From Rhodococcus zopfii NBRC 100606 = JCM 9919 (GTDB lineage Bacteria; Actinomycetota; Actinomycetes; Mycobacteriales; Mycobacteriaceae): a stretch of 64,000 bases of DNA. This document shows positions 1 to 64,000 of the stretch, piece after piece. How positions within the stretch are numbered: the stretch's first letter is position 1; the number at the start of each line of letters is the position of its first letter. The stretch spans positions 124,001-188,000 of the forward strand of contig NZ_BCXI01000007.1 in the NCBI RefSeq assembly GCF_001895025.1. The letters are read 5' to 3'. The notes under the pieces were generated by a model. It saw only the letters and a program-made list of their open reading frames with translations. It searched no databases and was not told the origin of the DNA. The position numbers and the translations under genes were made by a program.

Positions 1-144
1 TCGAACACGGCGATCCGCGCCGGCGAGATCCTCGGTGCGGTGCTGGAACGGCGCAGGGCGAACCTGCCGGGCGCCCGTGGGGAGCTGCCGCTCCTTGGTA
101 GGATTCCCGACCAGCACACCTACGCAACAAGTGAGGCGAGATGA
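1..144 (+). CDS. C-terminal fragment, possible L-ornithine/L-lysine N-hydroxylase
   Basis: The window opens inside a gene read in frame 1, leaving 47 codons up to the TGA at 142-144. The fragment begins [19 protein letters not shown] Leu-Ser-Asn-Thr-Ala-x-Arg-x-Gly-Glu-Ile segment resembles the extreme C-terminus of flavin-dependent amino acid N-hydroxylases (SidA/PvdA/IucD family), which make the hydroxamate precursors of siderophores. Its stop overlaps the start of the MbtH-like gene by four bases (ATGA), so the two are translationally coupled, and MbtH proteins usually travel with NRPS or siderophore genes. The assignment rests on a short tail from memory of the family. The catalytic and FAD/NADPH motifs lie outside the window, so another enzyme remains possible. 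Confidence 0.4.
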
Positions 145-380
145 GCACGAATCCATTTGACGACGAAGACGGCCGCTTCTACGTCCTCGTGAACGACGAG
201 GAGCAGTATTCGCTGTGGCCGACCTTCGCTGAGGTCCCGCAGGGGTGGCGGGTCGTGTTCGGCGAGGAATCGCGCGCTGCGTGCGTCGAATACGTCGAGC
301 AGAACTGGACCGACATGCGTCCGAAGAGCCTGCGCGACGCCATGGAAGCCGACGAGAAGGCTCGTCAGGGCAACGCCTGA
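141..380 (+). CDS. MbtH-like NRPS accessory protein
   Basis: This 79-residue protein has the full MbtH signature: an N-terminal [17 protein letters not shown] stretch, the SLWP motif, PQGW, a central Gly-Glu-x-x-Arg-x-x-Cys, and a C-terminal [10 protein letters not shown]. MbtH proteins bind NRPS adenylation domains through conserved tryptophans and are often needed for their solubility and activity. The start codon overlaps the stop of the upstream gene. No NRPS adjoins it inside the window, because the assembly line begins 24 kb away. It may therefore serve an NRPS lying to the left of the window, act in trans on the catecholate line, or do both. No other MbtH-like gene was seen here. Confidence 0.93.
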
Positions 381-399
381 CCTTCAGCCCGCCTGACCT

Positions 400-1896
400 T
401 CAGCTCCTCCGAAAGTCACGCCGCAAGCGAGCGACGCGCGGCGTGACTTTCGTCGTTTCCGGGGTGGGCGATGCCGTCCTGGCCCGCCGTGGCCTGGCCC
501 GGCGCAGCGCCGGCCGACGCAGTGTCCCGGCTCGACGCATGCTGCGCGGGTACCGCGCGGTCCGGGCCATCCACTCGCCGAGCGTGACCCCGGCCGCCAG
601 TCCGCACCCGATGCCGAACGCGGCGAACAGGGCGGTCAATCCGACCAGCAGTTCCGTCTGCAGGATTGCGTACAGACCCCGGTACAGCGCGAGGCCGGGC
701 AGCAGCGGCGTGATCCCCGCGACCGCGACGACCAGCGGCGGAGTGTAGGCGCGGCGGGCCATCAGGCCACCGGCGAAGCCGACCACCGTCGCGGCGGTTG
801 CCGACGCGATGATCGGACCCACGCTCAGCCCCAGAGCCAGCTGATACACCAGCGCACCCACCGCGCCGCCCAGGGCCGCCGCCGTCAGGGCCCGCCGCTC
901 GGCGTAACAGGCCAGTGCGAAGAACAGCGACGCGGCAGCGCCGGCCGCGACCTTCGACGGCAACTGGGTCAGACCGGTGGTCACGACATAGTTGATGACC
1001 GGCAGGTCCGAACCCAGCACCGCGGCGATCCGCAGCGTCGTCGCGACGCCCGCGATGATGCCGCCGGTCATCATGACCAGCTCGAAGAAGCGGGCCGACG
1101 CCGTGATGGGCGCACCCGTGATCGCGTCCTGTACCGAACCGACCAACGACAGGCCCGACAGCAGCACCGTCACGCCGGCCGCGATGATCAGCCCCGGCGA
1201 CACCGATATCCCCAACTGTTCCCGGAACGCGTACAGCGTGATCGCCGGGGCGGTCGCGATGATGCCACCGACCAGGTGCTGGAAGAAGAAGGGCAGACCC
1301 AGCCCGTTGAGGTACCGGTTCACCCGGTCGATCACCAGCGTCGACGCGAACGCAACGGCCGCGACGAGCAGCCCACCGCCGAGCAGTACCGCGATCGACG
1401 CGGCCATCGCCGACCACGCGAGGGTTGCCACCCACCGGTGGTAGGGGTGCGGAGCCGACGTGATCGCGAGCAGTTCCTCGCGGGCCTGGGCCGGGGAGAT
1501 CGCGTCCCGGCGGATCCGGCGGGTCAGCCGGTCCACCGCCGCGAGCCGGGTGAAGTCCATCGACCGGTAGTGCACGATCCGCATCGTGCTCGCCGGTGGC
1601 ATCGTCGGACCCCGATGTGCCGACAGCACGATCGAGTTGTACGTCACGTCCACGTCGCATCGGGCCAGGCCGTACGTCGCGGCGACGAACTGCACCTGGT
1701 CCGACGTGTCGATCGCGCCGGTACCGGCGGCGAGCAGCACCTCACCGACCCGCACCGCGACGTCGAGGGCTTCGGCGACCGTCGCGTCGTCGGTCAGATC
1801 GATCGGCTGCAGCGGCGCCGGTGCCTCGGTGACCGCGTCGACGGTCGCCCGGCGATCCAGGACGAGTTTTCCGAGAACCGCGCTCAGCACGTTCAC
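400..1896 (-). CDS. ThrE-family threonine/serine exporter
   Basis: This polytopic membrane protein of about 498 residues resembles the ThrE family: an N-terminal cytosolic domain (DUF1212 type) followed by about ten hydrophobic segments that include the smaller DUF3815-like half. Family members export threonine and serine by proton-driven transport, as in Corynebacterium glutamicum ThrE. The start is uncertain. I chose the GTG at 1896, where family-like sequence (VNVLSAVLGK) begins; an in-frame ATG at 1986 would add 30 Gly/Pro-rich residues. The C-terminal tail of about 45 residues is very Arg-rich, and its last residues are encoded by the terminator hairpin. The gene converges on the MbtH-like gene and lies upstream-to-upstream with tRNA-Thr. 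Confidence 0.8.
   Translation of the reverse strand: MNVLSAVLGKLVLDRRATVDAVTEAPAPLQPIDLTDDATVAEALDVAVRVGEVLLAAGTGAIDTSDQVQFVAATYGLARCDVDVTYNSIVLSAHRGPTMPPASTMRIVHYRSMDFTRLAAVDRLTRRIRRDAISPAQAREELLAITSAPHPYHRWVATLAWSAMAASIAVLLGGGLLVAAVAFASTLVIDRVNRYLNGLGLPFFFQHLVGGIIATAPAITLYAFREQLGISVSPGLIIAAGVTVLLSGLSLVGSVQDAITGAPITASARFFELVMMTGGIIAGVATTLRIAAVLGSDLPVINYVVTTGLTQLPSKVAAGAAASLFFALACYAERRALTAAALGGAVGALVYQLALGLSVGPIIASATAATVVGFAGGLMARRAYTPPLVVAVAGITPLLPGLALYRGLYAILQTELLVGLTALFAAFGIGCGLAAGVTLGEWMARTARYPRSMRRAGTLRRPALRRARPRRARTASPTPETTKVTPRVARLRRDFRRS
410..452. terminator. Bidirectional hairpin between mbtH-like gene and thrE-like gene
   Basis: A perfect 15-bp inverted repeat (arms 410-424 and 438-452) is separated by a 13-base loop. 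It sits 30 bases after the MbtH stop and inside the last codons of the convergent exporter gene. It lacks a long T tract, as is common for terminators in high-GC actinobacteria. Confidence 0.65.
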
Positions 1897-2018
1897 CGTC
1901 GCGTGCCCCCGGGGGAGGGAACCTGGGTCTGCACCGGGAAAACCATGCACCCCACCGTAACCAAACCGGCCGGTGGCGCGTGGCACCTGGGGATGCCATA
2001 TGATGAGCGCGCTTCACT

Positions 2019-2093
2019 GCCTCCTTAGCTCAGTGGTAGAGCACTCGCCTTGTAAGCGAAAGGTCGTCGGTTCAATCCCGACAGGGGGCTCCA
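2019..2093 (+). tRNA. tRNA-Thr (anticodon UGU)
   Basis: A full cloverleaf is visible. The acceptor stem pairs 2019-2025 with 2083-2089, the D arm is TAGCTCAGTGGTAGAGCA, and the anticodon loop CTTGTAA at 2049-2055 gives anticodon TGT. The T loop TTCAATC at 2071-2077 is closed by a perfect 5-bp stem. The CCA end is encoded at 2091-2093. The TGT anticodon reads ACA and related threonine codons. Confidence 0.96.
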
Positions 2094-2188
2094 CGATCCT
2101 TCCGCGTGCCTATCCGCGCGCCGAGAAGTCAGCCGCATCTGTTTGTCCGCGCGCGGATGTCCGTTCGGGATGCGGCCCACGTCGTGCA

Positions 2189-3031
2189 TCAGTCGGGCGG
2201 GGATAGTTCGCCTTTCCCGGCAACCCCACCGCTGCGCAGCCAGCGGCCCGGCAGCTTGCCCGCGAGGTCGCCGAGCGGACCCACCGCGCCGCGCAGCAGT
2301 TCGACGGTTTCCTGCAGCAGGTCGATGCTCAGGTGCATCTGCTGGACGCCCGGCGTCAGTTGCGCGAGGGTCTCGGACAGCGACACGATCTGGTCGAGCG
2401 GGCCACCTTCGGCGAGCAGGCGTTCGAGCGCCCCGCGTTCGGACAGCAGGATGTCGAGGACACCGCCCTCCGCGAGCGCGCGTTCGACGACACCGCCCGG
2501 CTTGATCGCGGTGTCGACGATGCCGCCGGGTGCGGTGAGCCGCTCGACCGCGCCGTCGTGGGCGAGCAGGCGTTCGAGCGGGCCGTCGGGTGTGGTGAGC
2601 CGATCGAGCAGACCGCCCTCCGAGAGCAGCCGGTCGAGCGCACCGTCGTCGGCCAGGATCCGGTCGAGCGGGCCGCCGGGTGCGGTGATCCGGTCGAGGG
2701 CCCCACCCGGCTCGAGCAGTCGTTCGAGGGGGCCGCCGGGTGCGGTGAGCCGGTCGACGGCGCCGGACGGGGCGAGCAGCCGGTCGAGGGGCCCGCCCGG
2801 GCGCAGCGCGTGCCCCAACGGGCGGTTGTCGGCCGCGAGTTCCGACACCTGCTGCAACAGCCCCAGCGTCCCGCGGGTGTCGGGGAGTCCGACCGCGCCG
2901 AGGGCCGAATACGTGGCGGGGGACACGGCCACGCGGACCGTGCCGATGACGGACTCCGCGAGCCCGAGGGCGGTGTCCGCCGCGGACAGGCCGACTCGGA
3001 GCGGGAATGCGAGCGCGGACGCCAGATTCAT
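2189..3031 (-). CDS. Decapeptide-repeat protein of unknown function
   Basis: I do not recognise a characterised family. The 280-residue protein starts at the ATG at 3031 (MNLASALAFPL); an upstream ATG at 3055 would add eight residues. Residues 1-79 are Ala/Leu/Val-rich and may be amphipathic helix. Residues 80-219 consist of fourteen tandem 10-residue units of the form G-[PA]-[LV]-[DE]-R-[LI]-[LT]-A-[PE]-G. The last 60 residues form a Leu-rich helical segment ending in a polar tail. There is no signal peptide and no clear membrane anchor. The regular spacing of hydrophobic and Gly residues suggests a solenoid or a chain of short helices. It stands alone between tRNA-Thr and an SMR gene, so context gives no function. 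Confidence 0.75.
   Translation of the reverse strand: MNLASALAFPLRVGLSAADTALGLAESVIGTVRVAVSPATYSALGAVGLPDTRGTLGLLQQVSELAADNRPLGHALRPGGPLDRLLAPSGAVDRLTAPGGPLERLLEPGGALDRITAPGGPLDRILADDGALDRLLSEGGLLDRLTTPDGPLERLLAHDGAVERLTAPGGIVDTAIKPGGVVERALAEGGVLDILLSERGALERLLAEGGPLDQIVSLSETLAQLTPGVQQMHLSIDLLQETVELLRGAVGPLGDLAGKLPGRWLRSGGVAGKGELSPPD
2375..2794 (-). repeat. Fourteen in-frame 30-bp repeat units
   Basis: The coding repeat has a strict 30-base period with no indels. Units alternate loosely between G-P-L-[DE]-R-L-L-A and G-A-[VL]-[DE]-R-[LI]-T-A-P-G types. The best-conserved units lie towards the N-terminal end (2530-2794). The last four have drifted (for example G-I-V-D-T-A-I-K-P-G). Confidence 0.9.
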
Positions 3032-3089
3032 GCGCTCACTGTAATCGCACGACACACGAAAGCGGTCGACCGCGAACGCTCCGGAGGTA

Positions 3090-3404
3090 CTAGTGGAGAA
3101 CCTTCAACCCGATGACGCACCCGACGATTCCGAGGATGAGCAGGACCTTGGCCACCGAGACCGACTCGCTGCCGGTGGCCATCGCGAACCCGACGGTCAG
3201 GGCCGCACCGATTCCCACCCAGATCGCGTACGACGTGCCGACCGGCAGCGTGCGCATCGCATAGGCGAGGCCGGCCATGCTGATCAGCAGGGCGACGGCG
3301 AAGAGGACGGACGGTCCGAGGCGGGTGAATCCGGCCGAGCGGCTCAGCGCGGTGGCCCACACCGCTTCGAGGACACCGGACACGACGAGAACGATCCATG
3401 CCAT
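3090..3404 (-). CDS. Small multidrug resistance (SMR) family transporter, SugE/Gdx-like
   Basis: The 104-residue protein has four predicted membrane helices. It carries the SMR hallmark Glu in the first helix (VLEAVWATALSRSAGF) and the PVGTSYAIWVGIGAA motif of helix 3. Members work as dual-topology dimers exchanging protons for cationic drugs (EmrE/QacE) or guanidinium (SugE/Gdx). The sequence alone does not settle which. The start ATG at 3404 is preceded by a GGAG-type ribosome site. It is a single gene, with no partner SMR subunit beside it and no riboswitch recognised in the short leader. Confidence 0.9.
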   Translation of the reverse strand: MAWIVLVVSGVLEAVWATALSRSAGFTRLGPSVLFAVALLISMAGLAYAMRTLPVGTSYAIWVGIGAALTVGFAMATGSESVSVAKVLLILGIVGCVIGLKVLH

Positions 3405-3510
3405 GACGAGCTCCAGTGCACCGTCTTGTCGCTGGCCGGGTACGGTGCGCTCGTCCGGGTGTCGATCGACGGTCTGTAGTCTAGCGAACTTTTCCAGGGC
3501 GGGCCGCAGG

Positions 3511-3717
3511 TCAGGACGCTCGAAGTGCCATCGCGGACACCCGCAGTTCGGTGCAGCCGCAGCCGCCGGACAGTTCCGGGCAGTCGATCAGCAGGCTGTG
3601 GCGGACCGACGCGAGGTCGGTGCAGTCCGGGTCGGTGCATTCGATCTCGACGGCGGCATGCACCACGAGCGTTCCGTGGCAGTGGTCCAGTTCGGCGAGG
3701 CAGGCGGAGCACGACAT
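3511..3717 (-). CDS. Small Cys-rich protein, conserved hypothetical
   Basis: The 68-residue protein has seven or more cysteines (MSCSACLAELDHCHG, ECTDPDC, and a C-terminal DCPELSGGCGC) and a His-containing CHG motif. The pattern suggests a small metal-binding (probably zinc) domain. Similar small proteins occur in other actinobacteria as far as I recall, but I know of no assigned role. It is divergent from phoP across about 118 bases. The long compositionally normal frame and regular Cys spacing support a real gene. Confidence 0.7.
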   Translation of the reverse strand: MSCSACLAELDHCHGTLVVHAAVEIECTDPDCTDLASVRHSLLIDCPELSGGCGCTELRVSAMALRAS

Positions 3718-3835
3718 GCCCCCATTGTTAGCACCGGGGCCCGACAGCTGCGTGAGGCGCGCCCGTCACGGCACTGCCAGCGTTCTCACAGGAAACCGTC
3801 AGCGACCGGACAGCCGCGCCCGAGACAATGAGCCT

Positions 3836-4534
3836 GTGACCGTTCCCGAAGCGCGAATCCTCATCGTCGACGACGAACCGAGCATCGTCGAACTGCTGGC
3901 GGTGAGCCTGAAGTTCCAGGGATTCGAGGTCCAGACCGCTTCCACCGGCGCCGAAGGCCTCGACCGGGCTCGCGTCTTCCGCCCGGACGCGGTGATCCTC
4001 GACGTGATGATGCCCGGCATGGACGGGTTCGGGTTGCTGCGTCGTCTGCGGGCCGACGGCTCCGAGGCACCCGTGCTGTTCCTCACCGCCAAGGACACCG
4101 TCGAGGACAAGGTGTCGGGTCTGACACTCGGTGCGGACGACTACGTCACCAAACCGTTCAGCCTCGAGGAGGTCATCGCGCGGCTGCGTACGATTCTGCG
4201 CCGCGCCGGGAAGGTGTCCGAGGCGGAGCGTTCGTCCCGCATCACCTTCGCCGACATCGAACTCGACGACGAGACCCACGAGGTGTGGAAGGCGGGGAAA
4301 CCGGTCGCGCTCTCGCCCACCGAGTTCACGCTGCTGCGCTACTTCCTGGTCAACGCCGGCACGGTGCTCAGCAAACCGCGCATCCTCGACCACGTGTGGA
4401 ACTACGACTTCGGTGGCGAGGTGGGGGTCGTCGAGTCGTACGTGTCGTATCTCCGGCGCAAGATCGACACCGGTGACCGGCCGCTCATCCACACGCTGCG
4501 CGGCGTCGGATACGTGATGCGCGAGCCGAAATAG
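3836..4534 (+). CDS. phoP: Two-component response regulator PhoP
   Basis: The 232-residue OmpR/PhoB-class regulator has a receiver domain at residues 7-120 (DDE acidic pair, phospho-acceptor Asp in VILDVMMPGMDG, Lys in VTKPFS) and a winged-helix DNA-binding domain at 140-230 (LSPTEFTLLRYFLVNAG, VVESYVSYLRRKID). Long stretches match my memory of M. tuberculosis PhoP almost word for word (VELLxVSLKFQGFEV, ETHEVWKAG, HTLRGVGYV). PhoP controls complex lipid, acid and stress responses there. I start it at the GTG at 3836, just ahead of the family-like sequence. The codon follows a GACAAT hexamer by six bases, so the transcript may be leaderless. The gene abuts phoR with no gap. Confidence 0.93.
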   Translation: MTVPEARILIVDDEPSIVELLAVSLKFQGFEVQTASTGAEGLDRARVFRPDAVILDVMMPGMDGFGLLRRLRADGSEAPVLFLTAKDTVEDKVSGLTLGADDYVTKPFSLEEVIARLRTILRRAGKVSEAERSSRITFADIELDDETHEVWKAGKPVALSPTEFTLLRYFLVNAGTVLSKPRILDHVWNYDFGGEVGVVESYVSYLRRKIDTGDRPLIHTLRGVGYVMREPK

Positions 4535-5941
4535 ATGCGCCGGCCGCCCGCCCTGCCGCTGCGATTCACCCTCGTCGCCGCGCTGCTCGTGCTTTCGGGA
4601 CTCGGGCTGCTGGCGTCCGGGGTCGCGGTGACGACCTTCCTGCAGGGTTCGCTGCTGAGCCGGATCGACCGAGACCTGCACGACGCCGCGCACGGCTGGG
4701 CCAAGCCGCTCGGAGCCCGGCCGGAGCTCCCGCCTCCGGCGATCGGGCAGGACCGGCCGCCGAGCCCGTTCTACGTGCGGGTCGCGAACCCGGACGGCAC
4801 GGTGCGGGTCATGATCAACGACCGGTCGGCCTCGCCGGCGCTGCCGGATACCGCGGTGCGGGAGCCGGTGACCGTCGGATCCGCCGACGGATCCGGCACC
4901 CGGTGGCGGGTGCTGGCGACCGTCGATCCGGACGGCGGCACCACCGTCGTCGCGATGAGCCTGGAGGAGACCGACGAGACCGTCGGGCGGCTTGTGGCCC
5001 TGCAGCTCGGGATCGGCGCCGCCGTCCTGGTCGCGCTCGGTGTCGCCGGGTACTTCGTGGTCCGGCGCAGCCTGCGCCCGCTTCGCGAGGTGGAACGCAC
5101 CGCGGTCGCGATCGCGGGTGGCGACCTGCACGAACGTGTGCCGGAACGGGACCCGCGCACCGAGGTGGGACGGTTGTCGGTGGCTCTGAACACGATGCTT
5201 GCCCAGATCCAGTCGGCGTTCGCGGCGACCGCCGCGTCCGAGGAGTCGGCGCGTCGCTCGGAGGAGCGGATGCGCCGCTTCGTCGCCGACGCCGGGCACG
5301 AGCTGCGGACCCCCCTCACCACGATCCGCGGCTTCTCCGAGCTGTACCGGCAGGGCGCCGGTCGCGACACGGACCTGCTGATGACCCGAATCGAGAACGA
5401 GTCGCGCCGCATGGGAATCCTCGTCGAAGATCTGCTCTTGCTGGCCCGGCTCGACGCCCAGCGGCCCCTCGAACAGAAGGCGGTGGATCTGCTCGCGCTC
5501 GCCTCCGATGCCGTGCACGGTGCCCGCGCCGTCGCCGCGGATCGCACGATCGGGCTCGAGATCATCGACGGTCCGGGCATCCCCGAGGTGCTCGGCGACG
5601 CGGTGCGCCTGCGGCAGGTCCTCGACAATCTCGTCACCAACGCGCTCACGCACACTCCGGCCGACGCGTCGGTCACCGTGCGGGTCGGCACCGTCGGCGA
5701 CCGGGTCGTCCTCGAGGTCGCCGATGCCGGGCCGGGGCTGGCCGAACCGGACCGGGAGCGGGTGTTCGAACGTTTCTACCGGGCCGACAGCTCGCGGACC
5801 CGCGCGTCCGGCGGCAGCGGCCTGGGGCTGTCGATCGTCGCGGCGCTGGTCGCCGCGCACGGCGGCACCGTCGAGGTGGACAGCGAGGTCGGCCGGGGCG
5901 CGACGTTCCGGGTGCTGCTGCCGCGCCACCGGGTGGACTGA
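4535..5941 (+). CDS. phoR: Sensor histidine kinase PhoR
   Basis: The 468-residue membrane kinase starts directly after the phoP stop codon. A first transmembrane helix (about residues 9-34) and a second (about 152-174) flank an extracytoplasmic sensor of about 115 residues. HAMP follows, then the H box FVADAGHELRTPLTTIRGF with the phospho-acceptor His, an N box (VLDNLVTNALTHTP), a G1 box (DAGPGL) and a G2 box (GSGLGLSIV). It is expected to phosphorylate PhoP. The signal it senses is not apparent from sequence. Gene order and coupling match the mycobacterial phoPR pair. Confidence 0.92.
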   Translation: MRRPPALPLRFTLVAALLVLSGLGLLASGVAVTTFLQGSLLSRIDRDLHDAAHGWAKPLGARPELPPPAIGQDRPPSPFYVRVANPDGTVRVMINDRSASPALPDTAVREPVTVGSADGSGTRWRVLATVDPDGGTTVVAMSLEETDETVGRLVALQLGIGAAVLVALGVAGYFVVRRSLRPLREVERTAVAIAGGDLHERVPERDPRTEVGRLSVALNTMLAQIQSAFAATAASEESARRSEERMRRFVADAGHELRTPLTTIRGFSELYRQGAGRDTDLLMTRIENESRRMGILVEDLLLLARLDAQRPLEQKAVDLLALASDAVHGARAVAADRTIGLEIIDGPGIPEVLGDAVRLRQVLDNLVTNALTHTPADASVTVRVGTVGDRVVLEVADAGPGLAEPDRERVFERFYRADSSRTRASGGSGLGLSIVAALVAAHGGTVEVDSEVGRGATFRVLLPRHRVD

Positions 5942-6009
5942 CTCTCCGGTAAGTTCCTCGGTTACGGTGTCCGCGGTGCAGGTCGCGCAACGCTGGAGGC
6001 AAATCGAGT

Positions 6010-7140
6010 ATGGGCATCACCGACATGGCAAGCAGTGCGACCGGCTTCGCGTTCGGTGCGGCCCGCAACGCGTGGTCGCTGTTCCTGTCCGACGGGATCG
6101 CGCCGCCGCACCGCACGCCGTCGGTGATCGTCGGCGACGGCCCGCACCGGACCCTGCGCCGATTCGGTCCGGAGCATGCCGGGGACCCGGTCCTGCTCGT
6201 CACCCCGCTCGCCGCGCCGTCGAGCTGCTACGACCTGATGCCCGACCAGAGCGTGGTGCAGTACCTCGTGGACCTCGGCCGCAGCGTCTATGTCCTCGAC
6301 TACGGGCCGATGAGCTACGACGACCGCGACCTCGGGTTCGAGGTGTGGATCGACGACATCGTGCCCGAGGCGATCCACCGGGTGTCGGAACTGAGCGGCA
6401 ACCGCGAGGTCGACCTCGTCGCGTGGAGCCTCGGTGGGACGGTCGGTTTGCTCACCGCCGCCGCGCACCCGGAGCTTCCGATCCGGTCGATCGCTGCGTT
6501 CGGCACCCCGATCGACTACGCGCAGATCCCGTTGGTTGCGCTCGCGCGGGTCGCGGGCCGGTACGTCGGCGCTCCCGTCCTGGCCGGGCTGTCACGCCTC
6601 CTCGGTGGTATCCCGGCCCCGATCGTGCAGCTCGGCTACCGCGCCACCGCGCTCGAACGGGAACTGATGCGGCCGTGGTTCATCGCCTGCAACATCACCG
6701 ACGCCGACCGGTTGGCCCGCATGGAATCCGTCGACCGGTTCCAGGCCGGCATGTTCGGCTACCCGGGCCGGTTGTTCCACGAAATGGGTATGCGGCTGAC
6801 GGTCGCCAACGACCTCGCATCCGGACAGGCCCGGTTCGCCGGCCGGACGATCGATCTCGCTGCGGTGACCGTCCCTGTGCTCGCACTCGCCGGTACCGAG
6901 GACGTCCTCGCGCCGATCCCGGCCGTCGCGGCGATCACCGAAGTCCTGCCGAACGCGGCGGTCCGGTTCACGACCGCGCCCGGCAGTCACCTCGGTCTGC
7001 TCACCGGACCCGCCGCACGCACCACGTCGTGGGTGCATCTGGCGCAGTTCCTCGACGACCCGCACGAAGCACCCCGGGACCCGGCGCGCGGCGACGAACC
7101 CGCGATCCGGGAATCTCAGTCCGGGACGTGGGCGCCGTAG
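6010..7140 (+). CDS. Alpha/beta hydrolase, PHA-synthase-like fold
   Basis: The 376-residue protein resembles PhaC-type alpha/beta hydrolases (VLLVTPLAAPSSCYDLMP, VYVLDYGPMS, VDLVAWSLGGT). The nucleophile elbow is AWSLGG, with Ser where true polyhydroxyalkanoate synthases have Cys. A putative acid lies in GTEDVLAPIP and the His in PGSHLGLLTG. It is therefore more likely an esterase or acyltransferase than a polymer synthase. It follows phoR by 68 bases, with a GGAGG ribosome site at 5995-5999. Its 3' end overlaps the convergent HIT gene by 25 bases. The substrate is unknown. Confidence 0.75.
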   Translation: MGITDMASSATGFAFGAARNAWSLFLSDGIAPPHRTPSVIVGDGPHRTLRRFGPEHAGDPVLLVTPLAAPSSCYDLMPDQSVVQYLVDLGRSVYVLDYGPMSYDDRDLGFEVWIDDIVPEAIHRVSELSGNREVDLVAWSLGGTVGLLTAAAHPELPIRSIAAFGTPIDYAQIPLVALARVAGRYVGAPVLAGLSRLLGGIPAPIVQLGYRATALERELMRPWFIACNITDADRLARMESVDRFQAGMFGYPGRLFHEMGMRLTVANDLASGQARFAGRTIDLAAVTVPVLALAGTEDVLAPIPAVAAITEVLPNAAVRFTTAPGSHLGLLTGPAARTTSWVHLAQFLDDPHEAPRDPARGDEPAIRESQSGTWAP

Positions 7141-7541
7141 CCCAGTTCCCGCAGCGCCGCGCGCACCTTGTCGCGGGCCTCGTCGAGCGCCTCCGGTGAC
7201 GGGTCGCGCTCGGCCTTCGAGATGTCGAAGTCGCCCAGGTCGTAGGCGGGGAACACGTGCAGGTGCAGGTGCGGAACCTCGAGCCCGGCAATGAGCAGGC
7301 CCGAGCGGGGGGAGTCGTACGCCGCGCACACGGCCCGCCCCATGATGCGCGCGACGCCGTTGACCTTGGCCCAGAGTTCGTCGTCGACGTTCTGCCAGTG
7401 GTCCACCTCCTCGCGGGGGACGACGAGCACGTGACCCGGGTTGAGCGGGTTGATGGTGAGGAACGCGACGACGTCGTCGTCCTCCCACACGAAGCGGCCC
7501 GGCAGATCGCCGGCGATGATCATGCTGAACACGGAAGCCAT
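7116..7541 (-). CDS. HIT-family nucleotide hydrolase/transferase
   Basis: The 141-residue protein has the histidine triad HxHxH in VPHLHLHVFP, plus NPLNPGHVLVVPREE and the N-terminal SMIIAGDLPGRFV. HIT proteins hydrolyse or transfer nucleoside monophosphates; the exact substrate cannot be read from sequence. The ATG at 7541 was chosen because the HIT fold begins there. A TATCCT hexamer ends six bases upstream, implying a leaderless mRNA. It is divergent from purD. A HIT gene also sits near phoPR in M. tuberculosis (Rv0759c, from memory), which supports synteny. Confidence 0.9.
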   Translation of the reverse strand: MASVFSMIIAGDLPGRFVWEDDDVVAFLTINPLNPGHVLVVPREEVDHWQNVDDELWAKVNGVARIMGRAVCAAYDSPRSGLLIAGLEVPHLHLHVFPAYDLGDFDISKAERDPSPEALDEARDKVRAALRELGYGAHVPD

Positions 7542-7547
7542 ATCGGG

Positions 7548-7553
7548 AGGATA
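7548..7553 (-). promoter_or_regulatory. -10 hexamer TATCCT, HIT gene
   Basis: TATCCT on the minus strand ends six bases before the ATG, the geometry expected of a leaderless actinobacterial transcript. Confidence 0.5.
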
Positions 7554-7673
7554 GGCGGAGGCGTAGCCGCCCAGCAGATGGACACCCGCGTACGGAGAAA
7601 CGTGCGCGGTCGTCTTCTCGGTGTGCCGATCCGGTGGCCCGGCCGGATGAAACGTCCGGACCGTGCAGTCCCG

Positions 7674-7679
7674 TAGTCT
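7674..7679 (+). promoter_or_regulatory. -10 hexamer TAGTCT, purD
   Basis: TAGTCT lies seven bases before the GTG start of purD and no Shine-Dalgarno sequence is visible between them, so initiation is probably at or next to the start codon. Confidence 0.5.
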
Positions 7680-7686
7680 GTGCTGC

Positions 7687-8940
7687 GTGCGCGTACTCGT
7701 TATCGGCTCCGGTGCCCGTGAACATGCTCTCGTCCTGGCTCTGTCCCGCGACCCCGGGGTGACCGCGGTGCTCGCCGCACCCGGCAACGCCGGCATCGCG
7801 CAGATCGCCGAACAGTTCCCGGTCGACGCCGCCTCCGGCGAGCAGGTCGTCGCGCTCGCGAAGGAACAGAACGCCGACCTCGTGGTCATCGGACCCGAGG
7901 TGCCGCTGGTCCTCGGTGTCGCCGACGCGGTGCGTGCCGCGGGCATCGCATGCTTCGGCCCGTCCGCCGACGCCGCGCGTATCGAGGGATCGAAGGCGTT
8001 CGCCAAGGACGTCATGAACACCGCGGGTGTGCGGACCGCGCACAGCGAGGTCGTCGACTCGCCCGGCGTGCTCGACGAGGCCCTGGACCGCTTCGGCCCG
8101 ACCTGGGTGGTCAAGGACGACGGCCTGGCCGCAGGCAAGGGCGTGGTCGTCACCACCGACCGGGCCGCCGCGCGCGATCATGCCGCCGAAATCCTCGAGA
8201 ACGGGCACCCGGTCCTGCTCGAATCGTTCCTCGACGGACCCGAGGTGTCGCTGTTCTGCCTCGTCGACGGTGAAACCGTGGTGCCGCTGCTGCCGGCGCA
8301 GGACCACAAGCGGGTCGGCGACGGGGATACCGGTCCCAACACCGGTGGGATGGGCGCATACACACCGCTGCCGTGGCTGCCCGCCGAGACCGTCGACGTC
8401 ATCGTCGAGGAGGTCGTCAAGCCGGTCGCCGCCGAACTCGTGAACCGGGGCTGCGGCTTCTCCGGTCTGCTGTACGCCGGTCTGGCCATCGGCAAGGACG
8501 GCCCGGCGGTCGTCGAGTTCAACTGCCGCTTCGGCGACCCCGAAACGCAGGCCGTCCTCGCGCTGCTCGAATCCCCGCTCGGTGAGGCGCTCAACGCGAC
8601 CGCCACCGGCACGCTCGCGGACCTGCCGCCGCTGCGTTGGCGCGACGGCGCTGCCGTGACGGTCGTGCTGGCCGCCGAGTACTACCCGGCCAGCCCCCGC
8701 ACGGGCGACGTCATCACCGGTGCCGACGCCGAGGGTGTGCTGCACGCCGGGACCAAACACGGCGATGCCGGCACGGTCGTCTCGGCCGGCGGTCGCGTGC
8801 TCAGCGTGGTCGGTGTCGGCGCCGACCTCAGCGCGGCCCGCGATCAGGCGTACGCGACGCTCGCCGGCATCAAGTTGCCCGGCGGGCATTTCCGCACCGA
8901 TATCGGGCTCGCCGCGGTCGAGGGCCGCATCACCGTCTGA
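7687..8940 (+). CDS. purD: Phosphoribosylamine-glycine ligase (GAR synthetase)
   Basis: The 417-residue ATP-grasp enzyme joins phosphoribosylamine and glycine in the second step of purine synthesis. It begins [16 protein letters not shown]. It contains [13 protein letters not shown], the ATP-grasp [16 protein letters not shown], the signature [17 protein letters not shown] and [11 protein letters not shown], all diagnostic of PurD. The GTG at 7687 gives the standard N-terminus. An in-frame upstream ATG would add eight residues inside the promoter. It is part of the purD-purB-purC set in this window, although it is transcribed separately from purC. Confidence 0.96.
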
Positions 8941-8969
8941 CCGGATGCCCGTCGCCGGGCGCCGGGGAC

Positions 8970-8975
8970 TACCGT
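8970..8975 (+). promoter_or_regulatory. -10 hexamer TACCGT, aminotransferase gene
   Basis: TACCGT is followed after seven bases by the GTG start, again without a Shine-Dalgarno sequence. This matches the pattern at purD and purB. Confidence 0.4.
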
Positions 8976-8982
8976 CGGGTCC

Positions 8983-10161
8983 GTGCGTAACGAATCCAGG
9001 CGATCGAACATCGAGACCTTCCACGTCATGGATGTGTGGAAGGCTGCGGCCGAACGTCAGCGCACGCACGGGGACGTCCTGTCGCTGGCCGCCGGGCAGC
9101 CGTCGACGCCCGCGCCCGCACCGGTCCTGCGTGCGGCCCATCGTGGGATCGACGCCGAACTGCTCGGCTACACCGAGACCTTCGGGATCCTGCCGCTGCG
9201 CGAGGCGATCGCCGGCTATCACCGCGACCGCTACGGCATCGACGTCGACGCCGACGACGTCGTGGTCACCACCGGATCGTCGGGTGCGTTCACGCTGCTG
9301 TTCCTCGCTGCGTTCGACCCCGGCGACACCGTCGTCGTCGCGCGGCCCGGATACCCGGCGTACCGCAACACGCTCGCGGCGCTCGGCTGCAACGTGGTCG
9401 AGCTGGACTGCGGCCCGGACACCCGCTACCAGCCGACCGTCGAGATGCTCGACGCACTCGACACCCCGCCCGCGGGTCTGATCGTCGCGAGCCCCGCCAA
9501 CCCGACCGGCACCATGATCGAGCCGGACGAGCTGGCCGCGCTGGCCCGGTGGTGCGACGACCACGGCGCGCTGCTGATCTCCGACGAGATCTATCACGGC
9601 ATCGAGTTCGCCACCCCCGGATCCCCGGCGACGTCGACCGCGTGGTCGACCTCCCACGAATCGGTGGTCGTCGGATCGGTGTCGAAGTACTTCTCGATGA
9701 CCGGCTGGCGGCTCGGCTGGATCCTGGTGCCGCAGTCGCTGCAGCGGCCGTTGCAGCGGCTCGCGTCGAACATGACGGTCTGTCCCCCGGCGATCTCCCA
9801 GTACGCGGCGCTCGAGGCATTCGGTGCCGAGGCACGCGCGGAGCTCGACGGGCACGTCGCGCGGTACGCAGCGAACCGGGATCTGCTGCTGCGGGGTCTG
9901 CCCGCGCTGGGCATCACGAAGCTCGCGCCCGCCGATGGCGCGTTCTACGTGTACGCGGACATCGCGCACCTGCTGCGGCCCGGCGAGACGTCCACCGCGT
10001 GGTGTTCGCGCCTGCTGCACGACACCGGGGTCGCCCTCGCCCCGGGTATTGACTTCGACACCGTCCGCGGCGACGAGACGGTCCGGTTGTCGTTCGCCGG
10101 CGCCACCGCCAATATCGAGGACGCCCTCGGGCGCCTGCGCGCCTGGTTGCACGCGTCCTGA
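8983..10161 (+). CDS. PLP-dependent class I aminotransferase
   Basis: The 392-residue fold-type I enzyme has the N-terminal LAAGQPSTPAP motif, GYTETFGILPLREAIA, the cofactor-contact ASPANPTGT, SDEIYHG and the Schiff-base lysine in SVSKYFSMTGWRLGW. It belongs to the aspartate/aromatic aminotransferase superfamily. The amino donor and acceptor cannot be assigned from sequence. It lies 42 bases after purD and upstream of a TetR gene and purB, all in the same direction. A specific link to purine synthesis is not evident. Confidence 0.88.
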   Translation: MRNESRRSNIETFHVMDVWKAAAERQRTHGDVLSLAAGQPSTPAPAPVLRAAHRGIDAELLGYTETFGILPLREAIAGYHRDRYGIDVDADDVVVTTGSSGAFTLLFLAAFDPGDTVVVARPGYPAYRNTLAALGCNVVELDCGPDTRYQPTVEMLDALDTPPAGLIVASPANPTGTMIEPDELAALARWCDDHGALLISDEIYHGIEFATPGSPATSTAWSTSHESVVVGSVSKYFSMTGWRLGWILVPQSLQRPLQRLASNMTVCPPAISQYAALEAFGAEARAELDGHVARYAANRDLLLRGLPALGITKLAPADGAFYVYADIAHLLRPGETSTAWCSRLLHDTGVALAPGIDFDTVRGDETVRLSFAGATANIEDALGRLRAWLHAS

Positions 10162-10243
10162 CGGCACGCAGTGCCGTGACGCGGCCCCCGTGCGTCCGGC
10201 CGTTTCCCCCTGGGGGAGCGGCCCGGACTGTCACGATGGCAGG

Positions 10244-10876
10244 GTGACCACAGCTGCCACACCGAAAGGCGAGCGGCGCCGGCAGGCGCTGGTCGAGTCG
10301 GCAGCCGAGCTCATCCTCGAGGGCGGAATCGACGCGGTCCGTCACCGCGCCGTCGCGAGCCGGGCGGGCCTGCCGCTCGCGTCGACGACCTACTATTTCG
10401 AATCCCTGGACGAGCTCGTGGCGTGCGCCTTCGAACACAACTCGTCCCGGGAGCTGGAGGCGATGCGTGCCCGCGTCGAGGAGGTGACGCCGTGTCGCCG
10501 CAGCCTCGAGTCGACCGCCGAGCTGATCGTCGACCTGCTGGTGGGGCCCCGGGGCGTCGGGGAGGTCGAGCGCGAACAACTGATCTCCCGATACGAGCGG
10601 TGCGTCGCGACCGCCCGCCACACCGAGCTGCGCGAGGTCCAGTTGCACGCCCGCCGGAAAGTCGACGAACTGCTCACCGACCTGCTGGAACGGTGCGGTC
10701 GCACCGTCGAGCCGACCCAGATCCGCAGGCTCGTCGCGGCCGTCGACGGGGCCGTCCTCGGCGCTCTCGGCGAGTTCGATCCCGATCCGCGCGTGCTGGC
10801 GCGCGGAATCCTGCTCGACGTCGTCGGGAGCGTCGCGCCGCCCGCCGAAACAGGATCCGTGAGATCGGACCCGTAA
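10244..10876 (+). CDS. TetR-family regulator
   Basis: The 210-residue protein has an N-terminal TetR helix-turn-helix (RRQALVESAAELILEGG, VRHRAVASRAGLPLASTTYYFESLDEL) and an all-helical ligand-binding half ending near residue 195. The GTG at 10244 gives the usual short leader before the first helix. It ends eleven bases before the purB start, and the purB -10 hexamer overlaps its final codons. A TetR gene also occurs between purD and purB in M. tuberculosis (Rv0775, from memory). Its target and ligand are unknown. Confidence 0.88.
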   Translation: MTTAATPKGERRRQALVESAAELILEGGIDAVRHRAVASRAGLPLASTTYYFESLDELVACAFEHNSSRELEAMRARVEEVTPCRRSLESTAELIVDLLVGPRGVGEVEREQLISRYERCVATARHTELREVQLHARRKVDELLTDLLERCGRTVEPTQIRRLVAAVDGAVLGALGEFDPDPRVLARGILLDVVGSVAPPAETGSVRSDP

Positions 10877-10879
10877 ACT
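10874..10879 (+). promoter_or_regulatory. -10 hexamer TAAACT, purB
   Basis: TAAACT ends eight bases before the GTG of purB and overlaps the stop codon of the upstream TetR gene, suggesting a private promoter and a leaderless purB mRNA. Confidence 0.5.
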
Positions 10880-10887
10880 GTGGGGTT

Positions 10888-12309
10888 GTGAGCCTGATCC
10901 CGAATGTCCTTGCCACCCGATACGCCAGCCCCGAGCTCCGGGAACTGTGGTCGCCGGAGCACAAGATCGTGCTCGAACGGCAGTTGTGGCTGGCGGTGCT
11001 GAGGGCGCAGGCGGAGCTGGGGATCGACGTTCCGGCCGAGGCGCTGGCCGACTACGAGCGGGTCCTCGACAAGGTGGATCTCGACTCGATCGCTGCTCGC
11101 GAGCGCGTCACCCGCCACGACGTGAAGGCCCGCATCGAGGAATTCAATGCGCTCGCCGGGCACGAGCACGTGCACAAGGGCATGACCAGCCGCGACCTCA
11201 CCGAGAACGTCGAGCAGCTGCAGGTGGTGCGGTCGCTCGAGCACGTGCACGCGCACGGTGTCGCGATCGCCGCGCGGCTCGCCGAGCGTGCCGCCGAGTA
11301 CTCCGCCGTGGTCATGGCCGGGCGCTCCCACAACGTCGCGGCGCAGGCCACGACCCTCGGCAAGCGGTTCGCGTCCGCCGCCGACGAACTGCTCATCGCG
11401 CTGACGCGCCTGCGGGAGCTCATCGACCGCTACCCGCTGCGCGGCATCAAGGGCCCGATGGGCACCGCCCAGGACATGCTCGACCTCCTCGACGGCGACG
11501 CAGGCAAGCTCGCGCAGCTCGAGCAGAAGGTCGCCGAGCACCTCGGTTTCTCCCACGTGTTCACCAGCGTCGGCCAGGTTTACCCGCGGTCGCTGGACCA
11601 CGACGTGCTCTCCGCGCTCGTGCAGGTCGGTGCCGGCCCGTCGTCGCTGGCACACACCATCCGCCTGATGGCCGGGCACGAGCTGGTCACCGAGGGCTTC
11701 CAGCCCGGTCAGGTCGGCTCGTCGGCGATGCCGCACAAGATGAACACGCGTTCGTGCGAGCGCGTCAACGGCCTGCAGGTGGTTTTGCGCGGGTACGCGT
11801 CGATGGGCGCCGAACTGGCCGGCGCCCAGTGGAACGAGGGCGACGTGTTCTGCTCGGTGGTGCGCCGCGTCGCGCTGCCCGACGCCTTCTTTGCGATCGA
11901 CGGCCAGATGGAGACGTTCCTGACGGTGCTCGCCGAGTTCGGCGCGTACCCGGCGGTGATCGAGAAGGAACTGAACCGCTATCTGCCGTTCCTCGCCACC
12001 ACCAAGGTGCTGATGGCGGCGGTGCGGGCCGGCGTCGGACGCGAGACCGCCCACGAAGTCATCAAGGAGCACGCGGTGGCGGTGGCGCTCGCGATGCGCG
12101 AGCAGGGCCGGGAACCAGATCTGCTGGATCGCCTCGCCGCCGACGAGCGCCTGCCGCTCGACCGCGCCGCGCTCGAGGCCGCGCTCGCCGACCGTTCCGC
12201 ATTCGTCGGTGCCGCCGAAGCGCAGGTCGCGTCCGTGGTGGACGCCGTACACGACCTCGTCGCGCGGTATCCGGAGGCGGCGCAGTACACGCCGGCTCCG
12301 ATTCTCTGA
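10888..12309 (+). CDS. purB: Adenylosuccinate lyase
   Basis: The 473-residue fumarase/aspartase-superfamily enzyme cleaves SAICAR and adenylosuccinate, releasing fumarate in two steps of purine synthesis. Visible signatures are TRHDVKARIEEFNALAG, the substrate-binding HKGMTSRDLTENVEQLQ, RSHNVAAQATTLGKR and the mobile signature loop GSSAMPHKMN that carries the catalytic Ser. The GTG at 10888 gives the normal N-terminus (SLIPNVLATRYAS). It acts directly after PurC, whose gene lies 40 kb away beyond the siderophore locus. Confidence 0.96.
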   Translation: MSLIPNVLATRYASPELRELWSPEHKIVLERQLWLAVLRAQAELGIDVPAEALADYERVLDKVDLDSIAARERVTRHDVKARIEEFNALAGHEHVHKGMTSRDLTENVEQLQVVRSLEHVHAHGVAIAARLAERAAEYSAVVMAGRSHNVAAQATTLGKRFASAADELLIALTRLRELIDRYPLRGIKGPMGTAQDMLDLLDGDAGKLAQLEQKVAEHLGFSHVFTSVGQVYPRSLDHDVLSALVQVGAGPSSLAHTIRLMAGHELVTEGFQPGQVGSSAMPHKMNTRSCERVNGLQVVLRGYASMGAELAGAQWNEGDVFCSVVRRVALPDAFFAIDGQMETFLTVLAEFGAYPAVIEKELNRYLPFLATTKVLMAAVRAGVGRETAHEVIKEHAVAVALAMREQGREPDLLDRLAADERLPLDRAALEAALADRSAFVGAAEAQVASVVDAVHDLVARYPEAAQYTPAPIL

Positions 12310-12377
12310 GCCAGGCGCATCGCACACCCGGGGGGGACGTTCGATCGGGTATCCGAATAAACAGGGGAGAGAAAAAA

Positions 12378-13001
12378 TTGTCCGACAAACACGAGAACTC
12401 CGGACGCGTTCGGGACGCGGTGCGCACTCGCGCCGCATTGCTCGACGCCGCCCAGGAGATCTTCCTGCGGGACGGTTACGCCGCCGCCGCAACCGAGGAG
12501 ATCGTGGTGCAGGCAGGGGTCACCCGCGGTGCGCTGTACCACCACTTCGCGAACAAACGGGAACTGTTCCGGGGCGTCATCGAGCGTATCCAGCTCGCGG
12601 CCGAGGAGACTCTCGGTACCTACAACCCCGAGATCACCCAGTGGGAGGGCCTGACCCGGGCGGTGCTGGCGACGTTGGACTCGGTGTACGACCAGGCGAC
12701 CCGCCGCCTGCTGCTCATCGAGGCGCCGGCGGTGCTCGGCTGGACCGAGGTACGGGAAACGCACCGCAGCTCGACGATCAGCCGGATCGAGCGATCGCTG
12801 CGGGCGATCGCCCGGGAGAACGGTGAGTCCACGCAGGCCTCACCGGTGATGGCGCACCTGCTGCTCGCCGCGATCGAAGAAGCGATGCTCTACCTGGCAC
12901 ACAGCGACGACCCCGTGCGAGACCGTCCGGAGGTCGAAGCGCAGCTGATGCGCCTGCTCGACGTCCTCCGCCGTCCGGCGGCGGTGCGGGACATCGCGTG
13001 A
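12378..13001 (+). CDS. TetR-family regulator with TTG start
   Basis: The 207-residue TetR protein has a clear helix-turn-helix (RAALLDAAQEIFLRDGYAA, TEEIVVQAGVTRGALYHHF). The ligand-binding half includes LLLIEAPAVLGW. The best start is the TTG at 12378, which follows an AGGGGAGAG ribosome site at 12362-12370. No ATG or GTG lies close to the family start. Downstream genes in the same direction are a HIT protein and the DyP-encapsulin pair, so it could control them. No palindromic operator was recognised. Confidence 0.85.
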   Translation: MSDKHENSGRVRDAVRTRAALLDAAQEIFLRDGYAAAATEEIVVQAGVTRGALYHHFANKRELFRGVIERIQLAAEETLGTYNPEITQWEGLTRAVLATLDSVYDQATRRLLLIEAPAVLGWTEVRETHRSSTISRIERSLRAIARENGESTQASPVMAHLLLAAIEEAMLYLAHSDDPVRDRPEVEAQLMRLLDVLRRPAAVRDIA

Positions 13002-13044
13002 GCGCGACCCGGCTGCCGCTCTCATCGACTGAGGCTTCGCCGCG

Positions 13045-13464
13045 GTGACCGACTGTGTCTTCTGCGCGATCGTCGCAGGCGACGCCCCGGCCAGCATCGT
13101 GCTCGACGAGCCGGACCTGATCGCGTTCATGGACATCCGGCCGTTCACCGCCGGGCACCTGCTCGTCGTTCCGAAGCGTCATGCCCCGGGACTGGACGCG
13201 CTCGACCCCGAGGACGGTTTTCGCATCTTCGACGCGGGCCGGCGCATCGCCACCGCGCTGCGCTCCGGTGCCCTGCCCGTGGACGGCGTGAACCTGTTCC
13301 TGGCCGACGGCGAGGCCGCGGGTCAGGAGGTCTTTCACGTCCACCTGCACGTGATCCCCCGCAGGCACGGTGACGGGTTCGGTCTGCGCGCGGTGCCCCG
13401 CAGCCCGAACCGGACGGTGCTCGACGGCACGGCCGCGGCCATCCGGAACGCGCTGGCACCGTAG
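13045..13464 (+). CDS. HIT-family hydrolase, Hint-like
   Basis: The 139-residue protein has the Hint/HinT signature: CVFCAIVAGDAPASIV at the N-terminus, DIRPFTAGHLLVVPKRH, and the triad VFHVHLHVIPRR. Hint proteins hydrolyse purine nucleoside phosphoramidates and acyl-adenylates. The GTG at 13045 is used. It is the second HIT gene in the window and is distinct in sequence from the one at 7116-7541. It lies 43 bases after the TetR gene, possibly in the same transcript. Confidence 0.9.
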   Translation: MTDCVFCAIVAGDAPASIVLDEPDLIAFMDIRPFTAGHLLVVPKRHAPGLDALDPEDGFRIFDAGRRIATALRSGALPVDGVNLFLADGEAAGQEVFHVHLHVIPRRHGDGFGLRAVPRSPNRTVLDGTAAAIRNALAP

Positions 13465-13554
13465 TCTCCGCGGCGGGCGCGGAATACCGGTTCGGGGTGA
13501 CGTCGCCGACTCCGCGGCCGGTGAGTTGGGGCGGATTTGTCCGGTCCTGTGCTC

Positions 13555-13560
13555 TACGGT
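13555..13560 (+). promoter_or_regulatory. -10 hexamer TACGGT, DyP peroxidase gene
   Basis: TACGGT ends six bases before the GTG at 13567 and no ribosome site lies between, consistent with a leaderless start for the peroxidase-encapsulin operon. Confidence 0.4.
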
Positions 13561-13566
13561 GACCTT

Positions 13567-14580
13567 GTGGCCCGTGCGCAACCGATCCTGACGCCGCTGA
13601 CCGAAGCGGCGATGTTCCTCGTCGCGACCGTCGGCGAGGGCGGAGAATCCGACGTCCGTGACCTGCTCGAAGACCTCGCCGGTCTGCGCCGCGCGGTGGG
13701 GTTCCGGATTCCCGACGGGGGTCTGTCCTGCGTCGTCGGCGTCGGCTCCCACCTGTGGGATCGAATCTTCGACGGCCCGCGCCCGGCCGAACTGCACGAG
13801 TTCGTCGAACTCGATGGCGGTGCGCACCACGCCCCGTCGACACCCGGCGACCTGCTCTTCCACATCCGGGCCTCCTCGCAGGACCTGTGCTTCGAACTCG
13901 CCGCCAAGATCGACGACAGGCTGCGCGCGGTCGCGACCTTCGTCGACGAAGTGCACGGATTCCGCTACTTCGACCGGCGCGACCTGCTCGGGTTCGTCGA
14001 CGGCACCGAGAACCCCGAAGACGACGATGCGGTGGCGGCGGCACTCGTGAGCGACGAGGACGCCGAGTTCGCCGGCGGCAGCTACGTGATAGTGCAGAAG
14101 TACCTGCACGATCTCGAGTCCTGGAATGCGTTGACGGTCGAGGAACAGGAACGCGCGATCGGTCGGACGAAGCTCGACGACATCGAACTCGACGACGACG
14201 TCAAACCGCCGAACTCGCACGTCGCGCTCAACAACATCACGGACGCGGACGGCAACGAACGGCAGATCGTCCGCGCCAACATGGCGTTCGGGAGCATCGG
14301 CGGCGGCGAATTCGGCACGTATTTCATCGGATACGCAGCCTCGCCGGATGTCACCGAGCAGATGCTGCGCAACATGTTCCTCGGCAACCCGCCGGGCAAC
14401 CACGATCGGATCCTCGACTTCTCCAGGGCGGTCACCGGCGGATTGTTCTTCTGCCCGTCCGTCGAGTTCCTGGAGGATCTTCCCGCACCGCCCCAGCCCG
14501 CCGGCACCGAATCGGGTCCGCAGCCCACCGTCGACGGATCACTCGGAATCGGCACCCTGAGAAGGAGTTCGACGCAATGA
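13567..14580 (+). CDS. dypB: DyP-type haem peroxidase with encapsulin-targeting tail
   Basis: The 337-residue protein closely resembles R. jostii DypB, an enzyme that oxidises dyes and lignin-like substrates with peroxide. It has the distal Asp in GFVDGTENPEDDDA, the proximal haem His in PPNSHVALN, the distal Arg in QIVRANMAFG, and GTYFIGYAASPDVTEQML. A Pro/Gly-rich linker leads to a C-terminal tail, DGSLGIGTLRRSSTQ, matching the cargo-loading peptide that docks into encapsulin. The GTG at 13567 gives the family N-terminus. The TGA overlaps the encapsulin ATG. The encapsulin ribosome site (AGAAGGAG) lies within the codons of the loading tail. Confidence 0.94.
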   Translation: MARAQPILTPLTEAAMFLVATVGEGGESDVRDLLEDLAGLRRAVGFRIPDGGLSCVVGVGSHLWDRIFDGPRPAELHEFVELDGGAHHAPSTPGDLLFHIRASSQDLCFELAAKIDDRLRAVATFVDEVHGFRYFDRRDLLGFVDGTENPEDDDAVAAALVSDEDAEFAGGSYVIVQKYLHDLESWNALTVEEQERAIGRTKLDDIELDDDVKPPNSHVALNNITDADGNERQIVRANMAFGSIGGGEFGTYFIGYAASPDVTEQMLRNMFLGNPPGNHDRILDFSRAVTGGLFFCPSVEFLEDLPAPPQPAGTESGPQPTVDGSLGIGTLRRSSTQ

Positions 14581-15377
14581 ACAATCTTTACCGCGACCTC
14601 GCCCCGATCACCGATGCCGCGTGGGCGTCCATCGAGGAGGAGGCGATCCGCACCTTCAAGCGGCACGTCGCCGGCCGCACGGTCGTGGACTTCTCCGGCC
14701 CCCACGGCGCGGATTTCGCAGCCGTCGGTCTGGGTCGCACCGAGGCGATCGCCGCACCCGCCGACGGTGTGCAGTCGCGGCGCCACCGGGTCGCGCCGCT
14801 CGTCGAGCTGCGGGTGCCGTTCACACTGTCGCGGGAGGAAATCGACAACGTCGAGCGCGGCGCGCAGGATTCCGACTGGGACCCGGTGAAGGAGGCCGCG
14901 AAGAAGATCGCGTTCGCTGAGGACCGCGCGATCTTCGAGGGCTATGCGGCGGCCGGGATCGAGGGGATCCGGGCGAGTTCGTCGAACCCCGCGGTGCACC
15001 TGCCGGAGGATCCCCGCGACATCCCCGAGGCGATCAGCCAGGCATTGTCGGAGCTGCGTCTTGCCGGTGTCGGCGGCCCCTACTCGGTGCTGCTCGGCGC
15101 CGACGAGTTCACGAAGGTCAGCGAGACGGCCGATCACGGCTACCCGATCCGGGAGCAGATCCGACGGCTCATCGACGGCGACATCATCTGGGCACCCGCG
15201 ATCGACGGCGCCTTCGTGCTCAGCACCCGCGGTGGCGACTTCGACCTGCAGATCGGTCAGGATCTGTCCATCGGATACCTGGCGCACGACAGCGAGACCG
15301 TCCGGTTGTACTTCCAGGAATCACTGACGTTCCTCGTCTACACCGGCGAGGCGTCCGTGGCGCTCCGGTCCGCCTGA
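14577..15377 (+). CDS. Encapsulin shell protein (family 1)
   Basis: The 266-residue HK97-fold protein begins MNNLYRDLAPITDAAWASIEEEA. It contains VVDFSGPHGADFAAVGLG, VPFTLSREEIDNVERGAQDSDWDPVKEAA, the peptide-binding helix region and ESLTFLVYTGEAS at the C-terminus, all typical of family 1 encapsulins. Such proteins assemble into a nanocompartment, usually 60 subunits at this length, around cargo. The cargo is the adjacent DyP peroxidase, with which it is translationally coupled by a four-base overlap. The pair is expected to act in oxidative stress or aromatic oxidation. A hairpin follows 20 bases after the stop. Confidence 0.96.
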   Translation: MNNLYRDLAPITDAAWASIEEEAIRTFKRHVAGRTVVDFSGPHGADFAAVGLGRTEAIAAPADGVQSRRHRVAPLVELRVPFTLSREEIDNVERGAQDSDWDPVKEAAKKIAFAEDRAIFEGYAAAGIEGIRASSSNPAVHLPEDPRDIPEAISQALSELRLAGVGGPYSVLLGADEFTKVSETADHGYPIREQIRRLIDGDIIWAPAIDGAFVLSTRGGDFDLQIGQDLSIGYLAHDSETVRLYFQESLTFLVYTGEASVALRSA

Positions 15378-15397
15378 CGCGGGATTCGCCGAGCCGT

Positions 15398-15435
15398 CGG
15401 ACAGCCGCGCGCAGCCGGATGCGTGTGGCTGTCCG
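15398..15435. terminator. Hairpin between encapsulin and ohrR-like gene
   Basis: Arms 398-412 and 421-435 (plus 15000) form a 15-bp stem with two G-U pairs and an 8-base loop. It lies between convergent genes and probably serves both. Confidence 0.6.
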
Positions 15436-15471
15436 TTCGGTGGGCGTACTCACCGGGGGCCGAGACTCGGA

Positions 15472-15960
15472 TCACTTGTGTTGCAGCGCTCCGGCTTTCA
15501 GCGCGGCCACGTTGACGCGGCTCAGCACGGCATGCAGCTCCTCGAGTTCGGAGATGTCCACGCCGAGGGTGTCGACGACGGCACCGGGAACGGCCTCGGC
15601 GCGGTCCCGCAGCGCGCGGCCCTCGTCGGTGAGATCGACGACGAGCTGTCGTTCGTCGGCGGTGCTGCGGGTGCGGGTGAGCAGACCGAGCGCCTGCAGA
15701 CGTTTGAGCAGAGGCGACAGTGTCGGCGAGTCGAGCTGCAGGACCCGGCCGATCTCCTTGACGGACAGCGGCGCCTGTTCCCACAGCACGAGCATCACCA
15801 GGTATTGGGGATGGGTCAGGCCCAGCGGCTCGAGGATCGGCCGGTAGACCGCGAGCACGGCACGATTGGCGACGGCGAGCGCGAAACACACCTGACGGTC
15901 GAGCGCCAGGGGATCGTCCGCGCGGGTCGGTACGTACGGAACGGCAGCGTCGGAGCTCAC
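15472..15960 (-). CDS. OhrR-like MarR-family peroxide sensor
   Basis: The 162-residue MarR protein contains LALDRQVCFALAVANRAV, the OhrR signature with the reactive Cys (residue 25), then LGLTHPQYLVMLVLWE and a winged helix with LQLDSPTLSPLLKRL and RTRSTADERQLVVDLT. OhrR proteins repress organic-hydroperoxide defence genes until the Cys is oxidised. No ohr peroxidase gene is adjacent, so the target is elsewhere or is the neighbouring peroxide-related operon. The GTG at 15960 follows a TATCGT hexamer by seven bases. An operator-like palindrome lies just upstream, suggesting autoregulation. Confidence 0.88.
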   Translation of the reverse strand: MSSDAAVPYVPTRADDPLALDRQVCFALAVANRAVLAVYRPILEPLGLTHPQYLVMLVLWEQAPLSVKEIGRVLQLDSPTLSPLLKRLQALGLLTRTRSTADERQLVVDLTDEGRALRDRAEAVPGAVVDTLGVDISELEELHAVLSRVNVAALKAGALQHK

Positions 15961-15967
15961 CTCGTCG

Positions 15968-15973
15968 ACGATA
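15968..15973 (-). promoter_or_regulatory. -10 hexamer TATCGT, ohrR-like gene
   Basis: TATCGT on the minus strand is seven bases from the GTG start, with no Shine-Dalgarno sequence between. Confidence 0.45.
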
Positions 15974-15979
15974 CCGACA

Positions 15980-15993
15980 GTTAGTGCGCGAAC
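15980..15993. promoter_or_regulatory. Possible OhrR operator
   Basis: GTTAGTGCGCGAAC is an imperfect palindrome (five of seven positions symmetric) placed just upstream of the -10 hexamer of the ohrR-like gene. The position suits autorepression; the assignment is inference. Confidence 0.35.
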
Positions 15994-16020
15994 CGGTGGC
16001 GGGCTAACGAAATGTCGGAA

Positions 16021-16773
16021 TCACTCCGTGTAGTCCGGATAGTCGGTGTGGAGGAGCAGATAGCCGGCGAGATCCTCGACGAACCAGTCCCGTCCGTCCG
16101 CCGGAGTCTGGGCGTCGCACACCGCGTCGCCCGCGAGGCAGATGCGGTCCACCCGGATGGCACCGAAATCGTGGCGGCCGCCCGTGAGCGTGATGCCCGG
16201 AGCCACCTGTCCGGGGAACTGCGACTCGACACCCTTCTCGTCGCGCGGATCCGCGTAGAGCACGCCCCGGATCCGGTCCGGAGGAACCGAGCTGTCGTGT
16301 GCGATCTCCGCCAGGACATCGCCCGCGACCGCGGCCCCCTGCGAATACCCGAGCACGACGAGCTCCGAACTCGGGCACGCCGCGTGCTCCCGTGCGATTG
16401 CCTCGCGCAGCCGGGTCTTGCCGATGGCCTTCGACTCGTCGTAGGCGATGCCGTCCGATCCCTTGCTCGAACCGCTGTCCGGCACCGGCACGACCACCGC
16501 CGGATACCGGATGTGCTCGACGATCGTGCCCGGCCGGCGGTAGCGCTCGGAGATCTGCGCCAGCGGTGATTCCGGATCCAGGGAGTCGGCGGAGTTCACG
16601 TTCTTCGTGCCGTCGACGGCGAGCACGAACCGCTCGGGGCACGAGACCGGTCCGGGCTGCGCCGGAGTCGCGGCCGCCACGGACGGTGTCAGGAGAGCGG
16701 ACGCCGCGCCGACCGTGAGTACGGCCGTCAGCAGTCCGAAGTTTCGGAGCGCCGAACCGTCTGAGCCTGCCAT
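16021..16773 (-). CDS. Secreted cutinase-like serine esterase
   Basis: The 250-residue protein begins with a signal peptide (hydrophobic LLTAVLTVGAASALL, predicted cleavage near ATPAQP, residues 36-40). The mature part has the cutinase-family elbow VVLGYSQGAAVAGDV, with the nucleophilic Ser, plus SCPERFVLAVDGT at its N-terminus, which resembles the mycobacterial culp and PE-PPE hydrolase fold. The acid and His are probably in VDRICLAGDAVCDA and the C-terminal region; these are less clear. The ATG at 16773 follows a strong GAGGAGG site. It probably acts on lipid esters outside the cytoplasm. It is a single gene. Confidence 0.8.
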   Translation of the reverse strand: MAGSDGSALRNFGLLTAVLTVGAASALLTPSVAAATPAQPGPVSCPERFVLAVDGTKNVNSADSLDPESPLAQISERYRRPGTIVEHIRYPAVVVPVPDSGSSKGSDGIAYDESKAIGKTRLREAIAREHAACPSSELVVLGYSQGAAVAGDVLAEIAHDSSVPPDRIRGVLYADPRDEKGVESQFPGQVAPGITLTGGRHDFGAIRVDRICLAGDAVCDAQTPADGRDWFVEDLAGYLLLHTDYPDYTE

Positions 16774-16888
16774 ACCCGGACCTCCTCGAACCCCGCGACG
16801 TCAATCCCCATGACATCGAACAGTCGCAGCGTACCGGGGTTTATGACTCCGTCCTGTCGTCCGAGTGGACCAATGCGGTGTGTCGCCG

Positions 16889-17572
16889 TCACGACCCGCC
16901 CGGCGCGTCGAGTCCGGTGGTTCGCATCGTCAGGTTGAGGCGACCGCCCGGCAACCCGGTTCGCCTGTCGCCGGTACTCGGAAAGACTCTCGGCACACCG
17001 TGATACGCGAAGCGGGACGGGCCGCCGAAGACGAACAGGTCGCCCGACTCGAGCCGCACGTCGGTGTAGGGCCGGCCCCGGTTCCGGGGATTGCCGAAAC
17101 GGAACGTGCAGGCGTCGCCGACGCTGAGCGAGACGATCGGCGCGTCCGTGCGTTCGTCCTTGTCCTGGTGCATGCCCATCCGGGCATCGCCGGTGTAGAA
17201 GTTGATCAGCACGGTGTCCGGGTCGTAGCCGTCGGCGGCGCCCGGATCGGGGTACGCCGCGGCGACCGCGCGGCGACCCAGATCGGCGAGCCATGCCGGT
17301 ACCGGTGCCACGGGCGCATCGTTCACGTCGACCGCCGTGCGGGTGTACCGGTAGGGGCTCCAATGCCATCCGAGGCAGACCGTCGAGACGGACATGCGCC
17401 CGCCGCCGGGCAGTTCGGTGCGCCGCATCGGGACCGGGCCTCGCGCCCAACCGCGGCACGCGACGACGAGCCGACGCTGGGCGTCGAGATCGAGCCAGCC
17501 GGGGACGTGGACCGCGCCGGGCGCGACCTCGCGTCGTGGCCGCGGAATGGGGAGGGGGAGCGGATCGGTCAC
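16889..17572 (-). CDS. AlkB-like 2-oxoglutarate/Fe(II) dioxygenase
   Basis: The 227-residue protein has VLINFYTGDARMGMHQDKDE, with the metal ligands His and Asp in HxD. A distal His follows in FAYHGVPRV, and a 2-oxoglutarate-binding Arg region lies in RLNLTMRTTG. It also has GDLFVFGGPSR and the N-terminal VHVPGWLD. AlkB enzymes remove alkyl lesions from DNA or RNA by oxidative dealkylation. The chosen GTG at 17572 overlaps the stop of the upstream MarR gene (GTGA), so the two are coupled. An upstream extension would run through the MarR gene in another frame and was not used. Confidence 0.88.
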   Translation of the reverse strand: MTDPLPLPIPRPRREVAPGAVHVPGWLDLDAQRRLVVACRGWARGPVPMRRTELPGGGRMSVSTVCLGWHWSPYRYTRTAVDVNDAPVAPVPAWLADLGRRAVAAAYPDPGAADGYDPDTVLINFYTGDARMGMHQDKDERTDAPIVSLSVGDACTFRFGNPRNRGRPYTDVRLESGDLFVFGGPSRFAYHGVPRVFPSTGDRRTGLPGGRLNLTMRTTGLDAPGGS

Positions 17573-18015
17573 GGTCCGACGAGCTTGCGCAGGATCCGCG
17601 CGAGATCGGCGCGGTCGCGGTCGTCGAGCAGGGCGAAGAACTCGCCGGCCTCGGCGTCGCGGGCCGCGTCGAGTTGCCGGGCGAGGTCGTGGCCCGCGTC
17701 GGTCAGCTGCACGCACACCGCGCGGCGGTCGGCGGGGTCGGGCAGGCGCTCGGTGAGCCCGCGGGCCTCGAGCCGATCGATCACCTCGGTGGCCGAGCGC
17801 GGCACGATCCGCAGCGCCTTGGCGATCTCGCCCAGGCGGAGGGGACCGCGGGCATCTCCGCATTCCCGGGTGCGGCCGGCGTCACCGAGGACGCGCAGTG
17901 CGCGGTGCTCGTGAGGTGACAATTGCCACGGCTCGAGGGTCTGGTGCCAGCGTCGTCGCAGCGTGCGGGTGGTGGCGATCAGCAGATCGCGCAGCGCGGC
18001 GGGGGAATCGGCCAT
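17569..18015 (-). CDS. MarR-family regulator
   Basis: The 148-residue MarR protein has LSPHEHRALRVL, LRLGEIAKALRIVPRSATEVIDRLEARGL and DRRAVCVQLTDAG, covering the winged helix and wing. It is divergently transcribed from an ABC exporter across 86 bases containing palindromes. It is a likely local repressor of that exporter and, through coupling, is co-transcribed with the AlkB-like gene. The ATG at 18015 is preceded by TACGCT at a six-base distance, suggesting a leaderless mRNA. Confidence 0.88.
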   Translation of the reverse strand: MADSPAALRDLLIATTRTLRRRWHQTLEPWQLSPHEHRALRVLGDAGRTRECGDARGPLRLGEIAKALRIVPRSATEVIDRLEARGLTERLPDPADRRAVCVQLTDAGHDLARQLDAARDAEAGEFFALLDDRDRADLARILRKLVGP

Positions 18016-18021
18016 GCACGA

Positions 18022-18027
18022 AGCGTA
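18022..18027 (-). promoter_or_regulatory. -10 hexamer TACGCT, marR gene
   Basis: TACGCT on the minus strand is six bases upstream of the ATG at 18015, with no ribosome site between. Confidence 0.45.
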
Positions 18028-18040
18028 CCGCACTTGACGG

Positions 18041-18064
18041 TTACCTCTTAGTGAGGCAACCTCA
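18041..18064. promoter_or_regulatory. Probable MarR operator in divergent promoter
   Basis: TGAGGCAACCTCA (18052-18064) is a perfect 5-bp palindrome. It overlaps a second, imperfect one formed by TTACCTC and GAGGCAA. The site lies between the divergent marR and ABC exporter starts, close to both promoters, and fits repression by the MarR protein. Confidence 0.45.
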
Positions 18065-18101
18065 ATACATTCCATCGATTCAGAAGGAGGTGGTGTTCGT
18101 G

Positions 18102-19931
18102 ATGCACCTCCCCCCGGGCGGCGGTCCCGGCCCCGGACGACGGGGCAAGGTCGATCCCCTCGATCGGCGGCAGCTTCAGGACTCACCCGTCAGCCTGCGC
18201 CGCATCGGCGCCCTCTTCGCCCCCTACCGCTGGCAGATCGGCGTCGTGGTGGCGCTCATCGTCACCTCGTCCGTGATCTCCCTCGCCAGCCCGTTCCTCG
18301 TCCGCGCGGCCATCGACCACGCCATTCCCGAGCAGAACGTCTCACTGTTGCTGTGGGTCGTCGCGGGCATGCTCGCGGTGACCGTCACCGGCTCGGTGCT
18401 CGGCGTCGCCCAGACCTGGATCTCCACCACCGTGGGCCAGCGCATCATGCACGGCCTGCGCACCCGTGTCTTCACCCACCTGCAGCGTCAGTCGCTGGGC
18501 TTCTTCACCCGCACCCGCGGCGGCGAGATCCAGTCCCGGCTGACCAACGACATCGGCGGAATGCAGAACGTCGTGACCTCCACAGCCACGTCGATCGCCG
18601 CCAACATCACCACCGTCGTCGGCACCGCCGTCGCGATGGCCGTGCTGAGCTGGCGCCTGTCCCTGCTCTCCCTCGTGGTGCTGCCGCCTGCGATCTGGTT
18701 GACCCGCAAGGTCGCCCTCATGCGCCGCGCGGTCACCGCCCGTCAACAACGTCGCCTGGCCGACATGCAGACCCAGATCGAAGAGGGCCTGTCCATCAGC
18801 GGTGTGCTCCTGTCCAAGACCCTCGGGACCGGACCGTCGATGTCCGGGCGCTTCGCGGACACGTCCGCCGAACTCGCCGACCTCGAGGTCCGCGCCCAGC
18901 TGTCGGGCCGGTGGCGCATGGCCACCATGAACATCGTGTTCGCGGCGATCCCCGCGGTCCTGTACCTCGTCGCCGGTCTGCCCGCGACCTCGGGCGGCAT
19001 GACCATCGGCACCCTCGTCGCGTTCACCGGCCTGCAGGCCGCGCTGTTCCGTCCGCTCATGAGCCTGCTCGACGTGGGCGTGTCCGTCACCGCCTCGCTG
19101 GCCCTGTTCAGCCGCATCTTCGAATACCTGGACCTGATCGTGGAGATCGACGAACCGGCCGAGCCGGTCCGCCTCGACCTCGACCGGGTCGCCGGCGCGG
19201 TGCGCTTCGAGAACGTGAGCCTGCGCTACCCGGGCGCCGACCGGAACGCCCTCGACCACATCGACCTCGACGTGCCGGCCGGCGCACAGGTCGCCCTGGT
19301 CGGCGAGACCGGTTCCGGCAAAACCACACTCGGCGCGCTCGTCGCGCGACTCCACGACCCGACGACCGGCCGCGTCACGATCGACGGTGTCGATCTGCGC
19401 GACCTTCCGCTCTCGGACGTCGCCGCGCTCGTCGGTGTCGTCTCGCAGGAGACCTACCTGCTGCACGCGACAGTGCGCGAAAACCTGCGCTATGCCAAGC
19501 CCGACGCGACCGACGCCGAGATCGAGGATGCCGCGCGCGCCGCGCAGATCCACGACCTGATCGTGTCGCTGCCCGACGGCTACCACACGCTCGTCGGCGC
19601 CCGCGGACACCGCTTCTCCGGGGGCGAGAAACAGCGCCTCGCGATCGCCCGGACGTTGCTGCGCGACCCGCGCATCCTCGTGCTCGACGAGGCGACCAGC
19701 GCCCTCGACAACGAAACCGAACGGGCCGTGCAGCAGGCGCTCGATGCCGCGCGCCGCGGCCGCACCACGATCACCATCGCCCACCGCCTCTCGACGGTGC
19801 GTGCGGCCGACGAGATCGCGGTGCTCGACCGCGGCCGGGTCGTCGAACGGGGCAGCCACGACGCCCTGCTCGAACGCGGCGGCCGGTACGCCGATCTCGC
19901 GATGCGCCGCGACGAGCGCGTCGCTGTATAG
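18102..19931 (+). CDS. ABC exporter half-transporter (fused membrane and ATPase domains)
   Basis: The 609-residue protein has a six-helix type IV exporter domain (about residues 40-330) fused to a nucleotide-binding domain (about 355-600). The latter has Walker A GETGSGKTT, Q loop VVSQETYLLHATVRENL, signature FSGGEKQRLAIARTLL, Walker B ILVLDEATSALD and H loop IAHRLSTV. Such half-transporters act as homodimers or pairs exporting drugs, lipids or peptides. AGAAGGAGG at 18082-18090 precedes the start; I used ATG 18102, but GTG 18099 has better spacing. Regulation by the divergent MarR protein is likely. A role in siderophore export cannot be excluded, but the site has no iron box. Confidence 0.88.
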   Translation: MHLPPGGGPGPGRRGKVDPLDRRQLQDSPVSLRRIGALFAPYRWQIGVVVALIVTSSVISLASPFLVRAAIDHAIPEQNVSLLLWVVAGMLAVTVTGSVLGVAQTWISTTVGQRIMHGLRTRVFTHLQRQSLGFFTRTRGGEIQSRLTNDIGGMQNVVTSTATSIAANITTVVGTAVAMAVLSWRLSLLSLVVLPPAIWLTRKVALMRRAVTARQQRRLADMQTQIEEGLSISGVLLSKTLGTGPSMSGRFADTSAELADLEVRAQLSGRWRMATMNIVFAAIPAVLYLVAGLPATSGGMTIGTLVAFTGLQAALFRPLMSLLDVGVSVTASLALFSRIFEYLDLIVEIDEPAEPVRLDLDRVAGAVRFENVSLRYPGADRNALDHIDLDVPAGAQVALVGETGSGKTTLGALVARLHDPTTGRVTIDGVDLRDLPLSDVAALVGVVSQETYLLHATVRENLRYAKPDATDAEIEDAARAAQIHDLIVSLPDGYHTLVGARGHRFSGGEKQRLAIARTLLRDPRILVLDEATSALDNETERAVQQALDAARRGRTTITIAHRLSTVRAADEIAVLDRGRVVERGSHDALLERGGRYADLAMRRDERVAV

Positions 19932-19958
19932 GCAAGCCGGGTGCCGCGTCCGCGTGGA

Positions 19959-20627
19959 TCAGGCCCCCGCCACGGCCAGGTCCCCGGCGACCTTCGCCGA
20001 CGCCAGCGCGTCGACGACGTCACCGGTGGGCAGCACCACCGCGCACCGCGAGGCCAGGTAGTTCAGCGCGTCGACGTGCTCGCGCCGTGAGAAGTCGGCG
20101 GTGCCGTCGGAGACGAAGAAGACCTGGACATCGTTCATGAATCCGTCGAGTGCGGTGGTCAGGCAGCCGATGTGCGCGTAGACGCCCGTGACGATCAACT
20201 GATCGCGGCCCCACGCGCGCATCCGCTCGAGCAGATCGGTGCGGATGAACGCGCTGTAGCGCCACTTGGTGAGCAGAACATCGTCCTCGTGCGGCGCCAG
20301 GTCGGCGATGATTGCGGTCTCGGCCGGATCTGCCGTCAGGCCGGGGCCCCAGAAGTCGAGCAGCAGAGCGCGATCGGCGGGGTTCTGGTTGCCGGGCTGC
20401 GCGGTGTAGACGACCGGGGCACCGGCCGAACGCGCGGCACCGCGGATCCCGTCGATGTTCGGCACGACCGTCGCGAGCGGGTCGGCGGAGCGGTCGAACG
20501 CGCGCACGAAGTACTCCTGCATGTCGTGCACCAGCAGCACCGCACGATCCGGATCGATCGTCCACGGCACCACGTTCGCCGGCTGTTCGTCGGGCAGCGG
20601 ATAGGACACGGATTTCGGAAGGGCCAT
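19959..20627 (-). CDS. dhbB: Isochorismatase without carrier domain
   Basis: The 222-residue enzyme hydrolyses isochorismate to 2,3-dihydro-2,3-dihydroxybenzoate and pyruvate. It has VLLVHDMQEYFVRAFD with the catalytic Asp, LLLDFWGPGL, DDVLLTKWRYSAFIRT with the Lys, and VTGVYAHIGCLTTALDGFM. E. coli EntB and Bacillus DhbB carry a C-terminal aryl carrier domain. This protein stops after the isochorismatase domain (VVDALASAKVAGDLAVAGA), and the carrier is a separate gene at 47296-47517. The ATG at 20627 starts the family sequence. It is the last gene of the dhbC-A-E-B operon, 28 bases after dhbE. Confidence 0.95.
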   Translation of the reverse strand: MALPKSVSYPLPDEQPANVVPWTIDPDRAVLLVHDMQEYFVRAFDRSADPLATVVPNIDGIRGAARSAGAPVVYTAQPGNQNPADRALLLDFWGPGLTADPAETAIIADLAPHEDDVLLTKWRYSAFIRTDLLERMRAWGRDQLIVTGVYAHIGCLTTALDGFMNDVQVFFVSDGTADFSRREHVDALNYLASRCAVVLPTGDVVDALASAKVAGDLAVAGA

Positions 20628-20655
20628 GATCGTCGCTTTCTCGGGTTGGGGCGGT

Positions 20656-22338
20656 TCAGTTCTCGAAGGTCGCGGCCAGCGCACGTCGCAGTTCGTTCCG
20701 GCTGATCTTGCCGACGCCGGTCACGGGGAACGCGTCGACGAAGCGCACCTTGTCCGGGATCTTGTATCCGGCCAAGCCTCGATCGCGCAGGAAAACCTTG
20801 AGCGCAAGCGCCTTCGGGGCTTCACCCTCGGTCACGACGAACGCGCACGTGCGTTCACCGAGGTACCGATCGGGCATCGCGACGACGGCGGCGTCGAGCA
20901 CCGCGGGATGGGCGATCAGGTGGTTCTCGACCTCCTCGGCGGCGATCTTCTCGCCGCCGCGGTTGATCTGGTCCTTGGCGCGGCCCTCGACGACGAGGCA
21001 GCCGTGCTCGGCGAGGCGGACGATGTCGCCGGTGCGGTAGAAGCCGTCGGGGGTGAAGGACGTCGAATTGTGTTCGGGTGCATTGTAGTAGCCGCGGATC
21101 GTGTAGGGGCCGCGGGTGAGCAGATGGCCGGTGCCGCCGGACGGCACCGGAGCGCCGTCGTCGTCGAGGACACGGATCTCGTCGTGCGCGCTGATCGGCC
21201 GGCCCTGGGTGGTGACGATCGTGTCCTCGTCGTCGTCGAGGCGCGTGTAGTTCACCAGGCCCTCCGCCATTCCGAACACCTGCTGCAGGGTGCAGCCGAG
21301 TTCGGGACGCACCCGCCTGGCGGCCTCGGCAGGGAACTTCGCACCGCCGACCTGCAGCACTTGCAGGGACGACAGATCGCGCTCGCTGCGGGCCCGTGCC
21401 GACAGCCACGCCATCGCCAGAGGCGGTACCAGCGAGGCCATCGTGATCGCCTCACGCTCGATCAGCGCGAACGCGGTGTCGGGACTGGGATCCGGGGCGA
21501 GAACCACCGTGCCGCCGCTGTGCAGTACGCCCAGGATGCCGGGGGAGCTCATCGGGAAGTTGTGGGCGGCCGGCAGCACCACCAGCATGCGGGTGTCGGC
21601 GCCGACCCCACAGATGCGGGCCGATTCGCGTACCGAGTACAGGTAGTCGGAATGGGTGCGCGGGATCAGCTTCGGGGTCCCCGTCGTACCGCCGGAGAGC
21701 TGAAGGAAGGCAACCGATTCGGGGTCGAGTTCGGCGGGCGGAAACGCCTCGCGCGTGCGCAGCGCATCGAGTGAGACGGACGAGCGCGGCGACGGGGATG
21801 ATGCGGTGACCTCCACGTCGTCGTCGCCGGCGACGACGACCGCGGGCGGCGTGTCCAGGTCGGCGCACACGTCGCGGGCGAGGTTCCGGTAGTCGAATCC
21901 GCCGCTCTCCGCTGCCACGACATACGCGGCGGCGTCGGTGAACCGGCAGAAGTAGCCGATCTCGGCGGCGCGGTGCGCTGGCAGCGCGAACACCGGCAGT
22001 GCCCCGAGACGGAAGACCGCGAACAGCACCTCGGTGTACTCGACGATATTCGGCAGCTGCACGACCACGCGGTCGCCGGCGTGCACGCCGAGTTCCGCGA
22101 GCCCCGCAGCGATCCGGGCCGCCGACTCGTCCAGCGCGCGGTAGGTCAGGCGCCGCTGCTCGCCGCGCGCGTCGAGCCCGACGACGGCGACCCGGTCGCC
22201 GAACTCGGCGGCCCGCGCCGGCAGGAACCGCGCGAAGGTCTCGGGGGTCCAGTACCCCGCCCCGCGGTACAGCTCCGCGAACTCCTCGGGATAGCGGGCG
22301 GTTTCGGCGAGCGCGGTGCGCCGGAGGCCGGATGTCAC
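20656..22338 (-). CDS. dhbE: 2,3-dihydroxybenzoate-AMP ligase
   Basis: This 560-residue stand-alone adenylating enzyme activates an aryl acid and loads it on an aryl carrier protein. It has [18 protein letters not shown] (P-loop), [19 protein letters not shown] and the A10 lysine in [14 protein letters not shown]. The pocket sequence [11 protein letters not shown] has Asn and Ser at the positions equivalent to DhbE Asn235 and Ser240. The Ser is, to my knowledge, typical of 2,3-dihydroxybenzoate enzymes, whereas salicylate enzymes carry Cys there. The gene lies 21 bases after dhbA. Its partner carrier is encoded 25 kb away at 47.3 kb. Confidence 0.95.
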
Positions 22339-22359
22339 GAAACGATCCTTTCGGGAAGG

Positions 22360-23130
22360 TCAGGCGCGCAGGGTCGCGCCACCGTCGACGTACAGGGCTT
22401 GCATGGTGATGTGCCGGGCGCGATCGGAGAGCAGGAACTCGATCGCATCGGCGATGTCCGCGGGCTCGGCGATCCGGCCGAGCGGGATGCCGACCTTGAA
22501 CTGGGCGGGGTCGCCGGCGATCGCGCCGAGCGCACCCGCGTCGTCGCCCGGATCGGCCCACAGCGACCGCTGCATCGCGGTGTCGGTGGATCCGGGCGCG
22601 ACGACGTTGGCGCGGATCCCGAACCCGGCGAGTTCGAGTCCGAGAACGCGCACGACCATCGAGGCCGCGGCCTTCGACGATCCGTAGGCTCCCATGCCGA
22701 TTCGGGGCACGCCCGCGGAGTTCGATCCGACCACGACGATCGACCCGTCTCGGCGTTCGCGCATCCTCCGGCCGACGGCACGCAGCACCGATACCAGGCC
22801 GGTGACGTTCACGTCGTAGATGCGCCGCCACTCGTCGGGGTCGCCGTCGAGGATCGAGGCGGTGGAGAACACCCCGGCGACGTGTGCGAGTCTTGCGATG
22901 GGGCCGTGCTCGGATTCGATACTGCCGACGGTGAAGTCGACGGCGTCGGCGTCGCGGATATCGACCGGGAAGGTAGGCACGGGCGTCGCCAGCAGCGCCG
23001 CGGTCTTGCGGAGACCCTCGGGATCGCGGTCGGCGAGCACGACGCGATGACCTGCCCCGGCCAGCGTGAGTGCGGTCGCGCGGCCGATGCCCTGGGCGGC
23101 GCCGACGACGAGGGTGACGGGCGTGCTCAT
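22360..23130 (-). CDS. dhbA: 2,3-dihydro-2,3-dihydroxybenzoate dehydrogenase
   Basis: The 256-residue short-chain dehydrogenase has the NAD-binding VVGAAQGIGRATAL, the NVTGL segment, VVVGSNSAGVPR with the Ser, and the catalytic YGSSK. VDGGATLRA ends the protein. It oxidises the dihydrodiol to 2,3-dihydroxybenzoate, the last step of catechol formation. Its ATG overlaps the dhbC stop (ATGA), so translation is coupled. On its own an SDR would be hard to assign, but its place between dhbC and dhbE makes the function nearly certain. Its presence also argues against a salicylate pathway. Confidence 0.95.
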   Translation of the reverse strand: MSTPVTLVVGAAQGIGRATALTLAGAGHRVVLADRDPEGLRKTAALLATPVPTFPVDIRDADAVDFTVGSIESEHGPIARLAHVAGVFSTASILDGDPDEWRRIYDVNVTGLVSVLRAVGRRMRERRDGSIVVVGSNSAGVPRIGMGAYGSSKAAASMVVRVLGLELAGFGIRANVVAPGSTDTAMQRSLWADPGDDAGALGAIAGDPAQFKVGIPLGRIAEPADIADAIEFLLSDRARHITMQALYVDGGATLRA

Positions 23131-24275
23131 CGGTGCACCGCCAGCGCGTCCAGGACGGTTCCGAACTTCGTTGTGGTCTCGGCGAGTTCGTCGTCCGGAT
23201 CGGATTCGGCGACGATTCCGCCTCCTGCGTGTGCGGTGATGGTGCGGCCGTCGGCGTCGAGCACGGCGCAGCGGATCGCGACCATCCACTCGCCGTCGCC
23301 GGCGGCGTCGCACCAGCCGATCGCGCCGGCGTAGAAGCCGCGGTCGCCCTCGAGTTCGCGGATCAGTTCCCGGGCCGCGGCGGTGGGGGTGCCGCAGACG
23401 GCGGGCGTGGGGTGCACTGCGACCGCGAGGTCGAGCGCGGTGACGGACGGGTCGCGCAGGCGACCGGAGACGGGGGTGCCCAGATGCCACAGCTGGCGGG
23501 TGCTTGTCAGCGTCGGCCGGTCCGGGATGTCGAGTTCGATGCACAGCGGTTCGAGGCTCGCGCGCAGGTCCGCGACGACGTGTGCGTGCTCGGTGAGGTT
23601 CTTGGTGGAAGCGGCGAGTTCCGCACCGGTTCTGCGGTCGATCTCGGGGTCGGTGTGGCGTGGCGCGGACCCCGCGAGGGGATGCGCGGTGACGCGGTCG
23701 CCGTGGCGGCGGACGAGGACTTCGGGGCTCGCGCCGACCAGGTAGCGTCCGTGCGAGCTTCCGCCCGCGGGGCTCAGGTCGACGGCGAAAGCGTTGCCGT
23801 GCGGGTCGTTTCCGGCCAGGCGGTGCAGCAGCTGCCCGGCGGTGACCGGCCGGTCGGCACGAAGGACGAGGGTGCGGGCGAGGACGACCTTGACGAGGTC
23901 GTCGTCCGAGCGCAGACGTATCAGCGCGGTCGTGATGCGGTCGACGTGTTCGCGTTCGGACGGCAACGCGGCGTCGATCCCGATCCGGGGGAGCGCGATG
24001 CCGGTGTCGGTGATCGGGGCGGCCGCGTGCGTCAGGGCATGGGGTGCCGTCAGTGCCGCGGGATGGTCCGGGTCGAAGGGCAGGGCGCCGACGACGGCTC
24101 GGACCGTTCCGGCGCGCAGGGCCGCGGCGGCGTCGCCGACGCAGGACCAGCGGTCGGCGACGCCGTCGCCGACGACCGTGCCGTGGGGTCGGGACAGCAC
24201 GAACGGTGCCGTGCCGGTCGGCGCGACGACGGTACCTGGGTCGGTGCCGTGCGCGGCGAGGGTCGGTGCCTGCAT
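23127..24275 (-). CDS. dhbC: Isochorismate synthase
   Basis: This 382-residue chorismate-binding enzyme converts chorismate to isochorismate. Visible motifs are VVLARTLVLRAD, YLVGASPEVLVRR, HPLAGSAPRH, STKNLTEHAHVV, AVHPTPAVCGTP and the C-terminal GDRGFYAGAIGWCD. The ATG at 24275 follows a GAGAGGT ribosome site. It is the first gene of the operon. It reads away from the first NRPS gene, and the shared 176-base promoter region holds an IdeR-like box 69 bases upstream. Iron repression is therefore expected. Confidence 0.95.
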   Translation of the reverse strand: MQAPTLAAHGTDPGTVVAPTGTAPFVLSRPHGTVVGDGVADRWSCVGDAAAALRAGTVRAVVGALPFDPDHPAALTAPHALTHAAAPITDTGIALPRIGIDAALPSEREHVDRITTALIRLRSDDDLVKVVLARTLVLRADRPVTAGQLLHRLAGNDPHGNAFAVDLSPAGGSSHGRYLVGASPEVLVRRHGDRVTAHPLAGSAPRHTDPEIDRRTGAELAASTKNLTEHAHVVADLRASLEPLCIELDIPDRPTLTSTRQLWHLGTPVSGRLRDPSVTALDLAVAVHPTPAVCGTPTAAARELIRELEGDRGFYAGAIGWCDAAGDGEWMVAIRCAVLDADGRTITAHAGGGIVAESDPDDELAETTTKFGTVLDALAVHR

Positions 24276-24343
24276 TGCGCACACCTCTCGGTAGCGGTGA
24301 CGGGGACGGTCGAGTGCGGGGTACTCGACCACGAGAGAACATA

Positions 24344-24362
24344 TACGGTTAGGCTAACCTTT
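24344..24362. promoter_or_regulatory. IdeR/DtxR-like iron box, dhbC and NRPS1 promoters
   Basis: TACGGTTAGGCTAACCTTT matches 15 of 19 positions of the recalled IdeR consensus TTAGGTTAGGCTAACCTAA, including a perfect 13-base core palindrome. A TACAGT hexamer (24365-24370) abuts it on the NRPS side and TATATG (24340-24345, minus strand) on the dhbC side. One bound repressor could therefore block both promoters. Confidence 0.85.
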
Positions 24363-24451
24363 GGTACAGTTCGGACCCACACGGCGTCCCTGCGACGCCG
24401 TGTGATCCGGTCCGGCCCAAAGGAAATCGATCAGAGAAGAAGGGGATCCAC

Positions 24452-27400
24452 GTGCCCGCACGCCCGGCGACTCCGGCTCTGCCGCTCACACGAGCCCAGT
24501 CGGGCGTATGGTTCGCGCAGCAGCTGGCCCCCGACAACCCGATCTTCAACACGTCCGAATGCATCGAGCTGCGCGGCGACATCGACCTCGCCGCCGCAGT
24601 GCAGGCCGTCCGCCGCGCCGCCGACGAATCCGAAGTACTCGTGGCCGGTTTCGGGACGCCGGCCGACGGTACGGTCGTCCAGTATCCGGGCGCCCGCACC
24701 CTCGCCGAGCCGCCGATCGTGGACCTGCGCGCCGAGACGGACCCCTGGCGGGTCGCCCAGGACTGGATGAACCGCGACCTCGCGCGTGTCATCGACCCCG
24801 TCGCCGATCTGTGCGTGCGCGCGGCCGTGCTGCACCTGGCCGACGACCGTGTCGTGCTGTACCTGTGCGGTCACCACCTCGTGCTCGACGCCTACGGTTT
24901 CGGATTGTTCAACCGGCGCATCGCCGAGCACTACACCGCGCTGGTCACCGGCGCGGAGGCACCCACCGTGCGCTTCACGCCCGTCGAACCGGTGGTCCGC
25001 GAGGAACAGGACTACCGCGACACCGTGGCGTTCGCCTCCGACCGCGACTTCTGGGCCGGGTATCTCGCCGGGATCGAGGAGGCGGTGAGCCTGCGGCCGG
25101 GCCCCGGGGGCATCGCCCGCCGCTCGCGCGCGGTGCGCTTCACCCTCGACGCCGAGCAGCAGCGCGCGCTCGCCGCGCTCGGCGGGACGGTCCGGGGCAC
25201 GTGGGGCGACGCGGTAACCGCGCTCGTCGCCGCTTACCTGCGCGGCGCCACCGGGCACGAGGACCTCACCGTCGGCTTCCCGGTGATGAACCGGCTCGGA
25301 AGCGCGGCACTCAACGTGCCGATGTCCGCGGTCAACGTCGTCCCGCTACGCCTGCATCCCACCGCGGCGGACACACTGTCCACGCTCGTCGGCCAGGTTC
25401 GCGACTCGATCGCGTTGTGCCGCAGTCACTACCGCTACCGCGGTGAGGACATTCAGCGAGACCTGCGTCTGCCCACCGGTTCGCGTGGTGTCATCGGCCC
25501 ATCCGTCAACGTCAAGCCGTTCGGGGACGTGTTGCGCTTCGGGCAGATCCGCGGCGCCGTGCACTCGATCGCCCGCGGACCGCTCCAGGACTTCATGATC
25601 ACGGTCCGGCCGCTGGACGAGAGCGCAGGCCTCGAGGTGTTCGTCGACGGCGACGCCGACGTCTACACCGACGACGATCTGCGGCTCCACGCCTCGCGCC
25701 TCGAGCGGTTGTTCGCAACCGTCGCAGATGTCGGGTACGACACCCCGCTCGCGCGCGTGCAGGTTCTCGCCGACGACGAGCGGGACCGGATCCTGCGTGA
25801 GTGGGCCGGTCCGGCGCGGACCGCCGTCGACCCGCAGCTGACGATCCTCGACCTGCTGCACCGGCAGGTGGCCGCAACCCCCGACCGGCCCGCCGTCGCC
25901 GACGCCGGCACCACTCTGACCTTCGCGCAGTTCTCGTCGCGCGTGAACAGTCTCGCCCGGCGGCTGATCGCACACCGCGGCATCGACGGAACCGAACGGC
26001 GGATCGCGATCGCGGTGCCCCGCACGGTCGACGCGCTCGTCGCGATCTTCGCGGTCCTCGAATCCGGCGCGGCCTACGTGCCGCTCGACGTCGACCAACC
26101 CCTCGAACGGCTGTCCCGCGTGCTCGCCGACGCCGCACCCACCCGCGTGCTGACCACCGCCGGCACCGACGAACGAATCGCCTCGATTCCGAATGCGCCC
26201 GAACGGATCCGGCTGGACGACCCGGACAGGGCGGAGCTACCCGACGCGCCGCTCACCGACGCCGAGCGCGGGGTGCGGATGACCCTCGACTCCATCGCGT
26301 ACGTCATCCACACCTCCGGATCCACCGGACGGCCCAAGGGTGTGCTGGTGCCGCACCGTGGCCTGGTCAACCTGTTCCACAGTCACCGTGACCAGGTGTA
26401 CTCGCGCGCCGCACGCGAATCCGGCCGCGAGCACCTGCACGTCGGCCACGCCTGGTCGTTCGCGTTCGACGCCTCCTGGCAACCGCAGCTGTGGATGCTC
26501 GCCGGCCACACCGTGCACATCGCCGACGAGATCGCCCAGCGCGACGCGGGTCTGCTCGCCGCGCGTGCCCGGCGCGAGGACTGGGACTTCGTCGAACTCT
26601 CGCCGGCGCAGCTCGAGCAGATCGTCGACGACGAGCTGTTCCCGGCCGGCACCGTCCCGACCGTCGGATTCGGCGGCGACGCGGTGACCGAACGGCTGTG
26701 GCAGGGACTGCGGGCCCGGTCCGGCGCCGCGTTCAACTTCTACGGGCCGACCGAATGCACCGTCGACTCGCTCGTCGCGGACGTCCACGACACCGACGGA
26801 CCCGTCGTGGGGCGACCGGTCGCGAACCTGCGCGCCCACCTCCTCGACAGCGGTCTCGCGCCGGTTCCGCCGGGTGTCGAGGGCGAGCTGTTCCTGTCCG
26901 GTCCCGGCGTGGTCCGCGGATATCTGGACGCCCCGGCCGCCACCGCGACGCGCTTCGTCGCGAATCCGTTCGCGGGCTCGGACCCGGCCCACACGCGGCT
27001 GTACCGCACCGGTGACCGCGGCCTGTGGACCGAGGACGGGCGCATCGTGTACCGCGGCCGCGGCGACAACCAGGTCAAGGTTCGCGGATTCCGCGTCGAG
27101 CTCGGCGAGGTCGACGCCGCACTGCTGCGCCTGCCCGGTGTCGCGCGGGCCGCGACGGTCGTGCGCACCGACAAGTCCGGAATCGCGCAGCTCGTCGCGT
27201 ATCTCGTCGGCGACGGTGTGCCGGAACCGGCCGACGCGCGCACCCGGCTCACCGAGTGGCTGCCCGGCTACATGGTGCCGGCCGCGGTCGTCGTCCTCGA
27301 CGAGATGCCGCTGACCTCCAACGGCAAGCTCGATCGCCGGGCACTGCCCGAACCCGATTTCGCGGCGCTCGTGTCGTCGCGAGCCCCGGAAACCGAACTC

Positions 27401-30400
27401 GAACGCGCGCTGTGCGACATCTATGCCGGGATTCTCGGACTCGACACCGTCGGCGCCGACGACGACTTCTTCGCGCTCGGAGGGCATTCCCTGTCCGCCG
27501 CGAAACTGCTCGCCCGGATCCGCAACGAGCTCGGCGTGGAACTGACCATCCGTACCGTCTTCGATCACCCCGTGGTCGCGGACCTGGCGTCCGAGTGCGC
27601 CGCCGCCGCCGACGGCACCGGCAACCGGCCGCCGCTCGTCCCGCAGCGCCGCGACGGCCTCGCGCCGCTGTCCCACGCGCAGCAGCGACTCTGGTTCCTG
27701 TTCCGCCTGGAAGGGCCGAGCCCCACCTACAACGTGCCGGTGACGGTCCGGCTGCACGGGCACCTCGACCACGATGCGCTGCGCCGGGCCGTCGGCGACG
27801 TGCTGACCCGGCACGAGAGCCTGCGCACCGTCCTCGTCGAACACGACGGCGTCGGCATGCAGCGGGTGCTCGGCGCCCCCGGTGCGCCGGGCGGCTCGGA
27901 GGTGCCTTTCGCGGTCGTGCCGGTCGCCCCGGACGCCCTCGACGACGAGCTGCTGGCGCAGGCCCGGCACGCGTTCGACCTCGAACATGAAGTGCCGCTG
28001 CGTATCCGGCTGCTGACGATCGGCCCGGATCACAGCGTGCTGCTGCTGCTCGCCCACCACATCGCAAGTGACGAGCTGTCGACGCCGCTTCTCATGCGCG
28101 ACCTCGGAGGGTTCTACGCCGAGCGCACCGGCGGCGCGTCGTACGCGCCGGAACCGCTGCCCGTGCAGTACGCGGACTTCGCGATGTGGCAGCGCGATCT
28201 GCTCGGCGACCCCGGCGACGAGAACAGCCGCGCGGCACGGCAGCTGGAGTTCTGGCGCAACGAACTCGCGGGCCTGCCCACGGAACTCGACCTCCCCACC
28301 GACCGGCCGCGGCCGGCGGTCGCGTCGTACGCCGGCGGCAGCGTCGAGTACCCGGTTCCCGCGCACGTGGCCGACGCGGTGCGCGCGGCCGGCCGCGACA
28401 CCGGCACCACGATGTTCATGATGGTCCATGCCGCGGTCGCACTCGCGTTGTCGCACAGCGGCGCCGGTGAGGACGTTCCGCTGGGGTCACCGACGGCGGG
28501 CCGGCCCGCGCCCGAACTCGACGACCTCGTCGGATTCTTCGTCAACATGGTGGTCCTGCGCACCGACCTGTCCGGGGATCCCACCGTGCGGGAACTGCTC
28601 ACCCGCATCAGGAACACCGATGTCACCGCGTACGCGCATCAGGACGTGTCGTTCGATCGGGTGGTCGAGGCGGTCAACCCCGAACGCAGCGCCGCCCGGC
28701 ATCCGTTGTTCCAGGTGATGGTCCAGTACCAGACCCCGCCCAGGCTCACCGCCTTCGCCGACCTCGCGCCGGCGGTGTCGTTCGTCGCCAACGACACCGC
28801 GATGTTCGACCTGACCTTCGACGTCATCGATGCGCCCGACGGAAGCCTGCGTGTGCGTGTCGAATACGCGGGGGAGCTGTTCGACGCCTCGACCGCCGCC
28901 GCGTTCGCCGCGCGCGTCGGGCGGGCGTTCGCCGCGCTCACCGGCGATCCGGACCGTCGGCTGTCCCGGCTCGATCTGCTCGCCGACGACGAACGCGCCT
29001 GGCTGCGCGCGGGTCGTCCCGGCGTGGCCGCCGCACGGCCTGCCGGCGTCCCGGACACGCTCCACGGCCTGTTCGCGCGGTCGCTCGCGGCCACACCCCA
29101 CGAGCTCGCGCTGGTGTCCCCGTCCGTGTCGGCGACCTTCGCCGAGCTCGACACGTGGTCCAACCGCATCGCGCGGTACCTCACCGGTCGGGGTGTCGGA
29201 GCCGAATCCGTCGTGGCCCTGCAGCTTCCGCGCGACGGAGTAATGGTCGCCGCGATCATCGGGGTCTGGAAGGCCGGCGGTGCGTACCTCGCCGTCGACC
29301 CGAACTATCCGGCCGAGCGGATCGAGTACATGCTGCGCGACGCGGCGGTGACCGTCGTCCTCGACCCGGCCGCGATCGCGGACGCCGAGCGGTACGCGGG
29401 GGATCCGCTCATCGACGCGGACCTGCGGTCGCCGGCACGCACCGGCAACGCCGCCTACGTGGTGTACACCTCCGGCTCGACCGGTGCTCCCAAGGGTGTG
29501 GTGGTGCCGCATCGCGGCGCGGTGAACCTGTGGGAGACCGTGCGCACCCGCACCTTCGGTGATCCCGCCGTCACCCGACGGTCGGTGCTGCTGAGCTACA
29601 CCTTCACCTTCGACTCGTCGATCGACCCGCTGCTGGCGATGCTCGGCGGCCACACCGTCCACGTCCTCGCCGAGGAGCTGCTCGCCGACGCCGAAGCGAT
29701 CGTCGCGTATGTGCGCGACCACCGCATCGACGGGCTCGACTGCGGACCGGTGCTCATGACGCAGCTCGTCGCGCACGGACTGCTCGATCCCGCTGCGGCG
29801 CACCGCCCGGCGGTCGTCGCCCTGGGCGGCGAGGCGGTCCCGGCGGAACTGTGGACGCAGCTGGCGACCGCGCCGGATCTCCACGCGGTCAACATGTACG
29901 GGCCCACCGAATGCACCGTCGACTCCGCCGGATCCGTCGTGACCACCGCGACCGGCCCGCACATCGGCGTTCCCATCGACGGCGGGCGCGCCCACGTCCT
30001 CGACCGCTACCTGCGCCCGGTACCGCCCGGTGTGCCCGGTGAACTGTACGTCGGCGGCCCGCACGTCACCCGCGGGTACCTGGGCCGGCCCGGCATGAGC
30101 GCGGGCAGGTTCGTCGCCGACCCGTTCGGGGAGCCGGGCGGGCGGCTGTACCGCACCGGCGACGTGGTGCGCTGGGCGGGAACCGATCCGGTGCTCGAAT
30201 ATCTCGGTCGCAGCGACGATCAAGTGAAGATCCGGGGATTCCGCGTCGAACTCGGTGAGATCGAGTCCGTGCTCGCCGCGTACCCGGCGGTGGCAACGGC
30301 CGCGGTGATCGCCCGCGAGGACGATCCCGGTCGCAGACGACTCGTGGGTTACGTGGTTGCGCAGGCCGATACCGGCGACCCCGGCGCGTCCCTCGATATC

Positions 30401-32239
30401 GAGGCGCTGCGTGCGCACGTCGCCGAGCGGTTGCCCGAGCACATGGTGCCCGCCGCGATCGTCGTGCTCGAGGCGTTCCCTGTCACCGCCAACGGCAAGG
30501 TCGATCGCAAGGCGCTGCCGGCGCCGGTGTTCGTCGTGACCGCGGCCGGACGGCAGCCCGCGGACGACATCGAACTCCGGTTGTGCGCGGTGATCGCCGG
30601 GGTGCTCGGCCTCGACACGGTCGGTCCCGACGACGATTTCTTCGCGCTCGGGGGCGACTCGATCGTCTCGATCCAGTTGGTGTCCAAGGCCCGTGCGGCC
30701 GGGTTGCGATTCACGGCCCGGCACGTGTTCGAGCACCGGACTGCGGCGGGACTGCGGCGGGTCGCCGCCGTCGACGCCGCAACCGGTGACGTGGACGCCG
30801 CGGCGGCGCTCGGTACGGTGCCTGCCACCCCGATCGTGCACGACATGCTCGACCGCGGCGGCCCGTACAAGCGGTACGCGCAGTCCCGGTTGCTGCGGAC
30901 CCCGGCGGGCCTGACGGCCGAGGCGCTCACCGGTGCCGTGCAGGCGCTGCTCGATGTGCACGACGCGCTGCGGTCGGTGTTCGACGCGCACGCCCGCACG
31001 CTCGAGGTGCTGCCGGTCGGTGCGGTCCGCGCCGGCGAGGTGGTCTCCCGTATCGACATCGCCGGCGTGGACGACCCGTCGGCGCTGATCGTCGCCGCGA
31101 CGCAGGAGGCGTATGCGGGTCTCGACCCGGAATCCGGTGTGCTCGTGCGGGTGGTGCTCTTCGACGCGGGACCGGGCACGGAGGGACGTGTCCTGATCGC
31201 CGTGCACCATCTCGTCGTCGACGGTGTGTCCTGGCGGATCCTGGTGCCCGACCTTGCCGGCGCGGCCGCCGGTACGGCACCCGCCCGGTCCGGGACACCG
31301 CTGCGTGTCTGGGCGGCAAGGCTTCTCGACGCGGTCTCCGGGCGGCGGGCCGAGGCGCCGCTGTGGCGGCGGATGACCGCGGCCCACGGCCGGGTCCGCG
31401 TGGCCTCGCGCGCGATCGATCCGGGCCGGGACACGATGTCGGGCACCGCCGTGGTGCACGTCGAGGTTCCGTCGACGATCACCGAGGCGTTGCTCACCAC
31501 CGTTCCGGATCGGTTCCACGCCCGGATCGACGACGTGCTGCTCACCGCCCTCGCGCTGGCGACCGCCCGGTCCCGCGGGGCGGGAGCGCTCGTCGTCGAC
31601 CTGGAAGGGCACGGACGCGAGGAGCAGGTGGTCGCCGGCGCCGATCTGTCGCGCACGGTCGGCTGGTTCACGTCGCTGTATCCGGTGCGCCTGGACGTGA
31701 CCGGACTCGACGTCGCCCGGGCCTTCTCCGGTGCCGGCGAGGCCGGCGAGGCGCTCAAGCGGGTCAAGGAACAGCTTCGCGAGATTCCCGACAACGGAAT
31801 CGGATTCGGCATGCTTCGGCACCTCGACGCAGAAGGGGGGTCCGAATTCGCGGCCGCGGTGCCGTCGGAGGTCGGGTTCAACTACCTGGGCCGGTTCACG
31901 CTGGGCGAGACCGAGGGCGGGCCGTGGTCCGGTGCGCCGGAGTCGTCGGCGCTGGGCGGTGCCGTCGAGGTCGACATGCCGGTCTCGCATGCCGTCGAGA
32001 TCGGGGTGCTCACCGAGGACACGCCCGGTGGGCCGGTCCTGCGCGGCACCTTCGGATACAGCCCGGGGCTCGTGCCGGAGCAGGTCGTCGCGGAGCTGGC
32101 CGAGAACTGGATCGGAGCGCTCGGTGCGCTCGCCGGTCACGCGTCGGCCGACGACGCGGGGGGTTTCACCCCGTCCGATTTGACTTTGGGCGACCTGGAT
32201 CAGTCCGAGATCGACGAGTTCTCACTCGAATTCGGGTGA
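24452..32239 (+). CDS. Siderophore NRPS 1, modules 1-2 (C-A-T-C-A-T-E)
   Basis: This 2595-residue NRPS has the following domains. C1 (about 10-450) has motif HHLVLDA at 141-147. A1 (about 460-965) has [10 protein letters not shown] near 625. T1 has LGGHS, Ser near 1013. C2 (about 1070-1500) has HHIASDE near 1202. A2 (about 1535-2020) and T2 follow, the latter with LGGDS, Ser near 2070. E2 (about 2127-2565) has [10 protein letters not shown] and EGHGREEQ. The acidic tail resembles a docking segment ([13 protein letters not shown]). C1 is placed to receive dihydroxybenzoate from the free carrier protein. My reading of the A-domain pockets is DAQEGGFVDK (A1) and DSDDAGMVDK (A2). Acidic residues at position 278 suggest polar or basic side chains; identities are not certain. 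The GTG start follows GAAGAAGGGG and lies downstream of an iron box. Confidence 0.95.
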
Positions 32240-32264
32240 ATCACGCGCTTGACTGTGCAGAAGT

Positions 32265-32283
32265 TTCGGTTAGCCTAACCAAA
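32265..32283 (+). promoter_or_regulatory. IdeR/DtxR-like iron box, siderophore-binding protein gene
   Basis: TTCGGTTAGCCTAACCAAA matches 17 of 19 positions of the recalled IdeR consensus (S allowed at the centre). It lies 53 bases upstream of the lipoprotein start and 25 bases after the NRPS1 stop, so the downstream genes have their own iron-controlled promoter. Confidence 0.88.
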
Positions 32284-32335
32284 CATGCGTGGGCGGAGGT
32301 CGCCCCGCGAACGAGACGATTGTGGGAGAAACGTG

Positions 32336-33352
32336 ATGCGGTTCCTTGAACGCCGCGCGGCGCGGGGTGCTCTGGTCCTCGGTGCGGCCGCCGTGCTGAC
32401 CGCCGGACTGGCGGCATGCGGCAGCGGCAGCGGCGACAGCACCGGCACCGAGGTCGCCCTGCGCAGCTTCGAGGCGCAGAACGGCACCGTCGAGATCCCG
32501 GTCGATCCGCAGCGCATCGTCGCGTGCGGCTACGCGGCCTTCCCGCTGATCCAGGCCGGCGCCGACCTCGCCGCGGTGTGCGAGTGGAACCGCGAGCTCG
32601 AGAACATGGACGCCGAAACCCTCGCCGCCTACGAGGCGCTGCCGAAGGTCGCGCCGGACGGCGCGGTCTCCGAACTCGACTACGAGGCCATCACGGCAGC
32701 CCAGCCGGACCTGATCATCATGGGTGTCCCGGCGCGGGTTCAGGAAGAAATCGACATGGCCACGCTCGAGGCGCTCGCGCCGGTCGTGTTCCTCGGCCCC
32801 AGCAATCCCGGCCAGTGGCGTGAACTCGGCGAGCAGTACGCCGACGCCGCCGGCGTCACCGACAGCTACGGCGAATTCAAGGGCGACTACGAGGCGCGTG
32901 CCGCCGAGATCGCCCAGAAGTACGCCGGTACCCTCGGTGGCCTGAAGTTCGCGGGCCTGTGCAGCGTGTGCGGCACCGAGCCCGGCGAGTTCTTCCGCGA
33001 GTACGCGTCGTCGTACACCACCAACCTGTTCGACGACCTCGGCTTCACCTTCCCCGGTGAGCCCGCCGATCCCGAAGACGTCCACGGCGAATACCTGTCG
33101 CTCGAACAGCTGCCCCAGAACCTCGCGGACGCCGACGTGATCGTCTACGGCCTCGAACCCGACGGTTCGATCACCCCCGAACTGCAGTCCGTGCTCGACT
33201 CGCCGCTGTGGCAGAACCTGCCGGCGGTCAAGGCAGGCAACATCGTCGGCATCCAGCACGGCAACGCCGCGACCTACGAGACGGCGCTGCTCGCGCTCGA
33301 CTCGATCGACGCCGGCCTCGAGAAACTTCCGGCGAACCGGCCGCCGCAGTGA
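32336..33352 (+). CDS. Iron-siderophore ABC transporter substrate-binding lipoprotein
   Basis: The 338-residue protein has a lipoprotein signal (MRFLERRAARGALVLG, lipobox LAAC with Cys28). Its type III periplasmic-binding fold is of the FecB/FepB kind: VEIPVDPQRIVACGY, a long central helix, and LADADVIVYGLE, PLWQNLPAVKAGNIVGI near the end. It should capture the ferric siderophore at the outer face of the membrane. No permease or ATPase genes lie beside it, so it must share a translocator encoded elsewhere. Four cysteines beyond the lipidated one (64, 82, 209, 212, the last two as CSVC) are unusual for this family. The ATG at 32336 follows GGGAGAA. Confidence 0.92.
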   Translation: MRFLERRAARGALVLGAAAVLTAGLAACGSGSGDSTGTEVALRSFEAQNGTVEIPVDPQRIVACGYAAFPLIQAGADLAAVCEWNRELENMDAETLAAYEALPKVAPDGAVSELDYEAITAAQPDLIIMGVPARVQEEIDMATLEALAPVVFLGPSNPGQWRELGEQYADAAGVTDSYGEFKGDYEARAAEIAQKYAGTLGGLKFAGLCSVCGTEPGEFFREYASSYTTNLFDDLGFTFPGEPADPEDVHGEYLSLEQLPQNLADADVIVYGLEPDGSITPELQSVLDSPLWQNLPAVKAGNIVGIQHGNAATYETALLALDSIDAGLEKLPANRPPQ

Positions 33353-33379
33353 TTCGAACCGACCGGCGGTAACTCCACG

Positions 33380-33423
33380 ACGGGCACGGCCCCCGAGCTA
33401 CTCGACTCGAGGGCCGTGCCCGT
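33380..33423 (+). terminator. Strong hairpin between binding-protein gene and NRPS2
   Basis: A perfect 13-bp stem (arms 33380-33392 and 33411-33423) encloses an 18-base loop. It lies 27 bases after the lipoprotein stop. It may terminate most transcripts and leave lower readthrough into the 13.8-kb NRPS gene, since no iron box was seen between 33424 and 33460. Confidence 0.6.
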
Positions 33424-33459
33424 TGCGTTCGAAACGTTCCTCCGTCCACGAAAGCAGCC

Positions 33460-36400
33460 ATGACCCGCCCCACCGCGCTCGAAGACATCGTTCCGCTCTC
33501 GCCGCTGCAGCAGGGCCTGCTCTACCTGAGCACGGTCGCGTCCCCGGACCAGGCCACCCGCGAGGCCGGCCCCGCTGAGCCCGATGCCTATACCGTGCAG
33601 TCGGTGCTGCGGCTGACCGGCCGTGTGGACGAGAACCGGATGCGGGCGTCGGCGCAGGCGCTGCTGGACCGGCACACGGCTCTGCGCACCTGCTTCCGGC
33701 CGCGCAAGGACGGCCGGACAGCCGGGCTCGTCATCAAGGGACTCGAAGTGCTTTGGCGCAGTATCGATCTGAGTGTGCGCCCTGGTCTGGACGCCGAGCG
33801 AGCGCTGCAGGAACTGCTGGACACCGATCTGCGGGACTGGTTCGATCTCACACAGCCGCCGCTGGTGCGCTGGCTGTTCGTCCGTGTCGGCGGTGACGAC
33901 GTACGCCTCGTGCTCACCGCCCACCACATCGTCGTCGACGGCTGGTCCACACCGATTCTGGTCCGCGAGCTGCTGGAGATCTACGCGGCCGGTGGAACGG
34001 CTACGACGTTGAGGGCGGTGCGCCCGTACCGGGACTACCTGGCCTGGCTGGACCGGCAGGACCGCGATGCCGCACGGACCCTCTGGCGCGAGAGCCTGGC
34101 CGGCGTGACCGAACCGTGCCTGGTCGCACCCCCGGGATCCACCCGCGCCGGGCAGCCGTGCGACGTCCTCGACGTCGCTGTGCCCACCGGCCTTCTCGGC
34201 CGGCTCACCACCCTGACCCGGCACGCCGGGGTCACCCTCAACACGGTGCTGCAGACGGCCTGGGCGCTGCTGCTGTCGGGTCTGACCGGCCGCGACGACC
34301 TCGTGTTCGGGGCAGTCGTTTCCGGGCGCCCGCCGGAACTCGCCGGCGTCGAATCGATGGTCGGCCTGTTCGTCAACACGGTGCCGGTCCGGGTCGCCCT
34401 CGACCCGAACGCCACCGTCGCCGAACTGCTGCGCACCGTCCAATTCGAGCAGTCGCGCACGGTCGACCACCAGTATCTGGGTCTTTCGGATATGCAGCGC
34501 GACAGCGGAATCGGCGAACTTTTCGACACCCTCACCGTGTTCGAGAGCTACCCGGTCGACCGTGATGCCCTCGACCGCGCGCAGCGCGACGGCGGCATCC
34601 GCATCGCCGAGGTCGGCGGCCGCGACGCGACGAACTATCCGCTCGTGCTCACCGCCGGCGTCTCGGACACCCTCGTCGTCAAGCTCGACTATCGTCCCGC
34701 GCTGTTCACCGCCGCGGACGCGGAGGCGCTCGGAACGCGTCTCGTCACGATCCTCGCGGCGCTGGCGGCGGCCCCGCAGACGCGGGTCGCCGCGCTCGCG
34801 GCGCTGCCCGCAGCCGAGCGCGACCGTGTCCTCGGGCCGTGGTCCGGGGCGGCCCCTGCCCGGGCGACGGCCGGCACCGTCGCCGACGTGCTCGCCGGCC
34901 GGTTCCACGCGCGCGCCGACGAAATCGCGGTGGTGTGTACCGACGAACGCGTGAGCTTCGCGCGCCTGGGCTCCGCGTCCGCGCAGCTGGCCCGGCTGCT
35001 CGTCGCGCACGGTGTCGGGCCCGACGACCGGGTCGGGCTCGCCCTGCCGCGTACCGCGTCGATGATCGAGGCGATCAGCGCGGTGCTCTGTGCCGGCGGA
35101 GCCTACCTTCCGCTCGACCCGTCCTATCCCGCGGATCGTCTGCGGCACATGATCGCCGACGCCGCGCCTCGGGTCGTGATGACCACCGCCGCCGTGGCCG
35201 CCGCGCTGGGCGAGGTCCTCGACGGCGTCGATGTGCTGGTGCTCGACGACCCTGCGGTGCAGTCTGCCCGCGACGCGCTCGCGGCCGGCCCGCTCACCGA
35301 CGCGGACCGGCTCGCCCCGCTGCGGCCCGGTCACGCCGCCTACGTCATCTACACCTCCGGTTCGACCGGAACCCCCAAGGGGGTCGTCGTCTCGCACGCG
35401 AACCTCGCCGATCTACATGCCGCGCAACGCGAATCGATGATGACCGGCGGAATCCGCGACCCGCGTGACGGGCAGTGGCAGGTGCTGTTGACCTATCCGT
35501 TCGCATTCGACTCCGCCGTCGCCGCGCTGACCTGGCTGTTCGAGGGGCACACCCTGCACGTGCTCGGCGACGAGTACCGCACCGATGTGCAGTTCATCGT
35601 CGACTACGTGCGCGGGCACCGCATCGACTACGTCGACGCCGTGCCCGTGCTGATGAACCGCCTGCTCGATGCGGGACTGCTCGACGAGCACGCCCACCGG
35701 CCCGCCAAGGTCACGGTCGGCGGCGAAGCGGTCGCCACCGCGCTGTGGCAGCGGCTCGCCCGTTCCGGCATCGAGGCGTTCAACTGCTACGGGCCCACCG
35801 AATGCACCGTCGACGCCACGTACGCGCGCATCTCGGGCGAAACCGTCACGATCGGCAGGCCCACCCCCGGCACCCGGCTGTACGTCCTCGACAGCTGGCT
35901 GCGGCCCACTCCGCCCGGCGTCGCGGGCGAACTCCACATCGCCGGAAACGGAGTCACGCGAGGCTATCTCGGCCGAGCCGCGCTCACCGCAGAACGGTTC
36001 GTCGCCGACCCCTTCGGCCCGGCCGGTGGACGCATGTACCGCACCGGCGACATCGTCCGGTTCCGGTCGGACGGCGATCTCGAGTACGTCGGCCGCGACG
36101 ACCACCAGATCAAGATCCGTGGCTTCCGCGTCGAACTCGGCGAGATCGAAGCAGCGCTCGACGCACTGCCGGGGGTGCGTGCGTCCATCGTCGTCGCCCA
36201 CACCGACGGCGGCGGGATCACCCGGCTCGTCGGCTATGTCACCGGAACCGGAATCGACAACGCCTCCGCCCGCGCCGGGCTCGCGCGGTTGCTGCCCGAC
36301 TACATGGTGCCCGCGCTCGTCGTCGCCCTCGACGTGCTTCCGTTGACGGCGAACGGCAAGGTGGACCGGAAGGCGCTGCCGGAACCAGACTTCGGTGACC

Positions 36401-39400
36401 TGGCCGGCTCCGATGCGGCACGCACCGGGACCGAGCAGGCGCTGTGCACGGCGATCGCCGACGTACTCGGGCTCGACCGTGTCGGCGTCGACGACGACTT
36501 CTTCACCCTCGGTGGTGATTCCATCGTCTCCATCCAGCTCGTCGCGCGGTTGCGTGCCGAGGGACTGCAGGTTGGTGCGCGGCAGGTGTTCGAGTTGCGG
36601 ACGCCCGCGGCCATCGCCGCCGCGTGCGATGCGCCGGACCCCGCGCCGACCCGCGAGACCGCCGCGGCCATCGGGGACGTGCCGCTCACGCCGATCGTGC
36701 GTGAGACCCTTGCCCACTCCGGATCCGCACTGCGGAGATTCTCCCAGTCGCGGCTGCTCATCGCCCCGGTCGGACTGGACGAGGCGCACCTCGTCGCCGG
36801 AGTCGGTGAGCTGCTCGCCGCCCACCACATGCTGCGGTCGCGCTTCACGGTCACCGACGGCACCGCCTCCTGGACGGTCCCCGAAACGGCACCGGACCCG
36901 GCGGCACTGGTACGGCGCATCGACGCGGCCGGTCTCGACGACGACCGGTGGCGCGCGGTGTTCGAACAGGCCCGCGACCGCGCCCTCGACGCGCTCGACC
37001 CCGCCGCCGGAGTGATGGTGCAGGTCGTGTTCTTCGACCGCGGCCCGGCCGTCGCCGGACGGGTCTTCGTGGTCGTGCACCATCTCGTCGTCGACGGGGT
37101 GTCCTGGCGCATCATCGGCCCCGACCTCGCCGCGGCCGTCGGGCGGGCCCGCCGCGGCGAGCCCGCCGCGGTGGAGCCCGCGGTCACCTCGTTCCGCGAC
37201 TGGGCGACGGGACTGGCCGCGGCGGCCGGTTCGGAACGGGTCGAGGCGTCGTGGCCCGCCTGGCAGCGCGCGATCGACGCCGGTGCGGGCGGCGACGAAG
37301 CCGTGCTCGGCAGCCGACCGCTCGACCCGGCCCGGGACACCGTCGCGACGTCGGCGCCGGTCGAGGTGCGGGTGCCCGCCGACGTGACCGACCGCATCCT
37401 GACCACCGTTCCCGCCGCGCTGCGCGCCGGAGTCCCGGACGTGCTGCTCACCGCCCTCGCGGTCGCGGTGACGTCCGTGCGCGGCGGCTCGTCCCTGCGG
37501 GTGCACCTCGAGGGCCACGGGCGGGAGGAACAGATCGTCCCGGGCGTGGACCTGTCGCGGACGGTGGGCTGGTTCACCTCGCTCTACCCGGTGGTGCTCG
37601 ACCTGGGCGGCGACGGCCGCGGCGTGAGGGCCGGTGCCCCGCTCCTCCGGGCGCTGGCGCACGTCAGGGAATCACTGCGCACGGTGGCCGACAACGGAAT
37701 CGGATTCGGTATCCTGCGTCACCTCGCGCCGGACACCGCGGACCGGTTCGCCGGATACCGCGCGCCCGAGGTGATGTTCAACTATCTGGGACGCCTGACC
37801 CTGGGTGAGTCGCCGTCCGAATCCTGGTCCGGTGCACCCGAAGTCGGATCGCTCGGCGGATCGGTGGACGAATCCGCGCCACTCGACCACGTGCTGTACG
37901 TCGACGCGGTCACCGACGACGGCCCGGACGGAGCGGTCCTGAGCGCCGAATTCCGTTTCGCGACAGGACTGCTCGACGAATCGACGGTCCGGCTCGTCGC
38001 CGGCCGATGGATCGAGATCCTCGAGACGATCGCTGCGGCCGGGCCGGAGACGGTCGCTCCGATCCCGTCGGAGGTGACCGCAACCGGAATCGGTGTCGAC
38101 GAGCTGCTCGTCCTCGACACCGAGGTGTCCGGCGGCATCGTGGACGTGGTACCGCTGACACCGCTGCAGCGCGGCATGTTCTTCCTGTCCGGACTCGACA
38201 CCGACGGCGTCGACGTCTACACGATGCAGTCGGTGCTCGATCTCGACGGGAACCTCGACCTCGAGGTGCTGCGCCGCAGCATCGAACGGCTCGTCGCACG
38301 GCATGCCGTGCTGCGCACCGGCTTCCGGGTATCGTCGTCGGGAACACCGATCGGTGTCGTGGCGCGTGCCGTGCCGTGCCCGTTCGAGGTGGTCGACCTG
38401 TCCACCACCACGGATCCGGCCGCCCGCGCCCGGGAACTCGCCGACGAGGACCGGGTCCGGCGGTTCGACACCGGTGCGGCGCCGCTCGTGCGGTTCACCG
38501 CGGCGATCGTCTCGCCGACCCGCACCCGACTGGTGTTCACCGCGCACCACCTGCTGCTCGACGGCTGGTCGACACCGCTGCTGGTGCAGGAACTGCTGCA
38601 GATCTACGCCGCCGGTGGCGACACGTCGACTCTCCCGCCGGTCGTGCCGTTCACGGACTACCTCAGGTGGCTGGACCGCCGGGACACCGAGGACGGACTG
38701 CGGGCATGGATCGACGCGCTCGGCGGCGTCACCGAACCGACACTCGTCGCGCCCGCCGGCACCTCCCTGCAGGCCGAACTGCCCGCCGAGGTCCCGGTGC
38801 CGGTCCCCGCCGGTCTGACCGACCGCATCCGCGTCCGCGGCCGCGAACTGGGCGTCACCACCAACACGATCGTCCAGACCGCGTGGGGTCTGCTGCTCGG
38901 CTCGATCCTCGGCCGCGACGATGTCGTGTTCGGTGCCGTCGTCTCCGGTCGAGTCCCCGAGGTCGCGGGCGCCGAATCGATGATCGGACCGTTCATCAAC
39001 ACCGTGCCCGTGCGTGTGCGGACCGACCCCCGCGAGGCCGTACCGGCCCTGCTGCAGCGCGTGCAGACCGAACAGAACCGGCTCATGGACCGCCAGTACG
39101 TCGGTCTCTCCGACATCCAGCGCGCCGTCGGCATCGGCGAACTGTTCGACACCCTCATGGTGTTCGAGAACTACCCCGTCGACCGGGATGCGCTGGAACG
39201 CGCCCAGAACGACGGCGGGATCCGGGTCGCCGCCATCGCGGGAACGGACGCGACCAACTACCCGCTCGCGCTGACCGCGGCCCTGACCGACCGCCTCGTG
39301 CTGGCCCTCGACCACCAGCGCGCCGTGTTCGACCACCGGCAGGTCGAGGCACTGGGTGATCGTCTCGTCCGGATCCTCGACGCCCTCGCGACCGGTACCG

Positions 39401-42400
39401 GCACGGTCGCGTCCGTGCCGGTGCTGTCCGCCGAGGACCGCACTCGTCTGCTCGGCGAGTGGGCCGAAGCGGCCCCGGCGCCGCGGACCGGAGCGGAGAC
39501 CGTCGCGGACCTGCTCGCCGCGCAGATCGACCGCACACCCGACGCCGTCGCGGTCGTCTCCGGCGACACGACGCTGACGTTCGCCGAACTGGGGGAGCGG
39601 TCGGCGCGGCTGGCCCGGCTGCTCGTCGCGTCCGGTGTCGGACCGGAATGCGTCGTGGGGCTCGCGCTGCCACGGTCGGAACAGATGATCGTGGCGATCG
39701 TGGCGGTGCTCCGCGCGGGTGGCGCCTACGTGCCGATGGACCCGACCTATCCGGCGGACCGGCTCGCGCACATGGTGTCCGATTCCCGGCCCGCGGTGAT
39801 CGTCTCGGCCACCGGGGTGGCGGCGCCGTGCGTGAGCCTCGCGCTCGACGATCCCGCGGTGCGTGATGCGCTCGCCGCGCTGCCGTCCACTCCGGTCACC
39901 GACAGCGATCGGATCGCTCCGCTACGGTCCGGCAACACCGCCTACGTCATCTACACCTCCGGTTCGACCGGACTGCCCAAGGGCGTCGCGGTCACGCACG
40001 CGAACTTGCTGGACTTGCATGCGGCGCAACGTGACACCGTGATGCGGGGGGAGTCGGACCGGCCGTGGCGGGTGCTGCTGACCTACCCCTTCGCGTTCGA
40101 CTCGTCGATCGCGGCACTGACGTGGATGTTCGAAGGCCACGCCGTCCACATTCTCGACGACGAGCAGCGCACCGATCCGGCGGCCGTCGTCGACTACGTG
40201 CGCCGGCACGGCATCGACCATGTCGACACCGTGCCGGTGCTCATGACCCGGCTGCTCGACGCGGGCCTGCTCGACGGCGAGTCGGCACCGTCGAAGATCA
40301 CCGTCGGTGGCGAGGCCGTCGCTCCGGCGTTGTGGCGGCGGCTCGCCGCGTCCGGTGCGGAGGCGTACAACTTCTACGGCCCGACCGAGAACACCGTGGA
40401 CGCCGCGTTCGCGCGCATCGCGGGGGACTCGGTGCGGATCGGCGGTCCGACCCCGGGATCGTCGCTGTACGTGCTCGACGGTTGGCTGCGGCCCGTCGCG
40501 CCCGGTGTCGCCGGGGAACTGTACGTCGCCGGTGAGGGCGTGACCCGGGGGTACCTGCGGCGTCCCGGCCTGACTTCCGGTCGTTTCGTTCCGAACCCGT
40601 TCACGGGCAACGGTACCCGGATGTACCGCACCGGCGACGTGGTGCGCTGGACCGACGCGGGTGCGCTCGAGTACGTCGGCCGCGACGACGATCAGGTCAA
40701 GATCCGCGGCTACCGGGTCGAGCTCGGCGAGGTCGAGGCGGCGCTCGCCGCCGCGACGGGAGGTCGCGATGCCGTGCTCGTCGCCCACACCGATGCCCGT
40801 GCGGTGACCCGCCTCGTCGGGTACGTCGCGGGCGACGACATCGACGGCGTCGTGGTGCGCGCGACCCTGGCCGATCGCCTGCCCGACTACATGGTGCCCG
40901 CCGCGTTGCTGTCCCTGCCGGTGCTGCCGTCGACGCCGAACGGCAAGATCGACCGGAAGGCGCTGCCGGAGCCCGACTTCGCGGCGCTCGTCGGCGCGGG
41001 CGAACCGCGCACCGAGACCGAGACGACGATGACCGCGGCGTTCGCCGAGGCGCTCGGACTCGACCGGGTCGGCATCGAGGACGACTTCTTCGCGCTCGGC
41101 GGCGACTCGATCGTCTCGATCCAGCTCGTGACGCGGCTGCGTGCGTCCGGCATCCGGGTCACCGCGCGGCAGGTGTTCGAACATCGCACCGCCGAACGGC
41201 TCGCCGCGCTCGTCGACGCGGCGCCGGAACCGGTCGCCGACCCGGACACGGTCGTCGTGCCCGCGCACGGGGACGTTCCCGTCACGCCGATCGTCGCGCA
41301 GACCCTCGCCGACGGCGGCGATTTGGACAGCTTCACCCAGGCGCGGCTGCTGGTCGCGCCGGCCGGCCTGACCGTCGACGTTCTGGATCGGGCGGTCGCC
41401 GCGATCGTGCGGGCCCATCCGGTCCTCGCATCGCGGTTCGAGGTCGACGGCGACGAGATCCGCTGGCACGTACCGGAGAGCCCCGTTTCCGTCCCGGTGC
41501 GCCGGGTCGACGCGATCGGGGTGGGCGGCCAGGACTGGCACCGGCTGTTCGCCGTCGAACGGGCCGCTGCGGTGGACCGGATCGATCCGGCGGCCGGCAC
41601 CATGATGCAGACGGTGTTCTTCGACGCGGGTCCCGATGCCCCCGGCCGGGTGCTGCTCATGATCAATCACCTGGCCGTCGACGGGGTCTCGTGGCGCATC
41701 CTCGTTCCGGAACTCGCCGACGCGGTCGCACGGGTGCGGGCCGGATCCGATCCGGAGGTGCCGGCCGAGGAGACATCCTTCCGCGGCTGGGCGACCGGCC
41801 TGTCGGAAGTGGCTGCGGCGGAATCGATCACCGCGTCCTGGCCGGCCTGGGAAGCGGCACGCGCAGCGCGCGAGCCGAATCTCGGTGCACGGCCGCTGGA
41901 CCCCGCTCTCGACACCGTGTCCACGTCACGATCGGTGCAGGTGCGCGTCCCGTCGCCGGTCACGGAGATCGTGCTGACCCGGCTGCCCGCAGTCTTCGGC
42001 GCCGGTGTCACCGACGTCCTGCTCACGGCACTGGTCCTCGCCGTGGCCTCGGTGCGCGGCGGCGAGACCGTGCGCGTCGACCTGGAAGGGCACGGGCGCG
42101 AGGAGCATCTCGTTCCCGGCGCCGACCTGACGCGCACCGTGGGATGGTTCACCTCGCTGTACCCGCTGGCCGTGGATCTGACGGGTATCGACATCGACAC
42201 GGCCCTCGACGGCGGCGCGGCTGCCGGGCACGCCCTGCGCGCCGTCAAGCAGACGGCGCGGGCGGTCCGCGACAACGGCCTCGGGTTCGGGGTGCTGCGC
42301 TGGATGAACCCCGCGGCCACCGAGCGATTCGACGGCTACACCGCACCCGAGGTGATGTTCAACTACCTCGGACGCATGACCCTGGGCGACACCGCCGCCG

Positions 42401-45400
42401 GCGCGTGGTCGGCGGCACCGGAAGCAGGCGCGCTCGGCGGCACGGTCGATCCGTCGTCCCCGCTCGACCACGTCCTCGACGTCAACGCGGTCACGGAGGA
42501 CACCGAGCGCGGACCCGAACTCGAAGGCACCTTCGACGCGGCCGCCGGCATCGTCGACGCCGCCACGCTCGAGACGATCGCGCACCGCTGGGTGCGGGTC
42601 CTCACCGCCCTGGCCGGACTTGCGGACCCGACCGCGAACGGGCTGGTGCCGGCCGACCTCACGAAGCGGGACCTGCCGCTGCAGGACCTGATCGGCCTCG
42701 AGGCCACCGCGACCGGACCGGTCGAGGACGTCGTACCGCTCACCCCGTTGCAGCGCGGGATGTTCTACCTGTCGGGTCTCGACGACGACGGCGTCGACGT
42801 CTACACGATGCAGACCGTGCTCGACCTCGACGGCGAACTCGACACCGCGACGCTGCGCCGTTCGGCGCGGGCACTGGTCGACCGGCACGCGGTGCTGCGC
42901 ACGGGATACCGGACCGCGGGCTCCGGCGAACCCGTCGGTGTCGTGCTGCGCCACGCCGACCCCGAGTGGATCGAGCTGGACCTGGCCGGGAACCCGGATC
43001 CGGCCGGACATGCAGTCGAAATCGTTGCACGCGAACGTGATCGACGATTCGATACGGCGGTGGCGCCGCTGGTGCGATTCGCGGCGGTGAAGCTCGCGCC
43101 GACTCGGATCCGGCTGGTCGTCACGATGCACCATCTCGTGGCGGACGGCTGGTCGATGCCGCTGCTCATGCAGGAACTGCTGCAGATCTACGCGGCCGGT
43201 GGCGACGCCGCGGCGCTGCCCCCGGTCACGCCGTTCACCGACTACCTCGAATGGCTCGCCGGTCGGGACGCCGACGCCGGCATGCGGGTGTGGTGCAGCG
43301 CCCTCGACGGTTTCGACGAGCCCACCCGCATCGCCCCGGCCGGGTCGTCGCTGCGGGCCGAGTTGCCGGGCGAGATCACGGTGCCGGTGTCCGGCGAGCT
43401 GACCGCGCGGATCCGCGCGGCCGGCCGCGCCTGGGGCGTCACCGTCAACACCGTGGTGCAGACCGCCTGGGGTGTGCTGCTCGGGGCATTGACCGGCCGC
43501 ACCGACGTCGTCTTCGGTGCCGTCGTCTCCGGCCGGGCCCCCGACGTGCCCGGTGTCGAGACGATGGTCGGCCTGTTCATCAACACCGTCCCGGTCCGGG
43601 TGCGTCTGGACGCCGCCGAAACCACCGCGGAGCTGCTCTCGCGCATCCAGGCCGAACAGAACCGGGTGATGGACCACCAGCACGTCGGACTGCCCGACGT
43701 GCAGCGGGCGGTGGGCCTCGGCGAACTGTTCGACACGCTGCTCGTGTTCGAGAACTATCCCGTCGACCGGGACGCGCTCGAGCAGGCCCAGCGCGACGGC
43801 GACGTGCGCGTGGCGTCGGTCGACGGCACCGACGCGACCAACTACCCGCTCGTGCTCGTCGCGGGCCTGCAGGACACCCTCCACCTGGGCCTCGAATATC
43901 AGCGCGCCGTGTTCGGCGACCGCGACGCCGAGGTGCTGGGCGAGCGGCTCGTGCGCATCCTCGACCGGCTCGTCGCGCAACGACCCGGCCCGGTCGCGCA
44001 ACTCGACGTGCTCACCGACAGCGAACGTGCCGGGCTGCTCGACGAGCGGTCGCTGACCTCCCCGGCGCCGTCCACCGGCGCCAGCACCGTCGCGGACCTG
44101 CTGGACACGCAGATCGAGCGCACCCCCGACCGGCCGGCGGTCGTGTCCGGAGACGTCACGCTCACCTTCGCGGAACTGGGACAGCGGTCGACGCGGCTGG
44201 CCCGGCTGCTCATCGCCTCGGGGGTCGGACCGGAGACGGTCGTCGGACTGGCGCTGCCACGCTCGGAGCAGATGATCGTGGCGATCGCCGCGGTGATCCG
44301 CGCGGGCGGTGTGTACGTGCCGATGGACCCGTCGTACCCGGCAGATCGACTGGCGCACATGGTCACCGATGCTCGGCCGCGGGTGATCGTGACCGTCTCG
44401 TCGGTCGTCGGCACGATCACCGGGGTCGCTGCGGGCACCGAACGGGTCGTGCTCGACGATGCCGCGACGGGGGACCGCATCGCATCCCTCCCCGCCACGC
44501 CGGTCACCGACGCCGACCGGCTCGCGCCGCTGCGCCCGGGCAACGGGGCGTACGTGATCTACACCTCCGGATCCACCGGGCTGCCGAAGGGCGTGGCCGT
44601 CACGCATTCGAACCTGCTCAACCTGTTCGACAGCCACCGGGCCGACCTGTACCGGCCGACCGTCACCGCCGCGGGCACCGATTTCGTCGGCGTCGGACAT
44701 GCGTGGTCGTTCGGGTTCGACGCGTCCTGGCAACCGACGCTGTGGCTGCTCGACGGGCACACCGTGCACGTGTTCGACGACGACACGATGCGCGACCCCG
44801 AACGGATGGTCGCATACACCCTCGAGCATCGGCTCGACTTCCTCGAGGTCACCCCGTCGTTCCTGGACCGCATGCTCGCCGCCGGCCTGTACGACGGCGA
44901 ACACCGCCCGGCCAGTGTCGGTTTCGGTGGTGAGGCCGTGAATCCCGCGTCGTGGCGGCGACTGCGCGAGCTCGCCGACGGTCGCGCGTTCAACCTGTAC
45001 GGGCCCACCGAATGCACCGTCGATTCCCTCGTCGGTTCGGTCACCGACGCCGACACCCCGTGCCTCGGTCGCGCGGTGCACGGTGCCGGGGCCTACGTGC
45101 TCGACCCCCTGTTGCGGCCGGTTCCGCTCGGCGTGGCGGGGGAGTTGTACATCTCCGGGGACGGCGTCGCCCGGGGCTACCTCGGGCACCCCGACCTCAC
45201 GTGCGGTCGGTTCCTGGCGAACCCGTTCTCCAGCAACGGAACCCGGATGTACCGCACCGGCGACCTGGTCCGGCGGGTGCCGGGCACCGGCGGCGACACC
45301 GTGCTCGAATTCCTCGGCCGCGGCGACGACCAGATCAAGATCCGCGGCTACCGTGTCGAACTCGGCGAGGTCGAGGCCGCACTGACGGCTGCGGCCGGGG

Positions 45401-47280
45401 TCCGGGATGCCGTCGTCGTCGCGCACACCGACGGTCGCGGTGTCACCCGCCTCGTCGGCTACGTGATACCCGACGGCGATGTGGACCCGGCGGCCGTGCG
45501 CACGGCCGCCGCGGCGCGCCTACCCGACTACATGGTGCCGGCCGCGGTGACGGTGCTCGCCGGGTTCCCCGTCACCGCCAACGGCAAGGTCGACAAGAAA
45601 GCATTGCCCGCACCGGATTTCGCGGCGCTCGTCGGCTCCGCGGAACCGAGCACCCCGACCGAGGCCGCACTCGCGGTCGTCGTCGCCGAGGTGCTCGGAC
45701 TCGACCGGGTCGGTGTCGACGACGACTTCTTCGCGCTCGGCGGAGATTCCATCGTCTCCATCCAGCTGGTGTCGAAGGCGCGGGCCGCGGGCCTGTGGGT
45801 CACCACGCGGCAGGTCATCGAGCTGCGCACCGTCGCGGACCTCGCCGCCGCGGTCGACTCCGCCGACCCTGCCGCGATTCCCGTGGTCGCTGAGGGCGAC
45901 GCCACCGGCGACGTGCCCGTCACCCCGATCGTGTGGGACACCCTCGAACAGGGCACCGGCCTGCGCCGGTTCTCGCAGGCCCGTCTGCTCGTCGCGCCGG
46001 TGGGCCTCACCCTGGACGTGCTGCGCACCGCCGTCGCGGCACTGCTCGGCACACACCACATGCTGCGGTCCAGGCTGGTCGTCGAGGCCGATGGGGCCCC
46101 ACGGTGGACGGTGCCGCTCTCGGAGACCTCCGTCGGCACTCCCGTCCGCCGCGTCGACGCGAGCGCACGGGACGGAGAGAACTGGCTCGAGCTGTTCGCC
46201 TCGGAACGCGAGAATGCTTACACTGCACTCGATCCGGAGAACGGGGTGATGATGCAGGTGGTCTGGTTCGACTTCGGGCCGGACCGCCCCGGTCGCGTGT
46301 TCGTGGCGGTGCACCACCTTGCGGTCGACGGCGTCTCGTGGCGGATCCTCGTGCCGGACCTCGCCGACGCCGTCGAGCAGGCCGCGCGCGGCGAGACCGT
46401 CGCGCTCACCTCCGCCGGCACACCGTTCCGGGTGTGGGCGGCCGGACTGGGTGCCGCCGCCCGGTCCGAACGGATCACCGCGTCGTGGTCGGCGTGGCAG
46501 CCGGCAATCACCGCGGACGAGCCGCAACTGGGGGCGCGCCCGCTGGATCCGGCTCGGGACACCGTCTTCGACACCCGCACGGAACAGGTGCGTCTGCCCG
46601 TCGACGTCACCGAACGCATCCTCGCCACGGGTTCGGTCGAGAACATCCTGCTCGCGGCGCTGACCACGGCCGTGGTGGCCGTGCGCGGAGGTGACGTCGT
46701 GCGCATCGACCTCGAAGGGCACGGACGCGAGGAGCAGGTCGTGCCGGGGGCCGACCTGTCGAGGACCGTCGGCTGGTTCACCTCGCTCTACCCGATCGCG
46801 GTGGACCTGTCGGCCGTCGACGCCGGCACGGCGCCGGCGGACGGTGCGGCGGCCGTGCTGCGTGCCGTGACCGATGCGACAACGGCGCTGCCCGACAACG
46901 GGATCGGCTTCGGGGTGCTGCGCCGTCTGCACCCCGAGGGTGCGCAGCGGTTCGCCGGGTACCGCCGTCCCGCGGTCGTCTTCAACTATCTCGGACGCCT
47001 GACCCTCGGCGACGACGCCGGTGCTCCCTGGTCCGCCGCGCCGGAGGTGGCATCGATCGGCGGCTCCGTCGATCCGTCCACCCCGCTCGACCATGTCCTC
47101 CAGGTCGATGCGATCACCGAGGACACACCGGACGGCCCGGTGCTGGAGTGCGAGTTCGCCGCTGCCGCGGGAGTCGTCGACGGCGAGACCCTCGGCGCGC
47201 TGGCACGGCACTGGGAACGCGCCGTATCGGATCTCGCGGGTGCGTCACCCCACGCCCTCGAACCACCGACACGGCTGTAG
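33460..47280 (+). CDS. Siderophore NRPS 2, modules 3-5, each C-A-T-E, no thioesterase
   Basis: This 4606-residue protein has three complete C-A-T-E modules. Condensation motifs are HHIVVDG (155), HHLLLDG (1696) and HHLVADG (3224). P-loops TSGSTG lie near 630, 2163 and 3700. Carrier serines in LGGDS are at 1021, 2550 and 4097. Epimerization motifs are at 1207 (HHLVVDG), 2736 (NHLAVDG, Asn for the first His) and 4285 (HHLAVDG), each followed by EGHGREE. Pocket readings are DSADTGCVDK (A3), DSADTGFVDK (A4) and DAQEGGLVDK (A5). The N-terminal C domain should accept a D-configured dipeptidyl chain from NRPS1. The protein ends right after the last E domain, with no thioesterase, reductase or terminal C domain. 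The ATG at 33460 is used; the ribosome site is weak. Confidence 0.95.
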
Positions 47281-47295
47281 CAGAAGGAGAAACAC

Positions 47296-47517
47296 ATGTT
47301 GGATCGCACTACCGTCCTGGCCGACACCGCCCGGATCCTCGAGGTCGAACTCGACGAACTGGACCCGTCGGTGAGCCTGGTCGACCAGGGCCTCGATTCG
47401 GTGCGCCTGATGGCGCTCGTCGAACAGTGGCGCGGCGCCGGCGCGGACATCGATTTCGTGTCGCTGGCCTCCGAACCCGACCTGGAGCAGTGGTGTGCCC
47501 TGCTCGCCGGGCGGTGA
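47296..47517 (+). CDS. Free-standing aryl carrier protein (EntB C-terminal-domain-like)
   Basis: The 73-residue protein matches the carrier domain usually fused to isochorismatase. LVDQGLDSVRLMALVEQWR contains the phosphopantetheine Ser, and GADIDFVSLASEPDLEQW corresponds to the DIDF...W end of EntB. It should carry dihydroxybenzoate from DhbE to the first condensation domain of NRPS1. It starts 15 bases after the NRPS2 stop behind AGAAGGAG and ends ten bases before the exporter gene, so it is part of that operon. Splitting the carrier from DhbB and placing it 27 kb away is the noteworthy arrangement. No phosphopantetheinyl transferase gene was seen in the window. Confidence 0.93.
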   Translation: MLDRTTVLADTARILEVELDELDPSVSLVDQGLDSVRLMALVEQWRGAGADIDFVSLASEPDLEQWCALLAGR

Positions 47518-47527
47518 GCGGAGCACC

Positions 47528-48781
47528 GTGACGCTCTTCGAAAAGCTGATCATCGACGTCGATCCGCTGCGGACCGGTCGCGAGTTCCGATACCTGTTCC
47601 TCGCGCGTGTGGTGTCGCTGCTCGGGCTCGGCTTTCTCGTCGTCGCGGTCCCGGTGCAGGTGTATCAGGTCACCGGGTCGACCGCTCACGTCGCTGCCGT
47701 CTCGACGGTGCTCGGTATCGCCACCTTCGCCGCGACGTTCGCCGGCGGGGTGCTCGCGGACCGTTTCGACCGCCGCACGGTGATCGCCCTGGCCCGCGGC
47801 ACCGCGGGCGTCGCATTCGCTGTGCTCGCCGTGAACGCGTTCCTGCCCGACCCGCAACTGTGGGTGATCTACGCGGTGTCGGTGGCCGACGGCATCGCCG
47901 GAGGGATCTCCGCGACCGCGCTGATGGCGGTCACGCCCAGCCTCGTTCCGCGCGACAAACTCGCCGCGGCCGGGGCACTCATGGCGCTGACCGCGGATCT
48001 CGGCGCGATGATCGGGCCCGCACTCGGCGGTGTGGTCATCGCGGCCGGTGGGGTCGGGTCCGCGTACGTGTTCGCGGCCGCGGCGACCGCGGTGACGACG
48101 TTCTGCATCACGCGGTTGCCGTCGTTGCCACCCACGGGCGCCGTCGAAGAATCACCGCTCGAATCGGTCGTGAGCGGATTCCGGTTCGCGGTCCACAACC
48201 GGATCGTCGGCGGGGTTCTCGTCGCCGGGTTCGTCGCGATGTTGCTGTCCGGATGGGCGGTCCTGATTCCCGCGTTCGCCGACGAAGTGCTCGGGGTGGG
48301 CCCGTCGGTGGTCGGACTGCTGTACACGGCACCGGCCGTCGGTGCGGTGCTCGGGTCGGTGACCAGCGGGTGGACCGGTTCGGTCCGGTGGTCGGGCCGA
48401 GTCGTCTTCGTGCTCATGGCGATCTCGGCCGCCGGCCTCATCGGTGCGGGGGCTACGGGCATGCTCGTCGTCGCGCTGCTCGGCCTCGCGGCACACGGAT
48501 TCGGTGACTCGCTCTCCGACATCGTCCGGTACGCGACGGTGCAGATGCACACCCCGGACGACTATCGGGGTCGTATCGCCGCGGTGTGGTCGGCGCAGGT
48601 CACCGCCGGTGCGTCGGTCGGTGCGGTCGCGGCGGCCGCGGTCGCGTCGGTGGTGCCGATGTCCGCAGCCCTCGTCGCGTACGGCATTGCGGGACTCGTG
48701 GTCACCGCGATCCTCGCCGCCGCGCTGAAGAGCCTGCGACGCCTGGACGAGCAGGACCATACCCACCTCGCTCGTGCGTGA
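47528..48781 (+). CDS. EntS-like MFS siderophore exporter
   Basis: The 417-residue transporter has about twelve membrane helices and resembles enterobactin exporter EntS throughout: FRYLFLARVVSLLGLGFLVVAVPVQ at the start, GGVLADRFDRRTVIALARGT in the first loop, DKLAAAGALMALTADLGAMIGPALGG and YRGRIAAVWSAQ. It should export the finished siderophore across the membrane. The GTG at 47528 lies ten bases after the carrier-protein stop with a GCGGAG site. It is the last clear biosynthesis/export gene of the operon. A long hairpin overlaps its stop. Confidence 0.9.
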   Translation: MTLFEKLIIDVDPLRTGREFRYLFLARVVSLLGLGFLVVAVPVQVYQVTGSTAHVAAVSTVLGIATFAATFAGGVLADRFDRRTVIALARGTAGVAFAVLAVNAFLPDPQLWVIYAVSVADGIAGGISATALMAVTPSLVPRDKLAAAGALMALTADLGAMIGPALGGVVIAAGGVGSAYVFAAAATAVTTFCITRLPSLPPTGAVEESPLESVVSGFRFAVHNRIVGGVLVAGFVAMLLSGWAVLIPAFADEVLGVGPSVVGLLYTAPAVGAVLGSVTSGWTGSVRWSGRVVFVLMAISAAGLIGAGATGMLVVALLGLAAHGFGDSLSDIVRYATVQMHTPDDYRGRIAAVWSAQVTAGASVGAVAAAAVASVVPMSAALVAYGIAGLVVTAILAAALKSLRRLDEQDHTHLARA

Positions 48782-48816
48782 TTTCGGTAGCGCACGCTGC
48801 CGAAACCACGCACGAG
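48771..48816. terminator. Long inverted repeat at end of exporter gene
   Basis: Arms 48771-48792 and 48795-48816 are near-perfect complements about 22 bp long with a tiny loop. The repeat begins within the last codons of the exporter gene and probably terminates the siderophore operon. Confidence 0.7.
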
Positions 48817-48957
48817 TAACGCGGGGGGTGGCCGAAACCGACACCCCGGGTCGGTGTTCCGCACCGCATGTCGCCGTGACGCTCGTAGTGCCCGGAGAAG
48901 TCGGCTCCGGGCCTTCGGGCGGCCCCGCCCGGAGAACCACGAGGGCAGGCGAATCAC

Positions 48958-50526
48958 ATGGCGTATCCACAACATTCCGAGTCGGGCTCGATGCGGCGGA
49001 CCGCCGCGGTGGTGACCCTGGCGCTGACGACGGTCCTGGCTGCCGGTTTCGCTTCGGCCGGTGAGGCTTTCGCAGCGGATCCGGAAGCGGCAGCGGACGC
49101 GGGGGAGATCCCGGCCGGCCTCGAAATCTTCTACGGTCAGCAGATCGAGTGGGGTTCGTGCGACGGTTACAGCACCGACGGATCGGACCTGAGTGCCCTC
49201 GAGTGCGCGAAGGTGAACGTGCCCGTCGACTACGAGGACCCGGCGGGGCAGACCGCGCAGATCGCGCTGTCCCGGATGCCCGCGGCGGGGGAGAAGATCG
49301 GATCGCTGCTCGTCAATCCGGGTGGGCCCGGGGCGTCCGGGCTCGGGATGGCCGTCGCCGGCACCGGCACCCCGCTCGCCGAGCACTTCGACGTCGTCGG
49401 GTTCGACCCGCGCGGTATCGGAGCGTCGACGCCGCAGATCGTGTGCCTGACCGCCGAGGAGAAGGACGAACAGCGGTCCGAAACCGGCGACCAGAGCCCC
49501 GACACCGTTGCCGAGGCGGAGCAGGAGGCGCAGGAGTTCGCGGCGCAGTGCGCCGAACGGACCGGGACGGACCTGCTCGCGAACGTCGGCACCAGGGATG
49601 TCGCGAGGGACATGGACGTCATCCGCGCGGTGCTCGGAGACCGGCAGCTCACCTATCTCGGCTACTCGTACGGCACCCGGCTCGGCACGGTCTACGCGGA
49701 ACAGTTCCCGCAGAACGTGCGCGCGATGGTGCTCGACGGCGCGCTCGATCCTCAGCAGGATTTCGCCGAGCAGATGCTCGAGCAGATGACCGGCTTCCAG
49801 CAGGCGTTCGACAGTTTCGCCGAGCGCTGCACGACCCTCACGGGCTGCCCCCTCGGCGCCGATCCGGCGGCGTCGGTGCAGCGGTTCCGCGAACTCGTCG
49901 CACCTCTCCTCGACAGCCCGGCCACCACCGCGGACGGGCGCGGCCTGAGCTACGGGGATGCGATGACCGGGGTGATCGCGGCCCTGTACTCGCCAGCCGG
50001 CTGGGAGCCGTTGATGGCGGGACTCGACGAGCTGACGGCGGGCAACGGCGACACGCTGCAGATGTTCGCGGACCTGTACCAGGGCCGGTCCGCCGACGGC
50101 ACCTACTCGAACTCGGCCGAGGCACTGACGGCTGTGCGGTGCGTCGACGATCCGGTCACGACGGACCGGACGGCACTCGGTGAGCTCGACACGCAGATAC
50201 GCGAGGCCGCGCCGTTCCTCGACGACGGCCACGGCACGGGTGAAGCACCGCTCGACCCGTGCGCGTTCTGGCCGGTGCCGACGACGAGCAGCCCGCACAC
50301 CGTCGACGCGCCGGGCCTGGCTCCGGTGCTGGTGGTGTCCACCACCGAGGACCCGGCCACGCCCTATCAGGCGGGTGTCGACCTGGCGGATCAGCTCGAC
50401 GGTGTCCTGGTCACCTACCGTGGCACCCAGCACGGAGTCGTCCTGAGCGGGCAGTGGTGTGTCGACAAGCCGGTCGTGTCCTATCTCGTCGACCTGACCG
50501 TGCCGGAGGGCGATCTCACCTGCTGA
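48958..50526 (+). CDS. Secreted alpha/beta hydrolase, S33 tripeptidyl-aminopeptidase-like
   Basis: The 522-residue protein has a signal peptide (about residues 1-40; RRTAAVVTLALTTVLAAGFASA). The alpha/beta-hydrolase domain contains LLVNPGGPGASGLGMA (oxyanion region), VVGFDPRGIGAST and the nucleophile elbow TYLGYSYGTRLGTVYAE. The C-terminal TAP-like domain holds the acid (STTEDPATPY) and His (GTQHGVVL). Streptomyces relatives are secreted tripeptidyl aminopeptidases. It sits between the siderophore exporter and the siderophore-interacting protein but is separated from both by terminators. It could process or hydrolyse a peptide siderophore outside the membrane, but this is only positional inference. 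It is unlikely to be the missing cytosolic thioesterase. Confidence 0.88.
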   Translation: MAYPQHSESGSMRRTAAVVTLALTTVLAAGFASAGEAFAADPEAAADAGEIPAGLEIFYGQQIEWGSCDGYSTDGSDLSALECAKVNVPVDYEDPAGQTAQIALSRMPAAGEKIGSLLVNPGGPGASGLGMAVAGTGTPLAEHFDVVGFDPRGIGASTPQIVCLTAEEKDEQRSETGDQSPDTVAEAEQEAQEFAAQCAERTGTDLLANVGTRDVARDMDVIRAVLGDRQLTYLGYSYGTRLGTVYAEQFPQNVRAMVLDGALDPQQDFAEQMLEQMTGFQQAFDSFAERCTTLTGCPLGADPAASVQRFRELVAPLLDSPATTADGRGLSYGDAMTGVIAALYSPAGWEPLMAGLDELTAGNGDTLQMFADLYQGRSADGTYSNSAEALTAVRCVDDPVTTDRTALGELDTQIREAAPFLDDGHGTGEAPLDPCAFWPVPTTSSPHTVDAPGLAPVLVVSTTEDPATPYQAGVDLADQLDGVLVTYRGTQHGVVLSGQWCVDKPVVSYLVDLTVPEGDLTC

Positions 50527-50547
50527 TCGGTGCTCCCATTCGATGCA

Positions 50548-50585
50548 GACCGCCGGTCGCCCGTGGCAGCGGGCGACCGGCGGTC
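50548..50585. terminator. Terminator between S33 hydrolase and sip
   Basis: A perfect 16-bp stem (50548-50563 with 50570-50585) carries a six-base loop. It lies between convergent genes and can serve both. Confidence 0.8.
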
Positions 50586-50605
50586 GTGGATGCGACGGTG
50601 AGTTT

Positions 50606-51442
50606 TCAGTGCTCGTCGTCGTGCTCGCCGTCGACACGGTCGTGGTCGGCGGCCTTGCCGTAGCCGGTCTCGGACATGCCGATCCGCCAGTACCCGATGA
50701 CCAAGGTCGCCTTCCGGTCGAAACGAGCCTCGGCGCGCAGCCACTTGCGCATTGCCTGCACGGTCTTGGATTCGGCGGACACCCAGGCGAAACGTTTGAC
50801 GTCGCCCTCGGGGAGGGCCACCGCGGTCGCGGCGTCGAGCAGGTGGGTGGTGGTGCCCGCGGGGGCTCCGTTGCGGTGGACCCAGCGGATCTCGATGTCC
50901 GCGGGAGACGGCAGGTCCTGCTGCTCGTGTTCGTCGGCCACCTCGATCACGGCGACCCCGCGCGCGCCTTCGGGCAGGCGCTCGAGCATCCGGCCGATCG
51001 CCGGGAGAGCCGTCTCGTCGCCGACGATCAGGTACCAGTCCGCGACCGGCGCCACGACCCCGCCGCCCCCGGCGGCGCCGATCCGGTCGCCGGGCTGTGC
51101 GTGTTCGGCCCAGCCGCTGGCCAGGCCTTCGTCGCCGTGCTTGACGAAGTCGATGTCCATCTCGCCTGCGGCGGGATCGAGGCGCCGCACCGTGTAGGTG
51201 CGGATCATCTGCTTGACCGTCGGATCCGGCCAGAGCAGCCGGCCGGTGCCGTCGTTCCCGGGCAGGTCCAGGTCGCCGTTCTCCCGTGGGAAGACGAGTT
51301 TGATGTTGGGGACACGGGTGGGGTCCTTCGCGTAGACCTCGACGCCACGCCCGGCAAAGGTGATGCGGCGCATGTGCGGGGTGATGTCCACGACCCGTGC
51401 GACTTCGATGACAGCGGGCAACAGCCCGTCTTCGTTCGACAT
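50606..51442 (-). CDS. Siderophore-interacting protein (FAD-dependent ferric-siderophore reductase)
   Basis: The 278-residue protein has the SIP/ViuB layout: an FAD-binding barrel with [11 protein letters not shown] and [15 protein letters not shown], then an NAD(P)H-binding half with [19 protein letters not shown] and the C-terminal [21 protein letters not shown] enzymes reduce ferric siderophores in the cytoplasm to release iron. The ATG at 51442 is used; another in-frame ATG lies at 51448. An IdeR-like box sits 11 bases upstream, so the gene is probably iron-repressed with the rest of the locus. The C-terminus ends in an Asp/His-rich tail ([11 protein letters not shown]). Confidence 0.93.
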
Positions 51443-51452
51443 GCCCATCACC

Positions 51453-51471
51453 TTAGGGCAGCCTGACCAAA
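51453..51471 (-). promoter_or_regulatory. IdeR/DtxR-like iron box upstream of sip
   Basis: TTAGGGCAGCCTGACCAAA (plus strand) matches 15 of 19 positions of the recalled IdeR consensus. It lies in the 54-base gap between the upstream exporter gene and the sip start. The core is less symmetric than the two other boxes. Confidence 0.65.
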
Positions 51472-51496
51472 TAAATGGGGGTGAGGCGGCGGGGGA

Positions 51497-52918
51497 TCAA
51501 CCTGCCGAGGCCGGACGGCGGGGGATCGTCGACGCCGCGACGGCGAGCGTGAGCGTCGCGACCAGCACCGCGGTGAACACCGGGTCGATCGACGCCGCGA
51601 CCTGCCCCGCATCCGGGGCGCCCGTGCCCCCGGCCGCCGCGTTGGCCAACGCCCCGAACACCGCGACCCCGACGGCGCTGCCCAGCCCGCGGGCGAACGC
51701 GTTCGCGCCGGTCGCGACGCCTCGTTCGGACCAGCCGACGCTCGCTTGCGCCGCGATCAGCGACGGGCTGGCGATCAGCCCCATCCCGAGGCCGATGAGC
51801 AGACAGCAGGCCGCGACGTGCCAGATCTGCGAGTGCACGTCGAGTCGCGTCAGCAGGACCGTGCCGGAGATCGCCGGTACCGCGCCGATCAGCGCGGTCG
51901 CCCGGAATCCCAACCGCAGATACAGCCGCCCCGACTGCGACGCCGCGACCGGCCAGCCGAGGGTCAGTGTCGCCAGGGTGAACCCGGCGACCAGCGCCGT
52001 CGTGCCGAGTGCTCCCTGCACGAACGCAGGAACGTACGACGTCAGACCCATCACCACCGCACCGACCAACGTGGCGACCGCGCTCGTCGACAACAGCACC
52101 CGCCGGGTGAACACCCACATCGGCAGGATCGGATCCGCGGCACGCCGCTCCACCAGGCCGAACACCGCGAACAACACGAGCGCCGACGTGAAGATCGCCA
52201 CGCTCGGCACCGACACCCACGACCACGCCTGGCCGCCTTCGAGCAGGCCGAGGATCAGCAGACCGGCCGCCAGCGCCAGTGCCGTCGCCCCCGCCCAGTC
52301 GATCCGCGAGCGTTCCGGCCGGTCCTCGGCCTGCGTCTCGTCGAAACTGCGGATCAGCACCCACGCCGCGAGCGCGCACAGCGGAAGGTTCACCCAGAAG
52401 ATCCAGCGCCAGGACACGAAGTCGGAGAAGATCCCGCCGATCGCGGGGCCGACGACCGAGGACATTCCCCACACGCTGGCGATATAGCCCTGCGCCTTGG
52501 CGCGCTCGGCAACGGTGTAGATGTCGCCGGCGATGGTTTGTGCCATCGGCAGCACAGCACCGGCGCCGATACCCTGCACCGCCCGGAACGCGATCAGCGC
52601 GGGCATGCTCCACGCCAGCGCGCACAGCAACGACCCGAGGGCGAACACCGCGATCCCGAACAGCAGGACCGGTTTGCGGCCGAACACGTCGGACAGCTTG
52701 CCGTACACCGGCACGAGTACCGCCTGCGTCAGCAGATAGCTCGAGAACAGCCACGGGAACTGCGTGAATCCGCCGAGCTCCGCAACGATCGTGGGGACGG
52801 CGGTCGCAAGGATGGTGCTCTCGAGCGCCACCAGCGCCGTCGCGAGCATCAGGGACAGCAGGATCGGACCGCGTTCCGACCGGAGCCCGACGTTCCCGTG
52901 TGCCGTTCCCGATGCCAT
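51497..52918 (-). CDS. MFS drug exporter, DHA2 (EmrB-like) family
   Basis: The 473-residue protein has about 14 membrane helices. Features are ALVALESTILATAVPTIVAELGG (motif D1 of DHA2 exporters), GKLSDVFGRKPVLLFG (motif A) and RAVQGIGAGAVLPMAQTIAGD (motif C region), plus WGMSSVVGPAIGGIFSDFVSWRWIFWVNLP. These proteins export drugs and cationic dyes by proton antiport. The ATG at 52918 has a GGGAGC site. It precedes sip on the same strand, but sip has its own iron box. A similar gene (emrB, Rv0783c) lies beyond purC-ptrB in M. tuberculosis as I recall, so this may belong to the core neighbourhood. Confidence 0.9.
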   Translation of the reverse strand: MASGTAHGNVGLRSERGPILLSLMLATALVALESTILATAVPTIVAELGGFTQFPWLFSSYLLTQAVLVPVYGKLSDVFGRKPVLLFGIAVFALGSLLCALAWSMPALIAFRAVQGIGAGAVLPMAQTIAGDIYTVAERAKAQGYIASVWGMSSVVGPAIGGIFSDFVSWRWIFWVNLPLCALAAWVLIRSFDETQAEDRPERSRIDWAGATALALAAGLLILGLLEGGQAWSWVSVPSVAIFTSALVLFAVFGLVERRAADPILPMWVFTRRVLLSTSAVATLVGAVVMGLTSYVPAFVQGALGTTALVAGFTLATLTLGWPVAASQSGRLYLRLGFRATALIGAVPAISGTVLLTRLDVHSQIWHVAACCLLIGLGMGLIASPSLIAAQASVGWSERGVATGANAFARGLGSAVGVAVFGALANAAAGGTGAPDAGQVAASIDPVFTAVLVATLTLAVAASTIPRRPASAG

Positions 52919-53019
52919 CGTGCTCCCGTCGCCGATCGGATCGCGTCCGAAGTGATCTCCGACATTGTGGTGGATGGGAGATATGCCACCGGCTTACCGT
53001 GTATGTCGCCTTCGAGCAC

Positions 53020-53025
53020 TAGGGT
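53020..53025 (+). promoter_or_regulatory. -10 hexamer TAGGGT, purC
   Basis: TAGGGT ends six bases before the GTG of purC, suggesting a leaderless purC-ptrB transcript. Confidence 0.45.
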
Positions 53026-53031
53026 GGCACC

Positions 53032-53922
53032 GTGCGTCCTTCACTCGAGTCCTACTCCCACCTCGCCGGCGGCAAGGTCCGCGACCTGTATGTCATCGAC
53101 GACGAGCACCTGCTGCTCGTGGCCAGCGACCGGATCTCGGCCTACGACCACGTGCTCGCCACCCCGATCCCCGACAAGGGCCGGGTCCTCACCGCGATGA
53201 GCGTGTTCTTCTTCAACCTGCTCGACGCGAACAACCATCTCGCCGGTGAACCCGACGACGAACGCATCCCCGAAGACCTCCTCGGTCGTGCACTGGTCGT
53301 CAAGCGGCTGCAGATGGTGCCCGTCGAATGCGTTGCCCGTGGCTACCTCACCGGATCCGGTCTGCTCGATTACCAGGCCACCGGCTCCGTGTGCGGGGTG
53401 AAGCTGCCCGATGGCCTCGTCGAGGCGAGCCGCCTGCCGGAACCGATCTTCACCCCGGCCACGAAGGCCGACCTGGGCGACCACGACGAGAACATCAGCT
53501 TCGAGGCAGTGGCCGAGAAGGTCGGCCTCAATCTCGCGATGAAGCTGCGCCAGGACACCCTCGACATCTACGACCGCGCCTCGATGTACGCATCCGAGCG
53601 CGGCATCCTCCTCGCCGACACCAAGTTCGAGTTCGGGCTCGACAAGGCCGGCAACCTGGTGCTCGCGGACGAGGTGCTCACCCCGGATTCGTCCCGCTAT
53701 TGGCCGGCCGAGGAGTACACGGAAGGCAAGGTGCAGGCGAGCTTCGACAAGCAGATCGTCCGCAACTGGCTGACCGGACCGGAATCCGGCTGGGACCGCA
53801 AGTCCGATACCCCGCCGCCGGCGCTTCCGCAGCACGTCGTCGACAAGACCCGTGCACGCTACATCGAGGCGTACGAGCGGATCTCCGGGCTGTCGTTCGA
53901 CGACTGGATCGGGGGACAGTGA
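53032..53922 (+). CDS. purC: SAICAR synthetase
   Basis: The 296-residue enzyme joins aspartate to CAIR in purine synthesis. Diagnostic segments are [50 protein letters not shown], the PurC signature region [18 protein letters not shown], and [13 protein letters not shown] with [14 protein letters not shown]. The GTG at 53032 gives the usual N-terminus. The stop overlaps the peptidase start (GTGATG), so the two genes are coupled, as purC and ptrB are neighbours in mycobacteria. Its product is processed by PurB, encoded at the other side of the siderophore locus. Confidence 0.96.
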
Positions 53923-56063
53923 TGCCGGAGTCGGCACCCCTGTCGGCGCCCCCGGTCGCCAAGACGGTTCCGTTCGAGCGCACCCACCACGGGCACACCT
54001 TCGTCGACGAGTACGAATGGTTGCGCGACAAGGAGAGTCCCGAGGTCGTCGCGTATCTCGAGGCCGAGAACGCGTGGACCGACCAGCAGACCGCCGATCT
54101 GGCGCCGTTGCGCGGGAAGATCTTCGACGAGATCAAGTCGCGCACGCAGGAAACCGACATGTCGGTGCCGACCCGACTCGGCGACTGGTGGTACTACGCC
54201 CGCACCGCCGAGGGCAAGCAGTACGGGATCCAGTGCCGCTGCCCGATCTCCGGGCCCGACGACTGGACGCCGCCGGAACCGGCTCCGGGTGTCGAACTGC
54301 CCGGCGAGCAGATCCTGCTCGACGGCAACGCCGAAGCCGAGGGACACGAGTTCTTCTCCGTCGGCGCGTTCTCGATCAGCCACGACGGCACGTTGCTCGC
54401 CTACTCCACCGACGTCGTCGGCGACGAGCGATACACGCTGCGGTTCAAGAACCTCCTCACCGGTGAACTCCTGCCCGACGAGATTCCCGGCACCGCACCG
54501 GGCGCGACGTGGGCGATCGACCACAGTCACGTCTTCTATCTCACCGTCGACGAATCGTGGCGGCCGGACACGGTGTGGCGGCACCGCCTCGGCACCGACC
54601 GCACCGAGGACGTGAAGGTCTTCCACGAACCCGACGAGCGGTACTGGGTGTCGGTGGGTTCGACCCGCAGCGAAAAGTACCTGATGATCTGGGTCGGGTC
54701 GAAGATCACCACCGAGGGCTGGGTTCTCGAATCCGGCAACCCGACAGGCGAATTCCGGGTGCTGCTGCCCCGGCGCGAGGGTGTCGAGTACGGCGCCGAG
54801 CACGCGGTCGTCGCGGGCGAGGACCGATTCCTGGTGCTGCACAACGACGTCGACCCCGAATCGGGGGTGAAGGCGGAGAACTTCGTGCTCGCCGAGGCGC
54901 CCGTCGCCGACCCGTCTGCGCTGCGCACCCTCATCGCGCACCGCGACGACGTGCGACTCGAGGACGTCGACGCGTTCGCCGGCCATCTCGTGCTCGGCTA
55001 CCGTCGTGAGGCGCTGACCCGGCTCGCGGTGTGGCCGCTGACCGCCGACGGCTACGGCCAACTCACCGAACTCGAATTCGACGAGGAACTGTTCTCCGTC
55101 GGCCCCGGCGCGAACCCCGAATGGCATCAGCCGACGTTGCGACTCGGATTCACGTCGTTCATCACCCCGAGCCGCGTCTACGACCGCGTCGTCGCGACCG
55201 GCGAGATGCTGCTGCGCAAGGCGCAGCCGGTGCTCGGCGAGTTCGATCCGACCGCCTACGAGCAACACCGCGATTGGGCGGTCGCGCAGGACGGCACCAG
55301 AATCCCGCTGTCGATCGTGCGGCGCAAGGATCTTCCGGACGGTCCCGCGCCGACGCTGCTCTACGGCTACGGCTCGTACGAGGCGAGCATCGACCCCGGT
55401 TTCTCGGTGGCGCGGCTGTCGCTGCTCGACCGCGGCATGGTGTTCGCCGTCGCGCACGTGCGCGGCGGCGGCGAGATGGGCCGCCACTGGTACGAGAACG
55501 GCAAGACCCTCGCGAAGAAGAACACCTTCACCGACTTCGTCGCGTGCGCGCAGCACCTGATCGACACGGGGGTGACCGCCGCGGATCGTCTCGTCGCGGA
55601 CGGCGGCAGCGCCGGCGGTCTGCTCATGGGTGCGGTCGCGAACCTCGCACCGGAGTTGTTCACCGGCATCCTGGCGAACGTGCCGTTCGTCGATCCGCTC
55701 ACCTCGATCCTCGATCCGTCGCTGCCGCTGACGGTGATCGAGTGGGACGAGTGGGGCAACCCCCTCGACAACCCCGAGGTGTACGAGTACATGCGCTCGT
55801 ACAGCCCGTACGAGAATGTCGAGGCCAAGGATTATCCCGCGATCCTTGCGATCACCAGCATCAACGACACCCGGGTGCTGTACGTCGAACCGGCCAAGTG
55901 GGTCGCCAAGCTGCGTGCCACCAAGACCGGCGACGCACCGCTGCTCCTCAAGACGGAGATGAGCGCCGGGCACGGCGGCGTCTCCGGTCGCTACGAGAAG
56001 TGGCGTGAGGTGGCGTTCGAGTTCGCGTGGGTGCTCGCCACGTCGGGGGCGTATCGCCCCTGA
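53922..56063 (+). CDS. ptrB: Prolyl oligopeptidase family protease (protease II / oligopeptidase B)
   Basis: The 713-residue S9 peptidase has an N-terminal beta-propeller (about 70-420) and a C-terminal alpha/beta-hydrolase domain. The nucleophile is in VADGGSAGGLLMGA, the catalytic Asp in SINDTRVLY and the His in MSAGHGGVSGR. YGYGSYEASIDP and HVRGGGEMGRHWYENGK are typical of oligopeptidase B, which cleaves peptides after basic residues. The ATG at 53922 overlaps the purC stop; a GTG at 53919 is an alternative. The gene is intact, whereas in M. tuberculosis the homologue is, as I recall, split into ptrBa and ptrBb. It has no signal peptide. Confidence 0.94.
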   Translation: MPESAPLSAPPVAKTVPFERTHHGHTFVDEYEWLRDKESPEVVAYLEAENAWTDQQTADLAPLRGKIFDEIKSRTQETDMSVPTRLGDWWYYARTAEGKQYGIQCRCPISGPDDWTPPEPAPGVELPGEQILLDGNAEAEGHEFFSVGAFSISHDGTLLAYSTDVVGDERYTLRFKNLLTGELLPDEIPGTAPGATWAIDHSHVFYLTVDESWRPDTVWRHRLGTDRTEDVKVFHEPDERYWVSVGSTRSEKYLMIWVGSKITTEGWVLESGNPTGEFRVLLPRREGVEYGAEHAVVAGEDRFLVLHNDVDPESGVKAENFVLAEAPVADPSALRTLIAHRDDVRLEDVDAFAGHLVLGYRREALTRLAVWPLTADGYGQLTELEFDEELFSVGPGANPEWHQPTLRLGFTSFITPSRVYDRVVATGEMLLRKAQPVLGEFDPTAYEQHRDWAVAQDGTRIPLSIVRRKDLPDGPAPTLLYGYGSYEASIDPGFSVARLSLLDRGMVFAVAHVRGGGEMGRHWYENGKTLAKKNTFTDFVACAQHLIDTGVTAADRLVADGGSAGGLLMGAVANLAPELFTGILANVPFVDPLTSILDPSLPLTVIEWDEWGNPLDNPEVYEYMRSYSPYENVEAKDYPAILAITSINDTRVLYVEPAKWVAKLRATKTGDAPLLLKTEMSAGHGGVSGRYEKWREVAFEFAWVLATSGAYRP

Positions 56064-56080
56064 CGTTTCGTTCGGCACAT

Positions 56081-56112
56081 CGGCCGTCGTCGCGACTTCG
56101 CGACGACGGCCG
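56081..56112 (+). terminator. Terminator after ptrB
   Basis: A perfect 14-bp GC-rich stem (56081-56094 with 56099-56112) has a four-base loop, 18 bases after the ptrB stop. Confidence 0.8.
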
Positions 56113-56300
56113 TCGGCATTTCTGCCCTGCGGTCGGCCGCGCGCCGGCGCTTCGGGTCCGGCCCGCACACCGTCTAGGTATCCCACCTACCGGAGACCCA
56201 TCCTTGCGCGCACCGGCTCCGAATCTCCGACAGACGCTCACAAGAGCGTTTGCGCGTCGGCCCCTGCCGACGCGGCGAGAACGAGTAAGGAGAAGTCTTC

Positions 56301-56390
56301 ATGCGTGCCCTGATCGAAGCCGCTTTCGTCGCCGTCCACACCCCCCTCGTCGAGGCCTACACCTGGCTCCTCTCGGTAGTTCCGATGTAA
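56301..56390 (+). CDS. Possible 29-residue hydrophobic peptide
   Basis: An ATG at 56301 opens 29 codons (start MRALIEAAFVAVH, end TWLLSVVPM) and stops at TAA 56388-56390. TAAGGAGAAG at 56286-56295 is one of the best ribosome sites in the window, spaced five bases from the ATG. The peptide is mostly hydrophobic with one Arg and two Glu, so it could be a short membrane or amphipathic helix. A hairpin follows 18 bases after the stop. The 237 bases upstream, after the ptrB terminator, could hold its promoter. I do not recognise a family. It might be a leader or a small protein linked to the neighbouring transport system. Confidence 0.5.
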   Translation: MRALIEAAFVAVHTPLVEAYTWLLSVVPM

Positions 56391-56407
56391 GCGCGAGCCC
56401 ACGCTTC

Positions 56408-56460
56408 CGGGTGATGGGAACCTTCGACCGGTCAGACCGAATATCGTTTCCCATCACCCG
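56408..56460. terminator. Hairpin between small peptide gene and response regulator
   Basis: Arms 56408-56420 and 56448-56460 are a perfect 13-bp match around a 27-base loop. The hairpin lies between convergent units. Its right arm is also read as codons near the end of the response regulator. Confidence 0.6.
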
Positions 56461-57160
56461 AGTTGGGACGGGGGTTGCGGGCGTAGCGGACCTGGGGGCG
56501 GCCGGCCCGGCCGTACTCGGTGATGCGGACGAGCAGACCGTCGTCGGCAAGGCGTTCGAGGTACCGCCACGCCGTCACCCGCGACACCCCGACCGCGCTT
56601 CCGACCTCCGCGGCGGTGCGGGGGCCGTCGGTCTCGCGCAGGAATCCGGCGATCCGGTCGAGGGTCGCGGGGGAAATGCCTTTCGGGGCCGACGCCTTCG
56701 TGTTCGACGTGCGCAGCGCGGCCATCGCCCGGTCGATATCATGTTGCGCGACCGCGGTTTCCGCCGAACCCAGCGCGGTGCGGTAGGCGACGTAGTGCTC
56801 GAGCTTGTCGCGCAGGGCCGCGAATGTGAACGGTTTGAGCAGATACAGCACGATGCCGCGGGACACGGCGGTGCGCACCACCTCGAGGTCGCGGGCCGAG
56901 GTCACGGCGATGATGTCCGGGCTCGGCCGCAATCCACCCAGTGACGACGCCACGTCGAGGCCGCTCATGTCGGGCAGGCCGATGTCGAGCAACACCAGGT
57001 CGACCGGTGCACCGCTGCGTGCCGCCGCCGTCGCCGACCGCAGTGCGGCAGCGCCGGTGTGCACCGCATCGATCACCTCGAATCCCGCTATCCGCCGGAG
57101 GTATTCGCGATGCGCCTGGGCGATGAGCGGTTCGTCCTCGACGATGAGCACGCGGATCAC
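56432..57160 (-). CDS. CitB/DcuR-type response regulator
   Basis: The 242-residue regulator has a receiver domain (residues 1-125: IRVLIVEDEPLIAQAH, phospho-acceptor Asp in LVLLDIGLPDMSGLD, Lys in YLLKPF). The C-terminal helix-turn-helix (ISPATLDRIAGFL, RTAAEVGSAVGVSRVTAWRYLERL) is that of the CitB/DcuR/DctR group that controls C4-dicarboxylate and citrate uptake. The GTG at 57160 overlaps the kinase stop. The kinase partner and a DctA carrier adjoin it, so it probably activates dctA in response to external dicarboxylates. The C-terminal tail (NPRPNSGDGKRYSV) runs into the terminator sequence. Confidence 0.9.
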   Translation of the reverse strand: MIRVLIVEDEPLIAQAHREYLRRIAGFEVIDAVHTGAAALRSATAAARSGAPVDLVLLDIGLPDMSGLDVASSLGGLRPSPDIIAVTSARDLEVVRTAVSRGIVLYLLKPFTFAALRDKLEHYVAYRTALGSAETAVAQHDIDRAMAALRTSNTKASAPKGISPATLDRIAGFLRETDGPRTAAEVGSAVGVSRVTAWRYLERLADDGLLVRITEYGRAGRPQVRYARNPRPNSGDGKRYSV

Positions 57161-58734
57161 GAGCGACCCCCGAGCGGAATCTCCGCGACGATCATCGCGC
57201 CCAGCGACGGCTCGGTGCGCAGGACCCCGCGGTGGCGGGCGACGACCTGCGCGACGAGTGCGAGCCCGAGTCCGCGCTGCGCCGATTTCGTCGAGTAGCC
57301 GCGCTGCATCGCCTGCGTCAGAGTGTCCGGCGACATGCCGGGCCCACTGTCCGCGACCTCGACGATCAACGTCGACTTCTCCTGACGAACAGTCACTTCC
57401 ACCCAGGGATCGTCGGCGGTGCGGGCCGCGTCGATCGCGTTGTCGATCAGGTTCCCGACGAGCGTGACGAGATCGCGGGACGGGACCGGCACCGGGCCGA
57501 GCGCGGTGTCCTCGGTGACGGTCAGCTCGACGCCGCGCTCTGCGGCTTCGTCGACCTTGCCGAGCAGCAGTGCCGCGAGCGCCGGTTCGGCGATGTCGCC
57601 GGTCAGCCGGTCGATGAGGTTCTGGGACACCGCCAGCTCGCGCGTCGCGAACGCCACGGCCTCCTCGGCCCGACCCAGCTCGACCATGGTGATGATCGTG
57701 TGCAATCGGTTCGCCGACTCGTGGGCCTGGGCCCGCAGCGACTCGGCGAACCCGCGCACCGAATCCAGCTCCCCGAGCACGCCCCGCAGCTCGGTGTGAT
57801 CGCGCAGCGTGACGACCGTGCCGATCCGCCGGTCCTCCCACCGCACCGCGTCGCTGCCCACCACCAGCACCCGATCCCGGGTCAGGTGCACCTCGTCGCG
57901 CACCTCCTGACCGGCCGCGAGCGTCCGCAGGGTCTCCGGCAGCGACTCGAACGGCACCGGTCCGGGCTCGAGCCCGAGCAGCCGGCGGGCCTCGTCGTTG
58001 ACGACGTCGACGCGCGGCGACCCGCCGCCCGAGGTGCCGAACACGAGCAGACCCTCGCCGATCGCGCGCAGCACCGCATCGTGATGCTCGTACATGCGCA
58101 GCAACTGGTCCGGATTCAGTCCCAGCGTCTGCCGCCGCAGCCGCCGGGAGATGAGGACGGCGCCGGCCGCGGTGACCGCCAGCCCTGCCGCGACGACCCC
58201 GACGATCCCGGGCAGGCCGCGCACGAAGGCGTCGGCGATGCGCTGCCGGGTCACCCCGACCGACACGAACCCGGCGAGCGTTCCGTCGTCGGCATATACC
58301 GGGGCGATCGTCCGGATCGACGATCCGAGGCTGCCGGTGTACGTCTCGCTGTACGGCTGCCCGGACCGGGCCTGCTCGATGTGGCCGGTGTAGGGCCGCC
58401 CGATCTGCTCGGGCACGGGATGGGTCACCCGGATCCCGTCCGGGTCGACGACCACGACGAAGTCGACGCCGGTGGAAGTGCGGATCTGCTCGGCGAGGGG
58501 CTGCAGCGCCGCGGTCGGATCGGGGGACCGCAGTCCCTCGGCGACCGCGGGAACCTGAGCGGTGGTCACGGCGATGTCCGTCACGGCCAGGCGGGTCGTG
58601 GCGTCGGCGTCGCGGCGTTCGTCGGCGACGAACAGTGCCGCGGCGGCGATCGCGACCACGGTGAACACCACGAGCTGCAGGATCAGCAGCTGTCCTGCCA
58701 CGCTCATCGGCCGACGTGTGCCGCGACGGTTCAC
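57157..58734 (-). CDS. CitA/DcuS-type sensor histidine kinase
   Basis: The 525-residue kinase has a first membrane helix (about 14-38), then an extracytoplasmic PAS-like CitA/DcuS sensor (about 40-175, with VDFVVVVDPDGIRVTHPVPEQIG and IGRPYTGHI). A second helix (about 178-200) and a cytosolic PAS domain follow. The dimerisation/phospho-acceptor helix is LRAQAHESANRLHTIITMVELG. The catalytic domain has GNLIDNAIDAAR, DSGPGM and QRGLGLALV. It should sense a dicarboxylate or citrate outside the cell. The GTG at 58734 is chosen because GGGAGG sits six bases upstream; an ATG at 58707 is a weaker alternative. It is divergent from dctA. Confidence 0.92.
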   Translation of the reverse strand: MNRRGTRRPMSVAGQLLILQLVVFTVVAIAAAALFVADERRDADATTRLAVTDIAVTTAQVPAVAEGLRSPDPTAALQPLAEQIRTSTGVDFVVVVDPDGIRVTHPVPEQIGRPYTGHIEQARSGQPYSETYTGSLGSSIRTIAPVYADDGTLAGFVSVGVTRQRIADAFVRGLPGIVGVVAAGLAVTAAGAVLISRRLRRQTLGLNPDQLLRMYEHHDAVLRAIGEGLLVFGTSGGGSPRVDVVNDEARRLLGLEPGPVPFESLPETLRTLAAGQEVRDEVHLTRDRVLVVGSDAVRWEDRRIGTVVTLRDHTELRGVLGELDSVRGFAESLRAQAHESANRLHTIITMVELGRAEEAVAFATRELAVSQNLIDRLTGDIAEPALAALLLGKVDEAAERGVELTVTEDTALGPVPVPSRDLVTLVGNLIDNAIDAARTADDPWVEVTVRQEKSTLIVEVADSGPGMSPDTLTQAMQRGYSTKSAQRGLGLALVAQVVARHRGVLRTEPSLGAMIVAEIPLGGRS

Positions 58735-58938
58735 CGGCGACCTCCCGTGAACTCTATGCACGCAATCTTCTCCGTGCGCCGACCCACCATCACCATTCTG
58801 ATAGGTGGAAGTGATACCGGTCACCACCCGGGCGCGGAGCATCCCTACCAGGGTCCCGCAGCAGCCGGCCGCACCACGGTCGAATCCCGAGTACTGGCGG
58901 TTGCCACCGAATCCGTATCCGTGATCGAAGGGCAACCC
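58735..58938. promoter_or_regulatory. Divergent promoter region, kinase/dctA
   Basis: These 204 bases lie between divergent genes and must hold both promoters and any regulator site. An imperfect inverted repeat (ATCAC at 58790-58794 with GTGAT at 58811-58815) and nearby CCACC/GGTGG elements are candidates for response-regulator binding. No consensus could be confirmed. Confidence 0.35.
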
Positions 58939-60318
58939 ATGAGTACCACCACAGTGTCCGTGCGCAAGGACCGGACGTCCCGGCGCAAGGACCGGACCCA
59001 CTGGCTGTACATCGGCGTCGTGGTCGCCGTGGTCGCCGGTGTGCTGGTCGGCTGGCAGGCGCCGGACGTCGGCAAGTCGCTCGGCATCCTCGGCACCACT
59101 TTCGTCGACCTCATCAAGATGATGATCAGCCCGGTCATCTTCTGCACCATCGTGTTGGGGATCGGCTCGGTGCGCGCGGCCGCCAGCGTCGGCCGGATCG
59201 GTGGTCTCGCCCTGATCTACTTCGTCGGCATGTCGACGGTCGCGCTCGGCATCGGCCTGTTCGTCGGCAACCTGCTCGACCCCGGTAGCGGCCTGACCCT
59301 CGACGCGTCGACCGCTGGGTCCGGTGCCGCGCTCGCCGAGAAGGCCCACGCGGCCGGCGGCACCGCCGAGTTCATCTCCGGGATCATCCCCACGTCGATG
59401 CTGTCCGCGCTCACGTCCGGCAGCGTGCTGCAGACCCTGTTCGTCGCGCTGCTCGTGGGCTTCGCGATCCAGGGCATCGGCAAGTCCGGCGAGCCGATCC
59501 TGCGCGGTGTCGCGCACGTGCAGAAGCTCGTGTTCAAGATCCTGACGATGATCCTGTGGCTGGCCCCGATCGGCGCGTTCGGTGCGATCGCCAACGTGGT
59601 CGGCCAGACCGGCCTGAGCGCGGTCGTCCAGCTCGGCGCGCTGATGCTCGCCTTCTACCTGACGTGCCTGGTGTTCGTGTTCGGCGTCCTCGGGACGCTG
59701 CTGCGGGCGGTCGCCGGGGTGTCGGTGTTCAAGCTGGTCCGGTACCTGGCCCGCGAATACCTGCTCATCTTCGCGACGTCGTCGTCCGAGTCGGCGCTGC
59801 CGCGCCTGATCGCCAAGATGGAGCACCTGGGCGTGCAGCGCACCACCGTCGGTGTCGTCGTGCCCACGGGCTACTCGTTCAACCTGGACGGCACCGCGAT
59901 CTACTTGACGATGGCTGCGCTGTTCGTCGCCGACGCGATGGGCCGGCCGCTGGCACTGGCCGAACAGCTGTCGCTGTTGCTGTTCATGATCATCGCCTCG
60001 AAGGGTGCGGCCGGGGTGACCGGCGCCGGGCTCGCGACGCTGGCGGGTGGGCTGCAGAGCCACCGCCCGGACCTCGTCGACGGCGTGGGCCTGATCGTCG
60101 GCGTCGACCGGTTCATGTCCGAGGCGCGTGCCGTCACCAATTTCTCCGGCAACGCCATCGCGACCCTGCTGATCGGAACGTGGACCCGGACCGTGGACCG
60201 CGCCCGCGTCGACGAGGTGCTGGCCGGCCGGCTGCCGTTCGACGAATCGATGCTCGGCGACGACGACGGGCATCCGGTTCCGGAGAAGGAACCGCAGCTC
60301 GAGAAGGTCGGCGTGTAG
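58939..60318 (+). CDS. dctA: C4-dicarboxylate/proton symporter DctA
   Basis: This 459-residue DAACS-family carrier has eight or more membrane helices and two hairpin loops. Typical segments are VDLIKMMISPVIFCTIVLGI, the Ser-rich HP1 tip FATSSSESALPRLI, VVPTGYSFNLDGTAIYLTMAALF with the NLDGT motif, the HP2 region SKGAAGVTGAGL, and FMSEARAVTNFSGNAIATLLIG. DctA imports succinate, fumarate, malate or aspartate. The ATG at 58939 follows GAAGGG. It is probably controlled by the divergent CitA/DcuS-CitB/DcuR pair. A strong terminator follows the stop. Confidence 0.95.
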   Translation: MSTTTVSVRKDRTSRRKDRTHWLYIGVVVAVVAGVLVGWQAPDVGKSLGILGTTFVDLIKMMISPVIFCTIVLGIGSVRAAASVGRIGGLALIYFVGMSTVALGIGLFVGNLLDPGSGLTLDASTAGSGAALAEKAHAAGGTAEFISGIIPTSMLSALTSGSVLQTLFVALLVGFAIQGIGKSGEPILRGVAHVQKLVFKILTMILWLAPIGAFGAIANVVGQTGLSAVVQLGALMLAFYLTCLVFVFGVLGTLLRAVAGVSVFKLVRYLAREYLLIFATSSSESALPRLIAKMEHLGVQRTTVGVVVPTGYSFNLDGTAIYLTMAALFVADAMGRPLALAEQLSLLLFMIIASKGAAGVTGAGLATLAGGLQSHRPDLVDGVGLIVGVDRFMSEARAVTNFSGNAIATLLIGTWTRTVDRARVDEVLAGRLPFDESMLGDDDGHPVPEKEPQLEKVGV

Positions 60319-60335
60319 TCGCCTGATCGCATACA

Positions 60336-60367
60336 GCGGCCCGGACTCCCCACGGAGTCCGGGCCGC
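60336..60367 (+). terminator. Terminator after dctA
   Basis: A perfect 14-bp stem (60336-60349 with 60354-60367) has a four-base loop, 17 bases after the dctA stop. Confidence 0.85.
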
Positions 60368-60385
60368 ACTGCGTGATCCGGGCTC

Positions 60386-60405
60386 GGTCACCGTGACCGG
60401 TCACC
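60386..60405. promoter_or_regulatory. Overlapping palindromes upstream of glutathione peroxidase gene
   Basis: GGTCACCGTGACC (60386-60398) and GTGACCGGTCAC (60393-60404) share a half-site, giving three alternating half-sites in 20 bases. The array lies about 170 bases upstream of the peroxidase gene, just after the dctA terminator. It looks like a regulator binding site, but the protein is unknown. Confidence 0.35.
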
Positions 60406-60560
60406 AGCGCAGGGGCTTGACCGGTGAGTACAGAAGAGACGGGTCGGAGCGCCAGTCGAGTCTGGAACGTCGATGTGCAACAGCGGCGACCGGAAACGTC
60501 GGTGTAGAGCACGTAAGGATCCGTGCCCGGACCGGGACTCCGGTCTCGCGGTGAGCCGAC

Positions 60561-60566
60561 TACGTT
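60561..60566 (+). promoter_or_regulatory. -10 hexamer TACGTT, glutathione peroxidase gene
   Basis: TACGTT ends seven bases before the ATG at 60574. A GGAG immediately follows it, but too close to the hexamer to be certain which role applies. Confidence 0.35.
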
Positions 60567-60573
60567 GGAGCGC

Positions 60574-61068
60574 ATGACCACAACTCTGCAGGACATCGCG
60601 ATCAACACCCTCGCCGGTGATCCCACGTCCCTCGCCGCATTCGACGGCCACGCGCTCCTCGTCGTCAACGTCGCCTCCAAGTGCGGCCTGACCCCGCAGT
60701 ACACGGCGCTCGAGCAGCTCGCGAAGGACTACGCGGACCGCGGTCTGATCGTCGTCGGTGTGCCTTGCAACCAGTTCAGGGGTCAGGAGCCGGGCACCGC
60801 CGAGGAGATCCAGGAATTCTGCTCCACCACCTACGGCGTCACCTTCCCGCTGCTCGAGAAGATCGACGTCAACGGCGAGAACCGGCATCCCCTGTACATG
60901 GAGCTCACCCAGCACCCGGACGCCGAAGGCGAGGCCGGCGATATCCAGTGGAACTTCGAGAAGTTCGTCGTCGCCCCGGACGGCACCGTCGTCGATCGTT
61001 TCCGTCCGCGCACCGAGCCGGACGCACCCGAGGTGATCGCTGCCATCGAGGCCGTGCTGCCGGTCTGA
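60574..61068 (+). CDS. Glutathione peroxidase-family thiol peroxidase
   Basis: The 164-residue protein has the family motifs VVNVASKCGLTPQY (peroxidatic Cys instead of selenocysteine), VGVPCNQFRGQEPGT with the conserved Gln and a resolving Cys, and IQWNFEKFVVAPDG with the conserved Trp-Asn. Actinobacteria lack glutathione, so it most likely uses thioredoxin or mycothiol-linked systems to reduce hydroperoxides. It is followed after nine bases by bluB, perhaps in the same transcript. Confidence 0.93.
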   Translation: MTTTLQDIAINTLAGDPTSLAAFDGHALLVVNVASKCGLTPQYTALEQLAKDYADRGLIVVGVPCNQFRGQEPGTAEEIQEFCSTTYGVTFPLLEKIDVNGENRHPLYMELTQHPDAEGEAGDIQWNFEKFVVAPDGTVVDRFRPRTEPDAPEVIAAIEAVLPV

Positions 61069-61077
61069 GCTGAATCC

Positions 61078-61749
61078 ATGTTCTCCAACGAAGCGCGTAA
61101 CGCGCTCTACGACATCATCCGCATGCGCCGCGACGTGCGCGCCGAGTTCGCCGGTGACACCGTCGCCGAGGATGTGCTGTGGCGCATCCTCGCCGCGGCG
61201 CACCACGCGCCGAGCGTCGGCAACACCCAGCCCTGGGACTTCGTCGTCGTCCAGGACGAGCAGCGACTCGAAGCGTTCGCCGAACACGTCGCCGGATGCC
61301 GTCAGGCCTTCGCCGATTCGCTCCCGGAGGACCGCCGCCACACCTTCGACCCCATCAAGGTCGAGGGGATCGTCGAATCCCGCACCGGCATCGTCGTCAC
61401 CTACGACCCGGAGCGCGGCGGCAAGCACATCCTGGGCCGGCACACCATCGACGACTCCGGACTGTTCTCCGCGGTGCTCGCGATCCAGAACCTGTGGCTC
61501 GCCGCGACCGCGGAAGGGCTCGGCGTCGGATGGGTGTCGTTCTACGACGAACCGTTCCTCACCGAGTTCATCGGGGCCGAAGGTGCGGTGCGGCCGATCG
61601 CGTGGCTGTGCGTCGGGCCGGTCACCCGACTGCAGGAGGTGCCGGACCTGGAACGGTTCGGCTGGCGTCGCGGCCGTCCGTTGACGGACGCCGTCCACCG
61701 CGACCGCTTCGGCGATGCGTACGAGCAGCAGGACACCGCCGAAGCCTGA
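61078..61749 (+). CDS. bluB: 5,6-dimethylbenzimidazole synthase BluB
   Basis: The 223-residue nitroreductase-fold enzyme breaks down reduced FMN with oxygen to make the lower ligand of vitamin B12. It has LYDIIRMRRDVRAEF, AAHHAPSVGNTQPWDFVVV (the BluB form of the flavin-binding segment), TYDPERGGKHILGRHT, AIQNLWLAATAEGLGVGWVSFYD and a C-terminal FGWRRGRPL. These features separate BluB from ordinary nitroreductases. It lies directly after the peroxidase gene. No other cobalamin gene or cobalamin riboswitch was seen. Confidence 0.92.
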   Translation: MFSNEARNALYDIIRMRRDVRAEFAGDTVAEDVLWRILAAAHHAPSVGNTQPWDFVVVQDEQRLEAFAEHVAGCRQAFADSLPEDRRHTFDPIKVEGIVESRTGIVVTYDPERGGKHILGRHTIDDSGLFSAVLAIQNLWLAATAEGLGVGWVSFYDEPFLTEFIGAEGAVRPIAWLCVGPVTRLQEVPDLERFGWRRGRPLTDAVHRDRFGDAYEQQDTAEA

Positions 61750-61761
61750 GCCGGGCCGCAT

Positions 61762-63879
61762 CTACAGCGCGACCGCGACCTTCCACGCCGAGTGGATCGC
61801 GCCCTCGATGTATCCGACGTCGCCCGCATCGCCGACGACCCGCACGTCCGTTCCGGATCCGGCGAGTTCGTCGGCGAGCGGCGCCGCCGCCGACACCCCC
61901 GACGCCATCACGACCAGATCGGCGGGGGCGGTGTGGGTTTCGGTGCCGGCCCAGAACTCGACCGTGTCCGGGGTGATGCGCTGGACGGTCGCGTGCCGGT
62001 GGACGGTCACCCCGACCTCACCGGCATGCCGGACCGCGGTCCAGCGGCGCGGCATCGCCATGGGAACACCGAGCTGCTGACCCTCCTCCAGCAGCGTCAC
62101 CTTCCGGCCCCGCTCGGCCAGGAACTCGGCGAGTTCGAGGCCGACCAGCGAACCGCCGATGACCACGACGTTCCGCCCGACGGGCAGGAACCTGCGGGTC
62201 ACCGAGCGAACTGCGCCGGGCCTCTTGGTGATTCCCGACAGTGCGCCGAGCTTGCCCGCCGTCCGCAGGAACCACGGCTGACCCGAGACGTCACCGTTGC
62301 CGGTCATCAGCGCCCGCAGGGTGTCGCCGGTGTGCACGTGCGGCAGGTCGCCGCCGGGCACACCCGGACGCTCACGCACCGCACCGGTCGCGACCACCAC
62401 GACATCCGGCGCGAGCGACCGGATCGACGCGGCGGTGGCCTCCGTCTTCAACCGGACGTCGATGCCGAGCCGCTCGACCTCACCGGTCAGCCAGTTCAGC
62501 AGGCGCTCGTTGTCGGGGGTGGTCAGGGTCGAGAACCACAGAGTGCCGCCGAGCCGGTCGGCCTTGTCGAGCACGGTGACGCGGTGGCCACGTTCGGTTG
62601 CGACCCGTGCGACCTCGAGACCCGCGGGTCCGGCACCGACGACGACGATCCGCTTCGCGGCCGCGGTACGCACGAACGGCACCAGTGCCTCGTTGCCGAG
62701 CGCCGGGTTCACCGCGCAGACGGGGGTGCCGTCCCAGAAGTTCTCCTGAACGCACACATAGCAATTGATGCAGGGACGAACCTGCCCCGGGGTGCCGGCC
62801 TTCAGTTTGCCGACGAGGCCGGGATCGGCCAGCAGCTGGCGGCCCATCGCGACGAAATCCGCCTTGCCGTCGGCAATGGCCTGCTCACCCACGTCGGGAA
62901 GCACCCGCCCCACCGTGATCACCGGGATCTGCACGGCCCGCTTCACCGCCGCGGCCAGTTCGGTGTAGGCGCCGACCGTGTTCGGAAGCGGACCGTCGGT
63001 GAAGTTGGAGAACGGATTCCGGCCCCAGCCGGTGACGTGGATGCCGTCCGCCCCAGCGGCTTCGAACAACGCCGACGCCTGCGCGGCCTCGGCGGTCGTC
63101 AGCCCGTCGTCCTCGCCGAACTCGCGTCCGGCGACCCGCACGAGCACCGCCAGCGAGTCGCCCACCTCGTCCTTGACGGCCCGGATCACCTCGCACGCCA
63201 GCCGCGCCCGGTTCTCGAGGGAGCCGCCGTACTCGTCGGTGCGCCGGTTGTCGGCGCGGGACAGGAACGCACCGAGCACATAGCCGTGCGCGCAATGGAT
63301 TTCGACCGCGTCACCGCCGGCGGCCTTCACCCGCGCCGCCGCGTCGGCGAAACAGCGCACCAGCCAAGGGATGTCGTCGGCGTCGGCCTCGTGATAGGTG
63401 GCCTGCTTGCCTTGTGTCACCGCCCCCATCTTCTGCAGTTCCTCACCGGTGTTGTCGGCGAGGGCGCGCAGATCGAGACTGCCCTGCGGAGTCGAGGGCA
63501 CGAGCAGCGGACGGTCCTGGACGGTGTCGATCCGGGCGACCTTGCCGTGGTGGGTCATCTGCACGCACAACTTGCTGCCGGCCGCGTGCACCGCATCGGC
63601 CAGCGCCTTCAGCCCGGGGATGAACCGGTCCTCGGACAGGCCCGGTTCCTTGGTGCTCGCGCACCCGATCGGGTACGCGACCGCGCAGCATCCGGTGATG
63701 ATCAGCCCTGTGCCGCCCGCGGCGCGCGCCACGAAATGATCGATGTCGCCCTGCTCGATCTCACCGTCCTCGCACAGGTTCATGTCCATCGCGGGCAACA
63801 CGACCCGGTTGGTCAATTCGATGGGGCCGATGGTGCCGGGGGAGAGCAGGTGCGGGTACGTCTTCTTGCGGGTCGTCAC
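61762..63879 (-). CDS. NADH:flavin oxidoreductase, 2,4-dienoyl-CoA reductase (FadH)-like
   Basis: The 705-residue protein has an N-terminal FMN TIM barrel (about 1-370; LTNRVVLPAMDMNL, CVQMTHHGKVA, EIHCAHGYVLGAFLSRADNRRTDEYGGS). A Cys cluster follows (RPCINCYVCVQENFWDGTPVCAVNP), then a C-terminal FAD/NAD(P)H-binding half (RIVVVGAGPAGLEVARVA, NVVVIGGSLVGLELAEFL, VRVVGDAGDVG). This is the layout of dienoyl-CoA reductase and trimethylamine dehydrogenase relatives. The first three cysteines are spaced CxxCxxC, one residue tighter than the CxxCxxxC I recall for E. coli FadH. The substrate is uncertain. The GTG at 63879 follows a TAGCGT hexamer by six bases. It converges on bluB. Confidence 0.88.
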   Translation of the reverse strand: MTTRKKTYPHLLSPGTIGPIELTNRVVLPAMDMNLCEDGEIEQGDIDHFVARAAGGTGLIITGCCAVAYPIGCASTKEPGLSEDRFIPGLKALADAVHAAGSKLCVQMTHHGKVARIDTVQDRPLLVPSTPQGSLDLRALADNTGEELQKMGAVTQGKQATYHEADADDIPWLVRCFADAAARVKAAGGDAVEIHCAHGYVLGAFLSRADNRRTDEYGGSLENRARLACEVIRAVKDEVGDSLAVLVRVAGREFGEDDGLTTAEAAQASALFEAAGADGIHVTGWGRNPFSNFTDGPLPNTVGAYTELAAAVKRAVQIPVITVGRVLPDVGEQAIADGKADFVAMGRQLLADPGLVGKLKAGTPGQVRPCINCYVCVQENFWDGTPVCAVNPALGNEALVPFVRTAAAKRIVVVGAGPAGLEVARVATERGHRVTVLDKADRLGGTLWFSTLTTPDNERLLNWLTGEVERLGIDVRLKTEATAASIRSLAPDVVVVATGAVRERPGVPGGDLPHVHTGDTLRALMTGNGDVSGQPWFLRTAGKLGALSGITKRPGAVRSVTRRFLPVGRNVVVIGGSLVGLELAEFLAERGRKVTLLEEGQQLGVPMAMPRRWTAVRHAGEVGVTVHRHATVQRITPDTVEFWAGTETHTAPADLVVMASGVSAAAPLADELAGSGTDVRVVGDAGDVGYIEGAIHSAWKVAVAL

Positions 63880-63885
63880 GATTCG

Positions 63886-63891
63886 ACGCTA
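63886..63891 (-). promoter_or_regulatory. -10 hexamer TAGCGT, flavin oxidoreductase gene
   Basis: TAGCGT on the minus strand is six bases from the GTG start, with no ribosome site between. Nothing else was recognised up to the end of the window at 64000. Confidence 0.45.
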
Positions 63892-64000
63892 GACCGCGCC
63901 GCCACCGGGCCCGCGCGATGTCCTGGTGAACGGGACCTCGCCGCGCGGTGAGGCATCGGGTTCAGTGGCGCGCATCTCCCGTCGCGCAGGGTTCAACCGG

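Follow-up and report, generated by a model that had tools for sequence, protein, structure and literature searches.

The window, a stretch of 64,000 nucleotides of the Rhodococcus zopfii genome, encodes a five-module nonribosomal peptide synthetase (NRPS) line which stops directly after an epimerization (E) domain and has no release domain. The same ending, an E domain without a thioesterase (TE), was found with HMMs in all 22 lines compared, 12 from the genus and 10 from elsewhere in the family. It is tentatively proposed, at a little short of an even chance, that the chain releases itself, with a terminal N-hydroxyornithine or N-hydroxylysine cyclising on its own thioester so that the chain is freed and a hydroxamate is formed together.

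The first protein, NRPS1 (2595 aa; 24452..32239, + strand), has the domain order C(starter)-A-T-C-A-T-E and a conserved C-terminal docking tail, and the second, NRPS2 (4606 aa; 33460..47280, + strand), consists of three C-A-T-E modules (positions are those of the window unless prefixed G000, for the genome of the window, or L165). Pfam detected three Condensation, two AMP-binding and two PP-binding domains in NRPS1 and six, three and three, respectively, in NRPS2, and purpose-built HMMs gave the orders stated above. The last E match of NRPS2 reaches residue 4573 of 4606, with the stop codon at 47278-47280. No TE family of Pfam was matched in either protein and a TE HMM found no match in window positions 14001-54000. 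The domain order and the absence of a release domain in cis (TE, R or terminal C) given in the original prediction were therefore borne out by Pfam and HMMs, as were its four D residues, four E domains being present. The count of five modules is not considered an assembly artefact, since the three A domains in NRPS2 share only 63.5-71.4% pairwise DNA identity and the independent genome G017 has the same layout by HMM. A recent tandem duplication of module 3 as the origin of module 4 was rejected, as their A domains are 71.4% identical in DNA and the tree pairs module 4 with module 3 of g24 (support 80). A docking motif is common to the NRPS1 tails of all 12 genus lines whereas the NRPS2 tails are short and variable, so that NRPS2 looks like the true end of the line. 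The first C domain of NRPS2 shares 50-52% identity with the two post-E C domains of the same protein and 29% with the C domain of module 2. As it thus resembles C domains found downstream of an E domain, a hand-off from NRPS1 to NRPS2 fits.

Relatives were taken from a family sample of 301 genomes drawn from a larger group, in which there were 66 matches at 1e-60. Of these, the 10 outside the genus at 51% identity or more were used, together with the genus genomes G004, G008 and G015 (44-46%), and weaker matches were left out. Within the genus sample of 18 genomes, with stretches reaching approximately 4.8 kb beyond the aryl carrier protein (ArCP), 12 had the line, NRPS1 of G003 being truncated at a contig end. 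G004 and G008 retain the dhb genes and the ArCP and lack these NRPSs, the stretch of G015 is cut off where its contig ends, and a different line, with a TE, is present in G010-G012 (fragmentary in G010), the TE being found in no other genus stretch. The tail varies from one to three modules among the 22 lines, giving whole lines of three-, four- and five-module form. The E-ended layout had been regarded as peculiar to one locus, which was overstated given this shared ending and a gene content like that of the rhequibactin locus of Rhodococcus equi.

The terminal module (42733..47178, + strand) has the A-domain code DAQEGGLVDK, and this code, taken from the alignment, is identical in 22/22 lines, including the three-module lines and the most diverged line. 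A tree made by a quick method placed all terminal A domains but one (21/22) in a single clade, with the long-branched G044 sequence beside it. With the A domain presumed to take N-hydroxyornithine in a heterobactin-like line as query, the four best A domains of the genome all lay in the window cluster with the terminal one at the top. Against hydroxyornithine, the terminal code differs from DMENMGLINK of the heterobactin-like line. The A codes and enzyme kinship are compatible with ornithine, lysine or their N-hydroxy forms as terminal residue. This residue could be unmodified ornithine, as two acidic code positions suit a charged amine, and hydroxyornithine could instead enter at module 1, the code of which is nearly the same as the terminal code.

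Preceding NRPS1 are an ABC exporter gene (17898..19931, + strand; PF00664/PF00005), a conserved neighbour in the genus by synteny, and, on the − strand, genes for a DhbB/EntB-like isochorismatase of 241 aa without a carrier domain (19959..20684; PF00857 only), a DhbE/EntE-like 2,3-dihydroxybenzoate (DHB)-AMP ligase (20656..22338; TIGR02275, 739.4 bits, above cut-off), a DhbA-like dehydrogenase (22360..23121; TIGR04316, 286.8 bits, slightly below the cut-off of 300) and a DhbC-like isochorismate synthase (23127..24332; PF00425). A FepB-like siderophore-binding lipoprotein (32285..33352, + strand; PF01497, with PRK10957 at 37.6 bits, below cut-off) is encoded between the NRPS genes, and a stand-alone ArCP of 73 aa (47296..47517, + strand; PF00550) 15 bp past NRPS2. 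Neither of these two genes had been included in the original prediction. Orthologues of the ArCP were found in 14 other genus genomes (72-92% identity) and in 10/10 family stretches. There follow an EntS-like MFS siderophore exporter (47495..48781, + strand; NF007792, 513.3 bits, above cut-off), an S33/TAP-like hydrolase (48958..50526, + strand; PF00561/PF08386), which is not a conserved part, and a siderophore-interacting protein (ferric reductase; 50606..51451, − strand; PF04954/PF08021). With the MFS exporter as query, two loci were found in the named collection, from R. gordoniae and a Nocardioidaceae MAG, and in a plasmid search all matches were below 60% identity. Two IdeR-type iron boxes were detected, each with two mismatches to the consensus, one between dhbC and NRPS1 (24344..24362, + strand) and the other at 32265..32283 (+ strand). 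At three or fewer mismatches, 0.00 are expected by chance.

At the left edge of the window lie the 3' end of a Lys/Orn N-monooxygenase gene (1..144, + strand; PF13434, 345.7 bits; whole gene G000:C7:122753-124144) and the only MbtH-like gene of the genome (141..380, + strand; PF03621, 104 bits). The runner-up to PF13434 in this genome scored 47.4 bits. The monooxygenase scored 453 bits against MbtG, a lysine enzyme, compared with 342 against KtzI and 302 against PvdA, and NCBIfam places it nearest to a putative histamine N-monooxygenase, at 185 bits and far short of the 700-bit cut-off. It was present in 27/27 genomes tested and in all 22 that carry the line, and lies inside the cluster in three of the latter (G082, G066 and G044). 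Upstream of it, an iron-box-like site was seen in 18/18 genus genomes, at 4-5 mismatches, a level with no chance control. The pairing of the monooxygenase with the sole MbtH gene and its in-cluster position in three relatives make a mixed catecholate-hydroxamate siderophore the probable product. As an N-monooxygenase belongs to the system, the earlier designation as catecholate alone was not supported.

In the proposed pathway, DhbE would load DHB from DhbCAB onto the stand-alone ArCP, and NRPS1 followed by NRPS2 would extend it with five residues, the last four being D. The last module would hold ornithine (or lysine) N-hydroxylated by the left-edge monooxygenase, and the side-chain hydroxylamine would attack the thioester on the last T domain. 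Closing of this ring would both free the chain and create the hydroxamate ligand, with a thioesterase, trans hydrolase or acyltransferase unneeded. This is supported by the constant E ending while module number varies, by the invariant code and clade of the terminal A domain and its top rank with the N-hydroxyornithine query, by the docking motif restricted to NRPS1 together with the fitting hand-off, and by the monooxygenase with its three in-cluster cases and iron-box-like sites. In G082 and G066, moreover, the block from the monooxygenase to the siderophore-interacting protein contains no hydrolase, acyltransferase or formyltransferase. Kasichelin provides a precedent, its cluster being described, in the accessible part of the account, as having neither a TE nor an AmcB homologue (PMC12305651), with production in a heterologous host. 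Counted against self-release are the terminal code and the kinship of the monooxygenase described above, the location of the monooxygenase outside the compared cluster stretch in 19/22 lines, its presence in the line-free genomes G004, G008, G011 and G012, and the alpha/beta hydrolase credited with ring closure in the available accounts of amychelin and chlorodactyloferrin.

The main rival, which has a realistic if smaller than even chance of being correct, is that the chain is released in trans by an unlinked cytosolic hydrolase, acting either hydrolytically or as catalyst of ring closure, in the manner proposed for AmcB, DafK and KinT. Such an enzyme is proposed in the accessible literature on amychelin-type lines, yet no hydrolase family was common to the 22 lines in the gene content of the compared stretches. 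Across the genome, PF00975 gave 15 matches and no convincing stand-alone thioesterase: five lie in frames of 1667-7382 aa, four of these with Condensation domains too, and the other ten in frames of 269-588 aa, all at 47.6 bits or less. A pathway thioesterase under an iron box elsewhere, a finding that would speak against the original prediction, was looked for as well; of eight iron-box sites in the genome, the closest PF00975 match was at 9.1 kb. One of these sites (G000:C1:70256) lies approximately 1 kb from a hotdog thioesterase (L165:2495-2929), which was rejected as release enzyme; it is MenI/EntH-like, below the cut-offs of those models, and so at best might act in ArCP proofreading.

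One candidate for release in trans was an alpha/beta hydrolase of 268 aa (G000:C7:121724-122527), which neighbours the monooxygenase in the window genome and adjoins the monooxygenase-MbtH pair in 16/18 genus genomes. It behaves like a core gene, however, and was rejected as a dedicated enzyme: it is also present in 15/20 chosen family genomes without the line, lies hundreds of kb away or on another contig in G082, G066 and G044, where the monooxygenase is in-cluster, and does not share a contig with the monooxygenase in G001 and G007. Among curated models it comes nearest to enol-lactonases, at scores under their cut-offs. A prolyl oligopeptidase gene (53328-56063) is in the compared stretch of 11/22 lines, but was likewise rejected as dedicated, being found in five line-free genomes (G004, G008, G011, G012 and G015) and missing from 6/10 family line stretches; several genus stretches end within or before this gene. 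The S33 hydrolase was rejected as a general release enzyme, with a signal-like N-terminus and occurrence in 3/12 genus stretches (reaching ~4.8 kb downstream) and 0/10 family stretches. A cutinase-like gene (16021-16773) is beside 4/22 lines and an alpha/beta-hydrolase-fold gene (6010-7140) lies outside the stretches compared in relatives. Overall, the original prediction held with respect to the lack of a release domain in cis and of a convincing stand-alone PF00975 thioesterase, the four D residues and the S33 hydrolase as a poor candidate. It was not supported with respect to a product that is catecholate alone, and was overstated as to the peculiarity of the layout.

It is improbable that the terminal E domain itself now catalyses release, as a hydrolase or cyclase comparable to the terminal condensation-type domains of fungal lines, although it is the only domain past the last T and differs from internal E domains. 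Asn or Asp replaces the first His of HHxxxDG in 11/22 terminal against 2/44 internal E domains, Val directly precedes FNYLG in 20/22 against 2/44, and an Asp past the HVL motif occurs in 22/22 against 2/44. However, the residues that we take to be catalytic, the second HHxxxDG His, the EGHGRE Glu and the FNYLG Tyr, are retained in the last E domain of NRPS2. At the positions of this Val and Asp, furthermore, each E class (NRPS1, inner and terminal) has its own residue, as expected of orthologous groups without a new function. Transfer of the chain to another NRPS elsewhere in the genome is more improbable still. E domains normally pass the chain to a C domain that follows and rhodochelin, in the accessible literature, is made from three separate loci, but NRPS2 lacks the docking tail kept by NRPS1 and the compared stretches of the relatives show no additional conserved NRPS gene next to the line. 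That the line is broken and makes no product, as the absent release domain might imply, is scarcely credible with the same end in 22/22 lines, intact motifs and frames and two strong iron boxes.

The problem of a missing release domain already has published relatives in amychelin, kasichelin and chlorodactyloferrin. As in the window line, the last module of these lines and of kineochelin has no TE. The accessible texts propose that a C-terminal N-hydroxyornithine cyclises and so detaches the chain and, for all but kasichelin, credit a trans hydrolase or ArCP-TE. A pathway N-monooxygenase is a further likeness. An E domain at the end of the last module is not reported in those texts, and no in-cluster trans hydrolase comparable to AmcB, DafK and KinT is shared by the lines compared here. 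No paper was found in a literature search on 'terminal epimerization domain' and release, and the line is not claimed as unpublished. The rhequibactin locus (rbt1/iupS) resembles the window in grouping the genes for DHB synthesis, the NRPSs, a binding protein and an MFS exporter in a single block, described in the available text as DhbCAEB homologues, NRPS genes across REQ08140-60, and an adjacent siderophore-binding protein and MFS transporters (PMC2947987). From this layout the window line is presumed to be orthologous to iupS. The same text describes IupS as dimodular, in contrast to the five modules here, and names its chemistry only as catecholate; line-bearing genomes of genus g10 have the four-module form.

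The line of G011 and G012, presumably of heterobactin type, shares with the window line the genus, aryl-acid genes, an ArCP-like protein, an arginine-type code ending in VDK, and the dhbA, dhbC, exporter and binding protein genes. It differs in terminating in a thioesterase and in its glycine-type and DMENMGLINK codes. Enterobactin and bacillibactin lines, which terminate in a thioesterase, resemble the window line in DHB pathway, starter C domain and EntS-like exporter, and differ from it in their TE-mediated trilactone release. Rhodobactin of R. rhodochrous OFS, which we take to consist of two catecholates and one hydroxamate, is likewise a mixed hydroxamate-catecholate from the rhodochrous group. 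The accessible part of a 2020 review (PMC7502451) describes its gene clusters as not identified, and an 'orphan metabolite' of Rhodococcus that is the subject, by its title, of a 2021 paper (PMC8477407) may be relevant to it. Further literature, available in part, lies behind these comparisons (PMC5550956, PMC13251462, PMC13238742, PMC11433410, PMC7824959, PMC10683483, PMC13206832, PMC11186294).

In the accessible literature, chain exit from TE-less NRPS lines is unsettled for siderophores that have been characterised, kasichelin among them, and the gene-to-structure link for rhequibactin- and rhodobactin-like siderophores, to whose likely chemistry this locus points, is not given. The same ending in 22 genomes of different species forms a natural series of three, four and five modules with one invariant terminal module, so that release could be tested directly on a single small module. 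It is less likely than not, but conceivable, that these lines represent a conserved class of siderophore line with no release enzyme in cis or trans, in which a terminal D-N-hydroxy residue frees itself. If so, a single reaction would off-load the chain and form the third iron ligand, and the line could grow or shrink by whole C-A-T-E modules with only the terminal module having to stay fixed.

The line is encoded on the plus strand of the window (G000:C7:124001–188000) by two genes, NRPS1 (24452–32239; 2595 aa, C-A-T-C-A-T-E) and NRPS2 (33460–47280; 4606 aa, three successive C-A-T-E modules), where C, A, T and E denote condensation, adenylation, carrier and epimerization domains. A siderophore-binding protein gene sits between the two, while dhbC, dhbA, dhbE and an isochorismatase gene lie upstream of NRPS1 in divergent orientation. 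Because this isochorismatase has no carrier domain, the 73-aa carrier protein which starts 15 bp past NRPS2, and which is followed by an EntS-like exporter, must be the aryl carrier protein (ArCP). Iron boxes with two mismatches each were located at 24344 and 32265. Across the 6.3 Mb genome, eight such boxes were detected with up to three mismatches compared to none for a reversed control pattern, and two of the three with up to two mismatches belong to the NRPS cluster. The genome's three best boxes also include one at G000:C1:70256 (region L165), with a gene judged by eye to encode a FecCD-like permease on one side and a 239-aa gene on the other, the latter followed by a gene for a MenI/EntH-like hotdog thioesterase. 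Elsewhere in the window, a 349-aa frame without a Pfam match (16865–17914) lies upstream of an ABC exporter, and pieces of it reappear adjoining this exporter in relatives. A 1028-aa frame (57232–60318) matches a sodium:dicarboxylate symporter at residues 594–983 only, its true start probably being far downstream.

The original observation that the assembly line terminates in an E domain was borne out, with the last E match reaching residue 4573 of the 4606 of NRPS2. Within the genus the line is present in 12 of 18 genomes, and the starter C domain, searched against 301 family genomes, gave ten further lines (51–70% identity) in four other genera. All 22 end in E and lack a thioesterase (TE), making this ending a conserved trait. 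NRPS2 has one module in two lines, two in 17 and three in two (those of the window and of G017). The most diverged line, that of G044 (regions L222 and L223, bases 15827–28128), has its tail divided between two proteins and contains an additional module with a glycine-type code (DILQLGMVWK). Of the remaining genus genomes, G015 has the region broken off by a contig end, and G004 and G008 (L058, L075, L068, L084) retain the dhb genes, exporter and ArCP with NRPS1 and NRPS2 missing from between them. These two also encode another NRPS elsewhere (G004:C169 and G008:C1:1082810), with 44–46% identity in the starter C domain. G010–G012 (L070, L086, L071, L087, L072) possess a different, TE-ended line, C-A-T-E-C-T-C-A-T-C-A-T-TE, whose A domains show DADDVGMVDK, a glycine-type code and DMENMGLINK; this order and these codes come from G011 and G012, G010 being fragmentary. 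We take this line to resemble heterobactin, and in G011 and G012 it shares nearby dhbA, dhbC, exporter and binding protein genes with the window line.

A-domain codes were taken by alignment at the ten positions usually used. Among the 22 lines the code of module 1 is DA[QG]EGGFVDK and that of module 2 DS[DE]D.G.VDK; inner modules show DSAD.G[CF]VDK, and the terminal code is DAQEGGLVDK in all 22. A tree built by a quick method placed 21 of the 22 terminal A domains in one clade, with the long-branched G044 sequence adjoining it. Given these fixed codes, the terminal clade and the varying module number, the line grows or shrinks mid-way, its first two modules and its last remaining unchanged. 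Acidic code residues Glu/Asp point to ornithine and Asp/Asp to arginine, and the best guess is that modules 1 and 5 are ornithine-type with arginine-type modules between.

The same C-terminal motif ([20 protein letters not shown]) ends NRPS1 in 12 of 12 genus lines, as expected if NRPS1 hands its chain to NRPS2. The first C domain of NRPS2 is 50–52% identical to C domains that follow an E domain and 29% to the C domain of module 2. Together, tail motif and C-domain likeness suggest that NRPS1 most likely delivers the chain to NRPS2. The 12 NRPS2 tails are variable and short, that of G005 continuing over the ArCP start, and there is no recognisable docking partner behind NRPS2.

The terminal E domain (45907–47178 in the window) retains the residues usually held to be catalytic, namely the second His of HHxxxDG, the Glu and the Tyr. 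At the first His of this motif, 11 of 22 terminal E domains have Asn or Asp, compared to 2 of 44 internal ones; the lines being related, the 11 do not count as independent events. This change may reflect a looser constraint on a domain with no C domain after it to check configuration. Terminal E domains are further marked by Val directly before FNYLG (20/22 vs. 2/44 internal) and Asp after the HVL motif (22/22 vs. 2/44); the NRPS1 and inner E domains have their own residues at both positions, as in orthologous groups.

The 3′ end of the gene for the genome's only strong Lys/Orn N-monooxygenase occupies positions 1–144, next to the only MbtH gene (141–380). The enzyme was present in all 27 genomes tested, most of which have it on a different contig from the NRPS genes or separated from them by tens of kilobases. 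In G082 and G066 it adjoins the isochorismatase within the dhb block, and in G044 it is directly upstream of NRPS1. In each of the 18 genus genomes, a weak iron-box-like site (4–5 mismatches, a level without a chance control) lies upstream of its gene. Genomes that lack the line have the enzyme too, so it may also have a role in other lines. Its linkage to the cluster is the strongest new evidence against a pure catecholate line, and the earlier description as catecholate alone is not supported.

To become a hydroxamate, an N-hydroxy group must be acylated. From monooxygenase to siderophore-interacting protein, the G082/G066 block was found to contain no hydrolase, acyltransferase or formyltransferase. 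With an acyltransferase absent, the chain's own terminal thioester would be the natural acyl partner: the N-hydroxy group of the terminal residue would take it, and ring closure would free the chain and form the hydroxamate ligand in one step. This depends on the terminal residue being the hydroxylated one. In its favour, the terminal module is invariant, and with the putative hydroxyornithine A domain of a heterobactin-like line as query, the best-matching A domains of the genome proved to belong to this cluster, headed by the terminal one. Against it, DAQEGGLVDK differs from DMENMGLINK, the acidic residues of the terminal code suggest a charged side chain, and the monooxygenase is closer to MbtG, a lysine enzyme, than to ornithine enzymes.

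The main rival is an unlinked hydrolase acting in trans. In published TE-less relatives, ring closure is credited to AmcB or DafK, both alpha/beta hydrolases, or to KinT, an ArCP-TE. An alpha/beta hydrolase adjoins the monooxygenase here and is a tempting counterpart, the two being neighbours in 16 of 18 genus genomes; however, in G082, G066 and G044, where the monooxygenase has joined the cluster, this hydrolase has not gone with it. It is also encoded by 15 of 20 family genomes that lack the line, and we rejected it as a dedicated release enzyme. No hydrolase family common to all lines was found among frames chosen by base composition. The kasichelin cluster has neither a TE nor an AmcB homologue and yet gave product in a foreign host, its authors speculating on another enzyme of the cluster (PMC12305651); release by a host hydrolase is possible there. 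A prolyl oligopeptidase gene (53328–56063), which overlaps a purC-like frame and may start farther downstream, lies in the vicinity of 11 of the 22 lines, and five genomes without the line have it as well.

The gene content of the R. equi rhequibactin locus, as described (PMC2947987), is the same as that of the window locus, and on this likeness the cluster is not a new kind. A 2021 survey of Rhodococcus NRPSs (orphan metabolite) might already cover part of this. An attractive candidate product for the line is the R. rhodochrous siderophore rhodobactin, which combines hydroxamate and catecholate groups and for which, by a 2020 review (PMC7502451), the gene clusters had not been identified. What the window adds is the five-module form, the conserved absence of a release domain and the link to the N-monooxygenase.
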